A stretch of 64,000 nucleotides of DNA, taken from contig NZ_AUNE01000002.1 of NCBI RefSeq assembly GCF_000447755.1, forward strand, positions 1 to 64,000, given 5' to 3'. The translations under genes and the position numbers were made by a program. Under the pieces are notes generated by a model. It searched no databases. It had not been told where the DNA came from and saw only the letters and a list, made by a program, of their open reading frames with translations. Below are positions 1 to 64,000 of the stretch, piece after piece. The stretch comes from Bacteriovorax sp. BSW11_IV. GTDB lineage: Bacteria > Bdellovibrionota > Bacteriovoracia > Bacteriovoracales > Bacteriovoracaceae. Each line of letters begins with the position of its first letter. Within the stretch, counting starts at the first letter, position 1.

Positions 1-45
1 TTTTCTTATTTAAAGTCTTCAAGATGGATTCTTTAAAAGATTAAA

Positions 46-70
46 AGGCAGGTTAGACCTGCCTTTTTTT
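46..70 (+). terminator. intrinsic terminator of a gene left of the window
   Basis: Perfect 8-bp stem AGGCAGGT / ACCTGCCT with a 3-nt loop, followed by seven T on the plus strand. Only four A lie on the other side, so it mainly serves plus-strand transcription entering from the left. It touches the stop codon of the minus-strand globin gene and could weakly end that transcript too. Confidence 0.8.
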
Positions 71-662
71 ATGCGGCCTTTTTATTGTGAAATAGTTTTT
101 CAGACTCTTCTTCTAAAACTTGAACAAGTATACTTCTTACTTTTGCTCTAACTTCTTCTTTAAAGTTTTCATCAAGTTGTTCTTCAATTGTCTCCAAGAG
201 AAGATTGTTGCAAATTGCTCTGGCCTTTTCTCGAATCTGTGAAATTTCTGGTGTTTTATTTTCTGCACCCTCTAGCATTGTTTCAGCAATAAAAGTATAG
301 GCCTGCGTCCATTGAGATTTAAGCTCTGGCGTCCATTCATCACCAAAAAAGAAGGCGAAAGTTTTAAGTAAACTTTGTCCAACCCAACTGTAATGTTCTG
401 GTTCTGTCCCATAATTTACATGGCGAGAACCCATCTTTTTTAAATAATTTGTTAGCTTTTCGCCGTCTTCAAGATGATCCACAATATAGACTAAAGAATT
501 GATAAGCGCCTTTTTCTGAGCGGCCATATTTACATCAGTAAATAATCCCTTGGAAGCGGGGTAGTCCTGAAAAAGAAACTCATAAAACTTATTGGCCACA
601 TCACCTGCGATTGGCTTTGCTTTTTCAAAAGAACTTCTGATCATATTGATATCTAAACTCAT
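69..662 (-). CDS. single-domain globin (flavohaemoglobin-like haem domain) with helical C-terminal extension
   Basis: Haem-binding globin, probably handling O2 or NO in the cytoplasm. The pattern matches the haem domain of bacterial flavohaemoglobins: Tyr27 (B10, in KFYEFLF), Gln49 (E7, in AAQKKAL) and proximal His81 (F8, in SRHVNYG), followed by the HYSWVGQSLLKTF helix. The globin fold ends near residue 135. No FAD/NAD reductase domain follows; instead there are about 60 charged, helical residues that the single-domain family usually lacks. The start is supported by GGAGG about 6 nt upstream. A CCGATAA element lies near position 690 but without a clear -35. The fold is certain; the physiological role is inferred. 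Confidence 0.88.
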   Translation of the reverse strand: MSLDINMIRSSFEKAKPIAGDVANKFYEFLFQDYPASKGLFTDVNMAAQKKALINSLVYIVDHLEDGEKLTNYLKKMGSRHVNYGTEPEHYSWVGQSLLKTFAFFFGDEWTPELKSQWTQAYTFIAETMLEGAENKTPEISQIREKARAICNNLLLETIEEQLDENFKEEVRAKVRSILVQVLEEESEKLFHNKKAA

Positions 663-777
663 GGCATCCTCCAGTATGTTGTATCTTATCGGAGTGCTTT
701 AATCAGTATAGACTCAATTTAATCTTTAGATTTTGGAGATAATGCTTGTCCCTATAAATGGACGATTGTAAGTGGTT

Positions 778-812
778 AAAAAAAAGACCAGTAGATGATT
801 TACTACTGGTCT
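778..812 (-). terminator. intrinsic terminator of the papain-like gene
   Basis: Stem GACCAGTAG / CTACTGGTC (786-794 with 803-811) with an 8-nt loop. On the minus strand it is followed by eight T (positions 785-778). It lies just after the stop codon at 822. Confidence 0.88.
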
Positions 813-821
813 ATTCTTTTT

Positions 822-2513
822 TTAATTGAAAATTTCTTTTAGGCCAAGATCTTCTTGGGCAACTTTTGAAATTGGTGCACTTGGTAGTTCTCTTAGAGAA
901 TAGTCCATTTTCATAGAGTAATCCCTATCAATTCTATTTCTTAGGCCTTGCTGGGCATTGTACCAATCAAGTTTTTCTCTATTTTGACCACAGTTATTGA
1001 TACTTGTAGAATCAGTCAGACCCCAACGAAGTTCAACACAGTGATATGGGTCAAAAGAAAGTTTGAATAAGTTCTCTAAAACCATATCAAGATTTAATGA
1101 AATATCATTGCCAGCACTTCCTTTAATATCAAAGGCACAGCTGGCGGTTTTTTTCTTATACACTCTTTCAAGGTCAGAAAGAAGATCTACTCCATTGTAC
1201 TGAATGTTTGCATCACCATTGCGATGTCCTTCAATCATTTTTAGGACAAGTTCTTTTCCTTCTCTTACAGATGCTTTTAGACGAGCATCTCTTGAAGGAG
1301 ATGAGTATGTTTCCCAATCCCCCTCAGTTCCGTAAATATTTTCAGGAAGAGTATCTGGATGAGACTGATTTTGAAGTCCAGCTTTCAAAGAAGCATTTAC
1401 TGCAAGATTTCTTTCTTTTACATCGTAACAAATCTCATCTAATAACTCTGAAAATTCAGCAACGGGTTCGTAGACAAGATTCCCTTTTGAAAGTTTATTT
1501 CTTACATATTCGTAAAAAGACATTGGTCTATCATTGAAATTATAAGTATCGCTCTTTTGAAATTGCTCAAGAGAGTAGTCTGATAGTTCTTTGTTTTCCA
1601 CAGTTTCAACAGTGTCATTTGCAACACTGAACGAGCGCCAATTTGCAAATCCTCCACCGATGCGAACATCTGTTCTTGAAAATTTCTCACCGTAAGTGAT
1701 CGCAGTTAAAGAATTGTCTGGGTGGGCATCAATTAAATGGATTTTACCATTACTTGTTACTTCATAAACAACGGCTATATGTCCATTTGGATCATAGAGA
1801 ACAGTACCTGGTTTAATGGCATCTCTAGAAATTTCAACTGGGTAAGTATCTCTAAAGTTTTTACCATCTTCAAATTTTGAAGCATTCGTACGAAAAGATG
1901 CCGTTGAAATTGAACCGCTAATACTAGAGAGGACTTCGTTTACACTGTCACCATTTTGAACATATCTCTTCGAGATAACGACGTTACCAAGTGTATTGTA
2001 TCTTAAGTCTGGTACTTTCTTTTTCCCATCATTAAGGGCCTGTCTAAGATCTTTAATTTTTGCTTTAATTGATCTTTTCTTAAAAAAACCAGCGTTGTAC
2101 ATTTCTTTTTCAAGCTCTTTTATTTGAGCACGAATTGCATCTTTTTCTGGTGTGTACCATGTCGCTGGATGAAGAGCATTTGGGTAGCTAAAGGGAAGAT
2201 CGTTCATCCACGCAAAGTAGCCGCGAAGAATATAGGGAAGATCCGCACAATCTGAAAATACATCTCTCAGATTTGATGGATTAAGATTGTAATATTTCGG
2301 ATTGGCCTCTTTGCTCTTTAGACATTGGTCAGTCGTATGGCAAAGACCAGCTTTTTTTGCCTTACCAAGAGAGGCAATAAAGTCTTCGTAACTTTTTTCA
2401 AATGAGCGCGTCCAAGTCTTGTTCTTCACTTGCCAGCTTAAAGATTTTTTTGTGTTTGCAAAAGTCGGAGAGACAACAAGCAATGTTGCTATAACAGCAT
2501 ATTTTTTCAACAT
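822..2513 (-). CDS. secreted papain-like-fold (NlpC/P60-like) putative cysteine peptidase or amidase
   Basis: Exported 563-aa protein; a signal peptide ends near residue 19 (SPTFA-N). A possible catalytic Cys89 lies in VFSDCADLPYIL, at the start of a helix as in papain-like folds. Far downstream come His245 in NGHIAVVYEV and a third polar position (Asp263/His265 in LIDAHPD). This Cys...GHxAVVYEV...DAH order is typical of NlpC/P60 and related amidases that act on peptidoglycan peptides. A charged helical insertion (about 122-165) separates the two halves, and a 250-residue C-terminal region is unassigned. The Shine-Dalgarno sequence lies in a hairpin directly upstream. The fold assignment rests on motif order only, so the exact activity is uncertain. 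Confidence 0.6.
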   Translation of the reverse strand: MLKKYAVIATLLVVSPTFANTKKSLSWQVKNKTWTRSFEKSYEDFIASLGKAKKAGLCHTTDQCLKSKEANPKYYNLNPSNLRDVFSDCADLPYILRGYFAWMNDLPFSYPNALHPATWYTPEKDAIRAQIKELEKEMYNAGFFKKRSIKAKIKDLRQALNDGKKKVPDLRYNTLGNVVISKRYVQNGDSVNEVLSSISGSISTASFRTNASKFEDGKNFRDTYPVEISRDAIKPGTVLYDPNGHIAVVYEVTSNGKIHLIDAHPDNSLTAITYGEKFSRTDVRIGGGFANWRSFSVANDTVETVENKELSDYSLEQFQKSDTYNFNDRPMSFYEYVRNKLSKGNLVYEPVAEFSELLDEICYDVKERNLAVNASLKAGLQNQSHPDTLPENIYGTEGDWETYSSPSRDARLKASVREGKELVLKMIEGHRNGDANIQYNGVDLLSDLERVYKKKTASCAFDIKGSAGNDISLNLDMVLENLFKLSFDPYHCVELRWGLTDSTSINNCGQNREKLDWYNAQQGLRNRIDRDYSMKMDYSLRELPSAPISKVAQEDLGLKEIFN

Positions 2514-2519
2514 AAAATT

Positions 2520-2539
2520 CCCCCAATTTTAATTGGGGG
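2520..2539 (-). promoter_or_regulatory. hairpin carrying the ribosome binding site of the papain-like gene
   Basis: Perfect 9-bp inverted repeat CCCCCAATT / AATTGGGGG with a 2-base centre. Read on the minus strand, the 3' arm is the GGGGGAATT that serves as Shine-Dalgarno sequence, six bases or so before the ATG at 2513. Folding would hide the site. It could also be a weak terminator for the upstream gene pair, since TTTT follows. Confidence 0.55.
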
Positions 2540-2593
2540 TAATGTAAGTGAATTAGTAAAATAATCAATGGGTTTCGGTGGGATAGGGCATTT

Positions 2594-3337
2594 TTACATG
2601 CGTTCTCGCTCGAATCTTCGTAAATTTGATCTTAATATTTTCACGCTTTTAGCATTCCAGTTCTGATTTTGCGCCATCTCACTGTACTTGTTGAAAGTAT
2701 CTTCATTGATAAAAGGAAAAAGACCTTTTGCAAGCTTTTCTTTAATCATTGGTGAGGCCACCTGAAAACTCTCTGTTAAAGCTTCAGTGATCTGCTCTTG
2801 GTGACCAAGTTTTTGATACCTTTCAAGCTCCATCATCGCATCTTCAATTAATGCATCGTCATGATACTTGAGTACATCTTGAACTATTGAGTGAAAATTT
2901 TCAGAAGATATAGGCTGGGTGCTCATAAGGGCAAGGGCCGCTTCTTTCACGTGCCCATCTTCAATTTTTAAATACTCTCTCGCTATCTCACTATACTTAG
3001 GATTGCTTTTTTCGTTCAGGGCCTTCTCTTTAAGTTTGAAGAGTTTATCTTTGATTTTTTGTCCCAATGCTAAGTCATGCATTCGTGGGTCTTTATTTGG
3101 AAAATTGCATATCTTTGAATAGCAGTCTTTTAGTTTTTGTATTTCTTCTTCTAGATTTTGAGAAATAGATGTGTCAAAAGATGCTGGAGTACGATCAATG
3201 TTTTTATTACTTTGATAGTGAGAAAAATGATGGATCTCGTTATGGGGATCTCTAGACCACAGTTCTTCACTTTTGTTTATTAAAAACAAGGCAACAAAAG
3301 TGAAGAAAAATATAAGTGCAGTTAATTTCATTCTCAT
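2594..3337 (-). CDS. membrane-anchored helical protein of unknown function
   Basis: 247 aa with one N-terminal hydrophobic segment (about residues 5-21) and no good cleavage site, so probably an inner-membrane anchor or uncleaved signal. The rest is almost entirely charged helix; residues 110-235 contain helical pairs reminiscent of HEAT-like repeats (for example VKEAALALMSTQPI and LIEDAMMELERYQ). Its ATG overlaps the stop codon of the upstream lysozyme-like gene by 4 bases, so the two are translationally coupled and probably work together in the periplasm. I recognise no enzyme motif. Confidence 0.75.
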   Translation of the reverse strand: MRMKLTALIFFFTFVALFLINKSEELWSRDPHNEIHHFSHYQSNKNIDRTPASFDTSISQNLEEEIQKLKDCYSKICNFPNKDPRMHDLALGQKIKDKLFKLKEKALNEKSNPKYSEIAREYLKIEDGHVKEAALALMSTQPISSENFHSIVQDVLKYHDDALIEDAMMELERYQKLGHQEQITEALTESFQVASPMIKEKLAKGLFPFINEDTFNKYSEMAQNQNWNAKSVKILRSNLRRFERERM

Positions 3338-5130
3338 ATTTCACTTATATCCTTATTTTCTAAGTACCCTCGTTTACCTTTGATTTCTACCAGTGACCAT
3401 TTTGTTCCTTTTGATATAATTTTGAAAGTATAAGAACCAAGTACAGGGCCTCTCACATACATGATACGAGAGCATTTATTACTCTCACAAGAGCGCAATG
3501 ATCTATACCATATTCCACTTTTTAGCTTTCCATATTTCGGTTCAGGTTCTGGGTGAGGAGTGGGCACAGTATTCGTTACGAGTTCAATTCTCTCTTGTAC
3601 CGTATTTTCTGGGAGTAGATCTCCTGCATAGATTATTGCACTAAAGCCACTCGATTGGATGGCGTAATAGACGGAATTTTCTTCTCCCGTAATTTTATGA
3701 GAGATGACTTCAACAATTGAATCACTTGATAAAAGGCCAATTTCATTATGTTCGTTATCAAGAAGTTTCATATCAACGAGGGTTTTTATTTTATCACCCT
3801 TTCTTGCGAGTATAGGATTTATACTTTCTGTTGTTATACTTACTTCGGAGGTCCATGAGCTGTAATCTTTATTTGTTCCCGCAAAAATATAACCTTCGCT
3901 ATTACCAGATTTAATTTTGTAATAACGGTTGTATATTCCTATTGAATCTGTCGTGTAGTCTAAAATGGTAAAGACTTGTCCTTTTTTTGTGGTTGTTAAT
4001 AATTTTCCACCAGGAGTCTCTCGGAGGTTGATATTCTTTTGTATTTTAATTTTTGAACCTACACTGTAGAGACCTGGGATTGATTGACAGATGTCATGTC
4101 TATCGTGTTTGACTATTTCTTCGTCCACATCTTCAGCAAGTGCGGTAATGATATCAGAAGTCATTGATGGTGAAAATTTGCTGATGAGACATAATTTGTC
4201 TTCAATACTTTCCAGACACTCAAAACGACCATCTCTATAGAGACAAGTTGGACCACTTTTAAGTGAATAGAGCATATCTTCTTCATAGGTGATTGGTGTT
4301 GGTTCTTGAGGAGTTCGAACACAGTTCTCACTGCCTTCTGCTATACAGGTTACATCTACGCTCGCAATTTCTCTTTTTTCTGAAATGTATTTTTCCCAGT
4401 CTTTTTTTCGATATTTATCGTAAAAGCCTTTGTCGTTTCTGGCCCATTTGTCATTAGGATTTGTAAAACGACATATTCTACTTGGACCACCGTTATAAGC
4501 ACTATAAGCAGCTCTCGATCTCGCTACCCAATTTGTTTCACTTTTTACACAGCTTTGCGAAGGAGCTCTCTTCCATGCACTATAATACTCTTCTAGAGAA
4601 TAGAGCATATTAAAAACGATATTTGATGCCTTTCCAGATGTCACGGCCTCGAAGTGCCATCGGTCATCAACTTGCATTATTCCATGTCCATGGCCATAGT
4701 CGCCTCTCATATATTGAGTGTGTCCACTTAAGGCCTGACGATAATGACTCCAGTAACTTTCTTGATGGGCAATGGCAAAAGTCGCATGAGTGAATTCGCG
4801 TTTTTCATCAGCACTTACACCTGGCTTCTTTGTCTCAATAAAATATTCTGCGGTTTCTTTTATGAGAGCGTAAACTTCTTCCATATATCGTTCACGTTCA
4901 TTAGAGCGCTCGCTTACATCGAAGAATATTGATTCAGAAAAGTTCTTTTCAACCATAGGAAGGTCGATAAATTCATCGACATTACAAATATTGGGGGCGC
5001 GTCCAAACGTCCATTCACCACCTCGCTTATCAAGACAGCGCCAATAATCCGGCGTATCGTTGAAAGCAGATACTGAAAAAATGTTGATGAATAAAAGGCC
5101 GATTAATACTAGGTTTTTTGCTCTTCTCAT
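3334..5130 (-). CDS. secreted lysozyme-like (lytic transglycosylase-type) protein with SH3-like domains
   Basis: 598 aa with a signal peptide (about 1-22). Residues 115-220 look like a goose-lysozyme/SLT fold: Glu124 in AIAHQESYW is the likely catalytic acid, followed by GHGIMQVDDRW (148-158) and AYNGGP (211-216), the order seen in soluble lytic transglycosylases. About 360-440 is a bacterial SH3 domain (INLRETPGGKLL ... GYIF); a second, weaker one follows, and a third SH3-like segment with a Cys pair ends the chain. SH3 domains usually bind cell wall. Inferred role: glycan-strand cleavage in the producer's or a prey's peptidoglycan. The start precedes a typical leader, but its Shine-Dalgarno spacing is poor. 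Confidence 0.75.
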   Translation of the reverse strand: MRRAKNLVLIGLLFINIFSVSAFNDTPDYWRCLDKRGGEWTFGRAPNICNVDEFIDLPMVEKNFSESIFFDVSERSNERERYMEEVYALIKETAEYFIETKKPGVSADEKREFTHATFAIAHQESYWSHYRQALSGHTQYMRGDYGHGHGIMQVDDRWHFEAVTSGKASNIVFNMLYSLEEYYSAWKRAPSQSCVKSETNWVARSRAAYSAYNGGPSRICRFTNPNDKWARNDKGFYDKYRKKDWEKYISEKREIASVDVTCIAEGSENCVRTPQEPTPITYEEDMLYSLKSGPTCLYRDGRFECLESIEDKLCLISKFSPSMTSDIITALAEDVDEEIVKHDRHDICQSIPGLYSVGSKIKIQKNINLRETPGGKLLTTTKKGQVFTILDYTTDSIGIYNRYYKIKSGNSEGYIFAGTNKDYSSWTSEVSITTESINPILARKGDKIKTLVDMKLLDNEHNEIGLLSSDSIVEVISHKITGEENSVYYAIQSSGFSAIIYAGDLLPENTVQERIELVTNTVPTPHPEPEPKYGKLKSGIWYRSLRSCESNKCSRIMYVRGPVLGSYTFKIISKGTKWSLVEIKGKRGYLENKDISEI

Positions 5131-5258
5131 GCTCTCTTCATCGGCTAGGACGAGAATCTATTGAGGGCCGATATTTAGCTAGGTTTAAGCAATATTAAGA
5201 ATATATGAATATTTAAGTACTTAATGCCAGAAAAAAATGCCAATTTGTGAAATAAACC

Positions 5259-5285
5259 TAATTTGTTACGACATGTTTCCGATAA
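5259..5285 (+). promoter_or_regulatory. sigma-28 (FliA)-like promoter of fibre locus 1
   Basis: TAATTTGT, 11 bases, TCCGATAA. Known FliA consensus is TAAAGTTT-N11-GCCGATAA, so the spacing is exact and the -10 has one mismatch. The implied transcript starts near 5292, leaving a leader of about 70 bases. Confidence 0.6.
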
Positions 5286-5364
5286 GTTAACACGGACTTG
5301 CTGAGAAATTTGAAGATAAATGTACACTTATATTCATCCTCAAAAGTAGTACGTAGGTGAATTT

Positions 5365-8300
5365 ATGGGGTTTAAAAAAAGATTAATTATTTTTGGTTTA
5401 TGTGGCCTGATGGGTACGAGTTTTTCGGCAGAAAAACTTGGATACACTGGTCGTCTTGTAAACTCAAATGGTGTACCTGTTGGTGGTGCTTCCGGCAGTG
5501 CCGATCTTGTTTTTAAACTTTATGAAGAAAATGGTGGTTCATATACTGGTGTTTGTACTCAAGAGGTTAGTAGTGTTCCACTTAAAAATGGTGTTTTCAG
5601 AGTCAGCCTCGATTTTTTAACTGGTTCTCAAACTTGTGATCTTGTTGCAGTTTTTAATAGTGCTAAAGTGAATGCAAGAGAGCTTTATATTGAAGTTACT
5701 GAGAGTTCAAACCCTAGTTCTCCCTATCCAAAACAACAATTAACATCAACTCCTTTTTCAACGATCGCCGAAACTGTTGTTGATGGAAATATTTCTCCCA
5801 TTAAGTTAAGTGGTATCACGGCTGCAGGTTGTTCAACCAACCAGGTTCTAAAGGCCAATAGTAACGGAACTTTTTCTTGTGTTACCGATCAAGGATCATC
5901 AGGAACGATTACTGACGTAACTGTTGTGGCCCCATTGGCGAGAAATGTTTCAGGCTCAACTATTGATCTTTCAATTCCTGTTGCTGATGCAGCGACTGAT
6001 GGTTATTTAAGAAAAGAGGACTTTGCACTTTTTAGTGGAAAGCAAGATGCTCTACCATCAGGTGGAGATACTTCAAAGTATTTGCGTGGTGACAATTCAT
6101 GGGCAACACTTGCTGATGATGTGGAAAATACAGTACTTGCTAACTTTTCCCCTGTAAGTGCTGTCGTAGCAAATTCAGATACAGTTGTTCAGGCCATAAG
6201 CAAGCTACAAGGACAAATTAATACAGTTAGTGCAAGTATTCCAACTGATACCGACTCACTTGCTGAGGGAAGTACTAATCTCTATTTTACAGATACCAGA
6301 GCTCAAAATGCAGTTATTAGTAATGTCATTACAGATAATGTTACGAATAAAGCGCCAAGTGAAGATACTGTTTATGAGGCCCTTGTTTTAAAACAAAACC
6401 AAATTGTTCAAAGTGACACTATCGTTCCAGGTCGCGTGCAAGTGAGTATGCAAAATGGAGTAACTCTTCTTCCATTTGGTACAAACCCAGGTGAAACGAG
6501 TGAAGTTCAATTTAAAGAGCTCATTTCAAATGGGGCCAACTATGTAGGGCTTAAGGCCCCAGATAGCGTGGCCGCTGATATTGTATTTACTTTACCAAGC
6601 ACAGATGGAACTTCTGGTCAGGTTCTTTCAACTAATGGTTCGAAGGTACTAGGCTGGTCTACAATTGGTGGTTCATCCCTTGCCGGTGATTCAGTTGATT
6701 CTTCAAAGATTGTTGATGGCTCAATCGTTAATGCTGATATCAATGCAAGTGCTGCGATAGATGCAACTAAGATTGCTGCTGGAAGTGTGGACAATACAGA
6801 GTTCTCTTACTTAAACGGTGTCACTTCAGCTATTCAAGCACAAATTGACAGCAAGGAAGCGGCCTTGCCAACTGGTGGGACAACGGCGCAATACATTCGT
6901 GGAGATAAAACTCTCGCGACACTTGATACTCAGGCCGTGCCTGAAAATACAAATCTCTACTTTACAACAGCAAGAGCAAAGGCCGCAACTGTGGCCGATG
7001 CCATTGTTGATGGTGTCTTAGATGTGGCGCCTTCTCAAAATATTGTTTATGACAGTCTTCTTCTTAAAGCAAATGTTTCAGATCTTGCCAACTATGTTGA
7101 GATTGCTGATGTGGCCAACTGTACGGCCGATGGAAGTCGCTTAACTTTCAATGGAACAACTTGGGCCTGTACGGCCATTAATGAAAATTTAGGTAACCAT
7201 ACCGCTACCCAAAATATTGATCTCGCAACTTATAAACTTGTCGGCAATGGTGGCTCAGATGGAATTTCTGTATCAAGCGCAGGTAGTGTTGGTGTAGGTG
7301 CAGCCGCACCACTTGGAAAATTGCAAATCTCACATGCAAATGATGCCATTGATGGAACAACAGTAACTTCTGATAAAGGTCTTGCCGTTCTTCATAATAC
7401 CAATGCAGGTATTGTCGGTATGAGAGCAGAACACTCCGTTGGAAATGCAAATGATGGTGATTTTGTTCTTTATAATCAAGTTTATGAAACCTCTCAATAT
7501 GTTTGGCGTGAACGATTTAGAGTAAGAAGTGATGGTAACGTTGGGATAGGAACTTCTGCACCTTCATCAAAACTTACTGTGGCCAACGCGCCAGTGGAAG
7601 CAACGATAGTAGGTCAATCTGCAAATAGCGTAACTTTATTTGGAGATGGTAATACTTACTTTCAAGGGCGTGATGCTACTAACGATGTTGAATTTGTCAT
7701 GGGAACAAGTATTTCCGGCACTGAAGTTTTTGCAGGAAGTATGACGGCCCATCCGTTTACACTGAGAACTTCTAATATTTCTCGACTAACAGTTTTACCA
7801 AATGGTGACGTCGGAATTGGAACAACAACTCCAACTGCAAAATTAGATGTGAATGGAACTGTTAAGGCCACGGCCTTTGTCGGTGATGGCTCTGGTTTAA
7901 CGGGAATTAGTGCTGATAGCTCAAGCAATACTGGCAATGCTGTTATTACCGCAGATAGTGATGTCAATGGTAGTGGTGAAATACAATTCAAAACGGGTGC
8001 TACAACAAGAATGAATATTCTAAATGATGGAAAGGTTGGGATAGGTACAAGTTCGCCAACGGCAAATTTTGAAGTGAGTACCAACACAGCGGGTGTAAAA
8101 TCAGTTGCTAAATTTAGAGATAATTCAGGTACAGCAAAACCATTTCTAGATGTAAAACTTGATGACACAAGTGGAGTTGAGCTTTCTACTGGATTCGCAA
8201 CAGGAATTGCTGGAGACTTCAAGCTAACGGCCACTGGTGGTTCGTCGAAATTAATTTTTTCTACTAACAGTACAGAAAAAATGAGAATTGATAGCAATGG

Positions 8301-10101
8301 TAATGTTGGGATTGGGACTATCACTCCAAATGAACCACTTCATGTTAATTCTGCATCTGCAGGAACTACACAAATAAGAATGACTGATTCTGCAACAGGA
8401 CAAACTTCAACTGATGGTACACTTTTATCAATTGATAGTGCTATGAATACAGTCCTCTGGCAATATGAGAATGCAGGTATGTCGTTTGGAACAAATAACG
8501 TAGAACGTATTCGAATTGACCCTGCAGGTAAAGTTGGTTTTGGTACAAGTACACCAACTTTTCATCTTGATATCCAAAAAGATGGTGCAAATCTTAGAGT
8601 TGATGATCTTGCTGCTCCTGGTACGTGGGGAGCGAATATTGATATCTCAAGAAGTGGCGTTACTTCAGGACGTTTTGAAGCAGATGCCACTGACAATGTG
8701 ATTATTTCAAATATGCTAAACAACGACATGAGATTTAGAACTAATGCTGTTGATCGCATGACTATCAAAAATAACGGTTATATTGGTATTGGCACAATGA
8801 ATCCAAGTACAACTCTCGATGTTAATGGAACAATTAAGGCCACTTCTTTTTCGGCCGAAGGTTATGGCCCTCAGTTCTACAGTTCTGAAGTTGGTAAAAC
8901 AGATTACAGGCTTACTCTTAATACAACGGATGCCGATTTATCTGAAATTTATAATTATAAAAACGGCAGTACAGGACCTGAGGTATACGGAGACGTTATG
9001 CTTGGTCGTAGTACTGTTGGTGGTGTTTTTGTTGAGGGTGATAATGGTAGAGTGGGGATAGGGACAAACGCACCAACGGCTAAATTAAATGTTACAGGTC
9101 TTGAAGCTGGAAATGGGACTCCAAATGCAGAAGTTATTATCGAAGACACTGATGCACATCTAGATCTCGTTTCAACAAGTGATGCAGAATGGGGTTCAAT
9201 AATTAATTTCGTTGAAAACAGTCATGCCACAAAAGCTTTTATGAATGTTTGGAGTGTGGGAAGACAGGCATCTGGAACAGGAACAAGTGGATTTTATTTT
9301 AATTACGGAACAGCTAATTCACACGTAAATCCAACGCGATTATATCTTGGAACTAATGGTAATCTTGGTCTAGGAACAGTTGCTCCGGCAGCAAAACTTG
9401 CTATTCATGGAGATGGTCAACGTCTAAGATTTCAAGCGACAACTGCAGATCTCGCAGATTCAAGTTCAATTGACTTTGGTGAGAACAATGATACTCATAT
9501 GCGAATTCGCTACGATGGAAATCAAGTCAGTGGAAGTAATGGCCGCTTAGTTATTTCATCTCCTTTAGATGCGGCCGATAATATAACTGTCTTTGATCGT
9601 CTTGGTCGTGTTGGGATTGGTGTAGCGACTCCAACAGAAACTCTCCATGTTGGTGGAAACGTCCTTGCGACGGCCTATCTTTATACTTCAGATTTAAGAT
9701 TCAAAGATAATATTGAAACAATTCCAAATTCATTAGACAAAATCTCAAAGCTGAGAGGGGTGACTTTCGATTGGAGAACTGATGAATTTCCTGAGCGCCA
9801 TTTTCCAGAAGAAAAAACAATGGGATTTATTGCTCAAGAAGTAGAAGAAGTTGCTCCTGAATTAGTGAAGACCGCAGAAGATGGTTATAAGTCTGTTCAG
9901 TACGGAAATATTACGGCGTTAATTGTGGAAGCGATTAAAGAAGTTGGTGTAAAAATCGAAAAACTTTTCAGCAATGATGAAGAAAATAGTAGAAGAATTG
10001 CATCACTAGAAGCTGAGAATGATCAATTGAAAAAAGATATGGAAGATATGAAAAAAGCTATTCAAGAAATGAAAAGTGAAATAAACGAATCGAAAAAGTA
10101 G
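5365..10101 (+). CDS. giant secreted trimeric-fibre protein with C-terminal S74 intramolecular chaperone (fibre 1)
   Basis: 1578 aa with a signal peptide ending at FSA (about residue 22). A small N-terminal beta domain (GYTGRLVNSNG ... KNGVFRVSL) is shared in outline with the three fibres of the 34-51 kb island. The shaft carries ten repeats of type G-x-V-G-I-G-T-x-x-P-x-x-x-L-x-V between about 650 and 1430, typical of tail-fibre-like trimeric beta structures. The C terminus has SDLRFKDNI at 1442-1450, then GFIAQEVEE and a coiled coil: the Peptidase_S74 chaperone that trimerises phage fibres and may cleave itself at the Ser-Lys site. Known: Bdellovibrio mosaic adhesive trimer fibres bind prey. 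Inferred: the same role here. No other phage genes are nearby. Confidence 0.88.
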   Translation: MGFKKRLIIFGLCGLMGTSFSAEKLGYTGRLVNSNGVPVGGASGSADLVFKLYEENGGSYTGVCTQEVSSVPLKNGVFRVSLDFLTGSQTCDLVAVFNSAKVNARELYIEVTESSNPSSPYPKQQLTSTPFSTIAETVVDGNISPIKLSGITAAGCSTNQVLKANSNGTFSCVTDQGSSGTITDVTVVAPLARNVSGSTIDLSIPVADAATDGYLRKEDFALFSGKQDALPSGGDTSKYLRGDNSWATLADDVENTVLANFSPVSAVVANSDTVVQAISKLQGQINTVSASIPTDTDSLAEGSTNLYFTDTRAQNAVISNVITDNVTNKAPSEDTVYEALVLKQNQIVQSDTIVPGRVQVSMQNGVTLLPFGTNPGETSEVQFKELISNGANYVGLKAPDSVAADIVFTLPSTDGTSGQVLSTNGSKVLGWSTIGGSSLAGDSVDSSKIVDGSIVNADINASAAIDATKIAAGSVDNTEFSYLNGVTSAIQAQIDSKEAALPTGGTTAQYIRGDKTLATLDTQAVPENTNLYFTTARAKAATVADAIVDGVLDVAPSQNIVYDSLLLKANVSDLANYVEIADVANCTADGSRLTFNGTTWACTAINENLGNHTATQNIDLATYKLVGNGGSDGISVSSAGSVGVGAAAPLGKLQISHANDAIDGTTVTSDKGLAVLHNTNAGIVGMRAEHSVGNANDGDFVLYNQVYETSQYVWRERFRVRSDGNVGIGTSAPSSKLTVANAPVEATIVGQSANSVTLFGDGNTYFQGRDATNDVEFVMGTSISGTEVFAGSMTAHPFTLRTSNISRLTVLPNGDVGIGTTTPTAKLDVNGTVKATAFVGDGSGLTGISADSSSNTGNAVITADSDVNGSGEIQFKTGATTRMNILNDGKVGIGTSSPTANFEVSTNTAGVKSVAKFRDNSGTAKPFLDVKLDDTSGVELSTGFATGIAGDFKLTATGGSSKLIFSTNSTEKMRIDSNGNVGIGTITPNEPLHVNSASAGTTQIRMTDSATGQTSTDGTLLSIDSAMNTVLWQYENAGMSFGTNNVERIRIDPAGKVGFGTSTPTFHLDIQKDGANLRVDDLAAPGTWGANIDISRSGVTSGRFEADATDNVIISNMLNNDMRFRTNAVDRMTIKNNGYIGIGTMNPSTTLDVNGTIKATSFSAEGYGPQFYSSEVGKTDYRLTLNTTDADLSEIYNYKNGSTGPEVYGDVMLGRSTVGGVFVEGDNGRVGIGTNAPTAKLNVTGLEAGNGTPNAEVIIEDTDAHLDLVSTSDAEWGSIINFVENSHATKAFMNVWSVGRQASGTGTSGFYFNYGTANSHVNPTRLYLGTNGNLGLGTVAPAAKLAIHGDGQRLRFQATTADLADSSSIDFGENNDTHMRIRYDGNQVSGSNGRLVISSPLDAADNITVFDRLGRVGIGVATPTETLHVGGNVLATAYLYTSDLRFKDNIETIPNSLDKISKLRGVTFDWRTDEFPERHFPEEKTMGFIAQEVEEVAPELVKTAEDGYKSVQYGNITALIVEAIKEVGVKIEKLFSNDEENSRRIASLEAENDQLKKDMEDMKKAIQEMKSEINESKK

Positions 10102-10108
10102 TCCTAAC

Positions 10109-13100
10109 ATGATTTCTAATGCTGTACGTACGCTCACAATAATATCACAAGGTATTTTGCTTTTTCTAAGCATGCCTGCGTATGCCCTAAATACAGTAGA
10201 TACGGGTTTTCAAGTTGCATCGGGAGAATTGAAAACTATTGTGGCCCATAATACTTGTAAAAAAGTATGGAACACTGGGGCCAGTTCTCAATTTGTGGCG
10301 ACAAAAACAAGTATGGAGTGGACAAACTTCTACGTGAACCACCCAAGCTCACTTACTGTTAGAGATTGCAATGTTAGTTGTTCAAATCTAAAAAAAGCAG
10401 GCCCTAGTTACCCCACTGGTATTTACGCATTCGATCCAGATGGGGCTGGTCCACTAGGATCAATGAATATCTACTGTGATATGGACAATGACGGTGGTGG
10501 TTGGATGAGAGTTTTTGCCCATGATACATCTGCTGGATATTTTGCATCTTCTGCAGAAGCGGCAAGTGTCAATACGACAACTCCAAGTGCAACCAAGTAT
10601 TCTATCTTAAATTTAATAGATTCATTTCGTTCTATGAATAGACTAACATTTAAGATCTATTGGCCAACTCTTAATAAAGGCAATATCTGGTCTCAAAGTT
10701 CTAATCCTACCTATAATTCTAAAGTTGTAGGTTACAGACCAATTGATCTCGATTCAAAAACAAATTATTGGGGCGGACTTGAATACAGCAGTGTTCAGAC
10801 CTCAACTTTTATCGACGGCTCTGTTGAACATTCTAATTGGTTTTATTCAATTGGGGCGCGAGTTGCATGGATGGGTGGACTTCCATCATCGAATGAACTC
10901 TCATATGAAACAGGTGTTACTAAAGTTGAGCTTTATGTTCATGATGGTGGACTTCGTCCAATGAGTTGTGAACATATTTTAGAGCTTGGAGAGAGTAAGG
11001 GTAGTGGTGTTTATACTATTTATCCTGACCAGGTAACGGCCACAGATGTCTATTGTGAGATGAATGTTGATGGTGGGGGCTGGACACTTTTCTATGCGAA
11101 TGCTGCTGATCCATCGATGACGATAAAAAAATCTTATAATGAACACTTAGCAAGTAAGTCTGGAATCGCTATTACTCCTACTAATTATGCCGATGCCAAC
11201 ACCGCCGGAATGTTAAACTTTGAAGAATTTTCGGCCACACAAGTGATGACCCGAGATATAACCAACTGGAGTGCAACTGATTTCTCAACAGTAGAATTTT
11301 TCAATTCCATCGACTTTAATAAAGTCGTTAATATGAAACATAGTCCTACTACGACAACAGTTGGCGATTGTGACGATCAAACAAATGGTTTCATGTTCAG
11401 ATTTAGAAATAGTAATGGAATGAACTATTATAAAGACAAGGCCAATAACTGGCTTGGATTTGGTTGGGGAGATTGTGATGCTGGCTTCAATCAAACAGCA
11501 GCCTCCGATGTTCAAAATTATCCTCGCCACTACGTCTATAGTATTAATGGAAGTGCTGATAGTACACGTGTGCGTGGTGTTGGAGGTTTCAATTCGGGAG
11601 ATTTAACTGTTAAAGCTCGCTACTTCCTAAGAGAAAAATATGATAAACCTAGAAACTGTATGGACATTCTTTTGTCTGGAAATTCAAAAGGAAATGGCAG
11701 TTACACTATTTATCCGGAGGGTAGCGCCATCACTGTTGATTGTGATATGACAACTCAAGGTGGAGGCTGGACAAAAATATGGCATGGCTTTCCAACACAT
11801 GCGGCGGCAAGTAATACTTCAGCAGAAGTTTATTCTCGATCAAATTCAATTGCCTTTAATCAAATGAGAATGGAAGGAGTAAACTCCGGCTATAATATAG
11901 TGGATAATACTTGGAAAACGGCCTATCTCGATAAAACCATTCCACAATACTTTCAGCAAGTCATCGCTCAATCAGATGCTTCTAATGCAACTGTTTCATT
12001 TGCTGATTTTGACGGTGTAGAAAATGTAAAACTTGTTGGAAATTATTTTTTTCATGGCTATGGAAATATGTGGCGTGTTTTCAATTCATGCATCAACGTA
12101 GATCCGGGCACATCTGATCGTATTTTCGTTGGAGGGACCTATTCTCCTCGCTGTTCAGTAATAGATTCCTTTGCACAAGCATCAATTTCAACTTGTACTT
12201 CTACAAATAACTACTACTGTACTAATGCTTATGCTAGCACTGAGATTGATAGTGGTCTTGGCCTTACTCTTAAACAGTATCAGGAAACGAGAGTATGGGT
12301 GCGTTCAATTCCTTCAATGAGATCTTGTCGCGATATTTTAGATCGTGGATTCTCTGCTGGAAATGGTGTTTATCTTATCGATCCAGATGGCCCTTTTGGT
12401 GCGACGGAGCCCTTCCCAACATACTGTGATATGACGACTAATGGTGGAGGTTGGACTCTGGTTTGGGGTAATACGCGAGCGGGAACAAATAAACCAGTTA
12501 CTAATTTAAGCTACGCAGATAGTATTAGCACTCGTCCGCGATGTTCTACGGCCAATTCTACAGTTTCTGATTTTACGGGTGCATGTACTTCAATGTATAA
12601 CACTTTGATTAATTCAAATTTAGAAACTGCGTGGTTAGAAAAATTTAATTATTTTGTCGGACTCAAGCATTGGGACGATATGGTTGATGGCAGTGACTTT
12701 CAACTTATGTACAAATGGTCTGCGGATTATTTGAGAAGTCTTGATCAAGAAGCAATACTTCATGTTAAAAACTTCAATGAAGCTGATATGTACCGTTTAA
12801 ATTTGAAAGGAATGACGCAAACGCTGGGGACAGTGGCCCCAGGATTAAGTTCACTTCATGGTGGAAATCCATGGTCAGCTTTTGATGCTGATAACGATAG
12901 TCATGCCAGTAACTGTGCGACTCTTTATACAAATTCTCCTTTTTGGTATCAAGCATGTTGGAGTGGAAGTATGAATGGTGGTGGTGAAGGTTCAGGTTCC
13001 GGCCATTACAACGGAGCTTATTGGTATAGCTCAACCGCAGCGTGGGGGGCCGCGAACGGAACGGGTGCAGGTAACGGATGGTATTTTATTCGAGAAAATA

Positions 13101-13690
13101 AAAGTAAAGGTCGTTTGAAATCTTCATGTAAAGAAATACTTCAAGATGATCCGAGCTCCCCTTCAGGTTATTACACAATTGACTTTAGTGCAGGAAATCC
13201 ACAAGACCAAGTAACAGTTTATTGTGATATGACAACAAGTGGTGGGGGATGGACACTCGTGGCCTTTTCAAATGGTACGGCCACTGCGAGTACACCAAAT
13301 GATTTCATGGTTAAAGAATACTCTACGAGCTATCTTTATGATCATACGAGAGTAAATTCTCAGGCCTCAATAAATCCAGAAAATTTCTCTCGTCTCGTTG
13401 GAACAACAGACGCAATGTTTGTTTCACCATCTTATAATGGTGGGGCCCCTTATATCGATACGGGCTTTGGTTTATGGGATTATAATTATACAAAATGTAC
13501 TGGACCGCTTTATCACACATCAAGAACAGCTGGTTGCTCAGGGCAAAATGCCAATGATAATTTCGACACTGCCGATAGATTCAATATTGGATTTAATTCT
13601 GGGAACGAGGCCATCGTACCGGCCTATAAAGCGACAGAGGTTTGTTATAGCGGAAAAGGCAGTTGTTCATTCAAGTTCTTTCTAAGATAA
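10109..13690 (+). CDS. secreted protein with five fibrinogen-like (GGGWT) modules (lectin 1)
   Basis: 1193 aa with a signal peptide ending around YALN. Five copies of the start of the fibrinogen-related fold occur, with Cys-x-x-I-L, a G-x-Y-x-I-x-P-D-G segment and V/T-Y-C-D-M-T-T-x-G-G-G-W-T-L. The GGGW motifs fall near residues 128, 320, 550, 778 and 1044. Fibrinogen-related domains commonly bind acetylated sugars or other glycans. Only the N-terminal half of each domain is clearly conserved; the variable 150-200 residues after each motif would form the binding surface. It begins 7 bases after the fibre 1 stop codon, so the pair form an operon. Inferred role: a cell-surface lectin working with fibre 1. 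Confidence 0.8.
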   Translation: MISNAVRTLTIISQGILLFLSMPAYALNTVDTGFQVASGELKTIVAHNTCKKVWNTGASSQFVATKTSMEWTNFYVNHPSSLTVRDCNVSCSNLKKAGPSYPTGIYAFDPDGAGPLGSMNIYCDMDNDGGGWMRVFAHDTSAGYFASSAEAASVNTTTPSATKYSILNLIDSFRSMNRLTFKIYWPTLNKGNIWSQSSNPTYNSKVVGYRPIDLDSKTNYWGGLEYSSVQTSTFIDGSVEHSNWFYSIGARVAWMGGLPSSNELSYETGVTKVELYVHDGGLRPMSCEHILELGESKGSGVYTIYPDQVTATDVYCEMNVDGGGWTLFYANAADPSMTIKKSYNEHLASKSGIAITPTNYADANTAGMLNFEEFSATQVMTRDITNWSATDFSTVEFFNSIDFNKVVNMKHSPTTTTVGDCDDQTNGFMFRFRNSNGMNYYKDKANNWLGFGWGDCDAGFNQTAASDVQNYPRHYVYSINGSADSTRVRGVGGFNSGDLTVKARYFLREKYDKPRNCMDILLSGNSKGNGSYTIYPEGSAITVDCDMTTQGGGWTKIWHGFPTHAAASNTSAEVYSRSNSIAFNQMRMEGVNSGYNIVDNTWKTAYLDKTIPQYFQQVIAQSDASNATVSFADFDGVENVKLVGNYFFHGYGNMWRVFNSCINVDPGTSDRIFVGGTYSPRCSVIDSFAQASISTCTSTNNYYCTNAYASTEIDSGLGLTLKQYQETRVWVRSIPSMRSCRDILDRGFSAGNGVYLIDPDGPFGATEPFPTYCDMTTNGGGWTLVWGNTRAGTNKPVTNLSYADSISTRPRCSTANSTVSDFTGACTSMYNTLINSNLETAWLEKFNYFVGLKHWDDMVDGSDFQLMYKWSADYLRSLDQEAILHVKNFNEADMYRLNLKGMTQTLGTVAPGLSSLHGGNPWSAFDADNDSHASNCATLYTNSPFWYQACWSGSMNGGGEGSGSGHYNGAYWYSSTAAWGAANGTGAGNGWYFIRENKSKGRLKSSCKEILQDDPSSPSGYYTIDFSAGNPQDQVTVYCDMTTSGGGWTLVAFSNGTATASTPNDFMVKEYSTSYLYDHTRVNSQASINPENFSRLVGTTDAMFVSPSYNGGAPYIDTGFGLWDYNYTKCTGPLYHTSRTAGCSGQNANDNFDTADRFNIGFNSGNEAIVPAYKATEVCYSGKGSCSFKFFLR

Positions 13691-13733
13691 AAGCTATTTG
13701 ACCACTTTGTTTAACCCATGTTAGCGTCCTAGC

Positions 13734-14483
13734 ATGAAATTCCTATTACTTTTTATTCTATTTATTCAAACAACATTTGCTCAAAGTGATTTAGTAGAGT
13801 TAAAGCGCCGCTTAGAACTCTATGGACTACTTGAATCGGAGCAATTTGATACTTTTTCTTTTGAATTACAAAAGAAAATTGATGTGAGTGAAGAAAAAGA
13901 AATTATTAAAAAACAACTTCATAATGACATCGAAAAAATCTACATTCCGAAATTAGAAGAGGTCCTCGGTCAGTGCTCTGATGGTAAATGCCTTGAAGTT
14001 GTGAATGATGTTTATAAACTCCACTTACCTGTGAAATCAGTGTGTCTTCCTTACACGAGTTGTGGTTTTTATTCCTGTATGGAAGAAAAATACCAATGTG
14101 ATCCAGAAGGCGTGCATTATTTTACAAAACTTGCGAAACCAACATGCGAGGCCTATATGAAAAATATAGATCAGGGTAAGTTTTCTAAGAAAGGTATGGA
14201 GTGGATTTATACAGTGATGGTGTGTTTGCAAAAAGGTCTCGTTGATGAATGTGAGGTGAGGGACAATTGCCACAAAAAAACAAAACGCTCAACTTGTGAC
14301 TATATCACTGATTTTACATTAAAATTTCACCCAGGATGCTATATAAATAGCGGGCCTGGAGTTTGTAAGTTACCGATAAAAGATAAAACTAATATTTGGA
14401 AAACAGTGGGACCTTTTTTGACGAAGCGCGAGAGAATTGAGGCCTATAAAGTTGTTTACCATTGCATTAAGACAGGTTTTTAA
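13734..14483 (+). CDS. secreted cysteine-rich protein, unknown function
   Basis: 249 aa with a signal peptide (about 1-16, TTFA-Q). A charged helical region covers residues 20-85, followed by a domain with 14 cysteines, including closely spaced ones in TSCGFYSCMEEKYQC and DECEVRDNC. An even number of cysteines in an exported protein suggests disulphide bonds and a stable extracellular or periplasmic domain. It lies 43 bases after lectin 1 in the same direction, so co-transcription is possible. No Shine-Dalgarno sequence is obvious. I do not recognise a family. Confidence 0.75.
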   Translation: MKFLLLFILFIQTTFAQSDLVELKRRLELYGLLESEQFDTFSFELQKKIDVSEEKEIIKKQLHNDIEKIYIPKLEEVLGQCSDGKCLEVVNDVYKLHLPVKSVCLPYTSCGFYSCMEEKYQCDPEGVHYFTKLAKPTCEAYMKNIDQGKFSKKGMEWIYTVMVCLQKGLVDECEVRDNCHKKTKRSTCDYITDFTLKFHPGCYINSGPGVCKLPIKDKTNIWKTVGPFLTKRERIEAYKVVYHCIKTGF

Positions 14484-14524
14484 CTATATTGCGCCCAATC
14501 TATAATAATCAAAGAGGGTGAAAT

Positions 14525-14827
14525 ATGATGTCGTTTCTAAGAAAATCTCTTCTTATTCTTACTTTAATTGCTTCTTCTCAAAGTTTTGCCTTAACTTGTG
14601 ATCAAAGTGTTCTTGAGCAAGTTATCAACAGAGTAATCGAAGATGAACCGACTTCAGTAATTGAAAGTGGTAGTGTTGAGAACTTAGGAGATGGATTTTT
14701 TGAAGTTTATCTTCAGGTTAGCAATGGACAATACCCAGATGTTTGGCCTTCACACAATTACTATGAAGCAGTTATTGATGCTCAGTGTAAGGTCTATATG
14801 CTTACACTTGTAGAAACTCATATGTAA
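14525..14827 (+). CDS. small secreted protein, unknown function
   Basis: 100 aa with a clear signal peptide (cleavage around SFA-L, residue 22) and two cysteines (in LTCDQ and DAQCKV), so a small periplasmic or secreted domain with a single disulphide is likely. It has a good start: AGAGGG six bases before ATG, and a TATAAT-like sequence around 14501. The fold is not recognised; the alternating pattern FFEVYLQVSN...YYEAVID suggests a beta sheet. Confidence 0.65.
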   Translation: MMSFLRKSLLILTLIASSQSFALTCDQSVLEQVINRVIEDEPTSVIESGSVENLGDGFFEVYLQVSNGQYPDVWPSHNYYEAVIDAQCKVYMLTLVETHM

Positions 14828-14840
14828 TATCACTGGTATT

Positions 14841-14893
14841 CACATTGTAAAATTGCACGCCTTAGGTCAAAATAAGGGGACTTTTACAATGTG
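14841..14893 (+). promoter_or_regulatory. 12-bp inverted repeat in the leader of the kinase/nuclease operon
   Basis: CACATTGTAAAA (14841-14852) and TTTTACAATGTG (14882-14893) are perfect reverse complements around a 29-base spacer containing AAGGGG. The second arm ends 8 bases before the ATG of the next gene. It may be an operator for a dimeric regulator or an mRNA stem-loop acting on the operon. No T run follows, so it is not a standard terminator. Confidence 0.5.
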
Positions 14894-14901
14894 GATGGCC
14901 T

Positions 14902-15390
14902 ATGAGTATTACAAGATTATTGATTCTTTCATTTCTTTTTTTTGCATTTAATACGTCAGCAGAATCTCTCCCAAGACAAAAGTTTTATTTCAAAGGCAAA
15001 GTTAAAAGTGACATGCCTAAGTCATTTAAAATTTCATTTTTAGAAAAATATCCGATGAGTGTCATTAAGGTGAATGACCCCTATCAAGGCGACAAGGAAT
15101 TCTCTTTTACAGGAATTTCTCTTTGTCAGCTCTTTGATTTATTTTCTTTGGATAAAGCAAGCTCCTTAGAAGTAACGGCCATCAATGACTATGTTGCCAC
15201 ATTCACTCGTAAAGAGTGTGATAAATCAGATATCTACTTTGTTTATAAGCAAGATGGAAAATACATTACAACTGAGCTTATGGGGCCACTTCGTATTGTT
15301 CGTGCGAATCTAGGTGTTGTAGATAAATTGAAACTAGCAAAGGAAGGAGTCTATTGGGTTTGGATGGTGCAAACCTTAGAGTTTAAATAA
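14902..15390 (+). CDS. periplasmic molybdopterin-binding-domain-like protein, partner of the following kinase
   Basis: 162 aa with a signal peptide (about 1-20). The pattern FTGISLCQLFDLF ... EVTAINDYVATFT ... GPLRIVRAN ... YWVWMVQTLEF follows the oxidoreductase molybdopterin-binding (SUOX-like) fold as found in small stand-alone periplasmic proteins next to sensor kinases. The cofactor-ligand Cys of true sulphite oxidases cannot be assigned with certainty, so it may be a binding rather than catalytic protein. Its TAA overlaps the ATG of the histidine kinase gene by one base. Inferred role: ligand-sensing subunit that feeds the kinase. Confidence 0.6.
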   Translation: MSITRLLILSFLFFAFNTSAESLPRQKFYFKGKVKSDMPKSFKISFLEKYPMSVIKVNDPYQGDKEFSFTGISLCQLFDLFSLDKASSLEVTAINDYVATFTRKECDKSDIYFVYKQDGKYITTELMGPLRIVRANLGVVDKLKLAKEGVYWVWMVQTLEFK

Positions 15391-16790
15391 TGATTGAAAC
15401 AACTTTTTCTAAAAGAAGATATATTACAAGTATTGCGGCGTTTTTCTCCGTATTTGTGATTGTTATTTCAATTATCTATATTTCTTATTATCACGGCTTC
15501 AAAGAACTAAGAACATCTCAACTTAAAGTTTACTCTTTTAGACTTTATTCAAGGGCCTATCTCCAAGCGATTGCTGCCAACTACGACACACTAAAATTGT
15601 TAACAGATTATCGAGTAACGAAAAACTTTGAAAATGCTGAAGACTCTTTTGTTCGCTTAAAATCAGGACTTGGAATTTTTCAAGCTTTGTTTAAAGAGTC
15701 GTGGAAGGCCGGTGTAAGAGAAAGTAGGATCGAATCGGCCCGTGCAGAAGAAATTATCGCGAACTACACTAAAGTCGTTGCTGAATTTGATGAGTGCTTA
15801 AATGGCTATGAGAGTACAGGGCAGATGGATTTTGAGAAGTTAGAAAGTGTAGAGAGACAAATTAAAGATCTTACGAGAATTCTCTCTTTTTCTGAGGCCA
15901 ATTATTGGAAAAACCGTGCTCAAGATTTTGATGACCTCCTTAGCCGTCACAGACTCATTCGCACAATCTTCTTTACATTATCAACTCTACTTGTCGTATT
16001 GATTTCGATACTAGGTTTATTTGGATACAAGAGAATTCAGCTCGAAGAAAAAATTGAATCAAATCGAATGAAATTCATTGCACAGTCACGAATGGCCTCT
16101 CTCGGAGAGTTCTCGGCATCTGTGGCCCATGAAATCAATAATCCATTAACTGTAATTTTATGGCGAATTAAAATGCTTCGTAAATCGCTTCTTGAAATTG
16201 AACAAGACCAAGAGCTCGCTAAAATTATAGAATCAATTGAAGTTCAGGCCCGTCGTATCGATCAAATTATTAAAGGGATTCGTACTTTATCTAAGAACAC
16301 TGATGATCTTGATAGTGAGTATTTTGATTTAAAACAAACTTTAAATCAGCTCCATGATATTATCGTTAATAAATCACTGACAAATGATTTCGAATTTCAA
16401 ATTAATCATGGTCCTGAAGATGTCATTATTTTCGGCAAGCCAGTTCAATTAATTCAAGTTGTAACTAATCTAATCAATAACTCGATAGATGCCATTGCAA
16501 ATAGAGAAGAACGTTGGATAAAAATCTCGTGGGAACAAGATAAAAAGAATGTAAAAATTCTTGTAACTGATAGTGGCGAAGGTATTCCAAAAGAGCAACA
16601 AGATCGTTTATTTGAATTATTCTATTCTACTAAACAAAAACATGGGACAGGAATTGGTCTAACAATATCCTCACAAATTCTTAACAGTCATGGTGGAAAA
16701 CTTATTTATAATCACCATTCACCTAACACGCAATTTATGATAGTTCTTCCCAAAGCAGAAATGAATCACAAAAAGGTAAATTACGTATGA
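15390..16790 (+). CDS. membrane sensor histidine kinase
   Basis: 466 aa. Transmembrane segments at about 13-33 and 190-212 enclose a 155-residue helical periplasmic sensor; there is no HAMP or PAS. The phospho-acceptor His247 lies in SVAHEINNPLTVI, followed by the ATPase domain: N box NLINNSIDAI, G1 DSGEGIP and G2 GTGIGLTIS. It autophosphorylates and must pass phosphate to a response regulator, which is not encoded in the window. It is coupled to the periplasmic partner upstream (1-base overlap) and to the secreted nuclease downstream (4-base overlap), suggesting the three respond to the same condition. Confidence 0.92.
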   Translation: MIETTFSKRRYITSIAAFFSVFVIVISIIYISYYHGFKELRTSQLKVYSFRLYSRAYLQAIAANYDTLKLLTDYRVTKNFENAEDSFVRLKSGLGIFQALFKESWKAGVRESRIESARAEEIIANYTKVVAEFDECLNGYESTGQMDFEKLESVERQIKDLTRILSFSEANYWKNRAQDFDDLLSRHRLIRTIFFTLSTLLVVLISILGLFGYKRIQLEEKIESNRMKFIAQSRMASLGEFSASVAHEINNPLTVILWRIKMLRKSLLEIEQDQELAKIIESIEVQARRIDQIIKGIRTLSKNTDDLDSEYFDLKQTLNQLHDIIVNKSLTNDFEFQINHGPEDVIIFGKPVQLIQVVTNLINNSIDAIANREERWIKISWEQDKKNVKILVTDSGEGIPKEQQDRLFELFYSTKQKHGTGIGLTISSQILNSHGGKLIYNHHSPNTQFMIVLPKAEMNHKKVNYV

Positions 16791-17563
16791 GAAATTTTTT
16801 AGTTTTAGCTCTAATTATGACAGCAACAAATGCAATGGCATGGGGACCAATCGGCCATAGAGTTGTTGGTAAAGTTGCAGAACTTCATATGGACTCAGCG
16901 ACAAAAGCAAAAGTAGCAGAAATTCTTGGAACTGAGACATTAGCTTCAGTTGCTAATTGGGCAGATTTTATTAAGTCTAATCCAGATTGGAGAAAAGCGA
17001 ATCCTTGGCACTACGTAAGTATTCCAGATGGGAAGAATTATAAGGCGATTGAAAAAAACAAAGATGGTGATGTGGTTTGGGCCATTAATCACTTCAGTGC
17101 GGTTCTAAAAGATAAGAAAGCAACGAAGGAACAAAAAGCAGAGGCGATTAAATTTCTTGTTCACTTTGTTGGAGATATTCACCAACCTCTACATGTTGGT
17201 CATGCCCATGATCGCGGTGGAAACAGCGTGAAAGTTGAATGGTTTCATAGTGAAAGTAATCTTCATGAAGTATGGGATGAGAAGCTTCTTGATATGCAAA
17301 AATTATCTTATACAGAAATGGTAGAGTTCATTAATCATCCAACAAAGGATGAAGTTATAGCATGGCAAAAAGATGGAATGGACACTTGGATTAAAGAATC
17401 AATGGATTTAAGAACTCAAGTTTATGACATCGATAAAAATAAAGAGAAGTACAAAAAATACGGTGAGTATCTTTATAATTATAACAATATCCAAGCATTA
17501 AATAAAAGAATGCTTCAAGCTGGTGTTCGCCTTGCGGCGCTTCTACGAGAGAATCTAAAATAA
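16787..17563 (+). CDS. secreted S1/P1-family zinc nuclease
   Basis: 258 aa. The signal peptide is cut after Ala18, so Trp19 becomes the mature N terminus, as in P1 nuclease, where it ligates zinc. All nine trinuclear-zinc ligands can be placed: Trp19, His24, Asp60, His75, His126, Asp130, His136, His160 and Asp164. The enzyme should degrade single-stranded DNA and RNA outside the cytoplasm. In a predator this fits digestion of prey nucleic acids (inference). Its ATG overlaps the kinase stop by 4 bases. The 258-aa length is normal for bacterial members. Confidence 0.92.
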   Translation: MRNFLVLALIMTATNAMAWGPIGHRVVGKVAELHMDSATKAKVAEILGTETLASVANWADFIKSNPDWRKANPWHYVSIPDGKNYKAIEKNKDGDVVWAINHFSAVLKDKKATKEQKAEAIKFLVHFVGDIHQPLHVGHAHDRGGNSVKVEWFHSESNLHEVWDEKLLDMQKLSYTEMVEFINHPTKDEVIAWQKDGMDTWIKESMDLRTQVYDIDKNKEKYKKYGEYLYNYNNIQALNKRMLQAGVRLAALLRENLK

Positions 17564-17582
17564 TACTTATTTTTAATAGGCG

Positions 17583-17623
17583 GCCTTCCTTAATGTGATA
17601 AAATAATTCACTATAAGGAAGGC
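17583..17623 (+). promoter_or_regulatory. hairpin hiding the ribosome binding site of the papain-type protease gene
   Basis: GCCTTCCTTA (17583-17592) pairs perfectly with TAAGGAAGGC (17614-17623); after a 2x2 internal loop, GTGA pairs with TCAC. The Shine-Dalgarno sequence AAGGA, six bases before ATG 17626, is entirely inside the 3' arm. No T run follows, which argues against a plain terminator and for translational control. Confidence 0.6.
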
Positions 17624-17625
17624 AC

Positions 17626-18876
17626 ATGAAATCAATTCTTTTTTTACTATTTTTCTTTTCTCAATCTGTATATTCAAGCTCCCAAAACGCTACATTAATT
17701 CTCGATGAAATTAAAAAATCAATTGCTGTAGAATATGGGTTACAGGATGAATTTGTTACAGTTGAAGAAACTGTTATTGAAGAACAGAAGATTAATAAAG
17801 TTCAATCTAAAATTGATGAACTTAAAATCAAAGAACAAAAGAGATTAGGGCTTCCTACAGATCGTGTTTTAACAGGGGCTGAAAGAGTAGAGTTACTTAA
17901 AAAGAAAAATCGAGAAAGTATCAATCAGAAAAAAAATCATCAAGTTGCAGGTGATTGGCTTGATTCAAAAAAAGCTGAAGTTGAAAATTGGCAAAATGAA
18001 AAATTAAAGCAATTAAAAATTTGGGAAGATGAAAGAAAGAAATTTCTAACAAGAGTTGATGATTATAAAAAAGATCTTACAAAAATTCCTGAACCTCCAA
18101 AAGAAATCATAAAAAAGATTCCCGTAAAAAAAGTGAAAAAAATTAGAGTAGAAGCGCTTCCTGATTCTTTTATAATTGAAGGGGCACTTGATCTTCCAAT
18201 AAAAGATCAAGGAAAGAGACCTACTTGTGCTTCTTTTGCTGGAGTTAGGTCGGTAGAAATTCTTCTCAATCAGCAAAATAAATATACTGAACTTTCGGAG
18301 CAGTATTTTTATTATTCTTCAAAACCTGAGTGTCAAACTTCACCATGCTCGAACGGTGGTTCTTGGGTCTTTAATGGTTTTGAAAATAGCAAGAAATCTT
18401 CACAATTTGATATCCCACGTGAAAAAGATTGCAGCTATGTTGATAATCCAAAAAGAAATAATGAAACACAAATTCCTTTAGAAAATGGATGCCAGCGAGG
18501 TGTGGCGAAAGTGGAAGATTACGTTTTTGTGAAAAATAATGATGCAATTATCTCTGAGTTGAAGGCCGGACACCCTGTTATTGTAGGAACAAAGTTATCT
18601 GAGAATTTTTATACTAATAAGGGCCATGTTTTCTTGAAAGATGCATTGAGTGCTGGTTTAGACTCTCATGCAAACGGTCACGCCATTGTTTTTGTAGGCT
18701 TTATTAAACTTCCGCAAAAACTTCACGCCAGCGAAGGAAGATTCTGTTTTGTAACGGCCAACAGCTGGGGGCTTGGCTGGGGGCGTGGTGGGCATTCCTG
18801 TGTGAGTGAAAAATGGTTTGATCGCTTCAAATTCGATATGAATTTTATGGCCCTTTCTGCTGTTAAGTCACGCTAG
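17626..18876 (+). CDS. secreted papain-family (C1A-type) cysteine protease with helical propeptide
   Basis: 416 aa with a signal peptide (1-18). Residues 20-175 are charged, mostly helical and Lys/Glu-rich, and may be an inhibitory propeptide or spacer. The C1 peptidase core begins at about 180: oxyanion-hole Gln195 in IKDQGKRPTCASFAG, nucleophile Cys201, catalytic His352 in NGHAIVFVGF and Asn379 in TANSWGLGWGRGG. All catalytic residues are present, so it should be active. Several extra cysteines (in ECQTSPCS, KDC, NGC, RFC and HSC) suggest disulphides. It is transcribed behind the nuclease operon but with a 62-base gap containing a hairpin over its ribosome binding site. Confidence 0.88.
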   Translation: MKSILFLLFFFSQSVYSSSQNATLILDEIKKSIAVEYGLQDEFVTVEETVIEEQKINKVQSKIDELKIKEQKRLGLPTDRVLTGAERVELLKKKNRESINQKKNHQVAGDWLDSKKAEVENWQNEKLKQLKIWEDERKKFLTRVDDYKKDLTKIPEPPKEIIKKIPVKKVKKIRVEALPDSFIIEGALDLPIKDQGKRPTCASFAGVRSVEILLNQQNKYTELSEQYFYYSSKPECQTSPCSNGGSWVFNGFENSKKSSQFDIPREKDCSYVDNPKRNNETQIPLENGCQRGVAKVEDYVFVKNNDAIISELKAGHPVIVGTKLSENFYTNKGHVFLKDALSAGLDSHANGHAIVFVGFIKLPQKLHASEGRFCFVTANSWGLGWGRGGHSCVSEKWFDRFKFDMNFMALSAVKSR

Positions 18877-18926
18877 GTAAAAAGTTTAATTTGACTGACA
18901 TATTGAATAGATAGAAAATATTTATT

Positions 18927-20417
18927 ATGTCAGATTCAAAATCGGGCGTTTTTAAAAAACGCCAATTTTTAAAAGATGCCTCCAGAATTTATCAGAGTAT
19001 AGTTGATAACTCTAACGATGCCATTATGCTTCTTGATGAAGAGGGATTCTTTGACTGCAATTTGGCAACAGTAAAACTTTTTGGCTGCAAAGACAGGGAA
19101 CATTTTTGTAGTTTTCATCCAAGAGATCTTTCTCCTGAAATTCAACCTGATGGAGTATCTTCTGCTGAGAAGTCTGCTTATTCTATCAAAAAAGCACTCA
19201 CCGAAGGACATCATAATTTCGAGTGGGTACATAAAAGAATGGACGGAACTCATTTCAAAGCAGAGGTAACTTTAAGTGCCTTTGAAGTTTCAGGAATGTG
19301 GGTATTGCAGGCCTACGTTAAAGATGTTACCGAACAGGTTAGGGTTAAAGAAGAGCTTGAAGAAAAGAATAGTTATATTCAAGCAATGCTCGATGCTATT
19401 CCTGGTTTTGTTTCATGGATCAATCAAGATTATACCTATCTCGGAGTTAATAATGAGCTTGCGGGTCATTTTGGTGTTCCGGCAAGTGATTTTAGAGGAA
19501 AGCCTATTGGGTTTAAGAAAAATTTCAGCCGCCCGAACTTAGAAGAGTTATGTAAGATGATGTTCAACTCGGATAATGATTTTTATCAAGAAGAAGTTGT
19601 CGTAGATACAGAGAGGCTAGGTCCAAGAAATTTTATTTTGACTCTTAGAAAATTTAATCAAGGCAAAGGTATTATCATGATTGGAATTGATAATACTGAG
19701 CTTAAAAAAACTCAAATACAATTGGCCCTTGAACAGGAAAAGGCCGTGACTCAAGCAAAGTTTGCAAGTCTTGGTGAAATGACTGCTGGAATTGGGCATG
19801 AAATTTCTAATCCTCTATCCATTATGGATGGGTACTTAAAAAGAATCACGCGACGTGCACCTGAAGAAATTAAAGAAGATGTCGATCGCACAATTTGGGC
19901 CCTTGATAGAGTTGAGAAAATCGTTCAAGGCCTAAAGAGAATTGCTCGTAATGATGAGAATGATCAAAAAAAATGGACTTCTCTCAAATTGATTCTCGAT
20001 GACACAATGGCCTTTACAAGTGCTAAGCTAAAAAGAAGTGGCGTCAATTTAGAAGTTTCAGAGTATGACGCTTCAATGCAAGTTTTGTGTCGTCACGTTC
20101 AACTTTGTCAGGTGCTTTTAAATTTAATTGTGAATGCCAAGGATGCCGTTGAAGGGCTTGATAGAAAATGGGTTCGCTTAGAGTTTGAACAAAATAAAAA
20201 TCATACTCTTATCCATATTATTGATAGTGGGGAAGGTGTCCCTTCCGATTTGCGAGAAAAAGTATTCAATTCTCTTTATACGACGAAGGCCGAAGGTAAG
20301 GGGACTGGAATTGGATTGAGTTTATCTAAAAAGATCATTACATCACACGGGGGAGAACTCTTTATTAATAATGAGCACTCCCACTCATGCTTTACGATCA
20401 AATTGCCAAACGTTTAG
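18927..20417 (+). CDS. soluble PAS-domain sensor histidine kinase
   Basis: 496 aa without transmembrane segments. Two PAS domains cover about 17-140 (ending KDVTEQVRVKEELEEK) and 147-260 (ending GIDNTELKKTQ). The phospho-acceptor His291 is in AGIGHEISNPLSI, followed by the ATPase boxes NLIVNAKDAV, DSGEGVP and GTGIGLSLS. The SLGEMTAGIGHEI core resembles the membrane kinase 3 kb upstream (SLGEFSASVAHEI), so the two may be related. It senses an internal signal. No response regulator is adjacent. Its stop codon overlaps the convergent pentapeptide-repeat gene by 4 bases. Confidence 0.92.
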   Translation: MSDSKSGVFKKRQFLKDASRIYQSIVDNSNDAIMLLDEEGFFDCNLATVKLFGCKDREHFCSFHPRDLSPEIQPDGVSSAEKSAYSIKKALTEGHHNFEWVHKRMDGTHFKAEVTLSAFEVSGMWVLQAYVKDVTEQVRVKEELEEKNSYIQAMLDAIPGFVSWINQDYTYLGVNNELAGHFGVPASDFRGKPIGFKKNFSRPNLEELCKMMFNSDNDFYQEEVVVDTERLGPRNFILTLRKFNQGKGIIMIGIDNTELKKTQIQLALEQEKAVTQAKFASLGEMTAGIGHEISNPLSIMDGYLKRITRRAPEEIKEDVDRTIWALDRVEKIVQGLKRIARNDENDQKKWTSLKLILDDTMAFTSAKLKRSGVNLEVSEYDASMQVLCRHVQLCQVLLNLIVNAKDAVEGLDRKWVRLEFEQNKNHTLIHIIDSGEGVPSDLREKVFNSLYTTKAEGKGTGIGLSLSKKIITSHGGELFINNEHSHSCFTIKLPNV

Positions 20418-20968
20418 TGAATTCCTACGTTTTGCATTCCAAGTTTATTTGCAATTTCTGGGGTGAAGGGAAGTACAGTGTTAATATTGTACTTCGCACC
20501 TTTCAGCTCGCAGTTTCTAAAGAATACGTTACTTAAATCGCACCCTGAAAAATTAGCGTCATTAAGGTTACAGTTTACAAAAGTAGCTCCGTCGAGATTT
20601 GCCCAACGAAGATCAGCGCCTTTAAGGTTACTGTCCACAATGCGAGTTGATTTTAAGCTGGCAAATTGAAGATTAGAGTTTTTAAAATTACTTTTAATAA
20701 ATTGGTTGCACGACAAATTTGCAAAAGTCATCTTCGTCTTTTCAAGATTTGAATGAACAATACTTGCATCTTTTATATTGGCCTTTTTGAAGTTCGCCTT
20801 CGTAAGATCCGAATTCTTGATGCTGATATTATTAATATTGGAAGATTCTAATGATGCTTCAGGCAAGTAAGAAGAACTAATGAGGCGCAGAGTTTTATTG
20901 TTTTTAAGGTCTGGGCCTTCGCAATTCTTACCCTTAATTGCCGTAAATGTTTGATTTTTTGTGGCCAT
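20414..20968 (-). CDS. pentapeptide-repeat protein
   Basis: 184 aa dominated by pentapeptide repeats of type A-(D/N)-L/F-x-x (for example LTKANFKKANIKDASIVHSN and LKGADLRWANLDGATFVNCN), which form a right-handed quadrilateral beta helix. There is no signal peptide, so it should be cytoplasmic. Some relatives mimic DNA and protect gyrase; most have no known function. The start has AAGGAA upstream. It is divergent from the 648-aa secreted protein gene across a 267-base gap. Confidence 0.88.
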   Translation of the reverse strand: MATKNQTFTAIKGKNCEGPDLKNNKTLRLISSSYLPEASLESSNINNISIKNSDLTKANFKKANIKDASIVHSNLEKTKMTFANLSCNQFIKSNFKNSNLQFASLKSTRIVDSNLKGADLRWANLDGATFVNCNLNDANFSGCDLSNVFFRNCELKGAKYNINTVLPFTPEIANKLGMQNVGIH

Positions 20969-21235
20969 AACAAGATTCCTTATTTAGTTCTCAGTGATAC
21001 TACTAAGGATTACATCATATTGAAAGAAATATCGTTTAATATTCGCCTTTGCCGAAAAAGAGCACTTAAAATCCGCCTTGTAATTTATATCATAATTTTT
21101 GTTTTCATTACGTTATAAGTGATTAGAATTGTTCAGTTGACATTTATGGGGCAAATTTGTCAGCCTTTTTTCACACCATAAAGGAATTATGGCGTATAAG
21201 GTTGCAAATTATTTTAGTTGGGAGACACACACAGC

Positions 21236-23182
21236 ATGAAAACTCTAATTAAGTTCTTATTATTGATGAGTTTGGGCCTTGGAAGCACTGCTCACGCAGC
21301 ATCGGGTTCAGTTGATGAATCAATGGATAAAGAGTCGAAGATTATGACGCGACTGCGTCAGGAAGTTGCAGACCTTGAAGTCAAATTCAATCTCGATTTT
21401 TTTGACATCGATCTATTCCAAGGAATTAGCTTATCAAGCCGTTACCGTTATGAAGTAGAGCCTTCGTATGAAGCAGAGTACTTCTCACGTATTGATAAGT
21501 GGCGCTTAAACGCAAATATTTCTGTTGGAGATATTATTGAAAATAGCTCACCAGTGTATTTCAATATTAAAAGAGATTCAGAAGTTATATTTGTAAGACA
21601 ATTCAAATCAAAAAAAGAGGCCTTAAAGGCCATGCCATACTCTTTTAACAAACTTCCTGTTAAAGCTGATGTTGTTGATAAGCTTGAGCCAGGAGATTTC
21701 GTAAGCCTACCAGCAAATCTTACTGTTGCTTTTGGTGCTACAACAAATTTTGGTCCAGCTAAAATTCCTGGAACTGCAGGTCTATACTACGTGGCACATG
21801 GACAATTTCTTGTTCACATTTTCAAAATGAAAGATAACAAAGTTCGTCTAAAAATTATTGCAGAAAGAGGATCTTCTCGTGGTGCTGGTGGTAAGATTGA
21901 AGCTGACGTAGAATTTGCAGGAATCAGTATCGTTGATAGAGCTATTGAAAGAGTTTTTGACCTTGAATTCCTGGATGTAGGAACATCTAAAGGAACAGGG
22001 CACCAACTTATTATCGATTATGTTTTTGATATGAATGATCAAGATGCACGTGATGCTTATGACAGAGTATTAAACTCTTCATTCAAATTTAAAGATGTAT
22101 CTATCTTTTCAAAAAATATTACTCACGGAAATATGGAAAACTCACTTGTTTCAACATTTGAAAAAGCTGAAGAGTTAGCTTCGAACGATCTAGAAAAAGA
22201 AACAAAGAGGGTAGAGAGACTATTCAAAGGTTTCAATGATTTTAGCTTCAAAAGAAACAGAATCAAATTGAGTGTTATTCTTGCGAACTTCAAAAAAGAT
22301 AATAGATACACACAAAATAATATCACTTTTGAAGATGATCATGGTCAAAGAGATCATTTCTATTACCCAACATATACAAGAAATAAGCAAGCGAAGCTAA
22401 GAACTTGGCCATTTGACTTCAAAGAAGAAACTGAAACTCAGTTATTCGGTCTAGCACCTACAAAAAGTGATGGAGAAAGTGATTACTATTCTGACTTTGG
22501 TCTCAACTATTATAGAAAAGATAAGAGTTTTAACGCTGAAGAGCAGGCTAAAGTACACCAAATCCTTATGGATAATCTACCGATTTCTCTTTATGAAAAT
22601 ATCAATTGGGAAGAGTGGAAAGAATTTGATCGTAAACGTAACGTAAGAATCTTTTTCCAAGTCATTTTCAAAGGAAATGCATTTGAAGAGATTAAAGATA
22701 TGTCAGCTGATGAAGTTGAAACAAAAATTCTTGCCTACCTTAAAGAGAGAAACAGACTTTATACTGGTAAGCTAAGTGGAATTTTTGGGGGGATTTGGAG
22801 AAGAATTACGAATGCCTTCAACATCAATAAAAGAGAAGCGAGAAAGCTATCAAGAAAGTTACATACAATTATTTCTAATCAGGATCTTAAAGGTGCTGCA
22901 AAAATTAAGGCCCTAATGGAGCTTAGAGATGAGCCGATCTTTAGACAAATTGGTGTAGGCTTTTTAGCATCCCTTCTTGATCAATCAGATCTTGAAGATA
23001 AGGTTTATTATGAGCTTAAACTTGTGGCCACTGATGTTGAACCATTAGAGCTAAGATATGGGCAAAGGGCCTATAGTGAGCTGTATGAGCAATTACTTCA
23101 AATTCATGCGGCCCTAAATAATAGATCTTACGATATGAGAATCAAGGGTCCAAAGATCCAGCTCAATGAGCTTCTTGATTAA
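21236..23182 (+). CDS. large secreted protein of unknown function
   Basis: 648 aa from the ATG at 21236; an in-frame TTG at 21218 exists, but GGGAG lies 10 bases before the ATG and a normal signal peptide (MKTLIKFLL ... AHA) starts there. The N-terminal half is beta-rich (for example the conserved-looking stretch LPANLTVAFGATTNFGPAK); residues 280-340 form a charged coiled coil, and the C-terminal third is helical. There are no cysteines and no recognised catalytic motif. A TTGACA with partly symmetric flanks lies at 21137. It is probably periplasmic or an outer-membrane-associated structural protein, and family-specific. Confidence 0.75.
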   Translation: MKTLIKFLLLMSLGLGSTAHAASGSVDESMDKESKIMTRLRQEVADLEVKFNLDFFDIDLFQGISLSSRYRYEVEPSYEAEYFSRIDKWRLNANISVGDIIENSSPVYFNIKRDSEVIFVRQFKSKKEALKAMPYSFNKLPVKADVVDKLEPGDFVSLPANLTVAFGATTNFGPAKIPGTAGLYYVAHGQFLVHIFKMKDNKVRLKIIAERGSSRGAGGKIEADVEFAGISIVDRAIERVFDLEFLDVGTSKGTGHQLIIDYVFDMNDQDARDAYDRVLNSSFKFKDVSIFSKNITHGNMENSLVSTFEKAEELASNDLEKETKRVERLFKGFNDFSFKRNRIKLSVILANFKKDNRYTQNNITFEDDHGQRDHFYYPTYTRNKQAKLRTWPFDFKEETETQLFGLAPTKSDGESDYYSDFGLNYYRKDKSFNAEEQAKVHQILMDNLPISLYENINWEEWKEFDRKRNVRIFFQVIFKGNAFEEIKDMSADEVETKILAYLKERNRLYTGKLSGIFGGIWRRITNAFNINKREARKLSRKLHTIISNQDLKGAAKIKALMELRDEPIFRQIGVGFLASLLDQSDLEDKVYYELKLVATDVEPLELRYGQRAYSELYEQLLQIHAALNNRSYDMRIKGPKIQLNELLD

Positions 23183-23210
23183 AAACATCTTTTTGAATCT
23201 TGCCAAATAA

Positions 23211-23240
23211 TCCATGGGAGAGTTAAATTTCTCCCATGGA
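23211..23240 (+). promoter_or_regulatory. perfect inverted repeat spanning the pdxH start codon
   Basis: TCCATGGGAGA (23211-23221) and TCTCCCATGGA (23230-23240) are perfect 11-bp reverse complements with an 8-base loop. The ATG of pdxH (23236) sits in the 3' arm, and the only Shine-Dalgarno-like sequence, GGGAG, sits in the 5' arm, so folding hides both. It may be an mRNA switch or an operator. Confidence 0.65.
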
Positions 23241-23835
23241 TAATCTAAAAAACTTCGATTTACTTTCTGACCCAATAACATCTTTTGAACAATGGTTTCA
23301 AAAAGCGCTAACACTTGAAAAAGATGCTTATGCGATGACTTTGGCCACAGCTACACCAGATGGTCTTCCCTCTGCTAGAACTGTTCTTTTCAAAGGAATT
23401 AAAGAAGGATGTTTTTCTTTTGTGACAAATTATAATTCTCGCAAGGGCCAAGAAATTGAAGCCAATTCTAAAGTCGCTCTATGTTTTTATTGGCAACACT
23501 TTGGCAGACAAGTGGTTGTAAAAGGACAGGCCAAAAAAATGTCGGCCCAAGAGTCGAAGAGTTATTTTCAATCTCGTCCTTTTGAATCGCAAGTGGCCTC
23601 TTATATTTCTCAGCAATCTTCACCTATAGAATCTCGTGATGACCTTGAGAAGCTCTACAACGAAAAGTTGGAGGAGTTCAAAGATAGTGGTGTGCCTTAT
23701 CCTGAGAACTGGGGAGGCTATTTAATTGAGCCTTCAGAAATTGAATTTTTTCTTTATGGGAAGTTTCGCTTAAATGATCGTTTTTCTTTTAAGAAAGAGG
23801 GAAGTGGTTGGAGCGTGAGCCGTCTCCAACCTTAG
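23236..23835 (+). CDS. pdxH: pyridoxamine/pyridoxine 5'-phosphate oxidase
   Basis: 199 aa; uses FMN and O2 to make pyridoxal 5'-phosphate in the final or salvage step of vitamin B6 metabolism. Family landmarks: ATPDGLPSARTVLFKG (FMN-binding strand), the NYNSRKGQEIEAN segment, WQHFGRQVVVKG, the SRPFESQVASYISQQS helix, and C-terminal FRLNDRFSFKK ... WSVSRLQP. It is slightly shorter than the E. coli enzyme (about 218 aa), missing only N-terminal residues. No alternative start codon gives a complete protein. It is cytoplasmic and monocistronic. Confidence 0.95.
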   Translation: MDNLKNFDLLSDPITSFEQWFQKALTLEKDAYAMTLATATPDGLPSARTVLFKGIKEGCFSFVTNYNSRKGQEIEANSKVALCFYWQHFGRQVVVKGQAKKMSAQESKSYFQSRPFESQVASYISQQSSPIESRDDLEKLYNEKLEEFKDSGVPYPENWGGYLIEPSEIEFFLYGKFRLNDRFSFKKEGSGWSVSRLQP

Positions 23836-23839
23836 AGAC

Positions 23840-24706
23840 TTATTTAATACTTAATTCAATTCGATGTGATTTGAAGCAATCATAAATGCCGCAAGTTGAA
23901 GTGCTTGCGGGAGCTCTTTTTCCTGTCACTCCATCAGTTGCTGCAACTCCAGACACTTGTAGGCTAGAGACAAATTGCTCTTTGTATGGAAAATCCCCAA
24001 ATTCATCTGACATAATATAGCTGGCAAGACTCATTCCTTCTTGCATACTTTGAGTCAGATTTTTTGCATAATCTTTTTGAGCATTTTCTGGTTTTGTAAA
24101 AGTCACAAAACTAATTTTTTTATTATGATTAAGGTTTTTGATATGGGCCTGCATAAAAGCACCAATAAACTCTTTTAATTCTCTTTTTTCTCTTGGATCA
24201 ATATCTAATTTTCCATCTTTGAAAAGATCTGCAATTGAATACGTTGAATTGTCTGTAACTGTAGTTGCAACACTTGCTGGAGTTCTACCAGATGTGCCCA
24301 TTTGTGAGCGCATCTTTTTCATTTCTTCAAAAGCATCTTGCATCTTTTTATTCATTTCGTTGGCATGATCAACAAGTTCTTGATTAAGGTAATTCAATTT
24401 GAATACCTCTTGTTCTTTTGCTTCTAATTGTTCTGTCGTTGCAAAAAGTTCTTCTTTTGTTCTTCTGAGTTTAGCAACTTCTTGAGTATGAGAGTTGATT
24501 AATTTATCCATATTCATTTGTTGAATAAAATCATTAGCACCAATGGTATTTGTATGTTCGATTAAACCTTGGATTCTTCTTTCCATTGAGGCTATTTCTG
24601 TTTGTTTGGCAGCGATCTCACTATAAAGCTCACGCATATCTGCTGCGAAAGTTGTGGAAGTGATGGCCATTAATAAACAAGCTGAGAAAGGTTTCTTAAA
24701 ATTCAT
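23840..24706 (-). CDS. periplasmic coiled-coil protein with possible OmpA-like C-terminal domain
   Basis: 288 aa from the ATG at 24706; a longer form starting at 24742 would put extra residues before a normal signal peptide, and AGGACAGG precedes the chosen start. The signal peptide ends at TFA-A. About residues 22-140 are a long coiled coil, then a linker rich in Thr/Ser. The C-terminal 110 residues (KISFVTFTKPENAQ ... SLASYIM ... SHRIELSI) resemble an OmpA/MotB-type peptidoglycan-binding domain, whose last strand typically ends R-x-E-L/I-x-I; this is a weak match. A strong sigma-28-like promoter lies upstream, so it may belong to the motile phase. Confidence 0.65.
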   Translation of the reverse strand: MNFKKPFSACLLMAITSTTFAADMRELYSEIAAKQTEIASMERRIQGLIEHTNTIGANDFIQQMNMDKLINSHTQEVAKLRRTKEELFATTEQLEAKEQEVFKLNYLNQELVDHANEMNKKMQDAFEEMKKMRSQMGTSGRTPASVATTVTDNSTYSIADLFKDGKLDIDPREKRELKEFIGAFMQAHIKNLNHNKKISFVTFTKPENAQKDYAKNLTQSMQEGMSLASYIMSDEFGDFPYKEQFVSSLQVSGVAATDGVTGKRAPASTSTCGIYDCFKSHRIELSIK

Positions 24707-24744
24707 GTCCTGTCCTTTTCGGAATACAAATTTACCCACCATTC

Positions 24745-24772
24745 TTATCGGGCAATTTCAGGAAAAAGTTTA
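24745..24772 (-). promoter_or_regulatory. sigma-28 (FliA)-like promoter of the coiled-coil protein gene
   Basis: On the minus strand: TAAACTTT, 12 bases, CCCGATAA. Compared with consensus TAAAGTTT-N11-GCCGATAA this has one mismatch in each box and one extra spacer base. The start codon at 24706 follows by 39 bases. Confidence 0.62.
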
Positions 24773-24806
24773 GGTCTTATGTCATTGAAAAGAGGTGTGA
24801 AGGCAT

Positions 24807-24832
24807 AAAAAAGGCCCGATTTCTCGGGCCTT
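24807..24832 (-). terminator. intrinsic terminator of sodB
   Basis: AAGGCCCGA / TCGGGCCTT stem (24811-24819 with 24824-24832), 4-base loop, followed on the minus strand by a run of six T. It lies 8 bases after the sodB stop codon. Confidence 0.92.
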
Positions 24833-24840
24833 AATCTTGA

Positions 24841-25413
24841 TTAAAGATTTTTGTTTGCGAAATCCCAGTTTACTAGGTTCCAGAAAGCGTCTAGGTAAGT
24901 TGGACGAGCATTTCTGTAGTCAACGTAGTAAGCGTGTTCCCAAACGTCTACAGTTAGAAGACATTGAGTACCGTTTTTCATAGGAGTATCAGCATTGCTA
25001 GTGTTAACGATATCAAGACCGTTAGCTGTGTTAACTAGCCAAGTCCAACCTGAACCAAAGTTAGTTGCAGCAGACTTAGTGAAAGCTTCTTTGAAAGCGT
25101 CAAAAGAACCCCATTTAGCGTTGATAGCATCAGCAACTTTACCAGTTGGAGCGCCACCACCGTTTGGTGCTAGAGAGTTCCAGTAAAAAGTGTGGTTCCA
25201 AACTTGAGCAGCATTGTTGAAAATACCACCAGAAGATTTCGCAACGATTTCTTCAAGTGTCATATTTTCAAACTCTGTACCTTTGATAAGGTTGTTTAGG
25301 TTTGTTACGTAAGCATTGTGGTGTTTACCGTAGTGGTACTCGATAGTCTCTACAGAAATGTGTGGAGCAAGAGCATCTTTTGAGTACGGTAGTTCTGGAA
25401 GTTTGTGTTCCAT
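24841..25413 (-). CDS. sodB: iron superoxide dismutase
   Basis: 190 aa; converts superoxide to O2 and H2O2. Metal ligands His27, His74, Asp156 and His160 ([11 protein letters not shown]) are present, and Gln70 in [13 protein letters not shown] is the position typical of the iron form rather than the manganese form. There is no signal peptide, so it is cytoplasmic. AAAAGGAG lies 6 bases upstream of the ATG. Codon use is cleaner than in neighbours and no GGCC occurs, consistent with high expression. It forms a single-gene unit with its own terminator. Confidence 0.97.
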
Positions 25414-25557
25414 AGTTACTCCTTTTTATATCCCTATTTTAAGAAGGACTGTTTATATGTTTTCGCTCTTAATTTATAGGGCCAAACGCTTTTGTTAGCA
25501 AGTCAGGATGCTTCATGAAAATTTTATCATGACTCCTATAGTCGGTTATTAACCTTC

Positions 25558-25584
25558 TAAACTTCTTGTGCTTTGCTCCGATAG
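25558..25584 (+). promoter_or_regulatory. possible sigma-28-like promoter of the HExxH protein gene
   Basis: TAAACTTC, 11 bases, TCCGATAG: correct spacing and good -35, two mismatches in the -10. It lies so close to the ATG at 25593 that the transcript would be nearly leaderless, which weakens the assignment. Confidence 0.4.
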
Positions 25585-25592
25585 GCTTTCTT

Positions 25593-26543
25593 ATGAGGCC
25601 AATTCTTCTAATTGTGTTAATTTTTTCTTCTTTTACTTCCTTTGCTCAAAGGAAAGTGGCCACTATTGTAAAAACAATCCACACCGAAAAAGTTAATGAA
25701 CAGAAGATGAGATGGCGCTTTTTGGGTGGCACTGAAGAAGACGCCCTTCGAGAAATTTTTAATATTCTCCAAAAAAGTGATACCGCCTCGCGCTTGCTTG
25801 TGCGCGCCCAATCAGTCGCAGCAATGCAAGGAATGACACTAAATGATGTCATCATTCCTGGCGATGGTTCTTTAACAGACACGACTTTAATTAGAAAATT
25901 TAATCCAAAAAATCCTTCTATGGTCGCCTATGAATCGCGCTCAAAAGTATTTCTTAATCGCGATCTAAGTGTAATGGATGCCGTACTTGATTTGGCCCAT
26001 GAATTAACTCATTTTTCATTTCGTTCACCGTTCAATCCTTATGTTGGAGAGTTTGATGTTGAGTCTTTTGTTGCTTCAACTATTGAAGGCAAAGGTGGGG
26101 AAGTGGATGCTTATCTTATAGAGTGCCGTGTGTATGACGAAATATTTAAAAAAGATTACGGCGCAAAAGAAAATTGTGAAAGCATTCGTGGTACTGATAA
26201 AAAGTTTAGCAAAGAACTCACGACAAGAGAGTTTTATAAAGTAGGTCCTTTTGATAGAGATCTTGAAAAAGAATTAAATCAAAATGGCGGCAAGAGTGCG
26301 GCCTTAAAAAATCTAACAGACCGCCAAGCTGTCTTTATATCATCGGCCTATGGTGTTCCCTATCCGCTTGCTGCGGTGAGAGAATATGTTTCAATCATGG
26401 GCAGGGCCTGTGAAAATGACAAAAAACGTTTAGCTTATGCCTCTGCTGCGATAGATCGTAGTCCTGCTTCGACAAGTGAAAATATTTATAGCGCTCTTAG
26501 CAAAGGCTATCAGAAGCGCTGTTCACAGGTTGATCACAAATAA
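25593..26543 (+). CDS. secreted HExxH-motif protein, putative zinc metallopeptidase
   Basis: 316 aa starting at 25593, where a normal signal peptide begins (MRPILLIVLIFSSFTSFA). His136-Glu-Leu-Thr-His140 in DLAHELTHFSF is an HExxH zinc site; a conserved-looking acidic helix follows (GEVDAYLIECRVYDEI), which may supply the third ligand as in gluzincins. The sequence around the site does not place it in a family I can name. The rest is mixed alpha/beta with few cysteines. No Shine-Dalgarno sequence precedes the start. It is divergent from sodB. Confidence 0.6.
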   Translation: MRPILLIVLIFSSFTSFAQRKVATIVKTIHTEKVNEQKMRWRFLGGTEEDALREIFNILQKSDTASRLLVRAQSVAAMQGMTLNDVIIPGDGSLTDTTLIRKFNPKNPSMVAYESRSKVFLNRDLSVMDAVLDLAHELTHFSFRSPFNPYVGEFDVESFVASTIEGKGGEVDAYLIECRVYDEIFKKDYGAKENCESIRGTDKKFSKELTTREFYKVGPFDRDLEKELNQNGGKSAALKNLTDRQAVFISSAYGVPYPLAAVREYVSIMGRACENDKKRLAYASAAIDRSPASTSENIYSALSKGYQKRCSQVDHK

Positions 26544-26679
26544 TCACGCGCCGCCTCTAATGAAAACCGTCCATTATGCTCGTTTTTTCTTCACCATTCA
26601 TTGACTATAAATCGCCACACAGGTAAAAATATGACATAATAATCTTTATTAAAACCCTAAAACTTAAAGGATTGCGCTA

Positions 26680-27162
26680 ATGCAAGACGGCGTTATTTTA
26701 ATGAAAGTGGATGACTTCCTTAACTGGGGAAGAAAGAACTCTTTGTGGCCAATGACTTTTGGTCTCGCTTGTTGTGCTATTGAAATGATGGCAACAGGTG
26801 CATCTAAGTACGACCTTGAGCGTTTCGGTTGTGGTGCCTTCATGGCCACTCCAAGACGTGCCGATCTTATGATCGTTGCAGGTACTGTTACTTTAAAAAT
26901 GGCCCCAAGAATTAAAACATTGTACGAGCAAATGGCAGAGCCTAAGTACGTTATCTCTATGGGATCATGTGCGAACAAAGGTGGACCATATTGGCAACAC
27001 GGTTATCACGTACTGAAAGGTGTTGATGAAATCGTTCCTGTTGATGTTTACGTTCCAGGTTGTCCTCCAAGACCAGAAGCTCTAATTGAAGGTTTAATGA
27101 CTCTTCAAAAGAAGATCGCTAACGAAAGACTTCTAAGAGACAAGTGGGTGAAAAATGCTTAA
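26680..27162 (+). CDS. nuoB: NADH-quinone oxidoreductase subunit B
   Basis: 160 aa; carries the terminal N2 [4Fe-4S] cluster of complex I, which passes electrons to quinone. Ligands: the tandem Cys31-Cys32 in [11 protein letters not shown], Cys97 in [13 protein letters not shown], and Cys128 in [19 protein letters not shown] lies about 8 bases before the ATG. It is the first gene of a tight four-gene unit; no nuoA precedes it, since the upstream 136 bases hold no reading frame of that kind. It should be membrane-associated on the cytoplasmic side. Confidence 0.97.
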
Positions 27163-27805
27163 GGAAATTACAGAATTTTTAAATAAAGAAGTTGCTGGTT
27201 GCAACGCTACTTTAAAAGAAGCAGAAGTTGGGGATTCAACGATCTTCGTTGAAGCATCTTCAATTAAGAAAGTATGTTTTGCTCTTAAAGATAGTGCTGA
27301 GTTTGATGTTAATGTTCTTCAAGCAATTACTGGTTGTGATTATTCAGACCGCATTGAAGTTTCATATATCCTTGCTTCTTTCACTAAGAACATTGAAGTT
27401 ATCGTAAAAGTAAAACTTCCAAAAACTGGTAAAAATGATTTAGTGAAAATTGAATCAGTTTGTGATGTTTGGAAAGCTGCTAACTTTCAAGAAAGAGAAA
27501 CTTACGATCTACTAGGTGTAGAGTTCACAGGTCACCCAGACCTTAGAAGAATTCTTTGTCCATACGACTGGGAAGGTTACCCTCTAAGAAAAGATTATGA
27601 AGTTCAAAAAGTTTGGCAAGGTTTAGAAGTAAATCCGGCCCATAAAATTAATCAAGAAGATCATGACTTCATGACGAAACTTAAACTTTCTTCTGATAAT
27701 CCAAAAATTGTTACTGGATCATGGGAAGGTCACGTTTCTCCTGAGCTTCTAGAGCAACTCAATACAAAAATGGCTTCTTTAAAAGATGCTAGCAGCGAAG
27801 AGTAA
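27155..27805 (+). CDS. nuoC: NADH-quinone oxidoreductase subunit C
   Basis: 216 aa; peripheral-arm subunit that packs against NuoD and NuoB. The signature [20 protein letters not shown] followed by [13 protein letters not shown] is diagnostic. It overlaps the end of nuoB by 8 bases, indicating translational coupling. It is a separate protein here, not the NuoCD fusion of enterobacteria. The C-terminal tail after the signature (about 45 residues) is charged and variable. Confidence 0.96.
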
Positions 27806-27816
27806 GGATAGATTAG

Positions 27817-28956
27817 ATGGATCAATATAACGAAGAACAAGAAAAATTACATACAGATCTTCTGACTCTTAACATGGGTCCTCAACACCCTGCTACTCAC
27901 GGGGTTTTACGTGTTGAGATTAAGACTGATTCTGAGGTTGTAGCACAAGCTATTCCACATCTTGGATACCTTCACAGATGTATGGAAAAGCACTGTGAAG
28001 ACGTAGATTATAGAGGGGTTATTCCTTATACTGACAGACTCGACTACCTTGCTTCAATGAGCATGGAGTGGGGATACTCACTAGCAGTTGAGAAAATGCT
28101 TGGAACAGAAGTTCCTGCTCGTGCGGAATATATCAGAGTTATCATTGCTGAGCTTCAAAGAATTGCATCTCACTTAATGTACTTCGGTACTTATGCAATC
28201 GACCTTGGTGCTTTTACTCCATTCCTATACGCTTTCCAAGATAGAGAAGAAATTCTAAGACTTTTCGAAGAAATTTCTGGTGCACGTCTTCTTTATAACT
28301 ACGTTTGGATCGGCGGTGTTTGGAACGATCTAAATGATGAGCAACTAAGAAGAATTGGTAAATTCTGCGACAAGATGGAAGAGAACATGAAGAAATACCA
28401 CGCTCTTGTTGGTATGAACAAAATCTTCCGCGACAGAACTGCTAATGTTGGTATCATCTCTAAAGAACTAGCTTACGAATATGGAGCAACTGGTCCTGTT
28501 CTAAGAGGTTCTGGTGTAGAGTGGGATTTAAGAAAAAATAGACCATATGGTTACTATGATAAATTTGATTTCGATATCGTAACTGGTAAAGGTGAAATGG
28601 GCCAAGTTGGTGACTGTTGGGACCGTTACTATGTTCGTGTTTTTGAGATCAATGAATCAATCAAGATTCTAAGACAAGCTCTTGACGGAATTGAAGCTGG
28701 TCCAATTATGGGTAAAGTACCTAAGATCATCAAAGTTCCTGAGGGTGAAATCTACCTTAGAACTGAGTGTCCTCGCGGAGAGCTTGGTTACCACTTAATT
28801 TCTGACGGTGGAAAGAAACCATACAGACTTAAAGTTAAGTCTTCATGTTTTACACACACTTCAATGCTTCCTGATTTAGCTCCAGGTCAACTAATCGCTG
28901 ACTTCGTAGCAACAATTGGTAGTATCGATATCGTTCTTGGTGAGGTTGACCGATGA
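27817..28956 (+). CDS. nuoD: NADH-quinone oxidoreductase subunit D
   Basis: 379 aa; forms the quinone-binding cavity together with NuoB. It begins with LNMGPQHPATHGVLR, which contains the quinone-site HPATHG loop, and ends with APGQLIADFVATIGSIDIVLGEVDR, as in complex I rather than NiFe hydrogenases, whose nickel-binding Cys motifs are absent. The length is typical of stand-alone NuoD. It starts 11 bases after nuoC and overlaps the next gene by 4 bases. Confidence 0.97.
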   Translation: MDQYNEEQEKLHTDLLTLNMGPQHPATHGVLRVEIKTDSEVVAQAIPHLGYLHRCMEKHCEDVDYRGVIPYTDRLDYLASMSMEWGYSLAVEKMLGTEVPARAEYIRVIIAELQRIASHLMYFGTYAIDLGAFTPFLYAFQDREEILRLFEEISGARLLYNYVWIGGVWNDLNDEQLRRIGKFCDKMEENMKKYHALVGMNKIFRDRTANVGIISKELAYEYGATGPVLRGSGVEWDLRKNRPYGYYDKFDFDIVTGKGEMGQVGDCWDRYYVRVFEINESIKILRQALDGIEAGPIMGKVPKIIKVPEGEIYLRTECPRGELGYHLISDGGKKPYRLKVKSSCFTHTSMLPDLAPGQLIADFVATIGSIDIVLGEVDR

Positions 28957-29492
28957 GCACACATAACGAAACAACAATTCTAACTTCGAACAGAATTCAT
29001 GAGCCTCTTACTTTAGGGAAGTGGTTTAAAAACGTTTGGACAGCTGTTTCTACAGTTACAAAAGGTATGGCAATTACATTCCGTTATGTATACGGTGTTA
29101 AGCCTGTTACAATTGAGTATCCAGAAGTAAGAGAAGAGCTACCAGCAAACTCTCGTTCTAGACTTTTTAACGACGTTGAAAACTGTATTTCTTGTTACCA
29201 GTGTGCAACGGCTTGTCCTGTTGACTGTATCTATATTACAGCTACAAGAAGAGACAAAGAAGCACCTGCAATTAAGACAAAAGACGGTACGCCAATTCGT
29301 CTTGATCTTAAGCAATATACAATTGATACAGCACTATGTTGCTACTGTGGTCTTTGTACAACAGTTTGTCCAACAGAGTGTTTAACTCATACAACTGACT
29401 ATGAGTTTGCCCAATACACACTTTCATCAATGAAATACGACTATCTTGCTGATGATATTAAGGTGTGGAGAGATCGTATCGTTAAGGATTAA
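28953..29492 (+). CDS. nuoI: NADH-quinone oxidoreductase subunit I (2x[4Fe-4S])
   Basis: 179 aa ferredoxin-type subunit with two CxxCxxCxxxCP sites: Cys78, 81, 84 and 88 and Cys129, 132, 135 and 139, the N6a and N6b clusters leading to NuoB. An N-terminal amphipathic helix (KWFKNVWTAVSTVTKGMAITFRYVYG) would lie on the membrane. It overlaps nuoD by 4 bases and is followed by a strong terminator, so the operon ends here. The usual membrane subunits (H, J, K, L, M, N) and the NADH module are not in the window. Confidence 0.95.
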   Translation: MSTHNETTILTSNRIHEPLTLGKWFKNVWTAVSTVTKGMAITFRYVYGVKPVTIEYPEVREELPANSRSRLFNDVENCISCYQCATACPVDCIYITATRRDKEAPAIKTKDGTPIRLDLKQYTIDTALCCYCGLCTTVCPTECLTHTTDYEFAQYTLSSMKYDYLADDIKVWRDRIVKD

Positions 29493-29514
29493 TTAAAAAA
29501 TTGATCAATCATAT

Positions 29515-29540
29515 GAGGGCCTAATTTTTAGGCCCTCTTT
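29515..29540 (+). terminator. intrinsic terminator of nuoBCDI
   Basis: GAGGGCCTA (29515-29523) pairs with TAGGCCCTC (29529-29537), 5-base loop, followed by TTT. Confidence 0.85.
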
Positions 29541-29598
29541 CATTAAGAAATATTAAGAATATCTTTAACCCCAAAAAATTCATTTAAATTGATAATAG

Positions 29599-29624
29599 TA
29601 AGAAACACTTAAAAGGGTTTCTTA
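29599..29624 (+). promoter_or_regulatory. hairpin with the chemoreceptor's ribosome binding site in the loop
   Basis: TAAGAAAC (29599-29606) and GTTTCTTA (29617-29624) are perfect reverse complements; the last base is the A of the ATG. The 10-base loop holds AAAAGG, which with the following G forms the Shine-Dalgarno sequence. It is AT-rich, so stability is modest. Confidence 0.4.
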
Positions 29625-31558
29625 TGTTTAAAAAACTTAGCCTTCAGCAAAGGTTATCGCTTTCAGTTATTGGGGTGGTGACTTTATCTTTAATTATCCT
29701 CTCTGTTTATAGCTACAATAAATCAAGTGAGCTACTAAAGGCCGAGGCCTATGCGAGAGCACAGGAGATGTCGCTAAAATACGCTAAGGATATTAAGGCG
29801 ACTATTGATGAGGCCTTTACCATCACCCGCACCATGGCCTACGCCATAGAGGGAATGCGAAGTAAAGGTGAGCTAAAAAGAGAAGGTATCCTTCAGGCCC
29901 AAAAAATAATTCTAGAGAGGACTCCTTTTTTGTATGGAAAAGGAGTGTACTTTGAACCCAATGCTCTTGATGGAAAAGACAAAGAGTATATGGGCTCTTC
30001 CGACTTTGGAAAAGAAGGGCGTTATGGCCCGTGGGTAAGGCGAGATGGTACAAATTTTGTGGTTGAGCCTAGTGATACAGAATCAATGGAAACAGAGGGC
30101 AAGGGAGATTGGTATCTTATTCCTAAGAGAACGATGAAAGAGTCGAGTATTGAACCTTACTCATACGATCTTTCAGATGGTACAAAAATTCAAATCACAA
30201 GCCCAACCGTGCCGATTATTATCGATGGAAAATTCTTCGGGATTGCTCAAACAGATATTCGCCTCAATGATATTTTTAAATTGGTTTCGCAGATAAAACC
30301 ATACGGTACTGGCTACGCTGAGCTCATTTCGGCCGACAAAAAATATATCGTTCATAAAAGTATCGATATGGTTGATAAACCTGTCCCTGACTTTGAAAAA
30401 ACCACTCTTGAGGCCCTTGAAAAAGGGGAAATGAAGACATTTGAAGATCATGAGTACTACAAGGTTATGATTCCAATTCAAGTGGGGAAAACACAGAATA
30501 AATGGCTTTTAAAGGTTGATGTTCCCATTGCAAAAATATTAGAGCCAACAAAGGCACTTGCTACAGTTCAGCTTATTTTATCTCTTGTAAGTATTGCTGT
30601 GATATCAATTGTTATTTATTTTATTTCACTCACAATAAGTCGTCCTCTTACAGAACAAAATAGAGCGGTCGAAAATATCGCAACATCGCTTTCAGAATAC
30701 TCTGAAAATCTGTTGGGCCTAAGTAAAAATCTGGCCGAGATGTCGACTTCACAATCAAGTGCCCTTGTTCAAACTTCAAGTGCCATGGATGAAATTAGCG
30801 CCATGGTAACGAGAAATAACGATGCCGCTAAAGAGTCAAAGGTTAGTGCAGATGAGAGTCGTAAAAGTGCTAACGATGGTAAAGAGGCCACAACTTCTTT
30901 AGTTCTTTCGATGGAAGAAATTAAAAGTTCATCTGAACAAATCTCGGCCCAATCTGCAAAAGGAAATCAAGAAATTCAAGAAATCATCGGGATCATTAAG
31001 CAGATTGAGGAAAAGACGGCCATTATTAACGATATCGTTTTTCAAACTAAGCTTCTTTCATTCAATGCTTCAGTTGAAGCGGCCAGAGCAGGCGAGCACG
31101 GAAAAGGATTTGCTATTGTTGCAGAGGAAGTTGCCAATCTCGCGGCCATTTCTGGAACAGCATCACTCGAAATTACTGAAATGCTTGGCCAGAGCTCAAA
31201 GAAGGTTGAAGATATTATTGCCACAAATCAAAAGGCGATTGAATCACTTATTAGTGAATCAATTCATAAAGTAGAACAGGGGATTTTAAATGTTCGAGAG
31301 TTCTCGGACAAATTAGAAGGTATTGTCGGAAGTTCTCAAAAAGTTGGAAGGCTGGTTGATGAAATTGTTGATGCCTCAGAACAACAGACTTCAGGGGTGT
31401 CTGAAGTTGCTATTGCTATCAATAATCTCGATGCAGATGCTCAGAAAAATTCATCTATGGCGAAGGATACTTCTAAGGCCGCTGAAAAGGTCCAAGAAGA
31501 TGCCCTGGTTCTTCGCGGTATTGTAAAGAATTTGGATACTATTATTTCAGGGGGTTAA
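29624..31558 (+). CDS. methyl-accepting chemotaxis protein with dCache-type sensor
   Basis: 644 aa chemoreceptor. Transmembrane segments at about 12-31 and 306-332 enclose a 270-residue periplasmic domain whose pattern (Y..LFE.N..DG.D...., then GxW Y..P, then P....G..FGIAQTDIRL) fits double-Cache sensors for small molecules such as amino acids. There is no clear HAMP domain after the second membrane helix. The cytoplasmic coiled coil carries the conserved tip with FNASVEAARAGEHGKGFAIV, which contacts CheA/CheW. It forms a single gene behind the nuo terminator. Chemotaxis fits the prey-searching phase of predators (inference). Confidence 0.93.
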   Translation: MFKKLSLQQRLSLSVIGVVTLSLIILSVYSYNKSSELLKAEAYARAQEMSLKYAKDIKATIDEAFTITRTMAYAIEGMRSKGELKREGILQAQKIILERTPFLYGKGVYFEPNALDGKDKEYMGSSDFGKEGRYGPWVRRDGTNFVVEPSDTESMETEGKGDWYLIPKRTMKESSIEPYSYDLSDGTKIQITSPTVPIIIDGKFFGIAQTDIRLNDIFKLVSQIKPYGTGYAELISADKKYIVHKSIDMVDKPVPDFEKTTLEALEKGEMKTFEDHEYYKVMIPIQVGKTQNKWLLKVDVPIAKILEPTKALATVQLILSLVSIAVISIVIYFISLTISRPLTEQNRAVENIATSLSEYSENLLGLSKNLAEMSTSQSSALVQTSSAMDEISAMVTRNNDAAKESKVSADESRKSANDGKEATTSLVLSMEEIKSSSEQISAQSAKGNQEIQEIIGIIKQIEEKTAIINDIVFQTKLLSFNASVEAARAGEHGKGFAIVAEEVANLAAISGTASLEITEMLGQSSKKVEDIIATNQKAIESLISESIHKVEQGILNVREFSDKLEGIVGSSQKVGRLVDEIVDASEQQTSGVSEVAIAINNLDADAQKNSSMAKDTSKAAEKVQEDALVLRGIVKNLDTIISGG

Positions 31559-31561
31559 AGC

Positions 31562-31582
31562 AGTTTTTTACGTGAAAAAACT
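31562..31582 (+). terminator. AT-rich hairpin after the chemoreceptor gene
   Basis: AGTTTTTT (31562-31569) pairs with AAAAAACT (31575-31582) around a 5-base loop, 4 bases after the stop codon. No T run follows, so it is a weak terminator or an mRNA-end stabiliser. Confidence 0.4.
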
Positions 31583-31626
31583 ATAAGTCCTCTTGTCTTT
31601 TTTATTTAATGGAGTAGGAGAGTACT

Positions 31627-32394
31627 ATGAAAATAGCACTACTCTTACTTACATTTATTAGTTATCAATCCATCGCCTTTAACGAATATGAAATCACTGA
31701 AAATTTCAAAAAACTTGGCGGTGATGAAGATGCCATCGCCCAGGCCCTTTGTTTTTATTCAAGATACGAGGGTAAAAAATTCAAAAGAAAAATTGGTGGA
31801 AAAATCAAAGGCAGTACAAAGATTACGAATGATAATTATATTGCCATTGTTGATCTGACAAAGCCTTCATTCTTGAAAAGATTCTTTCTAGTGAATCTAA
31901 AAAGCTCTGAGGTAAAAGTCTACAATGCCGCCCATGGTTCAGGAAATTTCAATGGAACATTTAATCTTCCAGCAAACGCGAAATATTTTAGCAATACTCA
32001 CGGATCAAATCTAACTCCAAGAGGTTTTATGATTAGTGGTGAGCGCGTTGTCTCTCGACTTGGTTGGAAGTGGCATATGAAGCTTGATGGTGTCGAACAA
32101 GGTGTTAATGATAACAGTCGTGACAGGGCCATCGTTTATCATGCTGGCGTGGCCTCTTATGACAGTAATGAAATTAGAGTGCGTGAAGGTGTTGCAAGTT
32201 CAAATGAAGATGAACCCATTTTAAGAGATAAAGATGGTGCTCAATTTATGAGTAACGGTTGTACAATGGTTGCTAAAGCACACAGTGAAGAAATATATTC
32301 TCTAACTAAAAGTGGAACACTTTTTTACAACTTTACTCCCTACGAAAAAGAGCAAGGCATCTACTATTGTGGTGGAGAGAAATTACTCCGCTAA
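31627..32394 (+). CDS. secreted murein L,D-transpeptidase-like (YkuD_2-type) protein
   Basis: 255 aa with a signal peptide (about 1-17). Landmarks of the L,D-transpeptidase catalytic family: AAHGSGN near residue 102, FSNTHGSNLTPRGFM (121-135), KLDGVEQGVND, AIVYHAG with His172, and SNGCTMV with the putative nucleophile Cys212. The family normally has S-x-G-C-P; Thr replaces Pro here. Such enzymes make or remodel 3-3 peptide cross-links; in predators, some modify prey wall (known for Bdellovibrio, inferred here). AGGAGAG precedes the ATG. Its end overlaps the convergent hydrolase gene by 12 bases. Confidence 0.8.
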   Translation: MKIALLLLTFISYQSIAFNEYEITENFKKLGGDEDAIAQALCFYSRYEGKKFKRKIGGKIKGSTKITNDNYIAIVDLTKPSFLKRFFLVNLKSSEVKVYNAAHGSGNFNGTFNLPANAKYFSNTHGSNLTPRGFMISGERVVSRLGWKWHMKLDGVEQGVNDNSRDRAIVYHAGVASYDSNEIRVREGVASSNEDEPILRDKDGAQFMSNGCTMVAKAHSEEIYSLTKSGTLFYNFTPYEKEQGIYYCGGEKLLR

Positions 32395-33138
32395 CCAGCT
32401 CTTAACTGACTCAACAACCCACGGCCCAGCATCTAATGTAAGGTCGTGGCCGGCAGTCGAATGACAAAATAATTCTGCATTGTATTTTCTGCGTAGGGCC
32501 TTTGTACTTTCGGGATTTACTAGACGGTCACCTTCTCCAATAAGAAATAAGGTATCTTTTGAAAGTTTACTCGGTGAACGAAAACGAGATGCCGCAAATA
32601 ATTGTCTAATTTGATTCTTTCTAGAAATTGGTTTTTCTTTATAGTGATTGGCAAATTCTTTTGCAAATACTTCTCTGTTTTCTAAAATATTTGTCGTGAA
32701 ATTTAATACAGTCTCAATTTGTGTTTCAATGGATGGTTTTCTAAATACATCTAAAAAGAAAAGCATGCCTTCGGGACGAACTCGTTTGTACATCGGAACA
32801 ACATCTTTTGCTGATGTGTTCATAAATACAAGTTTTTCAAAATCATCGGGAAATAACTCATTCCACTTCATCCCAATCATTGCCCCCATTGAAATGGCCA
32901 TGAGCGCGTAAGGGCCTTCTTTTTTTTGTTTCTTAAATTGCTCACGTAAAAAGTAAACATACTCTTCAATACTAAGTGGAGAGTGTTCACTATTGTTATC
33001 TCCTGCACCAGGAAGATCGATCATTAATACGTCTCTATCTCCAACTTCACTTTTAAGCACTTCGGGAAAAGGTCCCCATTGTCTTTTTTCTGTTGAGAGT
33101 CCACGTAACAATAACCAGTTGTAAGATTTAATACTCAT
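32383..33138 (-). CDS. alpha/beta-fold hydrolase
   Basis: 251 aa without a signal peptide. The nucleophile elbow is Ala-Ile-Ser83-Met-Gly, with Ala for the usual first Gly; the acid is likely in LIGEGDRLV and the base in STAGHDLTLD. The oxyanion region is LLRGLSTEKRQWG near the N terminus. The substrate (ester, amide or other) cannot be told. It overlaps the stop codon of the M14 gene by one base (TAATG), so both are made together, suggesting a joint role in peptide or ester breakdown. Confidence 0.85.
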   Translation of the reverse strand: MSIKSYNWLLLRGLSTEKRQWGPFPEVLKSEVGDRDVLMIDLPGAGDNNSEHSPLSIEEYVYFLREQFKKQKKEGPYALMAISMGAMIGMKWNELFPDDFEKLVFMNTSAKDVVPMYKRVRPEGMLFFLDVFRKPSIETQIETVLNFTTNILENREVFAKEFANHYKEKPISRKNQIRQLFAASRFRSPSKLSKDTLFLIGEGDRLVNPESTKALRRKYNAELFCHSTAGHDLTLDAGPWVVESVKSWLAE

Positions 33139-34094
33139 TATTCATTCCAGTTTGTGACGTTTCTTGAGGCCTTGGCCAAAAAGTCTATGAGAAGAAAATG
33201 TCTTCTCATTGTTCTATTATAACGGTGATCTTTCATTGGGTTGAATAGCCCTTCAATATTAAAAAGTTGAAGCGGATTTTTTCTAACCCAATTCCATGAA
33301 CCCATCTCTAAAGTCCAAGGAATATAGACACCATTTGGATTGTGTTTCATATACTCATCAAAGAGATAGTCCCAAAGATCACCATAGATTCCATAAGAAG
33401 CACTTTGAGGTTCTATTTGGTAAACGTGATGAGGAATTGTATTGTTAAACAAATTTATAAGTGAATCAATTTGTGGCTGCATAATACTTGGATTATTTGT
33501 GTAGCCATAAGGATACCAAAGTCTATCGACAAGGCCAAAACCAGAGTGAAAATCTACTGAAAGCGCAACTTTAGAAGGGAAGATTTCCTTTTGGATGAAA
33601 TCCACAAGTGCATGACTTTCTTTTTCCATTTCACCTTCAACTCCACGATACCAAGGAAGTTTATTTGAAAACGTATGACCAGAAATTAAAGGAATAGTAT
33701 TTTCTACATCTTTAATCACTGGGGCGTTTCTCATGAGATCAACACCTCTAGGGTTTGACCTTTTGAAATGGGCCATTCCGGCTGGATTAATTAAAGGAAT
33801 AGAAACGATTCTAAACTTTGAAAATAATTCTCTTAAATCACGATCCCACTTTAATTGATAAAAAAGACTCGAGAGATAACTAAGCACTACGTGTGTACCA
33901 ATTTTCTCTAGACCATGCACTCCACCAAAAAGACCAAGCACTGGGGCCGTCTTATCTTTTGTTCCAATTGAAAATGAAACGATAGGGTAGTCTTTATTTT
34001 TATAGTTGATGGTATCAAGTACATTTGTACTTATAAGTGGATCTTTGTTCTCACAAAGATGCTGAATGGTTTCCAATTCTTTAGACTTGAACAT
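33138..34094 (-). CDS. M14-family zinc carboxypeptidase-like protein
   Basis: 318 aa, no signal peptide. Zinc ligands: His60 and Glu63 in FGGVHGLEKIG and His183 in SVDFHSGFG; the catalytic Glu263 lies in WTLEMGSWNW. NPRGVDLMRN (114-123) supplies the Arg that binds the substrate carboxylate or phosphate. The pattern is closer to bacterial M14 and DUF2817-like members than to digestive carboxypeptidases, so it may trim peptidoglycan peptides or other small peptides in the cytoplasm. It forms a two-gene operon with the alpha/beta hydrolase. Confidence 0.85.
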   Translation of the reverse strand: MFKSKELETIQHLCENKDPLISTNVLDTINYKNKDYPIVSFSIGTKDKTAPVLGLFGGVHGLEKIGTHVVLSYLSSLFYQLKWDRDLRELFSKFRIVSIPLINPAGMAHFKRSNPRGVDLMRNAPVIKDVENTIPLISGHTFSNKLPWYRGVEGEMEKESHALVDFIQKEIFPSKVALSVDFHSGFGLVDRLWYPYGYTNNPSIMQPQIDSLINLFNNTIPHHVYQIEPQSASYGIYGDLWDYLFDEYMKHNPNGVYIPWTLEMGSWNWVRKNPLQLFNIEGLFNPMKDHRYNRTMRRHFLLIDFLAKASRNVTNWNE

Positions 34095-34175
34095 GTTATG
34101 ACTATAACACTTTTAGGAGCGATGTTAAGGGGGAAGATAAAAATTTAACAAGGAGTTGACCTATTTGGTCTAGCA

Positions 34176-37100
34176 TTAGTAGCAGTTAAAAGGTGTTGAA
34201 CCAACTTGACCAATCATATGAGCCGCTTGCCATCTTGCACCATCCCAATAGATTGTCGCTTCAACTTTTCCTGGACCAGTTACAGTTGTTACATTTGAAG
34301 GGTCTTTGAGCGCCGCCTGCCAACCTGACCATGTTAAGTGTATAAGTCCATTTCCATTTGGATGAACTCCAAACGTAACAGAATATTTTCCTGGCCATGT
34401 AGTCTCAGTATCTTCAAAAGTATAATTTGCATGCGACCCTGCGACACAGCCCTGATAATCGCGAAGACGAGGTCCGTTGTCTTGCCAATTGAGAGTTCTG
34501 TTTCCACTTGCGATAACTTCCGCATTTGTCCATGGAACTGAAATATCTTGAGTTGTTCCATCGTGGAAAACTTTGATAACGCCGTAACCTGAGTTTGTAA
34601 CCCCTTCTCTGGCGACAATTCTATCTGTCACAAGAGCGTCTTTTAAATCTGTTGTTAAGGAGCCAAACGCTTCAACATTGGTAATTTCATCGTCGGCAAC
34701 AAGACGAAGTTGGTTAACTCCTGCACTACCTGCTGATGCGTAACCAGTGAAGCGCCAATTTGTAACACTTGAATTGCTGTTAATAGCAATGGCCAAGTAT
34801 TTTTCTGCGGCGTAGTCGACATATTTAAGTGTGACTCCTTCATTGTAACCAATCACTGAACCGCGACAAGTTTGATAAGCACAGGCGGTATTCACTTCAA
34901 GTGAAATCTTTCTATTCCAAGTGCCAGTACTTCCTCTTTCACCATTTATGCGACCGAGTACATACGACTCTGAAAGATTTGTTCCAATATAGGCCTTATG
35001 AAGAAGTATGTAATTCACACCACCGGAATCTTCTGTTGATGTTCTACCTGTTATTGTTCTGTTTATGAGATAATTTTTTGAACCATTGACGACATTAAGT
35101 TTTGAATCAGTATTTGGATTAGGTGTACCGATTCCAACACTTCCTCCTTCAGAGATAGAAAGTCCAATTGTGTCGTCGCCATCAGCGGCATCTCCAGTAT
35201 AAATAAGCACACCTTCTTCACCACTTAAATTGAGTTTACCTGTTCCAAATTGACGGATTTCATTTCCATCAATGGCCATAAACTGTCCTTCAGCATTACT
35301 AACAACAATTCCCGAATTGCCCATATTGGCCGAAGAAGCTGCAATCGTAAGACCGTGTGATGTATGAACTTGTAGTTTCCCGGTCGGCGTTGTTGTTCCC
35401 ATACCGATATTTCCATTTCCTGCAATTGTAAGTTGATCAACCTCAGTCGCAGGTGTGGCATTATCTGAATTTCTTTGTAATGCTCCAATTTTCATAACTG
35501 CATTAGAAGCATTTGAAACACTTTTTTCAGAGCGGATATAGTGACCAGCAACATATCCTACATCTCCGTGGTTTGGAGTTAAAAGTATCCCTGCAGTTTG
35601 CTGTCCACCTGAAGTGTATTTTTGTGAACCCACTTGGATATAACTTGCAGAGTTTGTATTCGAACTTGGGGCAGAGAATCTTGCCACAACGTTATTGGGG
35701 GCATCACTTGTTTCAATATAATTATAAATAGAACGATTACTTCCTACATCAAGCATTGATAGTGGATTCGTCGTCCCAATACCAACCTTTCCATCATTTT
35801 TTATCGTGACGTAATCATTTGTTCCAAGTCCACCAGGACCCGCAATTGAAAATGATCCTGTAGCATCATTAAGACCCATATTTACTTGGTCACCAGCACC
35901 ACTGTCGGGTCTAAATGTCATATAGGTATTTGTGGCCCCAGTGGATTCTAAAATCATGCGACCATCACTTGCTGCGATATGGGCCGTTACTTCTGGAGTT
36001 GTCGTCCCAATACCTAACTTCCCATCGTTTTTAATAACTGCTTTCGTTGAAGCGCCTGTGTTGAAAATAATATCACCGGAAGTATTAGCATCTGAATCGG
36101 CAGTGATCACAGCATTTGTTGTATTACTTGAGCTCTCAGCATTAAGTCCAGTAAGTGCTGAACCATCTCCTTGGAAGGCCGTTGCCTTGACTGTTCCTGT
36201 AACTTCTAGAGGAGTTGAAGGAGTTGTATTTCCAATTCCCACGTTTCCATTGGTATCGATAATCATTCTTGTTTGACCGTCTGTTTGCAATAACATTTGT
36301 GCGGCCATGGGATTTTTTATGGCCGTCATTGGTTCTACCGTGGCGAATGCAGGAGTCGTTCCATCATCTAAGATGGCCACAGGGGCGGTAGATGCAGTTG
36401 ATTTCACCACAACATTATAAGTATAGCTATTTCCTACCTGTCCAAATCGTAAATAAGCAGTGGAAGTGGCGCTGTCAAAATACCATTGATAGCTTATTAA
36501 ATTATTGCTCACTTCGGCATGTAAAACACGAAAAGCAGTTGTTCCTCTTGTTAGTGCCACTGTGAATTTGGCCGCGACAGCTGTTGTGGAATCGGCCGTT
36601 GTTCTAATAGAGCGAACTTCAACTTCAGTGAGTTGAGGAGTTGCAGGAAGAGAGAGAAGAATTCTTTTACCTGCAGTTGCATCAGCATGGGGTAATGAGA
36701 TTTTTGTTGCCCAACTATATTCAGTTTGATTGAGAGAAAGATTTCCTTGAACATCTAAAGTGGCCAAAGGTGTAGCGCCACCAATTGCAACTTTTCCAGT
36801 ACTATAACTTAGATCATTGGTCGTTTTTGTCCAGTAGTTAATTGCAGCTGGATCTGCATCAATAGTGATATCACTTGAAAGGGCACCGCCTCCTGTGAGT
36901 CCAACTCCTGCTGTTACTGTCCTTGTGTCAGGCACGGCCCCAACGTCTGAAGCTGTGGCCCCTGTTTTACTTATCTTTGCCCAGTCAATGGGACCAACGA
37001 TTTCACTATTTTCAATAGTGCTTCCAAGCTTTGAAACATTACTTGAAAGTTGAGTATCTGGAAGTGTTCCCGTTGTTATTTTAGAAGCATCAACTCCACT

Positions 37101-38561
37101 TGCAATCATGGTATTTGTAATACCACCTGTTGCCACTGAAATTGTTCCTGTCGAAGTAATAGGTCCACCTGTAAGACCTGCTCCTGTCGCAATATTTGTA
37201 ACTGTTCCCGTTGTATCAGAAGGCCAACTTGTGCGGCAGTCTGTACCAATACAAAGCTCTGTTGCCTTCACGCCTCCAGAGACTTCTAATTTTTTAGTAG
37301 GGGAAGCAACTCCAACTCCGACATTGACATTAGTGAAGTTGATTTTTGTTCTTGCTGCATCGATACTTGAAATTTCTAATACGGAATTATCTTCTGCGAT
37401 GCTGTAAGAATCCCCAATAATAATAGAACCGTTAGGTGTTCCATCCGCTGTGTCAATATAGAGGTTTTTAATAAAAGCATCGCCTTCAACATGCAACTTA
37501 CGCGAAGGAGTAGCGGTTCCTATTCCCACATTGCCCGTAAGGCGATATACATTTCCACTATTCTCAGTCCATAAATCTGTATTGTCGTCATTTGCACAAG
37601 CAACAAAAATTGGACCTGCCTGATATTTTAAAATTTGACCCGGTAAACATTCTGCTGAGAAATCTGCAAGCTCTATTGTTCCATCTGCGATCATTGCAGA
37701 GGTGATGCTAGGGATTCTTGCACTAGCGAATACACCAGTAGTAATTTTTGCGGCATCTAAATCATCTAGTCGTGTAGCTGGAAAAGTTCCTGAACCTATT
37801 TTTGTAGCATCTAAAAGAGGAATCCTTGCCGTTGCAATTGTACCTGCAGTTATTTTTGAAGCATCAATGTCAGCACCTAGTTTTGCATTTGTAATGGAAT
37901 TGTCTTTGACTTCAATTTCATTACTAACATTAAGACCAATAGTTGCATTGTCATATTTAACATTAACCGTTGCACTACCAGTTGGATCTGTGACAGTTAT
38001 GGCCTCTCCTGCATTTACTCCTGTAACAGTTCCAGAAGCACCACTTAAATCATCAGCACATGTCATATTGCCACTACCATCAAATTTAATAATTTTTCCA
38101 GCGCTACAAGTTCCACTTGTTATCTTTAGATGTCTCACTTCAATACTTGCATCGTCTACAGATTTTGCTTTTTGTGAATATAAAGAAATAGGAGAGTTGT
38201 TAATCTTTTGTTTTGTATAGGTCTTTGTATTTGTTCTATCTGTGATTTGAATATAAAGAGAAGAGCTGCTTGCAATGGCCTCACTGATTATTGTCGTTAG
38301 AGTTTTTGTATTTCCTTCACAAGTTGTTGCATAATCAAATTCAATATTGAAAACACCGTTTGCGAGATTCACGCCATCAATGTCAATTGAACATTTTGAA
38401 GTTGTATCAACAAGGATTTCAGCAGTTAAATTGACTGGACCAGATAAGGGCGCACCTGAGGAAGCATCAGTGAGTCGACCAGAATACGAAATTTTATCGG
38501 CCGCATAAATTTGCAGTGAAAATAAGAGAAGTGAAAATGGAAGCCACTTTTTTATCGTCAT
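34176..38561 (-). CDS. giant secreted fibre protein without S74 domain (fibre 2)
   Basis: 1461 aa with a signal peptide ending at IYA. The N-terminal domain (KISYSGRL ... GAPLSGPVNLTAEI ... NGVFNIEFDYATTC) is almost the same as in fibres 3 and 4. Eight G-x-V-G-I-G-T-x-x-P shaft repeats follow. The last 330 residues are a unique tip starting after the final repeat (near residue 1130), ending GSTPFNCY. There is no S74 chaperone, so trimerisation must depend on the tip or on another protein. It is transcribed from its own sigma-28-like promoter as a single gene. Inferred role: an adhesive surface fibre with a recognition tip, comparable to Bdellovibrio mosaic adhesive trimers. Confidence 0.82.
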   Translation of the reverse strand: MTIKKWLPFSLLLFSLQIYAADKISYSGRLTDASSGAPLSGPVNLTAEILVDTTSKCSIDIDGVNLANGVFNIEFDYATTCEGNTKTLTTIISEAIASSSSLYIQITDRTNTKTYTKQKINNSPISLYSQKAKSVDDASIEVRHLKITSGTCSAGKIIKFDGSGNMTCADDLSGASGTVTGVNAGEAITVTDPTGSATVNVKYDNATIGLNVSNEIEVKDNSITNAKLGADIDASKITAGTIATARIPLLDATKIGSGTFPATRLDDLDAAKITTGVFASARIPSITSAMIADGTIELADFSAECLPGQILKYQAGPIFVACANDDNTDLWTENSGNVYRLTGNVGIGTATPSRKLHVEGDAFIKNLYIDTADGTPNGSIIIGDSYSIAEDNSVLEISSIDAARTKINFTNVNVGVGVASPTKKLEVSGGVKATELCIGTDCRTSWPSDTTGTVTNIATGAGLTGGPITSTGTISVATGGITNTMIASGVDASKITTGTLPDTQLSSNVSKLGSTIENSEIVGPIDWAKISKTGATASDVGAVPDTRTVTAGVGLTGGGALSSDITIDADPAAINYWTKTTNDLSYSTGKVAIGGATPLATLDVQGNLSLNQTEYSWATKISLPHADATAGKRILLSLPATPQLTEVEVRSIRTTADSTTAVAAKFTVALTRGTTAFRVLHAEVSNNLISYQWYFDSATSTAYLRFGQVGNSYTYNVVVKSTASTAPVAILDDGTTPAFATVEPMTAIKNPMAAQMLLQTDGQTRMIIDTNGNVGIGNTTPSTPLEVTGTVKATAFQGDGSALTGLNAESSSNTTNAVITADSDANTSGDIIFNTGASTKAVIKNDGKLGIGTTTPEVTAHIAASDGRMILESTGATNTYMTFRPDSGAGDQVNMGLNDATGSFSIAGPGGLGTNDYVTIKNDGKVGIGTTNPLSMLDVGSNRSIYNYIETSDAPNNVVARFSAPSSNTNSASYIQVGSQKYTSGGQQTAGILLTPNHGDVGYVAGHYIRSEKSVSNASNAVMKIGALQRNSDNATPATEVDQLTIAGNGNIGMGTTTPTGKLQVHTSHGLTIAASSANMGNSGIVVSNAEGQFMAIDGNEIRQFGTGKLNLSGEEGVLIYTGDAADGDDTIGLSISEGGSVGIGTPNPNTDSKLNVVNGSKNYLINRTITGRTSTEDSGGVNYILLHKAYIGTNLSESYVLGRINGERGSTGTWNRKISLEVNTACAYQTCRGSVIGYNEGVTLKYVDYAAEKYLAIAINSNSSVTNWRFTGYASAGSAGVNQLRLVADDEITNVEAFGSLTTDLKDALVTDRIVAREGVTNSGYGVIKVFHDGTTQDISVPWTNAEVIASGNRTLNWQDNGPRLRDYQGCVAGSHANYTFEDTETTWPGKYSVTFGVHPNGNGLIHLTWSGWQAALKDPSNVTTVTGPGKVEATIYWDGARWQAAHMIGQVGSTPFNCY
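35770..36150 (-). repeat. shaft module shared with fibre 3 (copy A)
   Basis: Encodes TNAVITADSDANTSGD ... EVTAHIAASDGRMILESTGA ... DYVTIKN, nearly identical in protein to the block at about 40640-41010 in fibre 3. Boundaries are approximate. Confidence 0.75.
37500..37910 (-). repeat. N-terminal core block shared by fibres 2, 3 and 4 (copy A)
   Basis: Encodes the stretch from SITNAKLGADIDASKI through LDDLDAAKITTGVFASARI, LPGQILKYQAGPIFVAC and the first VGIGT repeat. Nearly the same protein is encoded at 42520-42935 and 50385-50805. Boundaries are approximate. Confidence 0.78.
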
Positions 38562-38618
38562 TAAATTTCAACCAACGTACAGCTAAATAAGAGTAAAAAA
38601 TCATTAACTGCTCTTATT

Positions 38619-38646
38619 ATATCGGCAATTTAGATATATTTATTTA
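38619..38646 (-). promoter_or_regulatory. sigma-28-like promoter of fibre 2
   Basis: On the minus strand: TAAA, 16 bases, GCCGATAT. The downstream TAATAAGAGCAGTTAATG is identical to that of the fibre 3 promoter. FliA consensus spacing is TAAA-N15-GCCGATAA. Confidence 0.6.
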
Positions 38647-38722
38647 AATTCAGATTCAAAGAATAAGCTCTTGAAAGTTAATTGTGTTTCATTGGGTTAA
38701 ACACTCGCTGGTGACAAAAATA

Positions 38723-41700
38723 TTAGTCAGTTCTAAATGAGATTCCTTCGAGAGAAATCCAAACATTTGACCCACTAGTCGGTTGAACACATCCATTGGT
38801 CAAAATATCCATACGACCAATTGTATTGGGATCAGTTTGAACAGATTGTAAAATGCGGTACGCAGGAGTGTAGCCTGTAGGGAGTGTGAAAGCACAAGTG
38901 ACAAATGTTCCACCTGTGATTAAACCTCTCAAGTGAACAATGCCATTGTTGTCTTTATAATAACCAGCAGGAGAATATCCATTATTGTAATTAGTCCAAG
39001 AATTTTGAAATGTAGGTGATTGCCATGACTCAAGAGTAGGGATTTTGTGAATCTCTACTGATTCAATCACTGAGTTTCCTGTTCCATTATAATTGGCAAT
39101 GATGACGACATTAAAGTATTTTGCTCCCGGATCAAATTTATTATCTCCTGTTCCTCCTGCAATATTATGACCTGAAATAACTCCTGATGCCGTATAGGTG
39201 CTTCCTGCAGCAAGATTATAGGCCTCGGCAGCGAAGTAGTTGTAAGAGTTTTCATTGTCAGCTTTAATACTTGTAAAATTTGCGTCTAGTGAATCAGCTC
39301 CGACATAGAAAGTACCAGTGCCATCAATTTTTTTCGCTCTTACTGTTACTCGATATGAACCTTTCGGATCTATGGGAATACGTGAATTGATAAGAAACCA
39401 TGAGTTTCCAGTCGCCTTCATCCCTTTATCTGCAGAGCTATAAACTATTGTTCCTGATTGCGGAATGATCATGTCAGACCAGTCTTGATCTCCAAGCTGT
39501 ATTCCCATACTAGGATTGTATCTGGTAAGAGGATTTCCTCTAACGTCGATATTTCCATTGTCTTGAATGGTAATAGCGTTTTTAAAATTTGTTGTTCCAA
39601 GAACAAGGTCAGTATTTGAAGAGGCCCTAATTTTAGCGGCAGTGAGATCTGTTCCATCAGCTTCGTATCCAATGACGACTCCACCTTCTGTTGTACCTTT
39701 TTCAAAACGTGCGAGCCAATGCTCTCCACTAACAACACCTAAATCTTTTTGTAAATGAAGCGGGTCCGTTGGAGCATTCGGGCCAATTCCAAACTTACCA
39801 TCTGCGCTCATAATAAAGTTGGTTGTATATGTTGAGGGTTTTGTAAAAAAATCTGCAGAAGTTTCAAAGTATAAATTACTCGCATCTGCCCTAAGTCTTA
39901 TATCTTCGGGATCACTTACTGTTTTATCTTTAAAATATAAAGAAGGTTGATAGTTTGAGATGACAATACCATCATCATCATCGTTAGTGCCTTCTGTCGC
40001 TATATCTCCTGCACTAACTTCAAATCGTGACAATGGTGTCTCTGTACCAACACCAACGCGTCTATTTGTTCCAACATGAAAAAAGTTTGTCCATGAGTCT
40101 GTGACAAGTGCTTTGTGCCAAATTTGAAAACTATCAGTTGATGGTCTTACTCCATAGGCAAATGCATTTGTTTGAGCATTGTCATCCCCATCATAAGAAG
40201 AATAAAAATCTAAGTTTGGAGAATTATCAGTTCTTGAAATCATGATGGCATCATTGGCCGGATTAGTTCCATAAATTGAAACTAAAAAGTTTGGATCAGG
40301 AACCGTTGTGTTGATCCCAATATGTGGCCCTAGGGCATTTGCTCTTAACGTTAATGGAGTAGAAGTATTCGCGTTAGCACCACCGCCAGTCTCTGTGTCA
40401 GTATTGTTAATACGGAAGATTATTTTTCCTTCGACCTCATCGTTTTGATAATTCTGAACAGTCGTTCCATCCGTTAAGTGAGTTGAAAATGATTCACTTA
40501 CACTTGAACTTCTGAAAATACTGAATGGTCTATTGGCCCAAGGATCTGGACTTTCTGCTAAGTATGTTCCTGAGATGATGGCCGTTGGAGTTGAGCCTGC
40601 TCCTTGCACATGGAGATAGGCGGCAGGACTTATTGTATTAATCCCTAGAAAACCATTGTTTTTAATCGTTACATAATCATTAGTACCAATTCCGCCAGGA
40701 CCTGCGATTGAGAAACTTCCTGTGGCATCATTTAATCCCACATTAACTTGATCGGTAGCACCACTATCTGGTCTAAAAGTCATAAAAGTATTTGTGGCCC
40801 CTGTTGATTCTAAAATCATTCGTCCATCATTTGCGGCTATGTGTGCTGTGACTTCAGGTGCAGTTGTTCCGATACCAAAACGACCATTGTTTTTTATAAT
40901 GGCCCTTGTAGAAGCGCCAGTATTGAAGAGAATATCCCCTGAAGTATTTGCATCTGAGTCGGCAGTGATCACGGCATCTGTTGTATTGCTTGAATTTTGA
41001 GCAGTGATTCCTGTTAGAGCTGAACCATCTCCAACAAATGCGGTGGCCTTAACTGTTCCAGCGACATCTAGTTTTTGGGTTGGAGCATTTGTTCCAATAC
41101 CAATATTGTTATTTTTTGCAGCATAAAGTTGGTTTGATAAACGAGTGTATTCTTTTGCAGAAACTTCGGCCGTGAGATTGGCATTATCTTGACTGATAAA
41201 GGTAAACACTTCGGGATCTGTTGTTTGTTTGAACCCTTGGAAGCCAATTCTGTTGGCATGAAATTCGCTGCCTGTATCATAGCGAAGTGCCCACCAGTTT
41301 TCACCTTTGTAAGTAATTTCAGTCAGCGCAATTTTATTTTCGATTCGATATGCTTTTGTGATTTCGCCAATGTCTGCATATGCAGAAGAAGTATCAATGA
41401 CCACATCAACAAAATAGGGGCGCGGTATGGCATCACTCGCGCCACGGTGGCCATAGATTCTTCCGTAGATTTTGTCTTCACTTGATGTTTTTGCGAGAAG
41501 AAGATAGGTGATTTTAGTGTAGTCGTAGCTGGCATAGTTCACATAGTTATGAGTATAAAAACCTGAAAACTCAGCAGGTCCTTTAACTGTAAGCATAGAA
41601 GTAGGTGTGGTCGTACCAATTCCAACTTTTCCACCTCTTGTAATTGTAACAAGCTCTTGTGAATCAACGACACCTGTCCCACCATAAATATGAATTTTAT

Positions 41701-43579
41701 TATCATCGCCAGACAGTCTTCCATCATACTGAATAGACATTGAATGAGTAACTGTATTATTTTCAGTGAAAATTAAACCTTTAGGTGCAACGTCACCAAT
41801 ATCTGTGACCTTGATATTTCCACCAGAGTACTCAAGATCGTTTGAGACTTTTGTCCAATAGTTAATGGCCGCAAGATCGGCATTAATAGTTATATCACTT
41901 GAAAGAGCTCCGCCTCCTGTAAGACCTGTTCCCGCTGTCACTGTTCTCGCTGTAGGGACAGCGCCAACATCAGAAGCAACGGCCCCGGTCTTACTAATCT
42001 TGGCCCAATCAAGAGGGCCTACGATTTCACTATTTTCAATAGTGCTTCCAAGTTTTGAAACATTAGATGAAAGTTGAGCATCAGGTAAAGTGCCTGTTGT
42101 GATTTTTGAAGCATCAATTCCAGTGGCGAGCATAGAGTTATCAATACCACCAGTTGCAACAGAGATCGTTCCAGATGAAGTTATTGGACCACCTGTTAGA
42201 CCTGCTCCCGTGGCAATACTTGTGACTGTTCCTGAAGTATCTGATGGCCACGTTGTTCTACAATTAGCGCCTATACAAACTTCTGTCGCTTTTATTGCAC
42301 CATTAACATCTAGTTTTTGACTTGGCGTTGTTGTGCCAATTCCAACGTTACCGTTAACATCGACTCTTACTTTTTCTGTACCATTTGTTGTGAGAATAAG
42401 ATTGTCGTCGCTTGCTCCCACTCCTGGCATATTGCCAGTTCCACTACTGCTAAAGCGAATGAGCGCAGTTGCGGCCGTACTCGAAATTCTCGCAGGAGAA
42501 TTTGTCGTTGAACTGACATGTAAAGGTTGAGTAGGGGAACTCGTTCCAATACCAACGTTGCCGCTAGTGCGATAGATGTTCCCAGCGTTTTCAGTCCATA
42601 AATTAGTGTTATCATCATTTCCACAGGCCACGAAAATTGGGCCCGCTTGATATTTTAAAATTTGACCAGGTAAACATTCGGCCGCAAAGTCTGAAAGTTG
42701 TATTGTGCCATCTGCAATCATCGCGGAAGTGATACTAGGAATTCTCGCACTCGCAAAGACTCCTGTTGTAATTTTAGCAGCGTCTAAATCATCAAGACGA
42801 GTGGCCGGAAAAGTACCAGAAGCAATTTTGCTCGCATCTAAAAGTGGAATTCTCGCATCAGCAAGTGTTCCCGATGCAATTTTTGCAGCATCAATATCAG
42901 CAGCTAGTTTTGCATTATTCACACCAGCGTTTTTAATTTCTAATTGATTTGAACCATTAAGCGCAATGCTTGTGTTGTCATAGAGAACGTTTACAACAGC
43001 ATTACCCGTTGGGTCTGTGACGCTTGTTGCTTCACCAGAATTTACACCTGTAACAGTTCCCGAAGCACCACTAATATCTGTCGCACATATCATATTTCCA
43101 CTGGCATCGAATTTAATCACTTTGCCAGAATCACAAGTTCCACTAGTAATTTTTAAGTGCTTTTTTTCAATTGAATTATCAGTAACAGTGGCCGCCTTTG
43201 TTGCAAAAAGCGCTAGAGGTGTGTTGTTGATTTTCTGCTTTGTGTAGATTTTAGAATGAGTTCGGTCAGTGATTTGAATATAGAGGTTACTCGATGCACT
43301 CACAGCTTCGGCGATAACTGTACTCAATGTTTTAGTATTTGATTCACAGGTTGTAGCATAGTTGAATTCAATATTGAAAACACCATTTACAAGTTGAACA
43401 CTATCAATATCGATTGAGCATTTGTTTGAAGAGTCCACGTAAACGTCTGCAGTTAAGTTCACTGGGCCAGATAAGGGCGCACCACTTGTAGCATCAACAA
43501 GACGACCTGAGTAAGAAATCATCTCACTTGCAAAGATCGGATAACAAAATGTGACTAAGATTAGTAATACTTTTTTCAT
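38723..43579 (-). CDS. giant secreted fibre protein with phage-type receptor-binding tip (fibre 3)
   Basis: 1618 aa, the largest protein in the window. The signal peptide ends at IFA. The same N-terminal domain as in fibres 2 and 4 is followed by nine G-x-V-G-I-G-T-x-x-P repeats. The C terminus has no S74. Instead there is a jelly-roll-like region (about 1390-1510, YRVTVRAKKIDGTGTFYVG) and a final domain at about 1520-1618 with YYKDNNGIVHLRGLI, FTLPTGYTPAY and WISLEGISFRTD, the pattern of receptor-binding tips in phage tail fibres. It has its own sigma-28-like promoter. Inferred role: prey- or surface-binding fibre whose tip is related to phage host-recognition domains. Confidence 0.85.
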   Translation of the reverse strand: MKKVLLILVTFCYPIFASEMISYSGRLVDATSGAPLSGPVNLTADVYVDSSNKCSIDIDSVQLVNGVFNIEFNYATTCESNTKTLSTVIAEAVSASSNLYIQITDRTHSKIYTKQKINNTPLALFATKAATVTDNSIEKKHLKITSGTCDSGKVIKFDASGNMICATDISGASGTVTGVNSGEATSVTDPTGNAVVNVLYDNTSIALNGSNQLEIKNAGVNNAKLAADIDAAKIASGTLADARIPLLDASKIASGTFPATRLDDLDAAKITTGVFASARIPSITSAMIADGTIQLSDFAAECLPGQILKYQAGPIFVACGNDDNTNLWTENAGNIYRTSGNVGIGTSSPTQPLHVSSTTNSPARISSTAATALIRFSSSGTGNMPGVGASDDNLILTTNGTEKVRVDVNGNVGIGTTTPSQKLDVNGAIKATEVCIGANCRTTWPSDTSGTVTSIATGAGLTGGPITSSGTISVATGGIDNSMLATGIDASKITTGTLPDAQLSSNVSKLGSTIENSEIVGPLDWAKISKTGAVASDVGAVPTARTVTAGTGLTGGGALSSDITINADLAAINYWTKVSNDLEYSGGNIKVTDIGDVAPKGLIFTENNTVTHSMSIQYDGRLSGDDNKIHIYGGTGVVDSQELVTITRGGKVGIGTTTPTSMLTVKGPAEFSGFYTHNYVNYASYDYTKITYLLLAKTSSEDKIYGRIYGHRGASDAIPRPYFVDVVIDTSSAYADIGEITKAYRIENKIALTEITYKGENWWALRYDTGSEFHANRIGFQGFKQTTDPEVFTFISQDNANLTAEVSAKEYTRLSNQLYAAKNNNIGIGTNAPTQKLDVAGTVKATAFVGDGSALTGITAQNSSNTTDAVITADSDANTSGDILFNTGASTRAIIKNNGRFGIGTTAPEVTAHIAANDGRMILESTGATNTFMTFRPDSGATDQVNVGLNDATGSFSIAGPGGIGTNDYVTIKNNGFLGINTISPAAYLHVQGAGSTPTAIISGTYLAESPDPWANRPFSIFRSSSVSESFSTHLTDGTTVQNYQNDEVEGKIIFRINNTDTETGGGANANTSTPLTLRANALGPHIGINTTVPDPNFLVSIYGTNPANDAIMISRTDNSPNLDFYSSYDGDDNAQTNAFAYGVRPSTDSFQIWHKALVTDSWTNFFHVGTNRRVGVGTETPLSRFEVSAGDIATEGTNDDDDGIVISNYQPSLYFKDKTVSDPEDIRLRADASNLYFETSADFFTKPSTYTTNFIMSADGKFGIGPNAPTDPLHLQKDLGVVSGEHWLARFEKGTTEGGVVIGYEADGTDLTAAKIRASSNTDLVLGTTNFKNAITIQDNGNIDVRGNPLTRYNPSMGIQLGDQDWSDMIIPQSGTIVYSSADKGMKATGNSWFLINSRIPIDPKGSYRVTVRAKKIDGTGTFYVGADSLDANFTSIKADNENSYNYFAAEAYNLAAGSTYTASGVISGHNIAGGTGDNKFDPGAKYFNVVIIANYNGTGNSVIESVEIHKIPTLESWQSPTFQNSWTNYNNGYSPAGYYKDNNGIVHLRGLITGGTFVTCAFTLPTGYTPAYRILQSVQTDPNTIGRMDILTNGCVQPTSGSNVWISLEGISFRTD
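40640..41010 (-). repeat. shaft module shared with fibre 2 (copy B)
   Basis: Partner of the block at 35770-36150. The two differ by scattered conservative changes only over roughly 120 residues, far closer than the rest of the shafts. Confidence 0.75.
42520..42935 (-). repeat. N-terminal core block shared by fibres 2, 3 and 4 (copy B)
   Basis: Partner of the blocks at 37500-37910 and 50385-50805, encoding LDDLDAAKITTGVFASARI and LPGQILKYQAGPIFVAC. Confidence 0.78.
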
Positions 43580-43630
43580 ATTTCACAACAAACGTGCAGC
43601 AAATGTTAAAGCGCATTAACTGCTCTTATT

Positions 43631-43658
43631 ATATCGGTATTTTAGGTGGATTTATTTA
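43631..43658 (-). promoter_or_regulatory. sigma-28-like promoter of fibre 3
   Basis: On the minus strand: TAAA, 16 bases, ACCGATAT, then TAATAAGAGCAGTTAATG, the same as in front of fibre 2. Confidence 0.58.
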
Positions 43659-43742
43659 TCTTTAGGATAGGTGTCTAAGTAATTGTTTGCTCGAACAAAG
43701 TTTTTAAGTGGGATTTATTAATATGGCAATATTATTGGCCAA

Positions 43743-46700
43743 TTAACGGACGTAAATAATGACTTGGCGTGAATCATTCCCAAGGGCATCTCCACTACAA
43801 TAAGGGCCTGATTGGCTTGTGCCTGCTCCACAATAGGCCGTTCCAAGGCCCCACCAATTGACGGCGTAACGATTATTTACTGTACAGCAATCTCTCATGA
43901 AAAAGCCCTTCGTACTATTTGTAAAACCCATATGAAGCTGCATTGAAGGTACTGTAGAGTAACCCCATGTTGGTCTTTGAATCCAAGTTGCAGGAACGTT
44001 AGAAAATAGAGTCGTCTGATTATCAGAAACATTTTGCTGTGAAATTGTTCTTTTGATTTGATGATAACCAGATTGGTTGGCCGTTGCAGTTTGCTGACCA
44101 ATGAGAATGTCGCTAAATCTCATGCCTGTATTCATGACACCCATTGAGTAGGCCTCTGAGGTTGCTTGTAAAGAGCCTGTCGATGAATACCATCCGAAGT
44201 CCATCAAGTTATTATTTGGAAGCCAGTTTTTGCCATTGCTTTGGCAATCAGTTTGATTGGTATAAGTTGGGTCATCACAGGCGTATTCTCCTGCTGTTGG
44301 AGGGCGAGTTCGAGCAATAAGAGTCCATCCACCACCATCAGTTGTCATATCACAATAGGCAAGCATTGGAGCAATAGCGCCATTACCATCTGTATCAATG
44401 ATATAATATCCATCTCCCTTTGAGAGTCCCATACTCAATATTTCTTTACAAGATTTATAGTTTTTATCAATGCGTGAAAATAAAGAGGCTTGAGCTACAC
44501 CATTGCTTGAACCGTGAGTTTGATCAGAGGCCGGCATACCTACAACAGTACCCCATCCCTCAGTTGCACCAATTGCGTAAAACCAATTCGTATGATTAAT
44601 AGAACCATCTAGTAAAGAACCATCACCATTTGTAGGTCCATGGGTTCCATTTCCAAGTTCAAGACCACCCCAAAAATTTGAAGTGGCATCGAGGTAGAGA
44701 CCAGCATAGCCAGCAACATTTACATCATCAGTGGGAAGTGATGTTTGTGTCCAATAGTTTCTTTTTCCATTGTCAGGCCAGCGAATCTCTAATTGATAGC
44801 GGCCATATTTATTAAACCAAGGTAATTTGTCTATGATGGAGTAGAGATTAGATTCAGGCCATCTTTCATTGCTGTTGATTGCTGCACTTGTAGAAGCAAA
44901 ATATCCACCAGCAATATTTTGATAAAAGACTCGTGTTAAAGCACGACCCTTGTCATAAATTTCATCAAATTTACAATAAACTCTAATGGGAGTTGTGTTC
45001 GCTTTCCAAAGTGGCTGCACAGTATAGTAATCATTCGCTGTTACTCCTTGATAGGCGAGAACATCACAACTTTCAGGATAAGGAACATTAAAACTATGAA
45101 CATTTTTAAGATTTGCAATCTCTGTATCGCTTAGAGTTCGATCAAAAACAAAAGTTCTTGTAATGTCCCCAATAAAGAATCTGTCACCACTATAAGCATT
45201 CGAAACAGTTCCCCCTATGAAGAGTTTTTCATTGGCGAGGTTAATAGTATAAGAATCTGTGTGAACTAGGGCCCCATTGTGATAGAGCTTAATTGTGCCG
45301 TTATTATATGTGTATGCGATGTGCTGCCATGTGTTTAGTTGGATTTCATTACCTGTTGAACATCGATTGGTATCAGAGTTGGTAGTGCTATACTCATGAA
45401 AACAAAAATTCTGATTATTTAAAACTAGTCCAGCATCAATATTATTTCCAACTCCTTGGCCTATAACGACTTTGAAACCACCTGTGGTCGTTGGTTTAAT
45501 CCATGCCGACACGCTAAATGCGTTTGTGTCTTTTATTGGAATAGGTGAGTAGACTTTGTCATAGGTCGTTGCGCCTTCAAATTGTAGGGCGGTATTTGGA
45601 ATACCATCTGGTCCTGTTGAAAAAGTTGCTCCTGATATCGTGGCCCTTCTTCTTTGAGGACCATTGTCATAGAGCTCTCCCGGATAAGTTGGATTGTTTT
45701 CAAAAATTAGATGAGATACTAGACCTGTTCTTAATGAACCTGAAAAATCACAATAAGTAGTGACGCTCGTTTTACCATCAGGAAAGATTTTATAGTTACC
45801 ATCAGTAATACTTGGAGTTCTATCAAACAAATCAAAACAGTTTTTTGGAAGAGAGTTGTCTCTAATATAGTAGCGTGCAATGACATTGGCATCTCCACCG
45901 TTAAAGCCACCAACACCTCGAACTCTATTGGCATCAGTGTTACTTACTCTGCTGTAGATCCAATCTCTTGGGAAGTTCTCGACATCTGAGATTCCAGTTT
46001 GATCAAATGTCTCAGGATGACAATTTCCCCACCCAATATTCGATCCGGAGCTTCTCATTTGATTAGCTGAGTATGTAACACCACGGCTATTTCTAAAAGT
46101 AAATTGCTCACTGTTTGGCAATGGATCACATGTGTCTGAAGATGAAACAAGTGTACCCGAAAGAAAAGAGTTTAAAGTTGAGTTTTGCTCAAATTTAATT
46201 GCACTGTAATCAGTTGCTGCCCAATTCCCAATATCCTTTGCCATAATTTCTGTGGCCGTAGGGAATTTCGAAATATTAAGCATTCCTGTAAGAAGGGGAT
46301 TATCATGATTGTATGTAGAAAAAGAAATTCCCGGAGTATTTGCTAGATACCAATCGAAATGCTGTTTAACTGGGGTTGATGCATTTGCTGAGTTCGCATA
46401 AAATAGAGTCCAACCTCCACCGTTTGTAACCATGTCGCAATAGACATCAAATGGCGCATTTCCCTCTGGACCATCGGGATCAATTTTATAAACACCACTT
46501 TGCACAGATGAATATTTGGCCAGTTCGTTACAACTTTTTGGGTAGTAGGGGCGAACCCAAAATTCTGTTTTTGTGGTATTCGTTTCAGTTCCTGAATAGT
46601 AAGCAGGAATTTCTCCAGAACTATAATCGACAAAAGATGCTATAGCGTAGTGCCAGTTTGAAACACCAACTGAGCCATCTATAAAAGAACTAGTACAAGC

Positions 46701-47378
46701 GATCGAGCAGTTTCTTTCAACTCCACCCCATGAAGCACCAGAATAGGTTATATCTATCGGAAAATATCCTGCAACGGGTTGATTTACAGTTGGATTTGTC
46801 TTTTGTACCCATACATGTTTCGCTGCAACTCCTGCCCAGATAAAACTGAATGTGAAATGGTCCTGGCTACGGAAAAGTTCTAACTTGTTTAGAATGGAAT
46901 AATCTGTTGCAGTTGGAGTATTTTCATTTTTTAAATAGGCTTCTCTTAATGTGAAAAGATATGGTCTAGTTTGTCTTAATAAAAGTGTCCAACCTCCATC
47001 TTCTCGGAAGTCGCAGTAGGCATTGAATGCGGGGTGGCCACTTGTCCCATCGGGATCAATAGAAAAAACGCCATCAGTTCTTTCACCTACTTGGAAATAA
47101 GAATGACAATCTTTTAACGAACTTGTTCCAGTTACAGTTAAACCTGTTGGAACATTTGCCATGAAAGAAGTCCACGTCGCTGCAGATTGGGTTGGAATAT
47201 AGAAGTTGTTATCTGTATTGTTTGCAACGTGAAAGAAGCCACTTGTTGATTTAATGTATCGGCTTGTCCTTGCTTCGACAACATAGCCTTCACTTTGAGA
47301 ATTGATAGCAAAGATAAATTGTGGTGTGAATAATAAAAGAAAAAAGATCGTCTTAAACAAACTATTGTCCTTTTTCAA
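43743..47378 (-). CDS. secreted protein with five fibrinogen-like modules and a LamG-like insertion (lectin 2)
   Basis: 1211 aa with a signal peptide ending around IFA. Five Cys ... G-x-Y-x-I-x-P-D-G ... Y-C-D modules occur. Modules 1, 2 and 5 keep (G)GGWTL; module 3 stops at TYCDFSG and module 4 has YCKFDEI instead. Module 3 is followed by a LamG/concanavalin-like domain (about 545-760: FSVSAWIKPTTTG ... NTWQHIAYTYNNGTIKLYHNG ... IGDITRTFVFDRTLSDTEI), a carbohydrate-binding jelly roll. Its start overlaps the end of fibre 4 by 17 bases, so both are translated together. It is the counterpart of lectin 1 behind fibre 1. Inferred role: multivalent surface lectin. Confidence 0.82.
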   Translation of the reverse strand: MKKDNSLFKTIFFLLLFTPQFIFAINSQSEGYVVEARTSRYIKSTSGFFHVANNTDNNFYIPTQSAATWTSFMANVPTGLTVTGTSSLKDCHSYFQVGERTDGVFSIDPDGTSGHPAFNAYCDFREDGGWTLLLRQTRPYLFTLREAYLKNENTPTATDYSILNKLELFRSQDHFTFSFIWAGVAAKHVWVQKTNPTVNQPVAGYFPIDITYSGASWGGVERNCSIACTSSFIDGSVGVSNWHYAIASFVDYSSGEIPAYYSGTETNTTKTEFWVRPYYPKSCNELAKYSSVQSGVYKIDPDGPEGNAPFDVYCDMVTNGGGWTLFYANSANASTPVKQHFDWYLANTPGISFSTYNHDNPLLTGMLNISKFPTATEIMAKDIGNWAATDYSAIKFEQNSTLNSFLSGTLVSSSDTCDPLPNSEQFTFRNSRGVTYSANQMRSSGSNIGWGNCHPETFDQTGISDVENFPRDWIYSRVSNTDANRVRGVGGFNGGDANVIARYYIRDNSLPKNCFDLFDRTPSITDGNYKIFPDGKTSVTTYCDFSGSLRTGLVSHLIFENNPTYPGELYDNGPQRRRATISGATFSTGPDGIPNTALQFEGATTYDKVYSPIPIKDTNAFSVSAWIKPTTTGGFKVVIGQGVGNNIDAGLVLNNQNFCFHEYSTTNSDTNRCSTGNEIQLNTWQHIAYTYNNGTIKLYHNGALVHTDSYTINLANEKLFIGGTVSNAYSGDRFFIGDITRTFVFDRTLSDTEIANLKNVHSFNVPYPESCDVLAYQGVTANDYYTVQPLWKANTTPIRVYCKFDEIYDKGRALTRVFYQNIAGGYFASTSAAINSNERWPESNLYSIIDKLPWFNKYGRYQLEIRWPDNGKRNYWTQTSLPTDDVNVAGYAGLYLDATSNFWGGLELGNGTHGPTNGDGSLLDGSINHTNWFYAIGATEGWGTVVGMPASDQTHGSSNGVAQASLFSRIDKNYKSCKEILSMGLSKGDGYYIIDTDGNGAIAPMLAYCDMTTDGGGWTLIARTRPPTAGEYACDDPTYTNQTDCQSNGKNWLPNNNLMDFGWYSSTGSLQATSEAYSMGVMNTGMRFSDILIGQQTATANQSGYHQIKRTISQQNVSDNQTTLFSNVPATWIQRPTWGYSTVPSMQLHMGFTNSTKGFFMRDCCTVNNRYAVNWWGLGTAYCGAGTSQSGPYCSGDALGNDSRQVIIYVR

Positions 47379-50300
47379 GATTATCTAGTCTCTCTAGGAT
47401 CGATTGCATTGCCTTGTTTTGCAATTCAATTTTTTCTTTTAGAACTTCGTTCTCTTCTTCCAGTGATGCAATCTTGCGTTCATATCCTTCGACTTTATCA
47501 TTGAGCTCTTTTACGGCCTCAACAACAGGTGCAACTAAGTTGGCATATTTTACGGCCTTATAACCAGAAGTTTCATCTGTGACAACAAGTTCAGGAAAAA
47601 TCTCTTCCACTTCCTGAGCAATAAAACCATAAGTTTTAAGATCATTCTTTTTCCAAACAAATGAGACACCGCGAAGACGTAGTACTTTATCAAGTGCAGA
47701 ATCAATCGGGTGAATATTTTTTTTCAAGCGGCGATCAGATGTTGTAAGGTACGATGTCGCTTTGACATTGTTGGCCACTTCAAGTTGTTCAGAAGGTGCC
47801 GCAACTCCAATTCCTACTTTTCCGTTATTGCCAATTTGCATGATATTTAAATTTGCTCTGGACTTAAAGCTCATCCCATCAAGAGTTGAGTTGAAGTGAA
47901 GTCTCATATCATAATCGTCTGCAGTATTGTCTTTGAAGTCGATATATCCTGCAGTGTCCGTAGGAGTCGTAGCTGGATTGCGATAAATTTCGACGCCTTC
48001 ACCAGTTAATCTTGTACTGCCGGTTGAACTTTTAACTTCAAGTTTTGCACTTGGAGTTGTTGTTCCAATCCCAACGTTTCCAGCTCCATTCATCATTAGA
48101 CCTATACTGTCAACACTCGCAGTGTTTCCTGATGAATAGCGAATGGCAAAGGCATCGTCTGTATTGTTATTTCTTAGATCCATTATAAAAGATGCATTTG
48201 TAGGCCCTTGAATTACCCCTCCATTTGTAGTGGTTGTTCCAGGATTAAGTGCTGATATATCTTCAGCTGGACTGAGTCTAATGGCCGTGCCTGAACCTGT
48301 CGCATTGGAAACTCTTGCGACACCAATAACTTCCAAGTCTGCACTCGGTGATTCGGTTCCAATACCTACATCTCCAGTGGCAGTAATTGTCATTCTTTTT
48401 GTATCATTGGTAAATAAACTCATTGGTTGAGCAACAGTGTTACCAATCATAATTTGATGGTCTGTAACAATTGTATTTCCATCAAAGAACATATTTGGGC
48501 CTGTGGCATTTTCTTGAATTCGAACTACTGCTCCGGCTGTGTTCATGGCCCCAATACTTCCCATGGATGTTGTTTTAAAAACATGGAGTCTCGCATCAGT
48601 AGGAGTATTTGTTCCTATTCCAGTGTCACCAGCTTTGTTAATTCTCAATGTATCAACGCCACCGACTTGAACTCCAAAGTATGAAAGAGCATTTTCATTA
48701 TTTTTATCAACTTGAATATTGAAACCACCATTTGCCGACTGGGCAAGAATAGAGTGGTCAACTCCTGTGTCTGTATCTGTAAAATCCATCGCGGGAGTTG
48801 TGCCAGAGATATGGAACATACTTGAAGGTGAAGTCGTGCCAATACCGATCTTACCATCATTTTTAATCGTCATTTTTGTGGATGCACCTGTATTGAATAA
48901 AATATCACCAGTCGCATTGGCATCAGAGTCGGCAGTGATGACAGCGTTTCCTGTATTGCTAGAGCTACTTGCATTTAATCCTGTTAAACCAGAACCATCT
49001 CCGATAAAGGCCGTGGCCTTAACAGTACCGTTGACGTCAAGAGCTTGAGTGGGGGTGACTGTTGCGATACCAATTTTTCCATCACTTTTGATGACCATTC
49101 TTGTTTGTTCTATAGTTGAATTATCGGGAGTTGTTCTAAACTCCAAGCGTCCTGGCATATCATTGTCTCCAGGAACTCCATCTATGTGCCCAACGATCCT
49201 TGCAACATTGTGATATTGATCACCGTCGTACCCTTGACCCCATAGCGTAAATATTTCGTCATTGTTTTGAACGATCGTTCTTGCGTCTACAGTCCCGCGC
49301 GATTTTCTTAGTTGTAAGTGAGAACCATTTACATTGTCACTGCTTCTTGAATTGATAATTGCAGGGTTATTTTCAACATGAAGTCTATACTCAGGAGTAT
49401 CTGTCCCAATTCCCACATAACCATTATTTCTTCTAATTGTAAGGGCATTAATATCTTTAGTGATATCTTTATCACTTGAGTCGTGAGCTCCAATATGAAG
49501 AAGATTTGTTGAAGAAGCATCATAATGAATGTAAGTACCTTGATATGTACCATTACCTTCAGTGAAGCGAATTCGACCACCTTCAACTTGATTGATACCA
49601 CTTCCTCGCAAATGGATAATAGGTCCATCATCTTGGTGGTCAGCCCCAGCTATTGTTAGTGCATTTTCTATACTTGTTGTTCCAATAGCAACTTTACCAG
49701 TGTTGTAGTAGAGATCATTTGTGCTTTTAATCCAGTAGTTGATGGCCGTTGGATCAGCATTTAGAGTAATGTCACTCGACAATGCTCCTCCGCCAGTGAG
49801 ACCTGTACCAGCTGTTACTGTTCTTGCCGTTGGAACTGCTCCTACATCTGAGGCCACGGCCCCAGTTTTGCTTATTTTTGCCCAATCAATGGGACCGACG
49901 ATTTCGCTATTTTCGATAGTAGAACCAAGTTTTGTAACATTTGATGAAAGCTGTGCATCTGGAAGAGTACCAGTCGTTAATTTTGAAGCACTAATTCCTG
50001 ATGCAACCATTGTGTCAGTAATACCACCAGTTGCAACAGAGATCGTTCCTGTCGATGTAATCGGTCCACCAGTAAGACCCGCGCCTGTGGCAATATTTGT
50101 AACAGTTCCAGTCGTATTCGAAGGCCATGCAGTTCTACAGTCTGCTCCAATACAGAGTTCTGTCCCTTTTATGCCACCATTGACGTCTAGTTTTTTCGAT
50201 GGAGTTGATAATCCGATTCCGACATTTCCTGTTTCAGTAAGGCGCATAGAATTCGCAACACTAGAACTATTATTATAAAATCTTAAATCTCCGGCGTTAG

Positions 50301-51450
50301 TAAGACTGATCGTCGCATATTTAGCGCCATCAGTACTTTCCATCTTTATTCCACCATCAACGGTGTCCATAGAAGATTTAATAGTTAGTCTTGCTGATGG
50401 AGTTGTTGTACCAATACCAACGTCACCTGTAGCACGATAGACATCACCAGAATTTTCTGTCCATAGATTTGTATTATCATCATTCCCACAGGCCACAAAA
50501 ATGGGACCCGCTTGATATTTTAAAATTTGACCAGGAAGACATTCTGCTGCGAAATCAGAAAGCTGAATAGTGCCATCTGCTATCATGGCAGAAGTGATAC
50601 TTGGTATTCTTGCTATTGCAAAAACACCTGTTGTAATTTTAGCAGCGTCTAAATCATCAAGTCGAGTCGCAGGAAAAGTACCAGAGCCAATTTTGCTTGC
50701 ATCAAGAAGTGGAATTCTTGCATCAGCAATTGATCCTGCAGTAATTTTTGAAGCATCGATATCGCTGCCAAGTTTTGCATTTGTTATACTTCCATTTTTT
50801 ACTTCAAGTTCATTTGATACATTCACTCCAACAGTCACATCATCAAAAAGAACATTGATGGCCGGGCTTGTTGTAGGGTTTGTTACATTTGTTGCAATAC
50901 CTGAATTGACATCAGTAACAGTTCCAGATGCTCCACTGATATCTGTCGCACATGTTAAGTTTCCGCTAGCATCAAATTTTAAAACTTTCCCATTATCACA
51001 AGTTCCACTAGTAATTTTCAAATGACGTAGTTCAATTGATGCATCTTCAACTTGCATGGCCTTTTGGGCCACAAGGGCAAGGGGAGTGCTATTAACTTTT
51101 TGTGCTGTATATGTATTAGAGCCTTCTGTTACTCTAATTTCTAATTTCTTATCACCAGTAACGGATTCAGAAATAATTGATGATAAATTTTTTGTATTAC
51201 CATCACATGTTGTGGCGTAATCAAATTCAACGTTGAATACACCATTGGCCAAGTTGACTGTAGGGAAATTGAGTGAACAGCGAACACTATCATCAACAAG
51301 AATATCGAAAGTTAATGAAACTGGTCCGGATAGTGGCGCACCATTCGAAGGTTGAACTAATCGACCAGAGTAAGAAATTTTCTCACCCGCCAGTGCAACA
51401 CTCGATAATAGAAATAATGTTAGCGCCAAAATTCTCATTAGTTCTGCCAA
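47362..51450 (-). CDS. giant secreted fibre protein with C-terminal S74 chaperone (fibre 4)
   Basis: 1362 aa with a signal peptide ending at ALA. The N-terminal domain and core block match fibres 2 and 3, followed by ten G-x-V-G-I-G-T-like repeats. At Ser1238 begins SDRRLKKNIHP, then LRGVSFVWKK, YGFIAQEVEEIFPELV and a coiled coil (about 1310-1360): the S74 intramolecular chaperone. The Ser-Asp-x-Arg-x-Lys motif needed for self-cleavage is complete. So this fibre combines the N terminus of fibres 2/3 with the C terminus of fibre 1, direct evidence of mosaic evolution. It leads an operon with lectin 2. Confidence 0.88.
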   Translation of the reverse strand: MAELMRILALTLFLLSSVALAGEKISYSGRLVQPSNGAPLSGPVSLTFDILVDDSVRCSLNFPTVNLANGVFNVEFDYATTCDGNTKNLSSIISESVTGDKKLEIRVTEGSNTYTAQKVNSTPLALVAQKAMQVEDASIELRHLKITSGTCDNGKVLKFDASGNLTCATDISGASGTVTDVNSGIATNVTNPTTSPAINVLFDDVTVGVNVSNELEVKNGSITNAKLGSDIDASKITAGSIADARIPLLDASKIGSGTFPATRLDDLDAAKITTGVFAIARIPSITSAMIADGTIQLSDFAAECLPGQILKYQAGPIFVACGNDDNTNLWTENSGDVYRATGDVGIGTTTPSARLTIKSSMDTVDGGIKMESTDGAKYATISLTNAGDLRFYNNSSSVANSMRLTETGNVGIGLSTPSKKLDVNGGIKGTELCIGADCRTAWPSNTTGTVTNIATGAGLTGGPITSTGTISVATGGITDTMVASGISASKLTTGTLPDAQLSSNVTKLGSTIENSEIVGPIDWAKISKTGAVASDVGAVPTARTVTAGTGLTGGGALSSDITLNADPTAINYWIKSTNDLYYNTGKVAIGTTSIENALTIAGADHQDDGPIIHLRGSGINQVEGGRIRFTEGNGTYQGTYIHYDASSTNLLHIGAHDSSDKDITKDINALTIRRNNGYVGIGTDTPEYRLHVENNPAIINSRSSDNVNGSHLQLRKSRGTVDARTIVQNNDEIFTLWGQGYDGDQYHNVARIVGHIDGVPGDNDMPGRLEFRTTPDNSTIEQTRMVIKSDGKIGIATVTPTQALDVNGTVKATAFIGDGSGLTGLNASSSSNTGNAVITADSDANATGDILFNTGASTKMTIKNDGKIGIGTTSPSSMFHISGTTPAMDFTDTDTGVDHSILAQSANGGFNIQVDKNNENALSYFGVQVGGVDTLRINKAGDTGIGTNTPTDARLHVFKTTSMGSIGAMNTAGAVVRIQENATGPNMFFDGNTIVTDHQIMIGNTVAQPMSLFTNDTKRMTITATGDVGIGTESPSADLEVIGVARVSNATGSGTAIRLSPAEDISALNPGTTTTNGGVIQGPTNASFIMDLRNNNTDDAFAIRYSSGNTASVDSIGLMMNGAGNVGIGTTTPSAKLEVKSSTGSTRLTGEGVEIYRNPATTPTDTAGYIDFKDNTADDYDMRLHFNSTLDGMSFKSRANLNIMQIGNNGKVGIGVAAPSEQLEVANNVKATSYLTTSDRRLKKNIHPIDSALDKVLRLRGVSFVWKKNDLKTYGFIAQEVEEIFPELVVTDETSGYKAVKYANLVAPVVEAVKELNDKVEGYERKIASLEEENEVLKEKIELQNKAMQSILERLDNLEKGQ
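50385..50805 (-). repeat. N-terminal core block shared by fibres 2, 3 and 4 (copy C)
   Basis: Partner of 37500-37910 and 42520-42935, encoding LDDLDAAKITTGVFAIARI and LPGQILKYQAGPIFVAC. Confidence 0.78.
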
Positions 51451-51485
51451 TATAGTTCAGTTAAGTTAATTTAACTGCATTGTCT

Positions 51486-51515
51486 TTATCGGTAATTATA
51501 GGCCCTTAATAAGGG
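51486..51515 (-). promoter_or_regulatory. sigma-28-like -10 element and palindrome upstream of fibre 4
   Basis: ACCGATAA (51493-51486, minus strand) matches the FliA -10 with one mismatch. No TAAA stands at the right distance; instead a 13-base palindrome, CCCTTAATAAGGG (51503-51515), covers the -35 area and may bind an activator or repressor. Confidence 0.45.
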
Positions 51516-51592
51516 ATCATGATGATAACTTAATGTTGTCGTTGTAAGTGTTTGTAAATTAGAAATTATTTTGGTCCAATCTTAAGAGATAA

Positions 51593-51632
51593 AAGCGAAA
51601 ATGCCTGTTAAAACAGGCATTGGCCTTCGCTT
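51593..51632 (-). terminator. intrinsic terminator of the Ser-rich protein gene
   Basis: Inner stem ATGCCTGTT / AACAGGCAT (51601-51609 with 51612-51620) inside an outer AAGCGAA / TTCGCTT pair, with TTTTCGCTTTTAT following the inner stem on the minus strand. The outer arm includes part of the stop codon. Confidence 0.7.
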
Positions 51633-53088
51633 AATTTAAGATATTTAAGGCCCCTGATTCTAGATATGCTGTCACGTTTGATGTATCAACGCCGCTACCT
51701 GAAGCGCCCGCGCCAAAGTGGCCGTAGCTGTTGAAGTGACCTTGAAATTCCATATGGCCGTTACCGTTAACAGGAACCGAACCTGTTGAAGAGTTGAAAT
51801 CCATTAGATAATCAAAGTCACTAAGTACGATGATATCAGTTGAACATGAATATAAGTGAGAGTCTTCATAAACAGTATTTTCAATTAAAGAAACGATGTA
51901 ATTTGGTCCATAGCTTAACTCTCTTTTTACATCACTCAAAACATAGGCCCCACTTAGAGAAGCAAGGTCGTATTGGTCAGCATTACCATCATTATCAATA
52001 TCAAGACCAACTGTTGCATGATCGTTATTTTCTGAAATCTCAGAACACGTACTTCCCGTTGGGTCGCTTGGTAAATTATAAAATCTCATATAGTGATCAC
52101 TCTCACCAAAGTCAGTGGAAGTTACATTAATACTTAGGGCCTCTGTTGTTTGTAGGTATCTTACGTTTGGAGTAACAGTAAGGTCTGGAACTTGTGAGTC
52201 TACAGTATATGTATAATCGATTTTATCTAGGAATGAGCCGTTAGCGCTTTGGCCAGCAATTGATAGACAGTAATTTCCATCTCCAGATGAAATAGGAAAT
52301 GAACTTGAATAAAGTTGTCCACCTGAAGTTGGATCACAACAACTTCCATTTCCAATACAGTAATAGATTCCAGCAACATCTTGACCTGATAAAGTAATTG
52401 TCGGAATTTGTGAATATGTACCAGAGGCCTTGTCTGCATAAAAAGATGGGTCTAAAGCTTCCGATGGAGATGGAATATTTCCACCGCTAGAGCTAGTAGA
52501 ACTATCTCCTGATGAAGATGAAGAACTGTCACTTTCTGTTGTTGTCGTTGATGAGACCGTCTGTCCACAGTTTTGTCCACATCCTGATACTGCTTCTGAA
52601 TCACCTGCAGCAAAACTTCCTTCATTACTTGGAGAAGAGCTATTTGAAGAGCTTCCGCTATCTCCAAGAGATGGTGCAGATGAATCAGAAGAAAATGAAG
52701 AAGCAGATGAAGAAGGAGAAGAATAACTTGAACCACTTGAAGAAGATGAAGAAGGACTAAAACTTGAACCTATTGATGAAACATTCTCTGGCTCATAGGC
52801 CTCACTTTGTTCTGAGGCCAAGTCTTGAATATTATCATTACTTCTTGTTGGTGATTCATTTACTGAACTTGGGGCACGATTTGCTTGATTGGCCACAACG
52901 GGCTTTTTACTCGTATTATCATCCCAATACTTTTCAGTATCATAGTCTTTGTAATCCTTTTCGATACTCTCTTTCTTATCAACTTGCGCAACTTCTGGAA
53001 CTTCTGGTCGAAGAAGGAAAGGGAGTACTAAAGTCGCAACGACTGTTAGTGATGTAATGGGAAATTCTTTAATTGTTTTTAAAATCAT
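51631..53088 (-). CDS. membrane-anchored Ser-rich surface protein
   Basis: 485 aa from the ATG at 53088 (a TTG 9 bases upstream is also in frame). A single N-terminal transmembrane segment (about 9-28) is followed by a charged region (DKKESIEKDYKDYDTEKYW), then about 100 residues dominated by Ser (about 100-205) and a C-terminal beta-rich part with paired cysteines (GCGQNCG, YYCIGNGSCCD). A DIDNDGNADQYDL stretch resembles a calcium-binding loop. It ends in Gly/Ser/His-rich sequence. The low-complexity stalk suggests a surface-displayed head. It lies directly upstream of the fibre island with its own sigma-28-like promoter and may help anchor or display fibres (inference). Confidence 0.65.
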   Translation of the reverse strand: MILKTIKEFPITSLTVVATLVLPFLLRPEVPEVAQVDKKESIEKDYKDYDTEKYWDDNTSKKPVVANQANRAPSSVNESPTRSNDNIQDLASEQSEAYEPENVSSIGSSFSPSSSSSSGSSYSSPSSSASSFSSDSSAPSLGDSGSSSNSSSPSNEGSFAAGDSEAVSGCGQNCGQTVSSTTTTESDSSSSSSGDSSTSSSGGNIPSPSEALDPSFYADKASGTYSQIPTITLSGQDVAGIYYCIGNGSCCDPTSGGQLYSSSFPISSGDGNYCLSIAGQSANGSFLDKIDYTYTVDSQVPDLTVTPNVRYLQTTEALSINVTSTDFGESDHYMRFYNLPSDPTGSTCSEISENNDHATVGLDIDNDGNADQYDLASLSGAYVLSDVKRELSYGPNYIVSLIENTVYEDSHLYSCSTDIIVLSDFDYLMDFNSSTGSVPVNGNGHMEFQGHFNSYGHFGAGASGSGVDTSNVTAYLESGALNILN

Positions 53089-53109
53089 AACCGTCAACCT
53101 ACGTGCAAC

Positions 53110-53138
53110 TAATCGGTAAATAAGAGTTAATTTCTTTA
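53110..53138 (-). promoter_or_regulatory. sigma-28-like promoter of the Ser-rich protein gene
   Basis: On the minus strand: TAAAGAAA, then ACCGATTA with 17 bases between TAAA and the -10 box. Spacing is two bases longer than the FliA optimum. The leader is about 15 bases. Confidence 0.45.
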
Positions 53139-53223
53139 GTATTCTTGATCATTTTTCTTAATAAAACTAAATCAGACGTGATTCTCTATATTTAAGTACT
53201 GCAAAGGAGGGTTTCTTAATCCA

Positions 53224-53249
53224 AATTGTGTCAACTTTTTGTGACAATT
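53224..53249. promoter_or_regulatory. imperfect palindrome in the divergent intergenic region
   Basis: AATTGT-G-TCA and TGACAATT pair over 8 bases with one bulged G, loop ACTTTTTG. It lies between the Ser-rich gene (minus) and the amidotransferase-like gene (plus), about 110 bases from the latter, and may be an operator. Apart from this and the promoter-like elements, I see nothing else in the 270-base gap. Confidence 0.3.
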
Positions 53250-53358
53250 GTTTGGCCTCAAGATATTGCCTAAAGTTTCGACATTGTTCGCCAGATTATA
53301 CGCTTTTCATTTGAAAAAGAAGGAAATAGTTGGTCACTAATTTGCATTGTTAATTTCT

Positions 53359-54411
53359 ATGTATCGCATACTTGTCCTTCTATTCATCTCAATTTGTTCC
53401 ATGGATTGTTTGTCCATAGAAGTCTTCTTGTGGAAACAATTCCCAGATTCTGTTCCTATTGTAATGGCCAAGAAAGAGGGAGAAAGTCCTAAAGAAGCAA
53501 TTGATCGCTATTTTAAAAAAATAAATTCAACAAAGAGTCTTAATGAACTTGTCGCGAAAAGTGATATTCAAGATTTTGTAGATGAAGTAGGTGAATTACA
53601 ATTTCAATATGGAGAGTTTCAAGATTTTAAACTGACCCATGAGCGAATCAACTTCATTGTTGTAACTAACGAACTAAGAGAAATGTATACGGCGCCTTAC
53701 AACTCACGAATTCAAAATGTGAGTGCGCGATTAAAAAAGTACGGGGCCGATGTGGTTATGCTTCCTGTCGTTCACGATTTAGGACTAAACGCCATTGAAG
53801 CAAAAGAGTATAGAGCAATACTCTTTCAATCTTTTGATGCTGATTTAGTTCTCGGCGGTGATGATATTGATCCCTATCTCTATGGTGAGAAAAAAACCTA
53901 TGCAAAAAATCCAATACGAAAAAGAGACGTTAGCGAATTAAAGTTTGTAAGAGGTTTTATAGAGGCAAAAAAAGGGATCTCATTTGGAATATGTCGAGGC
54001 CATCAAATGTGTGCTGTCGCCAATGGGAAAAAACTCTATCAAGATATTCAAATTGAAAAAGATGCACCAGCACATCATGTAAAAGGTGAGCATCCAATTC
54101 TCATCGACAGAAGTTCAGATACATTCTCTATGTTTGATTATGAAGAGATAACTGTAAATTCATTACACCACCAAGAAGTACAAGTTTTGGATGATGATCC
54201 CGATTACAAAATTACGGCAAAAAGTTTAGATGATATTCCAGTAGTCGAGGCCCTCGAGTTTAGAGATGGCATGGGAGTGACTTTACAATTTCATCCTGAA
54301 CTTATGTATGATGATATCGGAGAGAAGATTCTTGAGCGCTTTGTACTTCTTGCAAAAAGAACAAAGGCCCAAAGATCATCTTGTTATAATTTTATAGATT
54401 TATTTCGCTAG
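53359..54411 (+). CDS. exported class-I glutamine amidotransferase-like (C26-type) protein
   Basis: 350 aa from the ATG at 53359 (a TTG start 12 bases upstream is possible; neither has a good Shine-Dalgarno sequence). The N-terminal hydrophobic stretch (YRILVLLFISICSMDC) is a signal or lipoprotein-like leader. The second half has the GATase-1 fold: VLGGDDIDPYLYG, nucleophile Cys212 in SFGICRGHQMCAVANG, HHVKGEHP, and the His-Glu of LQFHPE. This is the order in gamma-glutamyl-gamma-aminobutyrate hydrolases (PuuD type). A leader is unusual for that family and suggests hydrolysis of gamma-glutamyl compounds outside the cytoplasm. The end overlaps a convergent gene by 12 bases. Confidence 0.75.
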   Translation: MYRILVLLFISICSMDCLSIEVFLWKQFPDSVPIVMAKKEGESPKEAIDRYFKKINSTKSLNELVAKSDIQDFVDEVGELQFQYGEFQDFKLTHERINFIVVTNELREMYTAPYNSRIQNVSARLKKYGADVVMLPVVHDLGLNAIEAKEYRAILFQSFDADLVLGGDDIDPYLYGEKKTYAKNPIRKRDVSELKFVRGFIEAKKGISFGICRGHQMCAVANGKKLYQDIQIEKDAPAHHVKGEHPILIDRSSDTFSMFDYEEITVNSLHHQEVQVLDDDPDYKITAKSLDDIPVVEALEFRDGMGVTLQFHPELMYDDIGEKILERFVLLAKRTKAQRSSCYNFIDLFR

Positions 54412-54849
54412 AGTAATTAGCGTAACTGAAAGACCTGCACTTAGGATTCCTAAGATTTTCATAGTATTTACGGGAATTTTCTCAACATATAGATCCCATA
54501 AAACACCGGCAATCATTTGGGCGGCAATGAGTCCGACAGTAACTTTAACGGCCCCAATTTTATAAATCCCCCATGGAAGACCAATAACAAAGAGGAATCC
54601 GAAAATTCCCGGTACGATATACCACCACTTGAAATTAGTGATTGATGATTTTAATTGGAAAAATGACGGAAAGCTCTCTGGAGTCGTTTTTATAGCAATT
54701 AATAAAATCGTACTGGCCAAAAGCGTGATAAGATTACCAAATAGGGCCGTAGTCGTTAGACCTAAGTCATTAGACATATTTCTATTAAGTCCTGCTTGTA
54801 AAATTCCAACTGTTCCCAAAAGAAGGGGGATAAGAAGAGCTGCGTTCAT
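54400..54849 (-). CDS. YdcZ-type DMT-family membrane protein
   Basis: 149 aa with five hydrophobic segments: about 1-20, 34-54, 74-92, 98-118 and 128-147. Length and motifs (LLGTVGILQAGLNRN at the start; IGAVKVTVGLIAAQMIAGVLWD late) match the DUF606/YdcZ half-size transporters of the drug/metabolite superfamily, which act as dimers. The substrate is unknown. AGGAAA stands 7 bases before the ATG. It begins 9 bases after the methyltransferase stop codon, as the last gene of a three-gene unit. Confidence 0.82.
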   Translation of the reverse strand: MNAALLIPLLLGTVGILQAGLNRNMSNDLGLTTTALFGNLITLLASTILLIAIKTTPESFPSFFQLKSSITNFKWWYIVPGIFGFLFVIGLPWGIYKIGAVKVTVGLIAAQMIAGVLWDLYVEKIPVNTMKILGILSAGLSVTLITLAK

Positions 54850-54858
54850 ATATATTTC

Positions 54859-56112
54859 CTAGTTAACTTTTAGTAATAAACCTTTCAGATAATCTCCCTC
54901 AAAGAAACCACTTGTACGTGGGCAATCATCAGTAAGATTAAATTTCTTTTCAATCACAACTTTTCTTTTCACTCTTTCATCAAGGATCTTATTTATTTGT
55001 CCTTCGAACTTTTTCCAAGTGATATTATGTGTGTTTAAGAAAATAAGAATATGCCCACCATTCTTTGTCAAGCGTACAAGTTTTGGCAATAGGGCCTCGT
55101 AACTCTTAAATGAAGTCGACATTTTTTTACCGTCACTTGAAGCACTTGGTGGATCACAAACGATGAATGAAAAAGTTTTCTTTTCAGCAAGAAAGTCTTC
55201 AACGGCCACTTCAACGGGAGCTTCAATATTTTGATTCAATCCTTCAAGGTCTGGATTAAGGGCGATATTTTCATCTAGCCATGAAAGATACTTTCCAGAT
55301 AGATCAACACTATAAGTTCTCTTTGCCCCGCACTTTAGTGCAAAAAGTGAATAAGCTCCTGTGTATGAAAATAGATTTAAAACATCTTCAGCATTTTCAA
55401 AATAAGGGGCCATTTTCTTTCTTATTGCAGACATGTCAGTGTAAATTCCAAAATCATAATTCTTATCGATAATTATTTTGTAGTTCACACCAAATTCTTG
55501 AATTGTTTTTTCAGCTTCAAGAGGTTTACCAATTTTACTTAAATGGATTTTTTGAATTTTTGATCTTTGTGAGAAAGTTCTCTCTTGAAGACAAATAGAG
55601 AATTTTTTCCCAGGGAAATAGGCCGTTAATGCCACTTCGATGGCCGTCACAAGAAATCCTTGAAGGGCATACCAAAAGTTTGCATAGTACTGAACCAAAA
55701 CAGTATCACCAAGAAGTTGCACCATAACACCTGGAACTCTATCTGCCTCACCAAAGACAAGATAATAGTTATCGCGCTCATTGCTTTGAATGAGTTTTTC
55801 TCTTCTTGAAAATGCTTCTCTAATTCTATTTTTTAAATCATCTGGGAAGTGCTTAACCGCTTCTACAAATGGAGGCTTTGTCGTCCATACACGTGCCTTT
55901 ACTTGCTTGTGATTTGGATCATGTAATAGAAGTGAGTTCTCTGTATCTTTTCCATTTGTTCCAATAAGAAAAGTTCTATCCTCAGGAAAGCGTGCCGTAA
56001 AACTATCGGCCGTCACCCACGGGTGTCCTTTTTTCATGTATTGAATGGTCATAGTGTGAAGCTGGACCCTTGGATAAGGTCTTTGCAAAATTTCTGGCAA
56101 GTACTGGGCCAT
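54859..56112 (-). CDS. class I SAM-dependent rRNA methyltransferase-like protein (RlmI/RlmK type)
   Basis: 417 aa with an N-terminal PUA-like RNA-binding part (RVQLHTMTIQYMKKGHPWV), a linker with YYLVFGEADRVPGVMV typical of the RlmI group, and a Rossmann methyltransferase: SAM motif I VLNLFSYTGAYSLFALKCGA, acidic loop SVDLS, catalytic motif IV DPPSAS. The catalytic Cys of m5C enzymes (FSCSG in RlmI) is replaced by FLNTHN, and the DPPSASSDGKKM stretch is nearer to the RlmK type, so it may methylate guanine rather than C5 of cytosine. It is cytoplasmic, starting 2 bases after the small upstream gene. Confidence 0.8.
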   Translation of the reverse strand: MAQYLPEILQRPYPRVQLHTMTIQYMKKGHPWVTADSFTARFPEDRTFLIGTNGKDTENSLLLHDPNHKQVKARVWTTKPPFVEAVKHFPDDLKNRIREAFSRREKLIQSNERDNYYLVFGEADRVPGVMVQLLGDTVLVQYYANFWYALQGFLVTAIEVALTAYFPGKKFSICLQERTFSQRSKIQKIHLSKIGKPLEAEKTIQEFGVNYKIIIDKNYDFGIYTDMSAIRKKMAPYFENAEDVLNLFSYTGAYSLFALKCGAKRTYSVDLSGKYLSWLDENIALNPDLEGLNQNIEAPVEVAVEDFLAEKKTFSFIVCDPPSASSDGKKMSTSFKSYEALLPKLVRLTKNGGHILIFLNTHNITWKKFEGQINKILDERVKRKVVIEKKFNLTDDCPRTSGFFEGDYLKGLLLKVN

Positions 56113-56114
56113 GA

Positions 56115-56402
56115 TTATTCCTGAATTTTTTGTTTAAGCTCTTCTAGTTCTTCTAGCGTATCTTCAGTGAGAAGAAGAAGTTGGTTCGTTAATAGAAAGG
56201 GATCGTCGAATTGAACAATTTCTAAAGTCTCAAGTGACACTTTTTGCTCTTCAGTGATCTTTGAGTAAGGGTCAATCTCATGGCACAACTTTTTTAATAG
56301 CTCTGCTTTGTTCTCAAGTTCGAGAATTCTTTTTTCGGGTTCATTGTTAAGAAAGAATTTTCCGCCATTGAGGATATGTGTTGTGTCATTAAATGTACTC
56401 AT
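56115..56402 (-). CDS. small helical protein of unknown function
   Basis: 95 aa from the ATG at 56402; a GTG at 56429 would add nine residues. It is acidic and helical, with a heptad-like C terminus (LLTEDTLEELEELKQKIQE), probably a dimeric coiled coil, and no signal peptide. It stands 2 bases upstream of the methyltransferase gene and is clearly in its operon; function unknown. Confidence 0.65.
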   Translation of the reverse strand: MSTFNDTTHILNGGKFFLNNEPEKRILELENKAELLKKLCHEIDPYSKITEEQKVSLETLEIVQFDDPFLLTNQLLLLTEDTLEELEELKQKIQE

Positions 56403-56481
56403 AGGCCCATTCTCTTTGATGTTACTCACTCAGTCAATATATATGGCCCGCCTTTCGCATAAGAGGTCACAGAGGTGGATG

Positions 56482-57360
56482 ATGTTGATATTTCTTATAA
56501 TGTTAATTGGTGCATTGTGTCTTTTTGAGTTTAGCTCAATTCTTTTTATATTCAATTATTTAAGGGATTTTTTCGGTCATGAAAAGAAGGCCCGACTCCT
56601 TGAGCAAGAATTAACTCGTCGAATATTCTTGTGGCACAAGGGTGAAGTTGGGCAAAATAATAAGACCATTCAGTATGGTTTTTATACCGAATTAATTGAG
56701 ATGTCCTCACTCGTCGCTCGTACATTTGGTGCCGACATATCTTCTTTTCTTAAACAAACTAAAGCAGGGCTAAAGACGTGGGTGAAAATAAAAAAGAAAA
56801 TCAACTCACAGATTGCTTCCTCACTAATGCAAGCAGCGATCTCAATCGTTTTTATTCAAGTTTTTATGAAAGCTGCACTCTATGTTTTAAAAGGTCGCAT
56901 AAGTTTTAGTACAACTGGCTTTTTGATGTATCAGCTGGCCGGTATGGTGGTATTTACTATCGTTTGTATTTTTCTCACATACCGTAAAGAACAGGTATTC
57001 GCTCCTTGGTTTCTTAAAGTTCACTCTTTCAAATTGCTAACCGATGTTGGTCTCGATGTAGATAGCACTATTGAAAAATCTCAGATTAATACGCTTTTGG
57101 CCCAAAAGGGGAGAGACAAGGCCCTCGATTTATTAAGAGAGCAGATGAATACACATATTATGCGATGGAAAGATGACGGTATGGAAATTGCCGCTCCATT
57201 AGCGGAATCGCTAAATGATTTATGGGAAACTTATGAAAGGGACATGGAGCTTTTGGCCAAACGTCTTGAAGTCGCAAAGTTTGTATTTTTGTGTTTATTT
57301 GCACTGCTTCCATATTTTGCCATGATGCTCAGTTTCTTTGGCTCGTTGTTATTTGTCTAA
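56482..57360 (+). CDS. membrane protein with TadB/TadC (type II secretion F)-like topology
   Basis: 292 aa from the ATG at 56482, chosen because GAGGT lies 5 bases upstream; longer readings from 56308 would overlap the divergent gene. Hydrophobic segments: about 1-25, two adjacent ones around 115-170, and one at the C terminus (about 268-292), with two cytoplasmic helical domains of roughly 85 residues between them. The order is that of type II secretion F-domain proteins such as TadB/TadC, and Tad-like ATPase and secretin genes lie 3 kb away. Sequence motifs are weak, so the assignment is an inference from topology and context. Confidence 0.45.
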   Translation: MLIFLIMLIGALCLFEFSSILFIFNYLRDFFGHEKKARLLEQELTRRIFLWHKGEVGQNNKTIQYGFYTELIEMSSLVARTFGADISSFLKQTKAGLKTWVKIKKKINSQIASSLMQAAISIVFIQVFMKAALYVLKGRISFSTTGFLMYQLAGMVVFTIVCIFLTYRKEQVFAPWFLKVHSFKLLTDVGLDVDSTIEKSQINTLLAQKGRDKALDLLREQMNTHIMRWKDDGMEIAAPLAESLNDLWETYERDMELLAKRLEVAKFVFLCLFALLPYFAMMLSFFGSLLFV

Positions 57361-57382
57361 ACATCCGAATATTATTGAAAAC

Positions 57383-57420
57383 TGGCCCTCTCTATAATAG
57401 GTTAGAGGGGCCATTATTTT
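57383..57420 (+). terminator. intrinsic terminator between the membrane protein gene and ettA
   Basis: TGGCCCTCT (57383-57391) pairs with AGAGGGGCCA (57404-57413) with one bulged G; TTATTTTT follows. The loop contains TATAAT. Confidence 0.75.
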
Positions 57421-57450
57421 TAATAATTTAAACCATAAGGGATGAATCAA

Positions 57451-59133
57451 ATGAGTCAAACTAACGATAAGCAAATTATCTATTCTATGCACAAGGTAGG
57501 TAAGGTTTATAAGAATAAGCATGTTCTTAAAGATATTAGCCTTTCATACTTCTATGGCGCCAAAATTGGGGTTCTAGGTCTTAACGGTGCAGGGAAGTCG
57601 ACTCTACTTAAAATTATGGCCGGAGTTGATACTGATCACCTTGGTGAAACGACTATGTCTAAAGGCTACTCTGTTGGATATCTTGAACAAGAGCCAACAC
57701 TTGATCCTGAAAAAACAGTAAAAGAAGTTGTTCAAGAAGGGTGTCAAGAGATCGTTGACCTGTTGAAAGAATTTGATGAAGTTAATATGAAATTTGGTGA
57801 AGAGATGAGCGACGATGAAATGAATGCTCTTCTTGATAAACAAGCAAAGCTTCAAGATAAACTTGATGCTTCAAATGCATGGGATCTAGATTCTAGGCTT
57901 GAGCTTGCCATGGAAGCTCTAAGATGTCCTCCATCAGAACAAAAATGTGGTGTGCTTTCAGGTGGGGAGAAAAGAAGGGTTGCCCTTTGTCGTCTTCTAT
58001 TAAAAGAACCAGACATTCTTCTTCTAGATGAGCCTACCAACCACCTTGATGCTGAAACAGTTTGGTGGTTAGAGCGTCACCTTCAAAAATATAAAGGTAC
58101 AGTCATTGCTGTAACCCACGACCGTTACTTCTTAGATAACGTTGCAGGTTGGATCCTTGAGCTTGATCGCGGTAAAGGTATTCCTTTCCAAGGAAACTAT
58201 AGTGGCTGGTTAGAGCAAAAAGCAGCTCGTCTTGAACTAGAAGAAAAAACTGAATCTAAAAAACAAAAATCTCTGAAAGAAGAGCTTGAGTGGATTCGTT
58301 CAGCTCCAAAAGCTCGTCAGGCGAAGTCAAAAGCTCGTATCAAAGATTACGAACAAAGAGTTAAAGAGCAGAGTGAAAAGAGAAATGAAACAAATGAACT
58401 TTTCATTCCTTCTGGTCCAAGACTTGGTAACGTTGTCATCGAAGCTGAAGGTGTATCAAAGGCCTATGATGACAAAATTTTATATGAAAATCTTAATTTC
58501 AAACTTCCTCCAGGGGGAATTGTTGGGATTATCGGGGCCAACGGTGCTGGTAAGACGACTCTATTTAGAATGATCAGTGGTACAGAAACTCCAACAAGTG
58601 GATCTATTCGCGTTGGTGAAACAGTGAAGCTTGCCTATGTTGATCAAGGGCGTGAGCTTGATCCTAAGAAGACTATTTTCGACGTCATTGCTGATGGCCT
58701 TGATATTATTAAAATTGGTGAACAAGAGCTCAATTCTCGCGCCTATATTGGACGTTTTAACTTTGCAGGTGAAGATCAGAAGAAACTTGTTTCTGAACTT
58801 TCTGGTGGGGAGAGAAACAGAGTTCACCTTGCAAAAGTTCTTAAAGAAGGTGGAAACGTTCTTCTTCTGGATGAGCCGACAAACGATCTTGACGTAAATA
58901 CACTGCAGGCCCTTGAAAAGGCCCTTATTGATTACGCCGGATGTGCGGTTATCATTTCCCACGACCGTTTCTTCCTAGATCGTATTGCAACTCATATTCT
59001 TGCTTTTGAAGATCAAGGTGAAGTTGTTTGGTTTGAAGGTTCATTCTCTGATTATGAAGAAGATAAGAGAAGAAGACTTGGCGACGCTGCTGTAAATCCT
59101 AAGCGCCACCAGTACAAAAAACTGACTCGTTAA
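57451..59133 (+). CDS. ettA: ABC-F protein EttA, energy-dependent translational throttle
   Basis: 560 aa from the ATG at 57451, where AAGGG has correct spacing (the ATG at 57442 touches it). Two ABC domains are present: Walker A GLNGAGKST (43-51) and GANGAGKTT, signatures LSGGEKRRVALCR and LSGGERNRVHLAK, Walker B LLLDEPTNHLD and LLLDEPTNDLD. The arm insertion in the first domain (KLQDKLDASNAWDLDSR) and the Arg/Lys-rich linker (IRSAPKARQAKSKARIKDYEQ region) are as in EttA, which binds the ribosomal E site and regulates entry into elongation by ATP/ADP state. Length is normal (about 555). There are no membrane segments. Confidence 0.95.
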   Translation: MSQTNDKQIIYSMHKVGKVYKNKHVLKDISLSYFYGAKIGVLGLNGAGKSTLLKIMAGVDTDHLGETTMSKGYSVGYLEQEPTLDPEKTVKEVVQEGCQEIVDLLKEFDEVNMKFGEEMSDDEMNALLDKQAKLQDKLDASNAWDLDSRLELAMEALRCPPSEQKCGVLSGGEKRRVALCRLLLKEPDILLLDEPTNHLDAETVWWLERHLQKYKGTVIAVTHDRYFLDNVAGWILELDRGKGIPFQGNYSGWLEQKAARLELEEKTESKKQKSLKEELEWIRSAPKARQAKSKARIKDYEQRVKEQSEKRNETNELFIPSGPRLGNVVIEAEGVSKAYDDKILYENLNFKLPPGGIVGIIGANGAGKTTLFRMISGTETPTSGSIRVGETVKLAYVDQGRELDPKKTIFDVIADGLDIIKIGEQELNSRAYIGRFNFAGEDQKKLVSELSGGERNRVHLAKVLKEGGNVLLLDEPTNDLDVNTLQALEKALIDYAGCAVIISHDRFFLDRIATHILAFEDQGEVVWFEGSFSDYEEDKRRRLGDAAVNPKRHQYKKLTR

Positions 59134-59144
59134 TTTGGATAGAT

Positions 59145-60302
59145 ATGACAAGTAAGATGGTGGTTTCTAAATTTGGTGGAAGTTCGGTTCGTGATAGCAT
59201 TGCTTTTAAGCGATCGAGTAACATTATTAAGGAAACTGCCAACTTGAAACTTGTTGTGGTATCTGCAACGTACGATACTACTAATCAACTTGAGAAATTG
59301 GCCTCTCTCTTTTTATCAAATTATGAAGAGGCCTTTATTCATCTTGATAAAGTCATTGAAAGACATTTAACTATTGCCTCTGAGCTTGAAGTAAAGTCCA
59401 TGGTTGAAGCTTCTCTTCAAGAGATGGCCAATGAAATTAGAAATCTTGGGCCACAAATTGCTCAGAAAGAATTTGTTCTTGATCACCATATGGATGAGGT
59501 TTATGCGCTTGGTGAAAGAATGTCTTCAACGATTTTGTGGGCATATTTACAAAAGATATTACCTCAAAAGAAAGTTATTCTAATTGATGCAAGAGACGTA
59601 ATCGTTACTAATACTCATTTTAGAAAAGCATCGCCACTTCCGGATGAAATAAAACTTAAGGCCGAAAAAATCTTCACGAAATTATTTGAAGATGATGTCC
59701 TCTATGTCTCACAAGGCTTCATCGGTAAGTCAGTTTGCGGTCAAACGACAACTTTGGGCCGTGAAGGAAGTGATTTCTCAGCAGCTCTTTTTGCTGAGGC
59801 CATCGGAGCATCTGATGTCTATATTTGGACAGATGTTGAAGGAGTGGCCACTTGTGATCCAAGAGTTGTGAACAACGTTCAATTTATTCCTCACATGTCT
59901 TATGAAGACGCTGAGCTTATGGCCACTTATGGAGCGAAAGTTCTCTTTCCAAGAACTCTAGAACCTGCAAAAAGAGGGCATATAAATGTTTTTGTCAAAA
60001 ATAGTTATGATGCTGCCAAGACAGGAACAGTTATCAATCACGAAAAAGGGAAATATTCTCTAGTCGTTGGTATGGCCTTTTGTGATATTCATATTGAAAA
60101 CAAAGATTATCTTAAAATTACATTTGTCGGTGATAATCTTTTAAACTCAGATTTTGCTCCTCATACTCACCTTAGTGAACGCGGACTTTTTACTCAAAAG
60201 TACGAAGTTACTGAGAAAATCTTTTCTTTCTTAGTTGATAAGATCGATGAGAAGCTCGCCCTTGAGCTCTCTCACAATCTTCTTCTTGATATCCTAGTTT
60301 AA
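59145..60302 (+). CDS. lysC: aspartate kinase, short regulatory domain
   Basis: 385 aa. Kinase motifs: VVSKFGGSSVRD (ATP site), VVSATYDTTNQL, VYALGERMSSTILWAYL, TTLGREGSDFSAALFAEAI and WTDVEGVATCDPRVV. It phosphorylates aspartate, the first step towards lysine, threonine, methionine and diaminopimelate for peptidoglycan. The C-terminal part after about 300 is only some 85 residues, room for one ACT domain instead of the usual two, so feedback control may be altered. It begins 11 bases after ettA, probably co-transcribed, and ends overlapping the Tad ATPase gene by 9 bases. Confidence 0.88.
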   Translation: MTSKMVVSKFGGSSVRDSIAFKRSSNIIKETANLKLVVVSATYDTTNQLEKLASLFLSNYEEAFIHLDKVIERHLTIASELEVKSMVEASLQEMANEIRNLGPQIAQKEFVLDHHMDEVYALGERMSSTILWAYLQKILPQKKVILIDARDVIVTNTHFRKASPLPDEIKLKAEKIFTKLFEDDVLYVSQGFIGKSVCGQTTTLGREGSDFSAALFAEAIGASDVYIWTDVEGVATCDPRVVNNVQFIPHMSYEDAELMATYGAKVLFPRTLEPAKRGHINVFVKNSYDAAKTGTVINHEKGKYSLVVGMAFCDIHIENKDYLKITFVGDNLLNSDFAPHTHLSERGLFTQKYEVTEKIFSFLVDKIDEKLALELSHNLLLDILV

Positions 60303-61379
60303 TAGCTCGAATGTTGGTCTTTGGCCGTGCCACGATATAATTCTAGCAATCTCTTTTACTTTTTTATTTTCTAAAAAGATTACTATATCTACACTCGAAG
60401 CAATCATTTTATTGATCGCATCGTGTGAAATACTGTTGCCATTATCACTATAAAGAGAAAAGAGCAGGGACAACCTCGAGAGAGTATCACTTGCACTATT
60501 GGCATGAACTGTCGTCATTAGCCCTTTGTGACCATTATTCATGGAAAGTAGAAATGGAATAACTTCTTTTGATCTTATCTCTCCTAAAACAATTCTATCA
60601 GGAGTCATTCTTAGAGCATAATGACAGTAGTCCATCAAATGTTTTCCCTCACTATTGGAAGCAAGAAGTTGGGTCCATTCAGTATAGCGCGGATTGATCT
60701 CTTCAGTGTCTTCTAGAATAACAACGTGCTCTTCATCTTTTGCACAATTGTTTAAGAGTGATTTTATAAATGAAGTTTTACCTGAACCTGTTGAACCAGC
60801 AATGACAATATTGGCCTTGTTATAAAATAATTCTTCTAGAATTTTAACTTGGGATTCACTTGCAAAATCTTTAAGTGTAAAACTCTCTACTGATTGTCTT
60901 CTTAGAAAAACTTTCGTTTGTTCATTCGGTGAAAGACCTGGATGAATAAGAGTACATCTAAAAGGAATGTCTGCAATGATTGTTTTAAAACTCGCAAAAG
61001 GTTTTGTATAGTTCCAAAAAACTCCGTTTTTAAGGGCCAAAATTTCAATCGCCTTTTTGAAATCTTTTTTCGTATATAAATTATGACGTACGATTTCCTT
61101 TTTCGCAGAAGAAAGAAAGTTAATACTGTCATGACCATGACAAATCATTTCATCAAATAGACGCTCTTTAATAAATTTCGATAGTACAGATAGCTCTGTT
61201 AAAGATTTATACCACAATTCCAATTCTGACAGTGGCATTACTTCTTTTTTTAAACCTGTTTTAAATTCAACCTTTGACAGACACTCATCAAAACTAAGGA
61301 TATTTTGCTTATCCAATCCATGATGAAATTCGTCTTTAAATAGATCTGTTATTTTTTCATTAATTTGTTGGTTCATCAT
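60294..61379 (-). CDS. TadA/CpaF-type secretion ATPase
   Basis: 361 aa hexameric ATPase of the type II/IV secretion superfamily, powering Flp/Tad pilus assembly. N-terminal all-helical domain, then Walker A GSTGSGKT (195-202), Asp-box ILEDTEE (221-227), RIVLGEIR (262-269) and the His box TTVHANS (289-295). It is shorter than typical CpaF (about 450), lacking the long N-terminal extension. Its start overlaps the end of the secretin gene by 20 bases, so the two are coupled. It is cytoplasmic, at the inner membrane. Confidence 0.9.
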   Translation of the reverse strand: MMNQQINEKITDLFKDEFHHGLDKQNILSFDECLSKVEFKTGLKKEVMPLSELELWYKSLTELSVLSKFIKERLFDEMICHGHDSINFLSSAKKEIVRHNLYTKKDFKKAIEILALKNGVFWNYTKPFASFKTIIADIPFRCTLIHPGLSPNEQTKVFLRRQSVESFTLKDFASESQVKILEELFYNKANIVIAGSTGSGKTSFIKSLLNNCAKDEEHVVILEDTEEINPRYTEWTQLLASNSEGKHLMDYCHYALRMTPDRIVLGEIRSKEVIPFLLSMNNGHKGLMTTVHANSASDTLSRLSLLFSLYSDNGNSISHDAINKMIASSVDIVIFLENKKVKEIARIISWHGQRPTFELLN

Positions 61380-62736
61380 TTACTTCCATAAGTTCAGCAA
61401 TTGCGATTATTTTCTTGTATACTTTTTGATCCGCTCTTCCTTTAAAGATTTTTCCAACAAAAGGAATGCTTGATAGTAATGGCAATGAGTCCGTCTTTTG
61501 TGCCTTTATTTCCATTCCAACATCAAAAATGAGTGATGGTTTATTGGCATCAATATAGAAGATGCTTTTTTGCTTGTTCCCACTAATGGCTCCTTCTTCA
61601 GACGGACCTGTTAGTTCACTGTTGATATTAAGTTGAAAGCGATTGGCCTTCTTTGAGAGAACAATCTTCAACTTCATCCCTGCAAAATTCCATTGAGTAT
61701 TAGTGTTGTTCTCACTCATTGTCGTGTAGGGGATATCAGAACCCACCTGCAGTAATGATTCTTCATTTAGTTTTAAAAGAGTGGTTGGGGTTGCAATCGT
61801 TTCTACATTAATATCTTTCTTTTGGAGTTTGAATAAGTTGTTCTCAATAATGCTTTTTGCATCTCCGTAAAAAAGATCAGATAGAGGAAAGTTCAGTCCT
61901 GACAGACCAAAGTCTCTATCTTCACTATTAATCGTTTCCATCTGAAGGATTTTTACTTTTAGCTTATAATTTTTTGCGACGATTTCTTTTTTAGTAAGAT
62001 TTACAGCAAATCGCTCTTCCAGATTTTTTTCTTCTTGTTCATCAATGGCATATCCATTGGAGTAGAAACAATTGATTTCAATACCTGAAAGATTGCAATA
62101 GATCTCTATACCATAATATGTTTCAAAGTATTGATAGAGCTCTGAGATAACATTTTTAACTAGGCCTTTTGTTAATCTCACATTAAAAACAAAAAGTTCT
62201 TTTTCATTTTTAATAAGTTCTTTTAAGATTTTTAATTCATTAACTTTTTGTAGCTGGCCAGTTAATCCAATTTGATCACCATAAAAATCAACACTAAGAC
62301 CTAATTTTTTTCCTGTGTCTGCAAGGGCCAATAACTTGAGTTGCTTAACTTTTGTATAAACGTAGACTTTGAGTGTTTGTTCTTGGCCATTTTTTAACCA
62401 AAGGATAATTTCACTATAGCCTTGCTTCTTTGCCTTTAGCAGGATTGATCCCTTTTTAGAGTTTGACTTAAGTGCCACAACTTCGTTATTCGAAATCGTG
62501 TAACGCGATATGTCTTTGATTGAAATCTCTTTGTGTTCACCTAGGCTCAGTAAAATCTTTTGAGTTTGTTCTATCTGATTTCCATAGCTTGGGCCTAGTG
62601 TCATGGTGAAAAGCCCCAAAATTACGTGAACTTTTACTAAGTCTTTGACAGAAATGAGCTTTATGGGTATAAATGTGTGCTTAGATTTTAATAATTTAAC
62701 CAATAATTGAAGTTGTACATATAGGAGCGAGATCAT
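61360..62736 (-). CDS. CpaC/RcpA-like outer-membrane secretin of the Tad-like cluster
   Basis: The open frame reaches up to 62934, but its first 66 codons are antisense to a well-supported plus-strand gene and its terminator, so the start is placed at the internal ATG 62736 (458 aa); a start at the TTG near 62703 is also possible. A hydrophobic export signal (LVKVHVILGLFTMTLGPSYG) ends near residue 52. It is followed by the pilus-secretin N domain (KILLSLGEHKEISIKDISRY ... GYSEIILWLKNG), BON-like repeats, and the secretin beta domain with VGSDIPYTTM and FAGMKLKIVLS. It would form the outer-membrane channel for the Tad system. Confidence 0.78.
   Translation of the reverse strand: MISLLYVQLQLLVKLLKSKHTFIPIKLISVKDLVKVHVILGLFTMTLGPSYGNQIEQTQKILLSLGEHKEISIKDISRYTISNNEVVALKSNSKKGSILLKAKKQGYSEIILWLKNGQEQTLKVYVYTKVKQLKLLALADTGKKLGLSVDFYGDQIGLTGQLQKVNELKILKELIKNEKELFVFNVRLTKGLVKNVISELYQYFETYYGIEIYCNLSGIEINCFYSNGYAIDEQEEKNLEERFAVNLTKKEIVAKNYKLKVKILQMETINSEDRDFGLSGLNFPLSDLFYGDAKSIIENNLFKLQKKDINVETIATPTTLLKLNEESLLQVGSDIPYTTMSENNTNTQWNFAGMKLKIVLSKKANRFQLNINSELTGPSEEGAISGNKQKSIFYIDANKPSLIFDVGMEIKAQKTDSLPLLSSIPFVGKIFKGRADQKVYKKIIAIAELMEVNDEPTN
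62645..62673 (+). promoter_or_regulatory. consensus sigma-70 promoter of the 43-aa gene
   Basis: TTGACA (62645-62650), exactly 17 bases, TATAAA (62668-62673). The predicted transcript starts near 62680, about 55 bases before the ATG. It is the strongest housekeeping-type promoter I find in the window. Confidence 0.8.
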
Positions 62737-62866
62737 GGTTTCAAGAACAAAAGCAACATGGACAAGAAGAGATAGAAAAACTAAAAATGCTGGTGCTAAA
62801 AGAAAAGCAGCTAACAGAAACAAAGGTACTACACCTAAGTTCTCTATCCACCCAGAGAAAAAATAA
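62735..62866 (+). CDS. 43-aa highly basic protein, unknown function
   Basis: Reads MVSRTKATWTRRDRKTKNAG and continues to IHPEKK; 17 of 43 residues are Lys or Arg and none is Cys, with an SR/KR-type composition that suggests RNA or ribosome binding. It has AGGAG at the right distance, a consensus promoter 60 bases upstream and a textbook terminator 26 bases downstream, so it is a complete, probably strongly expressed transcription unit. Its ATG lies back-to-back with the secretin ATG (shared CATG). It does not match L34, bTHX or other small ribosomal proteins I know. Confidence 0.8.
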   Translation: MVSRTKATWTRRDRKTKNAGAKRKAANRNKGTTPKFSIHPEKK

Positions 62867-62891
62867 TTCTTTCTAAGAATTTTTATATTTG

Positions 62892-62919
62892 AAAGGCTTC
62901 CTTCGTGGAGGCCTTTTTT
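62892..62919 (+). terminator. intrinsic terminator of the 43-aa gene
   Basis: AAAGGCTTCC (62892-62901) pairs with GGAGGCCTTT (62907-62916; one G-U), 5-base loop, with T running to 62919. It probably also ends minus-strand transcription coming from 62921. Confidence 0.9.
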
Positions 62920-62920
62920 A

Positions 62921-63235
62921 TTAATAAGTTTCATTCTTCAACTCCTCAAAGTCTTTTTGAAATAACAGTGCATATTTTCTCGGTAAATCAGTAGTGTTCA
63001 AATGAACGAATTTCATGTCTTCACCTTCAAAACAGACATGGAATAAAATTTTTGTGTAATCCATTGGTGCACAGGGATTGTCTTTTTGAACAAATGCGTA
63101 TGACGTCTCTGGTGCATGCTCTTTCATAAATTTTTGTGCCACTTCTACTAGGAAGTCTTTCTTCTTAAATGTGTAGACAATATCCTGAGCATAAGTAGAG
63201 CTTAGAATCATTAAAGAACTAAAAAATAATTTCAT
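62921..63235 (-). CDS. small secreted protein of the Tad-like cluster
   Basis: 104 aa with a signal peptide (1-16, STYA-Q). Mature residues start DIVYTFKKKDFLVEVAQKFM, which faintly resembles the beginning of a LysM peptidoglycan-binding motif (YTVKKGDTLxxIAKKF). Two cysteines (NPCAPM, FHVCFEG) may form a disulphide. It overlaps the upstream membrane protein by 17 bases, so it is part of the cluster. Confidence 0.7.
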   Translation of the reverse strand: MKLFFSSLMILSSTYAQDIVYTFKKKDFLVEVAQKFMKEHAPETSYAFVQKDNPCAPMDYTKILFHVCFEGEDMKFVHLNTTDLPRKYALLFQKDFEELKNETY

Positions 63236-63689
63236 AGGGACCTCCAGATTTTGTCGTTTTTGTATTTAGATTTAGACCTCGTGGAAAAGCATAGAGTTGG
63301 GCATTTGGATTTTTCATAATGACTTCGAGATCGTCTTTAGGGATCTCAACTTCATAAAGTTCACTCTTGTCGCTAAATATTTGATCTTCAGAATCTAGTC
63401 TCTTTAATATGAAGGCCTCTGGACTTAAGAGTTTATTGTTGGCGCCATACAAAGAAACTGGTGTCTTTCCATCTCGTAAAGATACGTGAGACTTTAGCTT
63501 CAAGCTCACAACACTTCCTGTGATTTTTATTTCTTCCACTTGTGTTCTCTCAATAGTCGGTGATGCGGCCATTAAGACAGTCAAATTGGTGATGATAAGA
63601 ACGACAATAAATTTGATGGTTAATTTCTTTTTGATTTTATTTTCAATTTCTTTTGGAAAGAGAAAGTCACTAGTCGTTGTTCCATTCAT
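63219..63689 (-). CDS. single-pass membrane protein of the Tad-like cluster
   Basis: 156 aa: a short cytoplasmic N terminus with a basic patch (KIKKKL), one transmembrane helix (about 25-43) and a periplasmic beta-rich domain of about 110 residues. It could occupy the place of CpaB/RcpC, which bridges membrane and secretin, but no SAF-domain motif can be confirmed. AAGGA stands 7 bases before the ATG. It overlaps both neighbours. Confidence 0.68.
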   Translation of the reverse strand: MNGTTTSDFLFPKEIENKIKKKLTIKFIVVLIITNLTVLMAASPTIERTQVEEIKITGSVVSLKLKSHVSLRDGKTPVSLYGANNKLLSPEAFILKRLDSEDQIFSDKSELYEVEIPKDDLEVIMKNPNAQLYAFPRGLNLNTKTTKSGGPYEIIF

Positions 63690-63819
63690 TTTTGAAATCC
63701 TTATGCTTGATAGAAAGTTCTTGTTTTGATTTTTCGAATAAGGCGACAGAGCTAAAACAAATAAGGGCCATCAATCCAAGCCAAATAGCCGTTTCCATTT
63801 CAAAGAAGCCTCGCTCCAT
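63670..63819 (-). CDS. short pilin-like (prepilin-type N terminus) membrane peptide
   Basis: 49 aa from the ATG at 63819: MERGFFEMETAIWLGLMALI, then a hydrophobic run and a charged tail. The ERG-FFEME arrangement with Glu five residues after the Gly is the prepilin-peptidase pattern, suggesting a Flp-type pilin or TadE/F-like pseudopilin. An in-frame ATG at 63924 has a good Shine-Dalgarno sequence, but the region between is better explained as the end of another gene in a different frame. The chosen start overlaps that gene by 49 bases and lacks a strong ribosome site, so the start is uncertain. Confidence 0.5.
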   Translation of the reverse strand: MERGFFEMETAIWLGLMALICFSSVALFEKSKQELSIKHKDFKNEWNND

Positions 63820-64000
63820 TGAGTTTTTACGGAGACTTTGCCTTCGTTGAGCGTGAAATCCCCTAGAAATGTTATTCTTTCCGAAATGTAACCACTGCTG
63901 TCTACACTTTGTTTGAGTTGCCATTGTTCCTTCTCGATGATGGTTCTGCCTTGTGTATCTCTTTGAAGCAGGACGAGCCCATTACGCTTCAGTGGTAAGC
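63771..64000 (-). CDS. C-terminal 75 residues of a protein cut by the window edge
   Basis: An uninterrupted frame enters from the right edge and stops at TGA 63771-63773. It reads as a normal protein (LPLKRNGLVLLQRDTQGRTI ... ISERITFLGDFTLNEGKVSV ... KWKRLFGLD), with alternating beta-type strands and balanced charge, while the competing frame in the same stretch has odd Arg/Gln-rich composition. It lacks a start within the window. By position it would be the upstream member of the Tad-like cluster, for example a TadE/TadG-like minor pilin (inference). Confidence 0.55.
   Translation of the reverse strand, partial: LPLKRNGLVLLQRDTQGRTIIEKEQWQLKQSVDSSGYISERITFLGDFTLNEGKVSVKTQWSEASLKWKRLFGLD

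Follow-up and report, generated by a model that had tools for sequence, protein, structure and literature searches.

S74-type MAT-like fibres paired with fibrinogen-like lectins suggest a two-component adhesin in Bacteriovorax and related bacteria

The window, the 64,000-nucleotide stretch of Bacteriovorax sp. BSW11_IV DNA analysed here, contains a cluster of five genes that are transcribed from the - strand, from position 53097 down to 34176, in the order P0005 (Ser-rich protein), P0004 (fibre with a Peptidase_S74, or S74, end), P0003 (lectin), P0002 and P0001 (fibres). A second pair of S74 fibre and lectin, P0006/P0007, is encoded on the + strand at 5365-13690, beyond the cluster. The features are as follows.

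51631-53097, - strand: Ser-rich protein P0005, 488 aa, 20% Ser, with an N-terminal hydrophobic membrane segment and a conserved C-terminal domain.
47362-51450, - strand: S74-type MAT-like fibre P0004, 1362 aa, with a base domain, VGIGT shaft, 28-aa end, S74 chaperone and coiled coil.
47740-47823, - strand: putative 28-residue mature fibre end of P0004, GKVGIGVAAPSEQLEVANNVKATSYLTT, the proposed docking site, directly preceding the cleavage Ser.
43743-47378, - strand: lectin P0003, 1211 aa, TTG start, with a dock domain, fibrinogen-like modules and a LamG module.
47115-47315, - strand: dock domain of lectin P0003, 67 aa, from alignments A4/A6; family structure model with pLDDT 92.8.
38723-43579, - strand: MAT-like fibre P0002, without S74, 1618 aa, with a phage tail-fibre-like C-terminal tip.
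34176-38561, - strand: MAT-like fibre P0001, without S74, 1461 aa, with a Bd1334-homologous C-terminal tip.
5365-10101, + strand: second S74-type fibre P0006, outside 34176-53097, ending RVGIGVATPTETLHVGGNVLATAYLYT/SDLRFK (here and below the slash marks the position before the self-cleavage serine).
10109-13690, + strand: second lectin P0007, with a dock domain and five FReD modules, 7 bp behind fibre P0006.
10178-10378, + strand: dock domain of lectin P0007, 67 aa, the sequence used for modelling (AlphaFold2 pLDDT 92.8, pTM 0.77).

These genes, their domains and their order are direct observations; export is a prediction, made by eye from hydrophobic N-termini. All five open reading frames of the original prediction were found on the - strand, and its VGIGT shafts and fibrinogen-like and LamG modules were borne out by the repeats and by matches to Fibrinogen_C, Laminin_G_3 and GGGWT_bact. 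Its description of the cluster as encoding only very long proteins fits the fibres and the lectin (1211-1618 aa) and not the Ser-rich protein. Three of its four fibres are in the cluster; the fourth, P0006, lies outside, with its own five-module FReD lectin directly 3'. That earlier reading had missed the Peptidase_S74 end of P0004 and the 17-bp overlap of the P0003 gene with the 3' end of the P0004 gene.

A Pfam scan of the cluster flanks identified genes for an abhydrolase, an M14 peptidase, a C26 peptidase, a DMT exporter, a methyltransferase, an ABC-type ATPase and an amino-acid kinase. The cluster was looked for in relatives and was found syntenic in the one congener examined, where the order is identical (Ser-rich protein, S74 fibre, lectin, two fibres) and so are the flanks, with the methyltransferase, DMT exporter and C26 peptidase on one side and the M14 peptidase and abhydrolase on the other. 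The M14 carboxypeptidase and abhydrolase genes that border the cluster in both congeners lie at 32383-34094 in the window. The shared order and flanks indicate that the cluster is an inherited locus; a recent insertion, the sense carried by the word "island" in the original prediction, is therefore rejected. They also bear on whether the cluster is a degraded prophage or tailocin fibre module, an origin that would fit the phage-like shafts, the S74 domains and the phage tail-fibre tip on P0002 and that we consider very improbable. The genes scanned in or beside the region include none of a capsid, portal, tail-tube or integrase family, in agreement with the original prediction, and the flanks hold no linked virion or lysis genes; moreover, the N-termini are export-like, the open reading frames of 1,200-1,600 residues are intact, and the family extends across many genera. 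Between the two species the lectin is 61% identical and the S74 region 85% identical. The 5' parts of the fibres show ~40% protein identity to their syntenic congener genes, with little DNA match, whereas within one genome the 5' parts of paralogues are ~70-77% identical as DNA. This high paralogue versus low syntenic identity suggests concerted evolution of the fibre base.

The fibres resemble the mosaic adhesive trimer (MAT) fibres of B. bacteriovorus, for which S74 self-cleavage at the motif serine and surface display have been shown (PMC10769870). As in MAT fibres (PMC10769870), the window fibres combine a signal-like N-terminus, a probable beta-rich base domain (by profile homology), a VGIGT capping-loop shaft and either an S74 (SDxxxK) end or an alternative tip, with tip swapping. 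VGIGT/GIGT repeats were confirmed in the cluster fibres, and this capping-loop sequence pattern is the one feature of a trimeric beta-helix that was seen. P0004 matches Pfam Peptidase_S74 (8.3e-19, motif SDRRLK), an SDxRxK motif is present at the S74 of both P0004 and P0006, and ten S74 matches were obtained in the window's genome (whole-genome fibre counts are from profile searches). The P0001 tip is homologous to the solved Bd1334 tip (PDB 8on4/8oml, E 5e-25); in the alignment the two tryptophans of the cage and the pair of Cys are conserved, and Tyr takes the place of the terminal Trp. The P0002 tip shares 43-46% identity with tail-fibre tips of Geobacillus and Janthinobacterium phages, and a PDB search with it returned chance matches only. 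Each fibre thus ends as a MAT fibre does, P0004 and P0006 in S74 and P0001 and P0002 in distinct adhesive tips of Bd1334 and phage type.

Unlike MATs, the window fibres are longer, lie in a syntenic cluster and have bases that fall below the NCBIfam Bdello_MAT_N cut-off of 60 bits (24.4 bits for P0004, 17.3 bits for P0006, and no match in P0001, P0002 or the congener fibre). Base-domain profiles nevertheless align with the Bdellovibrio MAT base, a conserved beta-rich domain of ~130 aa behind the signal peptide, at an hhalign probability of 92% (E 5.6e-7). This profile comparison supports homology, and the window fibres appear to be divergent MAT-like proteins below the NCBI threshold for the formal MAT label. 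The likeness to Bdellovibrio MATs in the original prediction therefore holds for the Bd1334-type tip, the two S74 fibres and the base profile homology, and stops short at the Bdello_MAT_N cut-off.

No Fibrinogen_C genes other than P0003 and P0007 were found in the window's genome. P0003 matches Pfam Fibrinogen_C (8.6e-25) and Laminin_G_3 (6.3e-24) and NCBIfam GGGWT_bact (5.5e-52), and P0007 matches Fibrinogen_C (6.4e-40); both Fibrinogen_C matches are above the cut-off, so that each protein carries the FReD signature. Module 4 of P0007 aligns over both halves with fibrinogen chains and ficolins, with matches to ficolin, FIBCD1 and tenascin, and retains a DADND...NCA...FWY..C pattern (FDADND...NCATLY...FWYQACWSGSMNG). 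We take its FDADND...NCATLY motif to resemble the calcium and ligand region of ficolin-type lectins. The window lectins share the GGGWT half-module with the ficolin, FIBCD1, tachylectin-5 and intelectin lectins, to which P0007 module 4 adds the DADND calcium-type pattern and an NCA...FWY..C..S.NG region; unlike those lectins, P0007 is a bacterial, predicted exported protein with five tandem modules and an N-terminal adaptor domain. The AlphaFold2 model of whole P0007, made together with 17 relatives, was poor (pLDDT 53) and was excluded from the fold search. Lectins in the order sample comprise a P0007-like type, a P0003-like type with LamG and a type of ~930 aa. Modules that are FReD-like and resemble those of the lectins also occur in tail-region proteins of the cyanophages S-CAM4 (L240) and S-RIM14 (L241) and in the gp35 hinge connectors of KVP40-type Vibrio phages.

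In a Fibrinogen_C search of 116 genomes of the order, every multidomain FReD lectin longer than 900 aa was found immediately 3' of a co-oriented S74 fibre, at a gap of -17 to +11 bp, and one S74 fibre has two tandem lectins behind it. Two loci with smaller, single-module Fibrinogen_C open reading frames (L028, L029) showed no fibre pairing, and most S74 fibres have no lectin partner. In all, an adhesin gene lies directly 3' of the fibre gene for 17 fibres in the order and for about a dozen pairs in Bdellovibrio. The lectin partnership put forward in the original prediction is thus strongly supported by the comparative evidence, with large lectins pairing only with S74-type fibres and tied to a 28-residue fibre end.

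This end has the consensus PSExLEVxGNVKAxxYLYT/SD and the full pattern G-x-[VI]-G-[IV]-G-x-x-x-x-[ST]-E-x-[LI]-x-[VI]-x-[GN]-[NK]-x-x-A-x-x-Y-[LE]-[YT]-T, and is present in 17/17 paired and 0/40 unpaired S74 fibres of the same genomes. Over a 35-aa stretch, paired fibres are 55% identical even with differing lectin types, as compared to 14-16% for unpaired fibres. Conservation begins sharply at residue -28, the preceding 80 residues being unrelated. A profile of the end plus S74, built from ten of the 17 paired fibres, gave as its best 17 matches in 129 genomes exactly the 17 paired fibres. Looser ends (FYYSSD, FVYSSD) occur in some genomes in which no dock domain was detected (G047, G033, G015, G073). 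Across genera, amino-acid identity of the end is 0.65 while its four-fold sites match at 0.367, against 0.349 expected, and are saturated. With the protein 65% identical and four-fold sites at chance, it is protein-level selection rather than recent transfer that keeps the end, and the fibre end is under purifying selection.

One could suppose that the fibre 3' end and the lectin gene have spread as one DNA cassette, their association reflecting linkage or shared ancestry and not function. The two genes adjoin or overlap, conservation sets in abruptly at residue -28, and the S74-domain tree, which is poorly resolved, with two supported independent contrasts and an underpowered phylogenetically controlled test, is compatible with few origins. 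However, protein sequence is kept where synonymous sites are saturated, the effector modules behind the dock domain differ, and at least five genomes retain both partners unlinked (below); such hitchhiking is improbable in our estimate.

The lectins have in common an N-terminal domain of ~60-67 residues, the dock domain, with the pattern CKKV.N......F[IV].TKT..EW..F..N.P and no Pfam name. AlphaFold2 with 46 sequences gave a confident fold (pLDDT 92.8, pTM 0.77), for which a fold search of the PDB and viral models returned no significant match and a sequence-profile search of the PDB no match. A dock profile search revealed that the domain is also fused to other modules, for example TSP1 and DUF3011 in G040, and that these dock proteins again adjoin S74 fibres, which end SFIYTSD, SFLYSSD, GFFYSSD or SYLHSSD. 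Varied modules behind the dock domain near similar fibre ends are what would be expected of an interchangeable adaptor. Of 23 fibres next to a dock gene, 22 have the tip motif, versus 7 of 65 fibres without such a neighbour; the Fisher p of 1e-13 for this is descriptive, since related genes enter it as independent and the motif was defined post hoc. The dock-neighbour fibre without the motif is in G004. Several dock proteins beyond these genera do not adjoin any fibre, and G287 has dock proteins and no S74 fibre match.

Two other genomes provide side observations. In G040, dock genes and fibres with related ends number three each and are mostly unlinked; one dock gene (L182:5275-5922), encoding a dock domain, a TSP1 repeat and a DUF3011-like end, is convergent with an S74 fibre ending SFIYTSD. 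At L187:2653-9649 (G087), the gene for an S74 fibre ending PSEKLEVTGNVRAVSFIST/SD shares 4 bp with the gene for a 1058-aa exported protein with no dock domain and no significant Pfam family, which is followed by a gene of the Ser-rich family described below. The 1058-aa protein is possibly another class of plug-on partner.

The genus Bdellovibrio served as a separate test, as it was excluded from defining the motif and the end plus S74 profile, with two lectins of B. bacteriovorus kdesi inside the dock profile. Dock-FReD lectins of ~475-490 aa lie there directly behind fibres, so that the paired system is not special to Bacteriovoracaceae. The three lectin-paired Bdellovibrio fibres tested pass Bdello_MAT_N at 209-228 bits, and paired fibres end PSExLEVNGNVKA..YLYT/SDAR. 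The end plus S74 profile matches 13/15 Bdellovibrio genomes with a dock domain and 0/6 without (p = 5e-4); the profile search took in 24 Bdellovibrio genomes, of which three are outside this comparison. The co-occurrence is also seen where genes are unlinked: FReD lectins and the matching fibre are separated by about 0.5-1.2 Mb or more in G218, G204 and G198, G224 and G232 have unlinked dock genes bearing other modules, and the unlinked fibres of all five genomes end [FY][LI]YTSD. In kdesi the lectins stand alone and no matching fibre end was found. The open reading frame before its two lectins (L073:8232-8936) joins a regulator-like protein to the 66 C-terminal residues of an S74 fibre of the lectin-paired kind (57.6% identity, E 9e-20). 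This fusion is likely the scar of a deleted fibre gene, which would make the apparent exception a case of fibre loss.

The observed co-inheritance of fibre end and lectin could also arise if the 28 residues were conserved for folding with their own S74 chaperone subtype, the downstream lectin being an independent, co-expressed adhesin. Consistent with this, the end runs directly into S74, paired fibres conserve the one as well as the other, and some dock proteins have no adjacent fibre. The unpaired fibres L042 and L040, however, lack the end although their S74 is closely similar to that of the paired L014 in the same genome, G005 (best paired-unpaired S74 identity 0.65), and the end tracks the presence of dock genes even when these are unlinked. 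Conservation for folding is hence an unlikely explanation.

A fibre with a separate tip protein is known from phages. In T2-type phages the separate adhesin gp38 sits on the fibre tip via its N-terminus and must match the fibre (PMC12892980). Like the gp37-gp38 pairs of phages T2 and S16 (PMC12892980, PMC10175313), the window pairs have a separate adhesin gene beside the fibre gene and a variable adhesin part. The gp38 N-terminus contacts the fibre end, and for the window pairs we infer a similar docking. The lectins were rejected as gp38 homologues: gp38 carries a polyglycine sandwich receptor domain, while the window lectins have instead a dock domain with FReD/LamG/TSP1 modules, on a cellular fibre. 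As in the S74 intramolecular chaperones of endosialidase and T5, the window S74 fibres have Peptidase_S74 with SDxRxK and a C-terminal coiled coil; unlike in those proteins, S74 release here would expose a docking end for a second protein and not merely a binding cleft. The main text of PMC10769870 describes for MATs no separate lectin gene of the kind that partners the window's S74 fibres. A two-part design of fibre and plug-on lectin was not described in the literature searched, and a literature search on fibrinogen-like lectins and Bdellovibrio returned no relevant paper.

How such a fibre is held to the cell is a further question, and PMC10769870 leaves open which element of the predator surface holds the MAT fibre base. 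The C-terminal domain of P0005 defines a family, A5, present in 29 of 129 genomes of the order. Of the 26 distinct members examined, 19 are at most two genes from a MAT-type fibre; some loci were chosen owing to a nearby fibre, and among 12 chosen without that knowledge five are near a fibre, where chance proximity is, by our own estimate, of the order of a few percent. No A5 member was found in kdesi. Guilt by association thus makes the Ser-rich membrane protein P0005 a candidate base anchor of the fibres. The window's genome contains a second gene of the family (L248:9069-10484; G000:C27), with no recognised fibre beside it and neighbours of ~800 aa.

Taken together, these data lead us to propose, with a probability of roughly 0.6, a two-component adhesin in which an S74 fibre and a plug-on lectin would work like gp37 and gp38 of phage T2. 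The mosaic adhesive fibres would come in two formats. P0001 and P0002, without S74, would bear their own binding tip. P0004 and P0006 would fold with the C-terminal S74 chaperone and then cut it off at the SD serine, which would bare the conserved 28-residue beta-helix end. The lectin, made from the overlapping or adjacent downstream gene and exported on its own, would plug onto the bared end via its N-terminal dock domain. Its fibrinogen-like modules in tandem, with LamG in addition, would then face glycans, in all likelihood those of prey. As a candidate holder of the fibre base we propose the Ser-rich membrane protein, whose gene lies upstream.

Alternatively, fibres and lectins might act not in prey choice but in adhesion to surfaces, biofilm or the wall of the bdelloplast. 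Some MAT proteins are deposited in a vesicle or in the bdelloplast, and deleting single MATs affects predation little; on the other hand, MATs are displayed on the surface of attack-phase cells, and glycans of prey LPS are bound by Bd2439 (PMC10769870). We regard a role confined to such attachment as rather unlikely, though less so than conservation of the end for folding. A wider form of the proposed fibre-lectin adhesin, which we hold tentatively and at somewhat below even odds, is a plug-and-socket system of the Bdellovibrionota. S74 self-cleavage would bare a standard 28-residue socket for adhesins that are exported and interchangeable (FReD, LamG, TSP1 and others), have a standard dock domain of previously unseen fold and are encoded beside the fibre or elsewhere, and the Ser-rich family would anchor the base.

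Recognition of many prey by predatory bacteria is an open question, and our analysis names a lectin family, a 28-residue fibre end, a dock domain and a candidate anchor family that are each small enough for direct test. If the proposed two-component adhesin is correct, it would provide a reason why many such fibres self-cleave, and the separate tip adhesin of phages would have a cellular counterpart.
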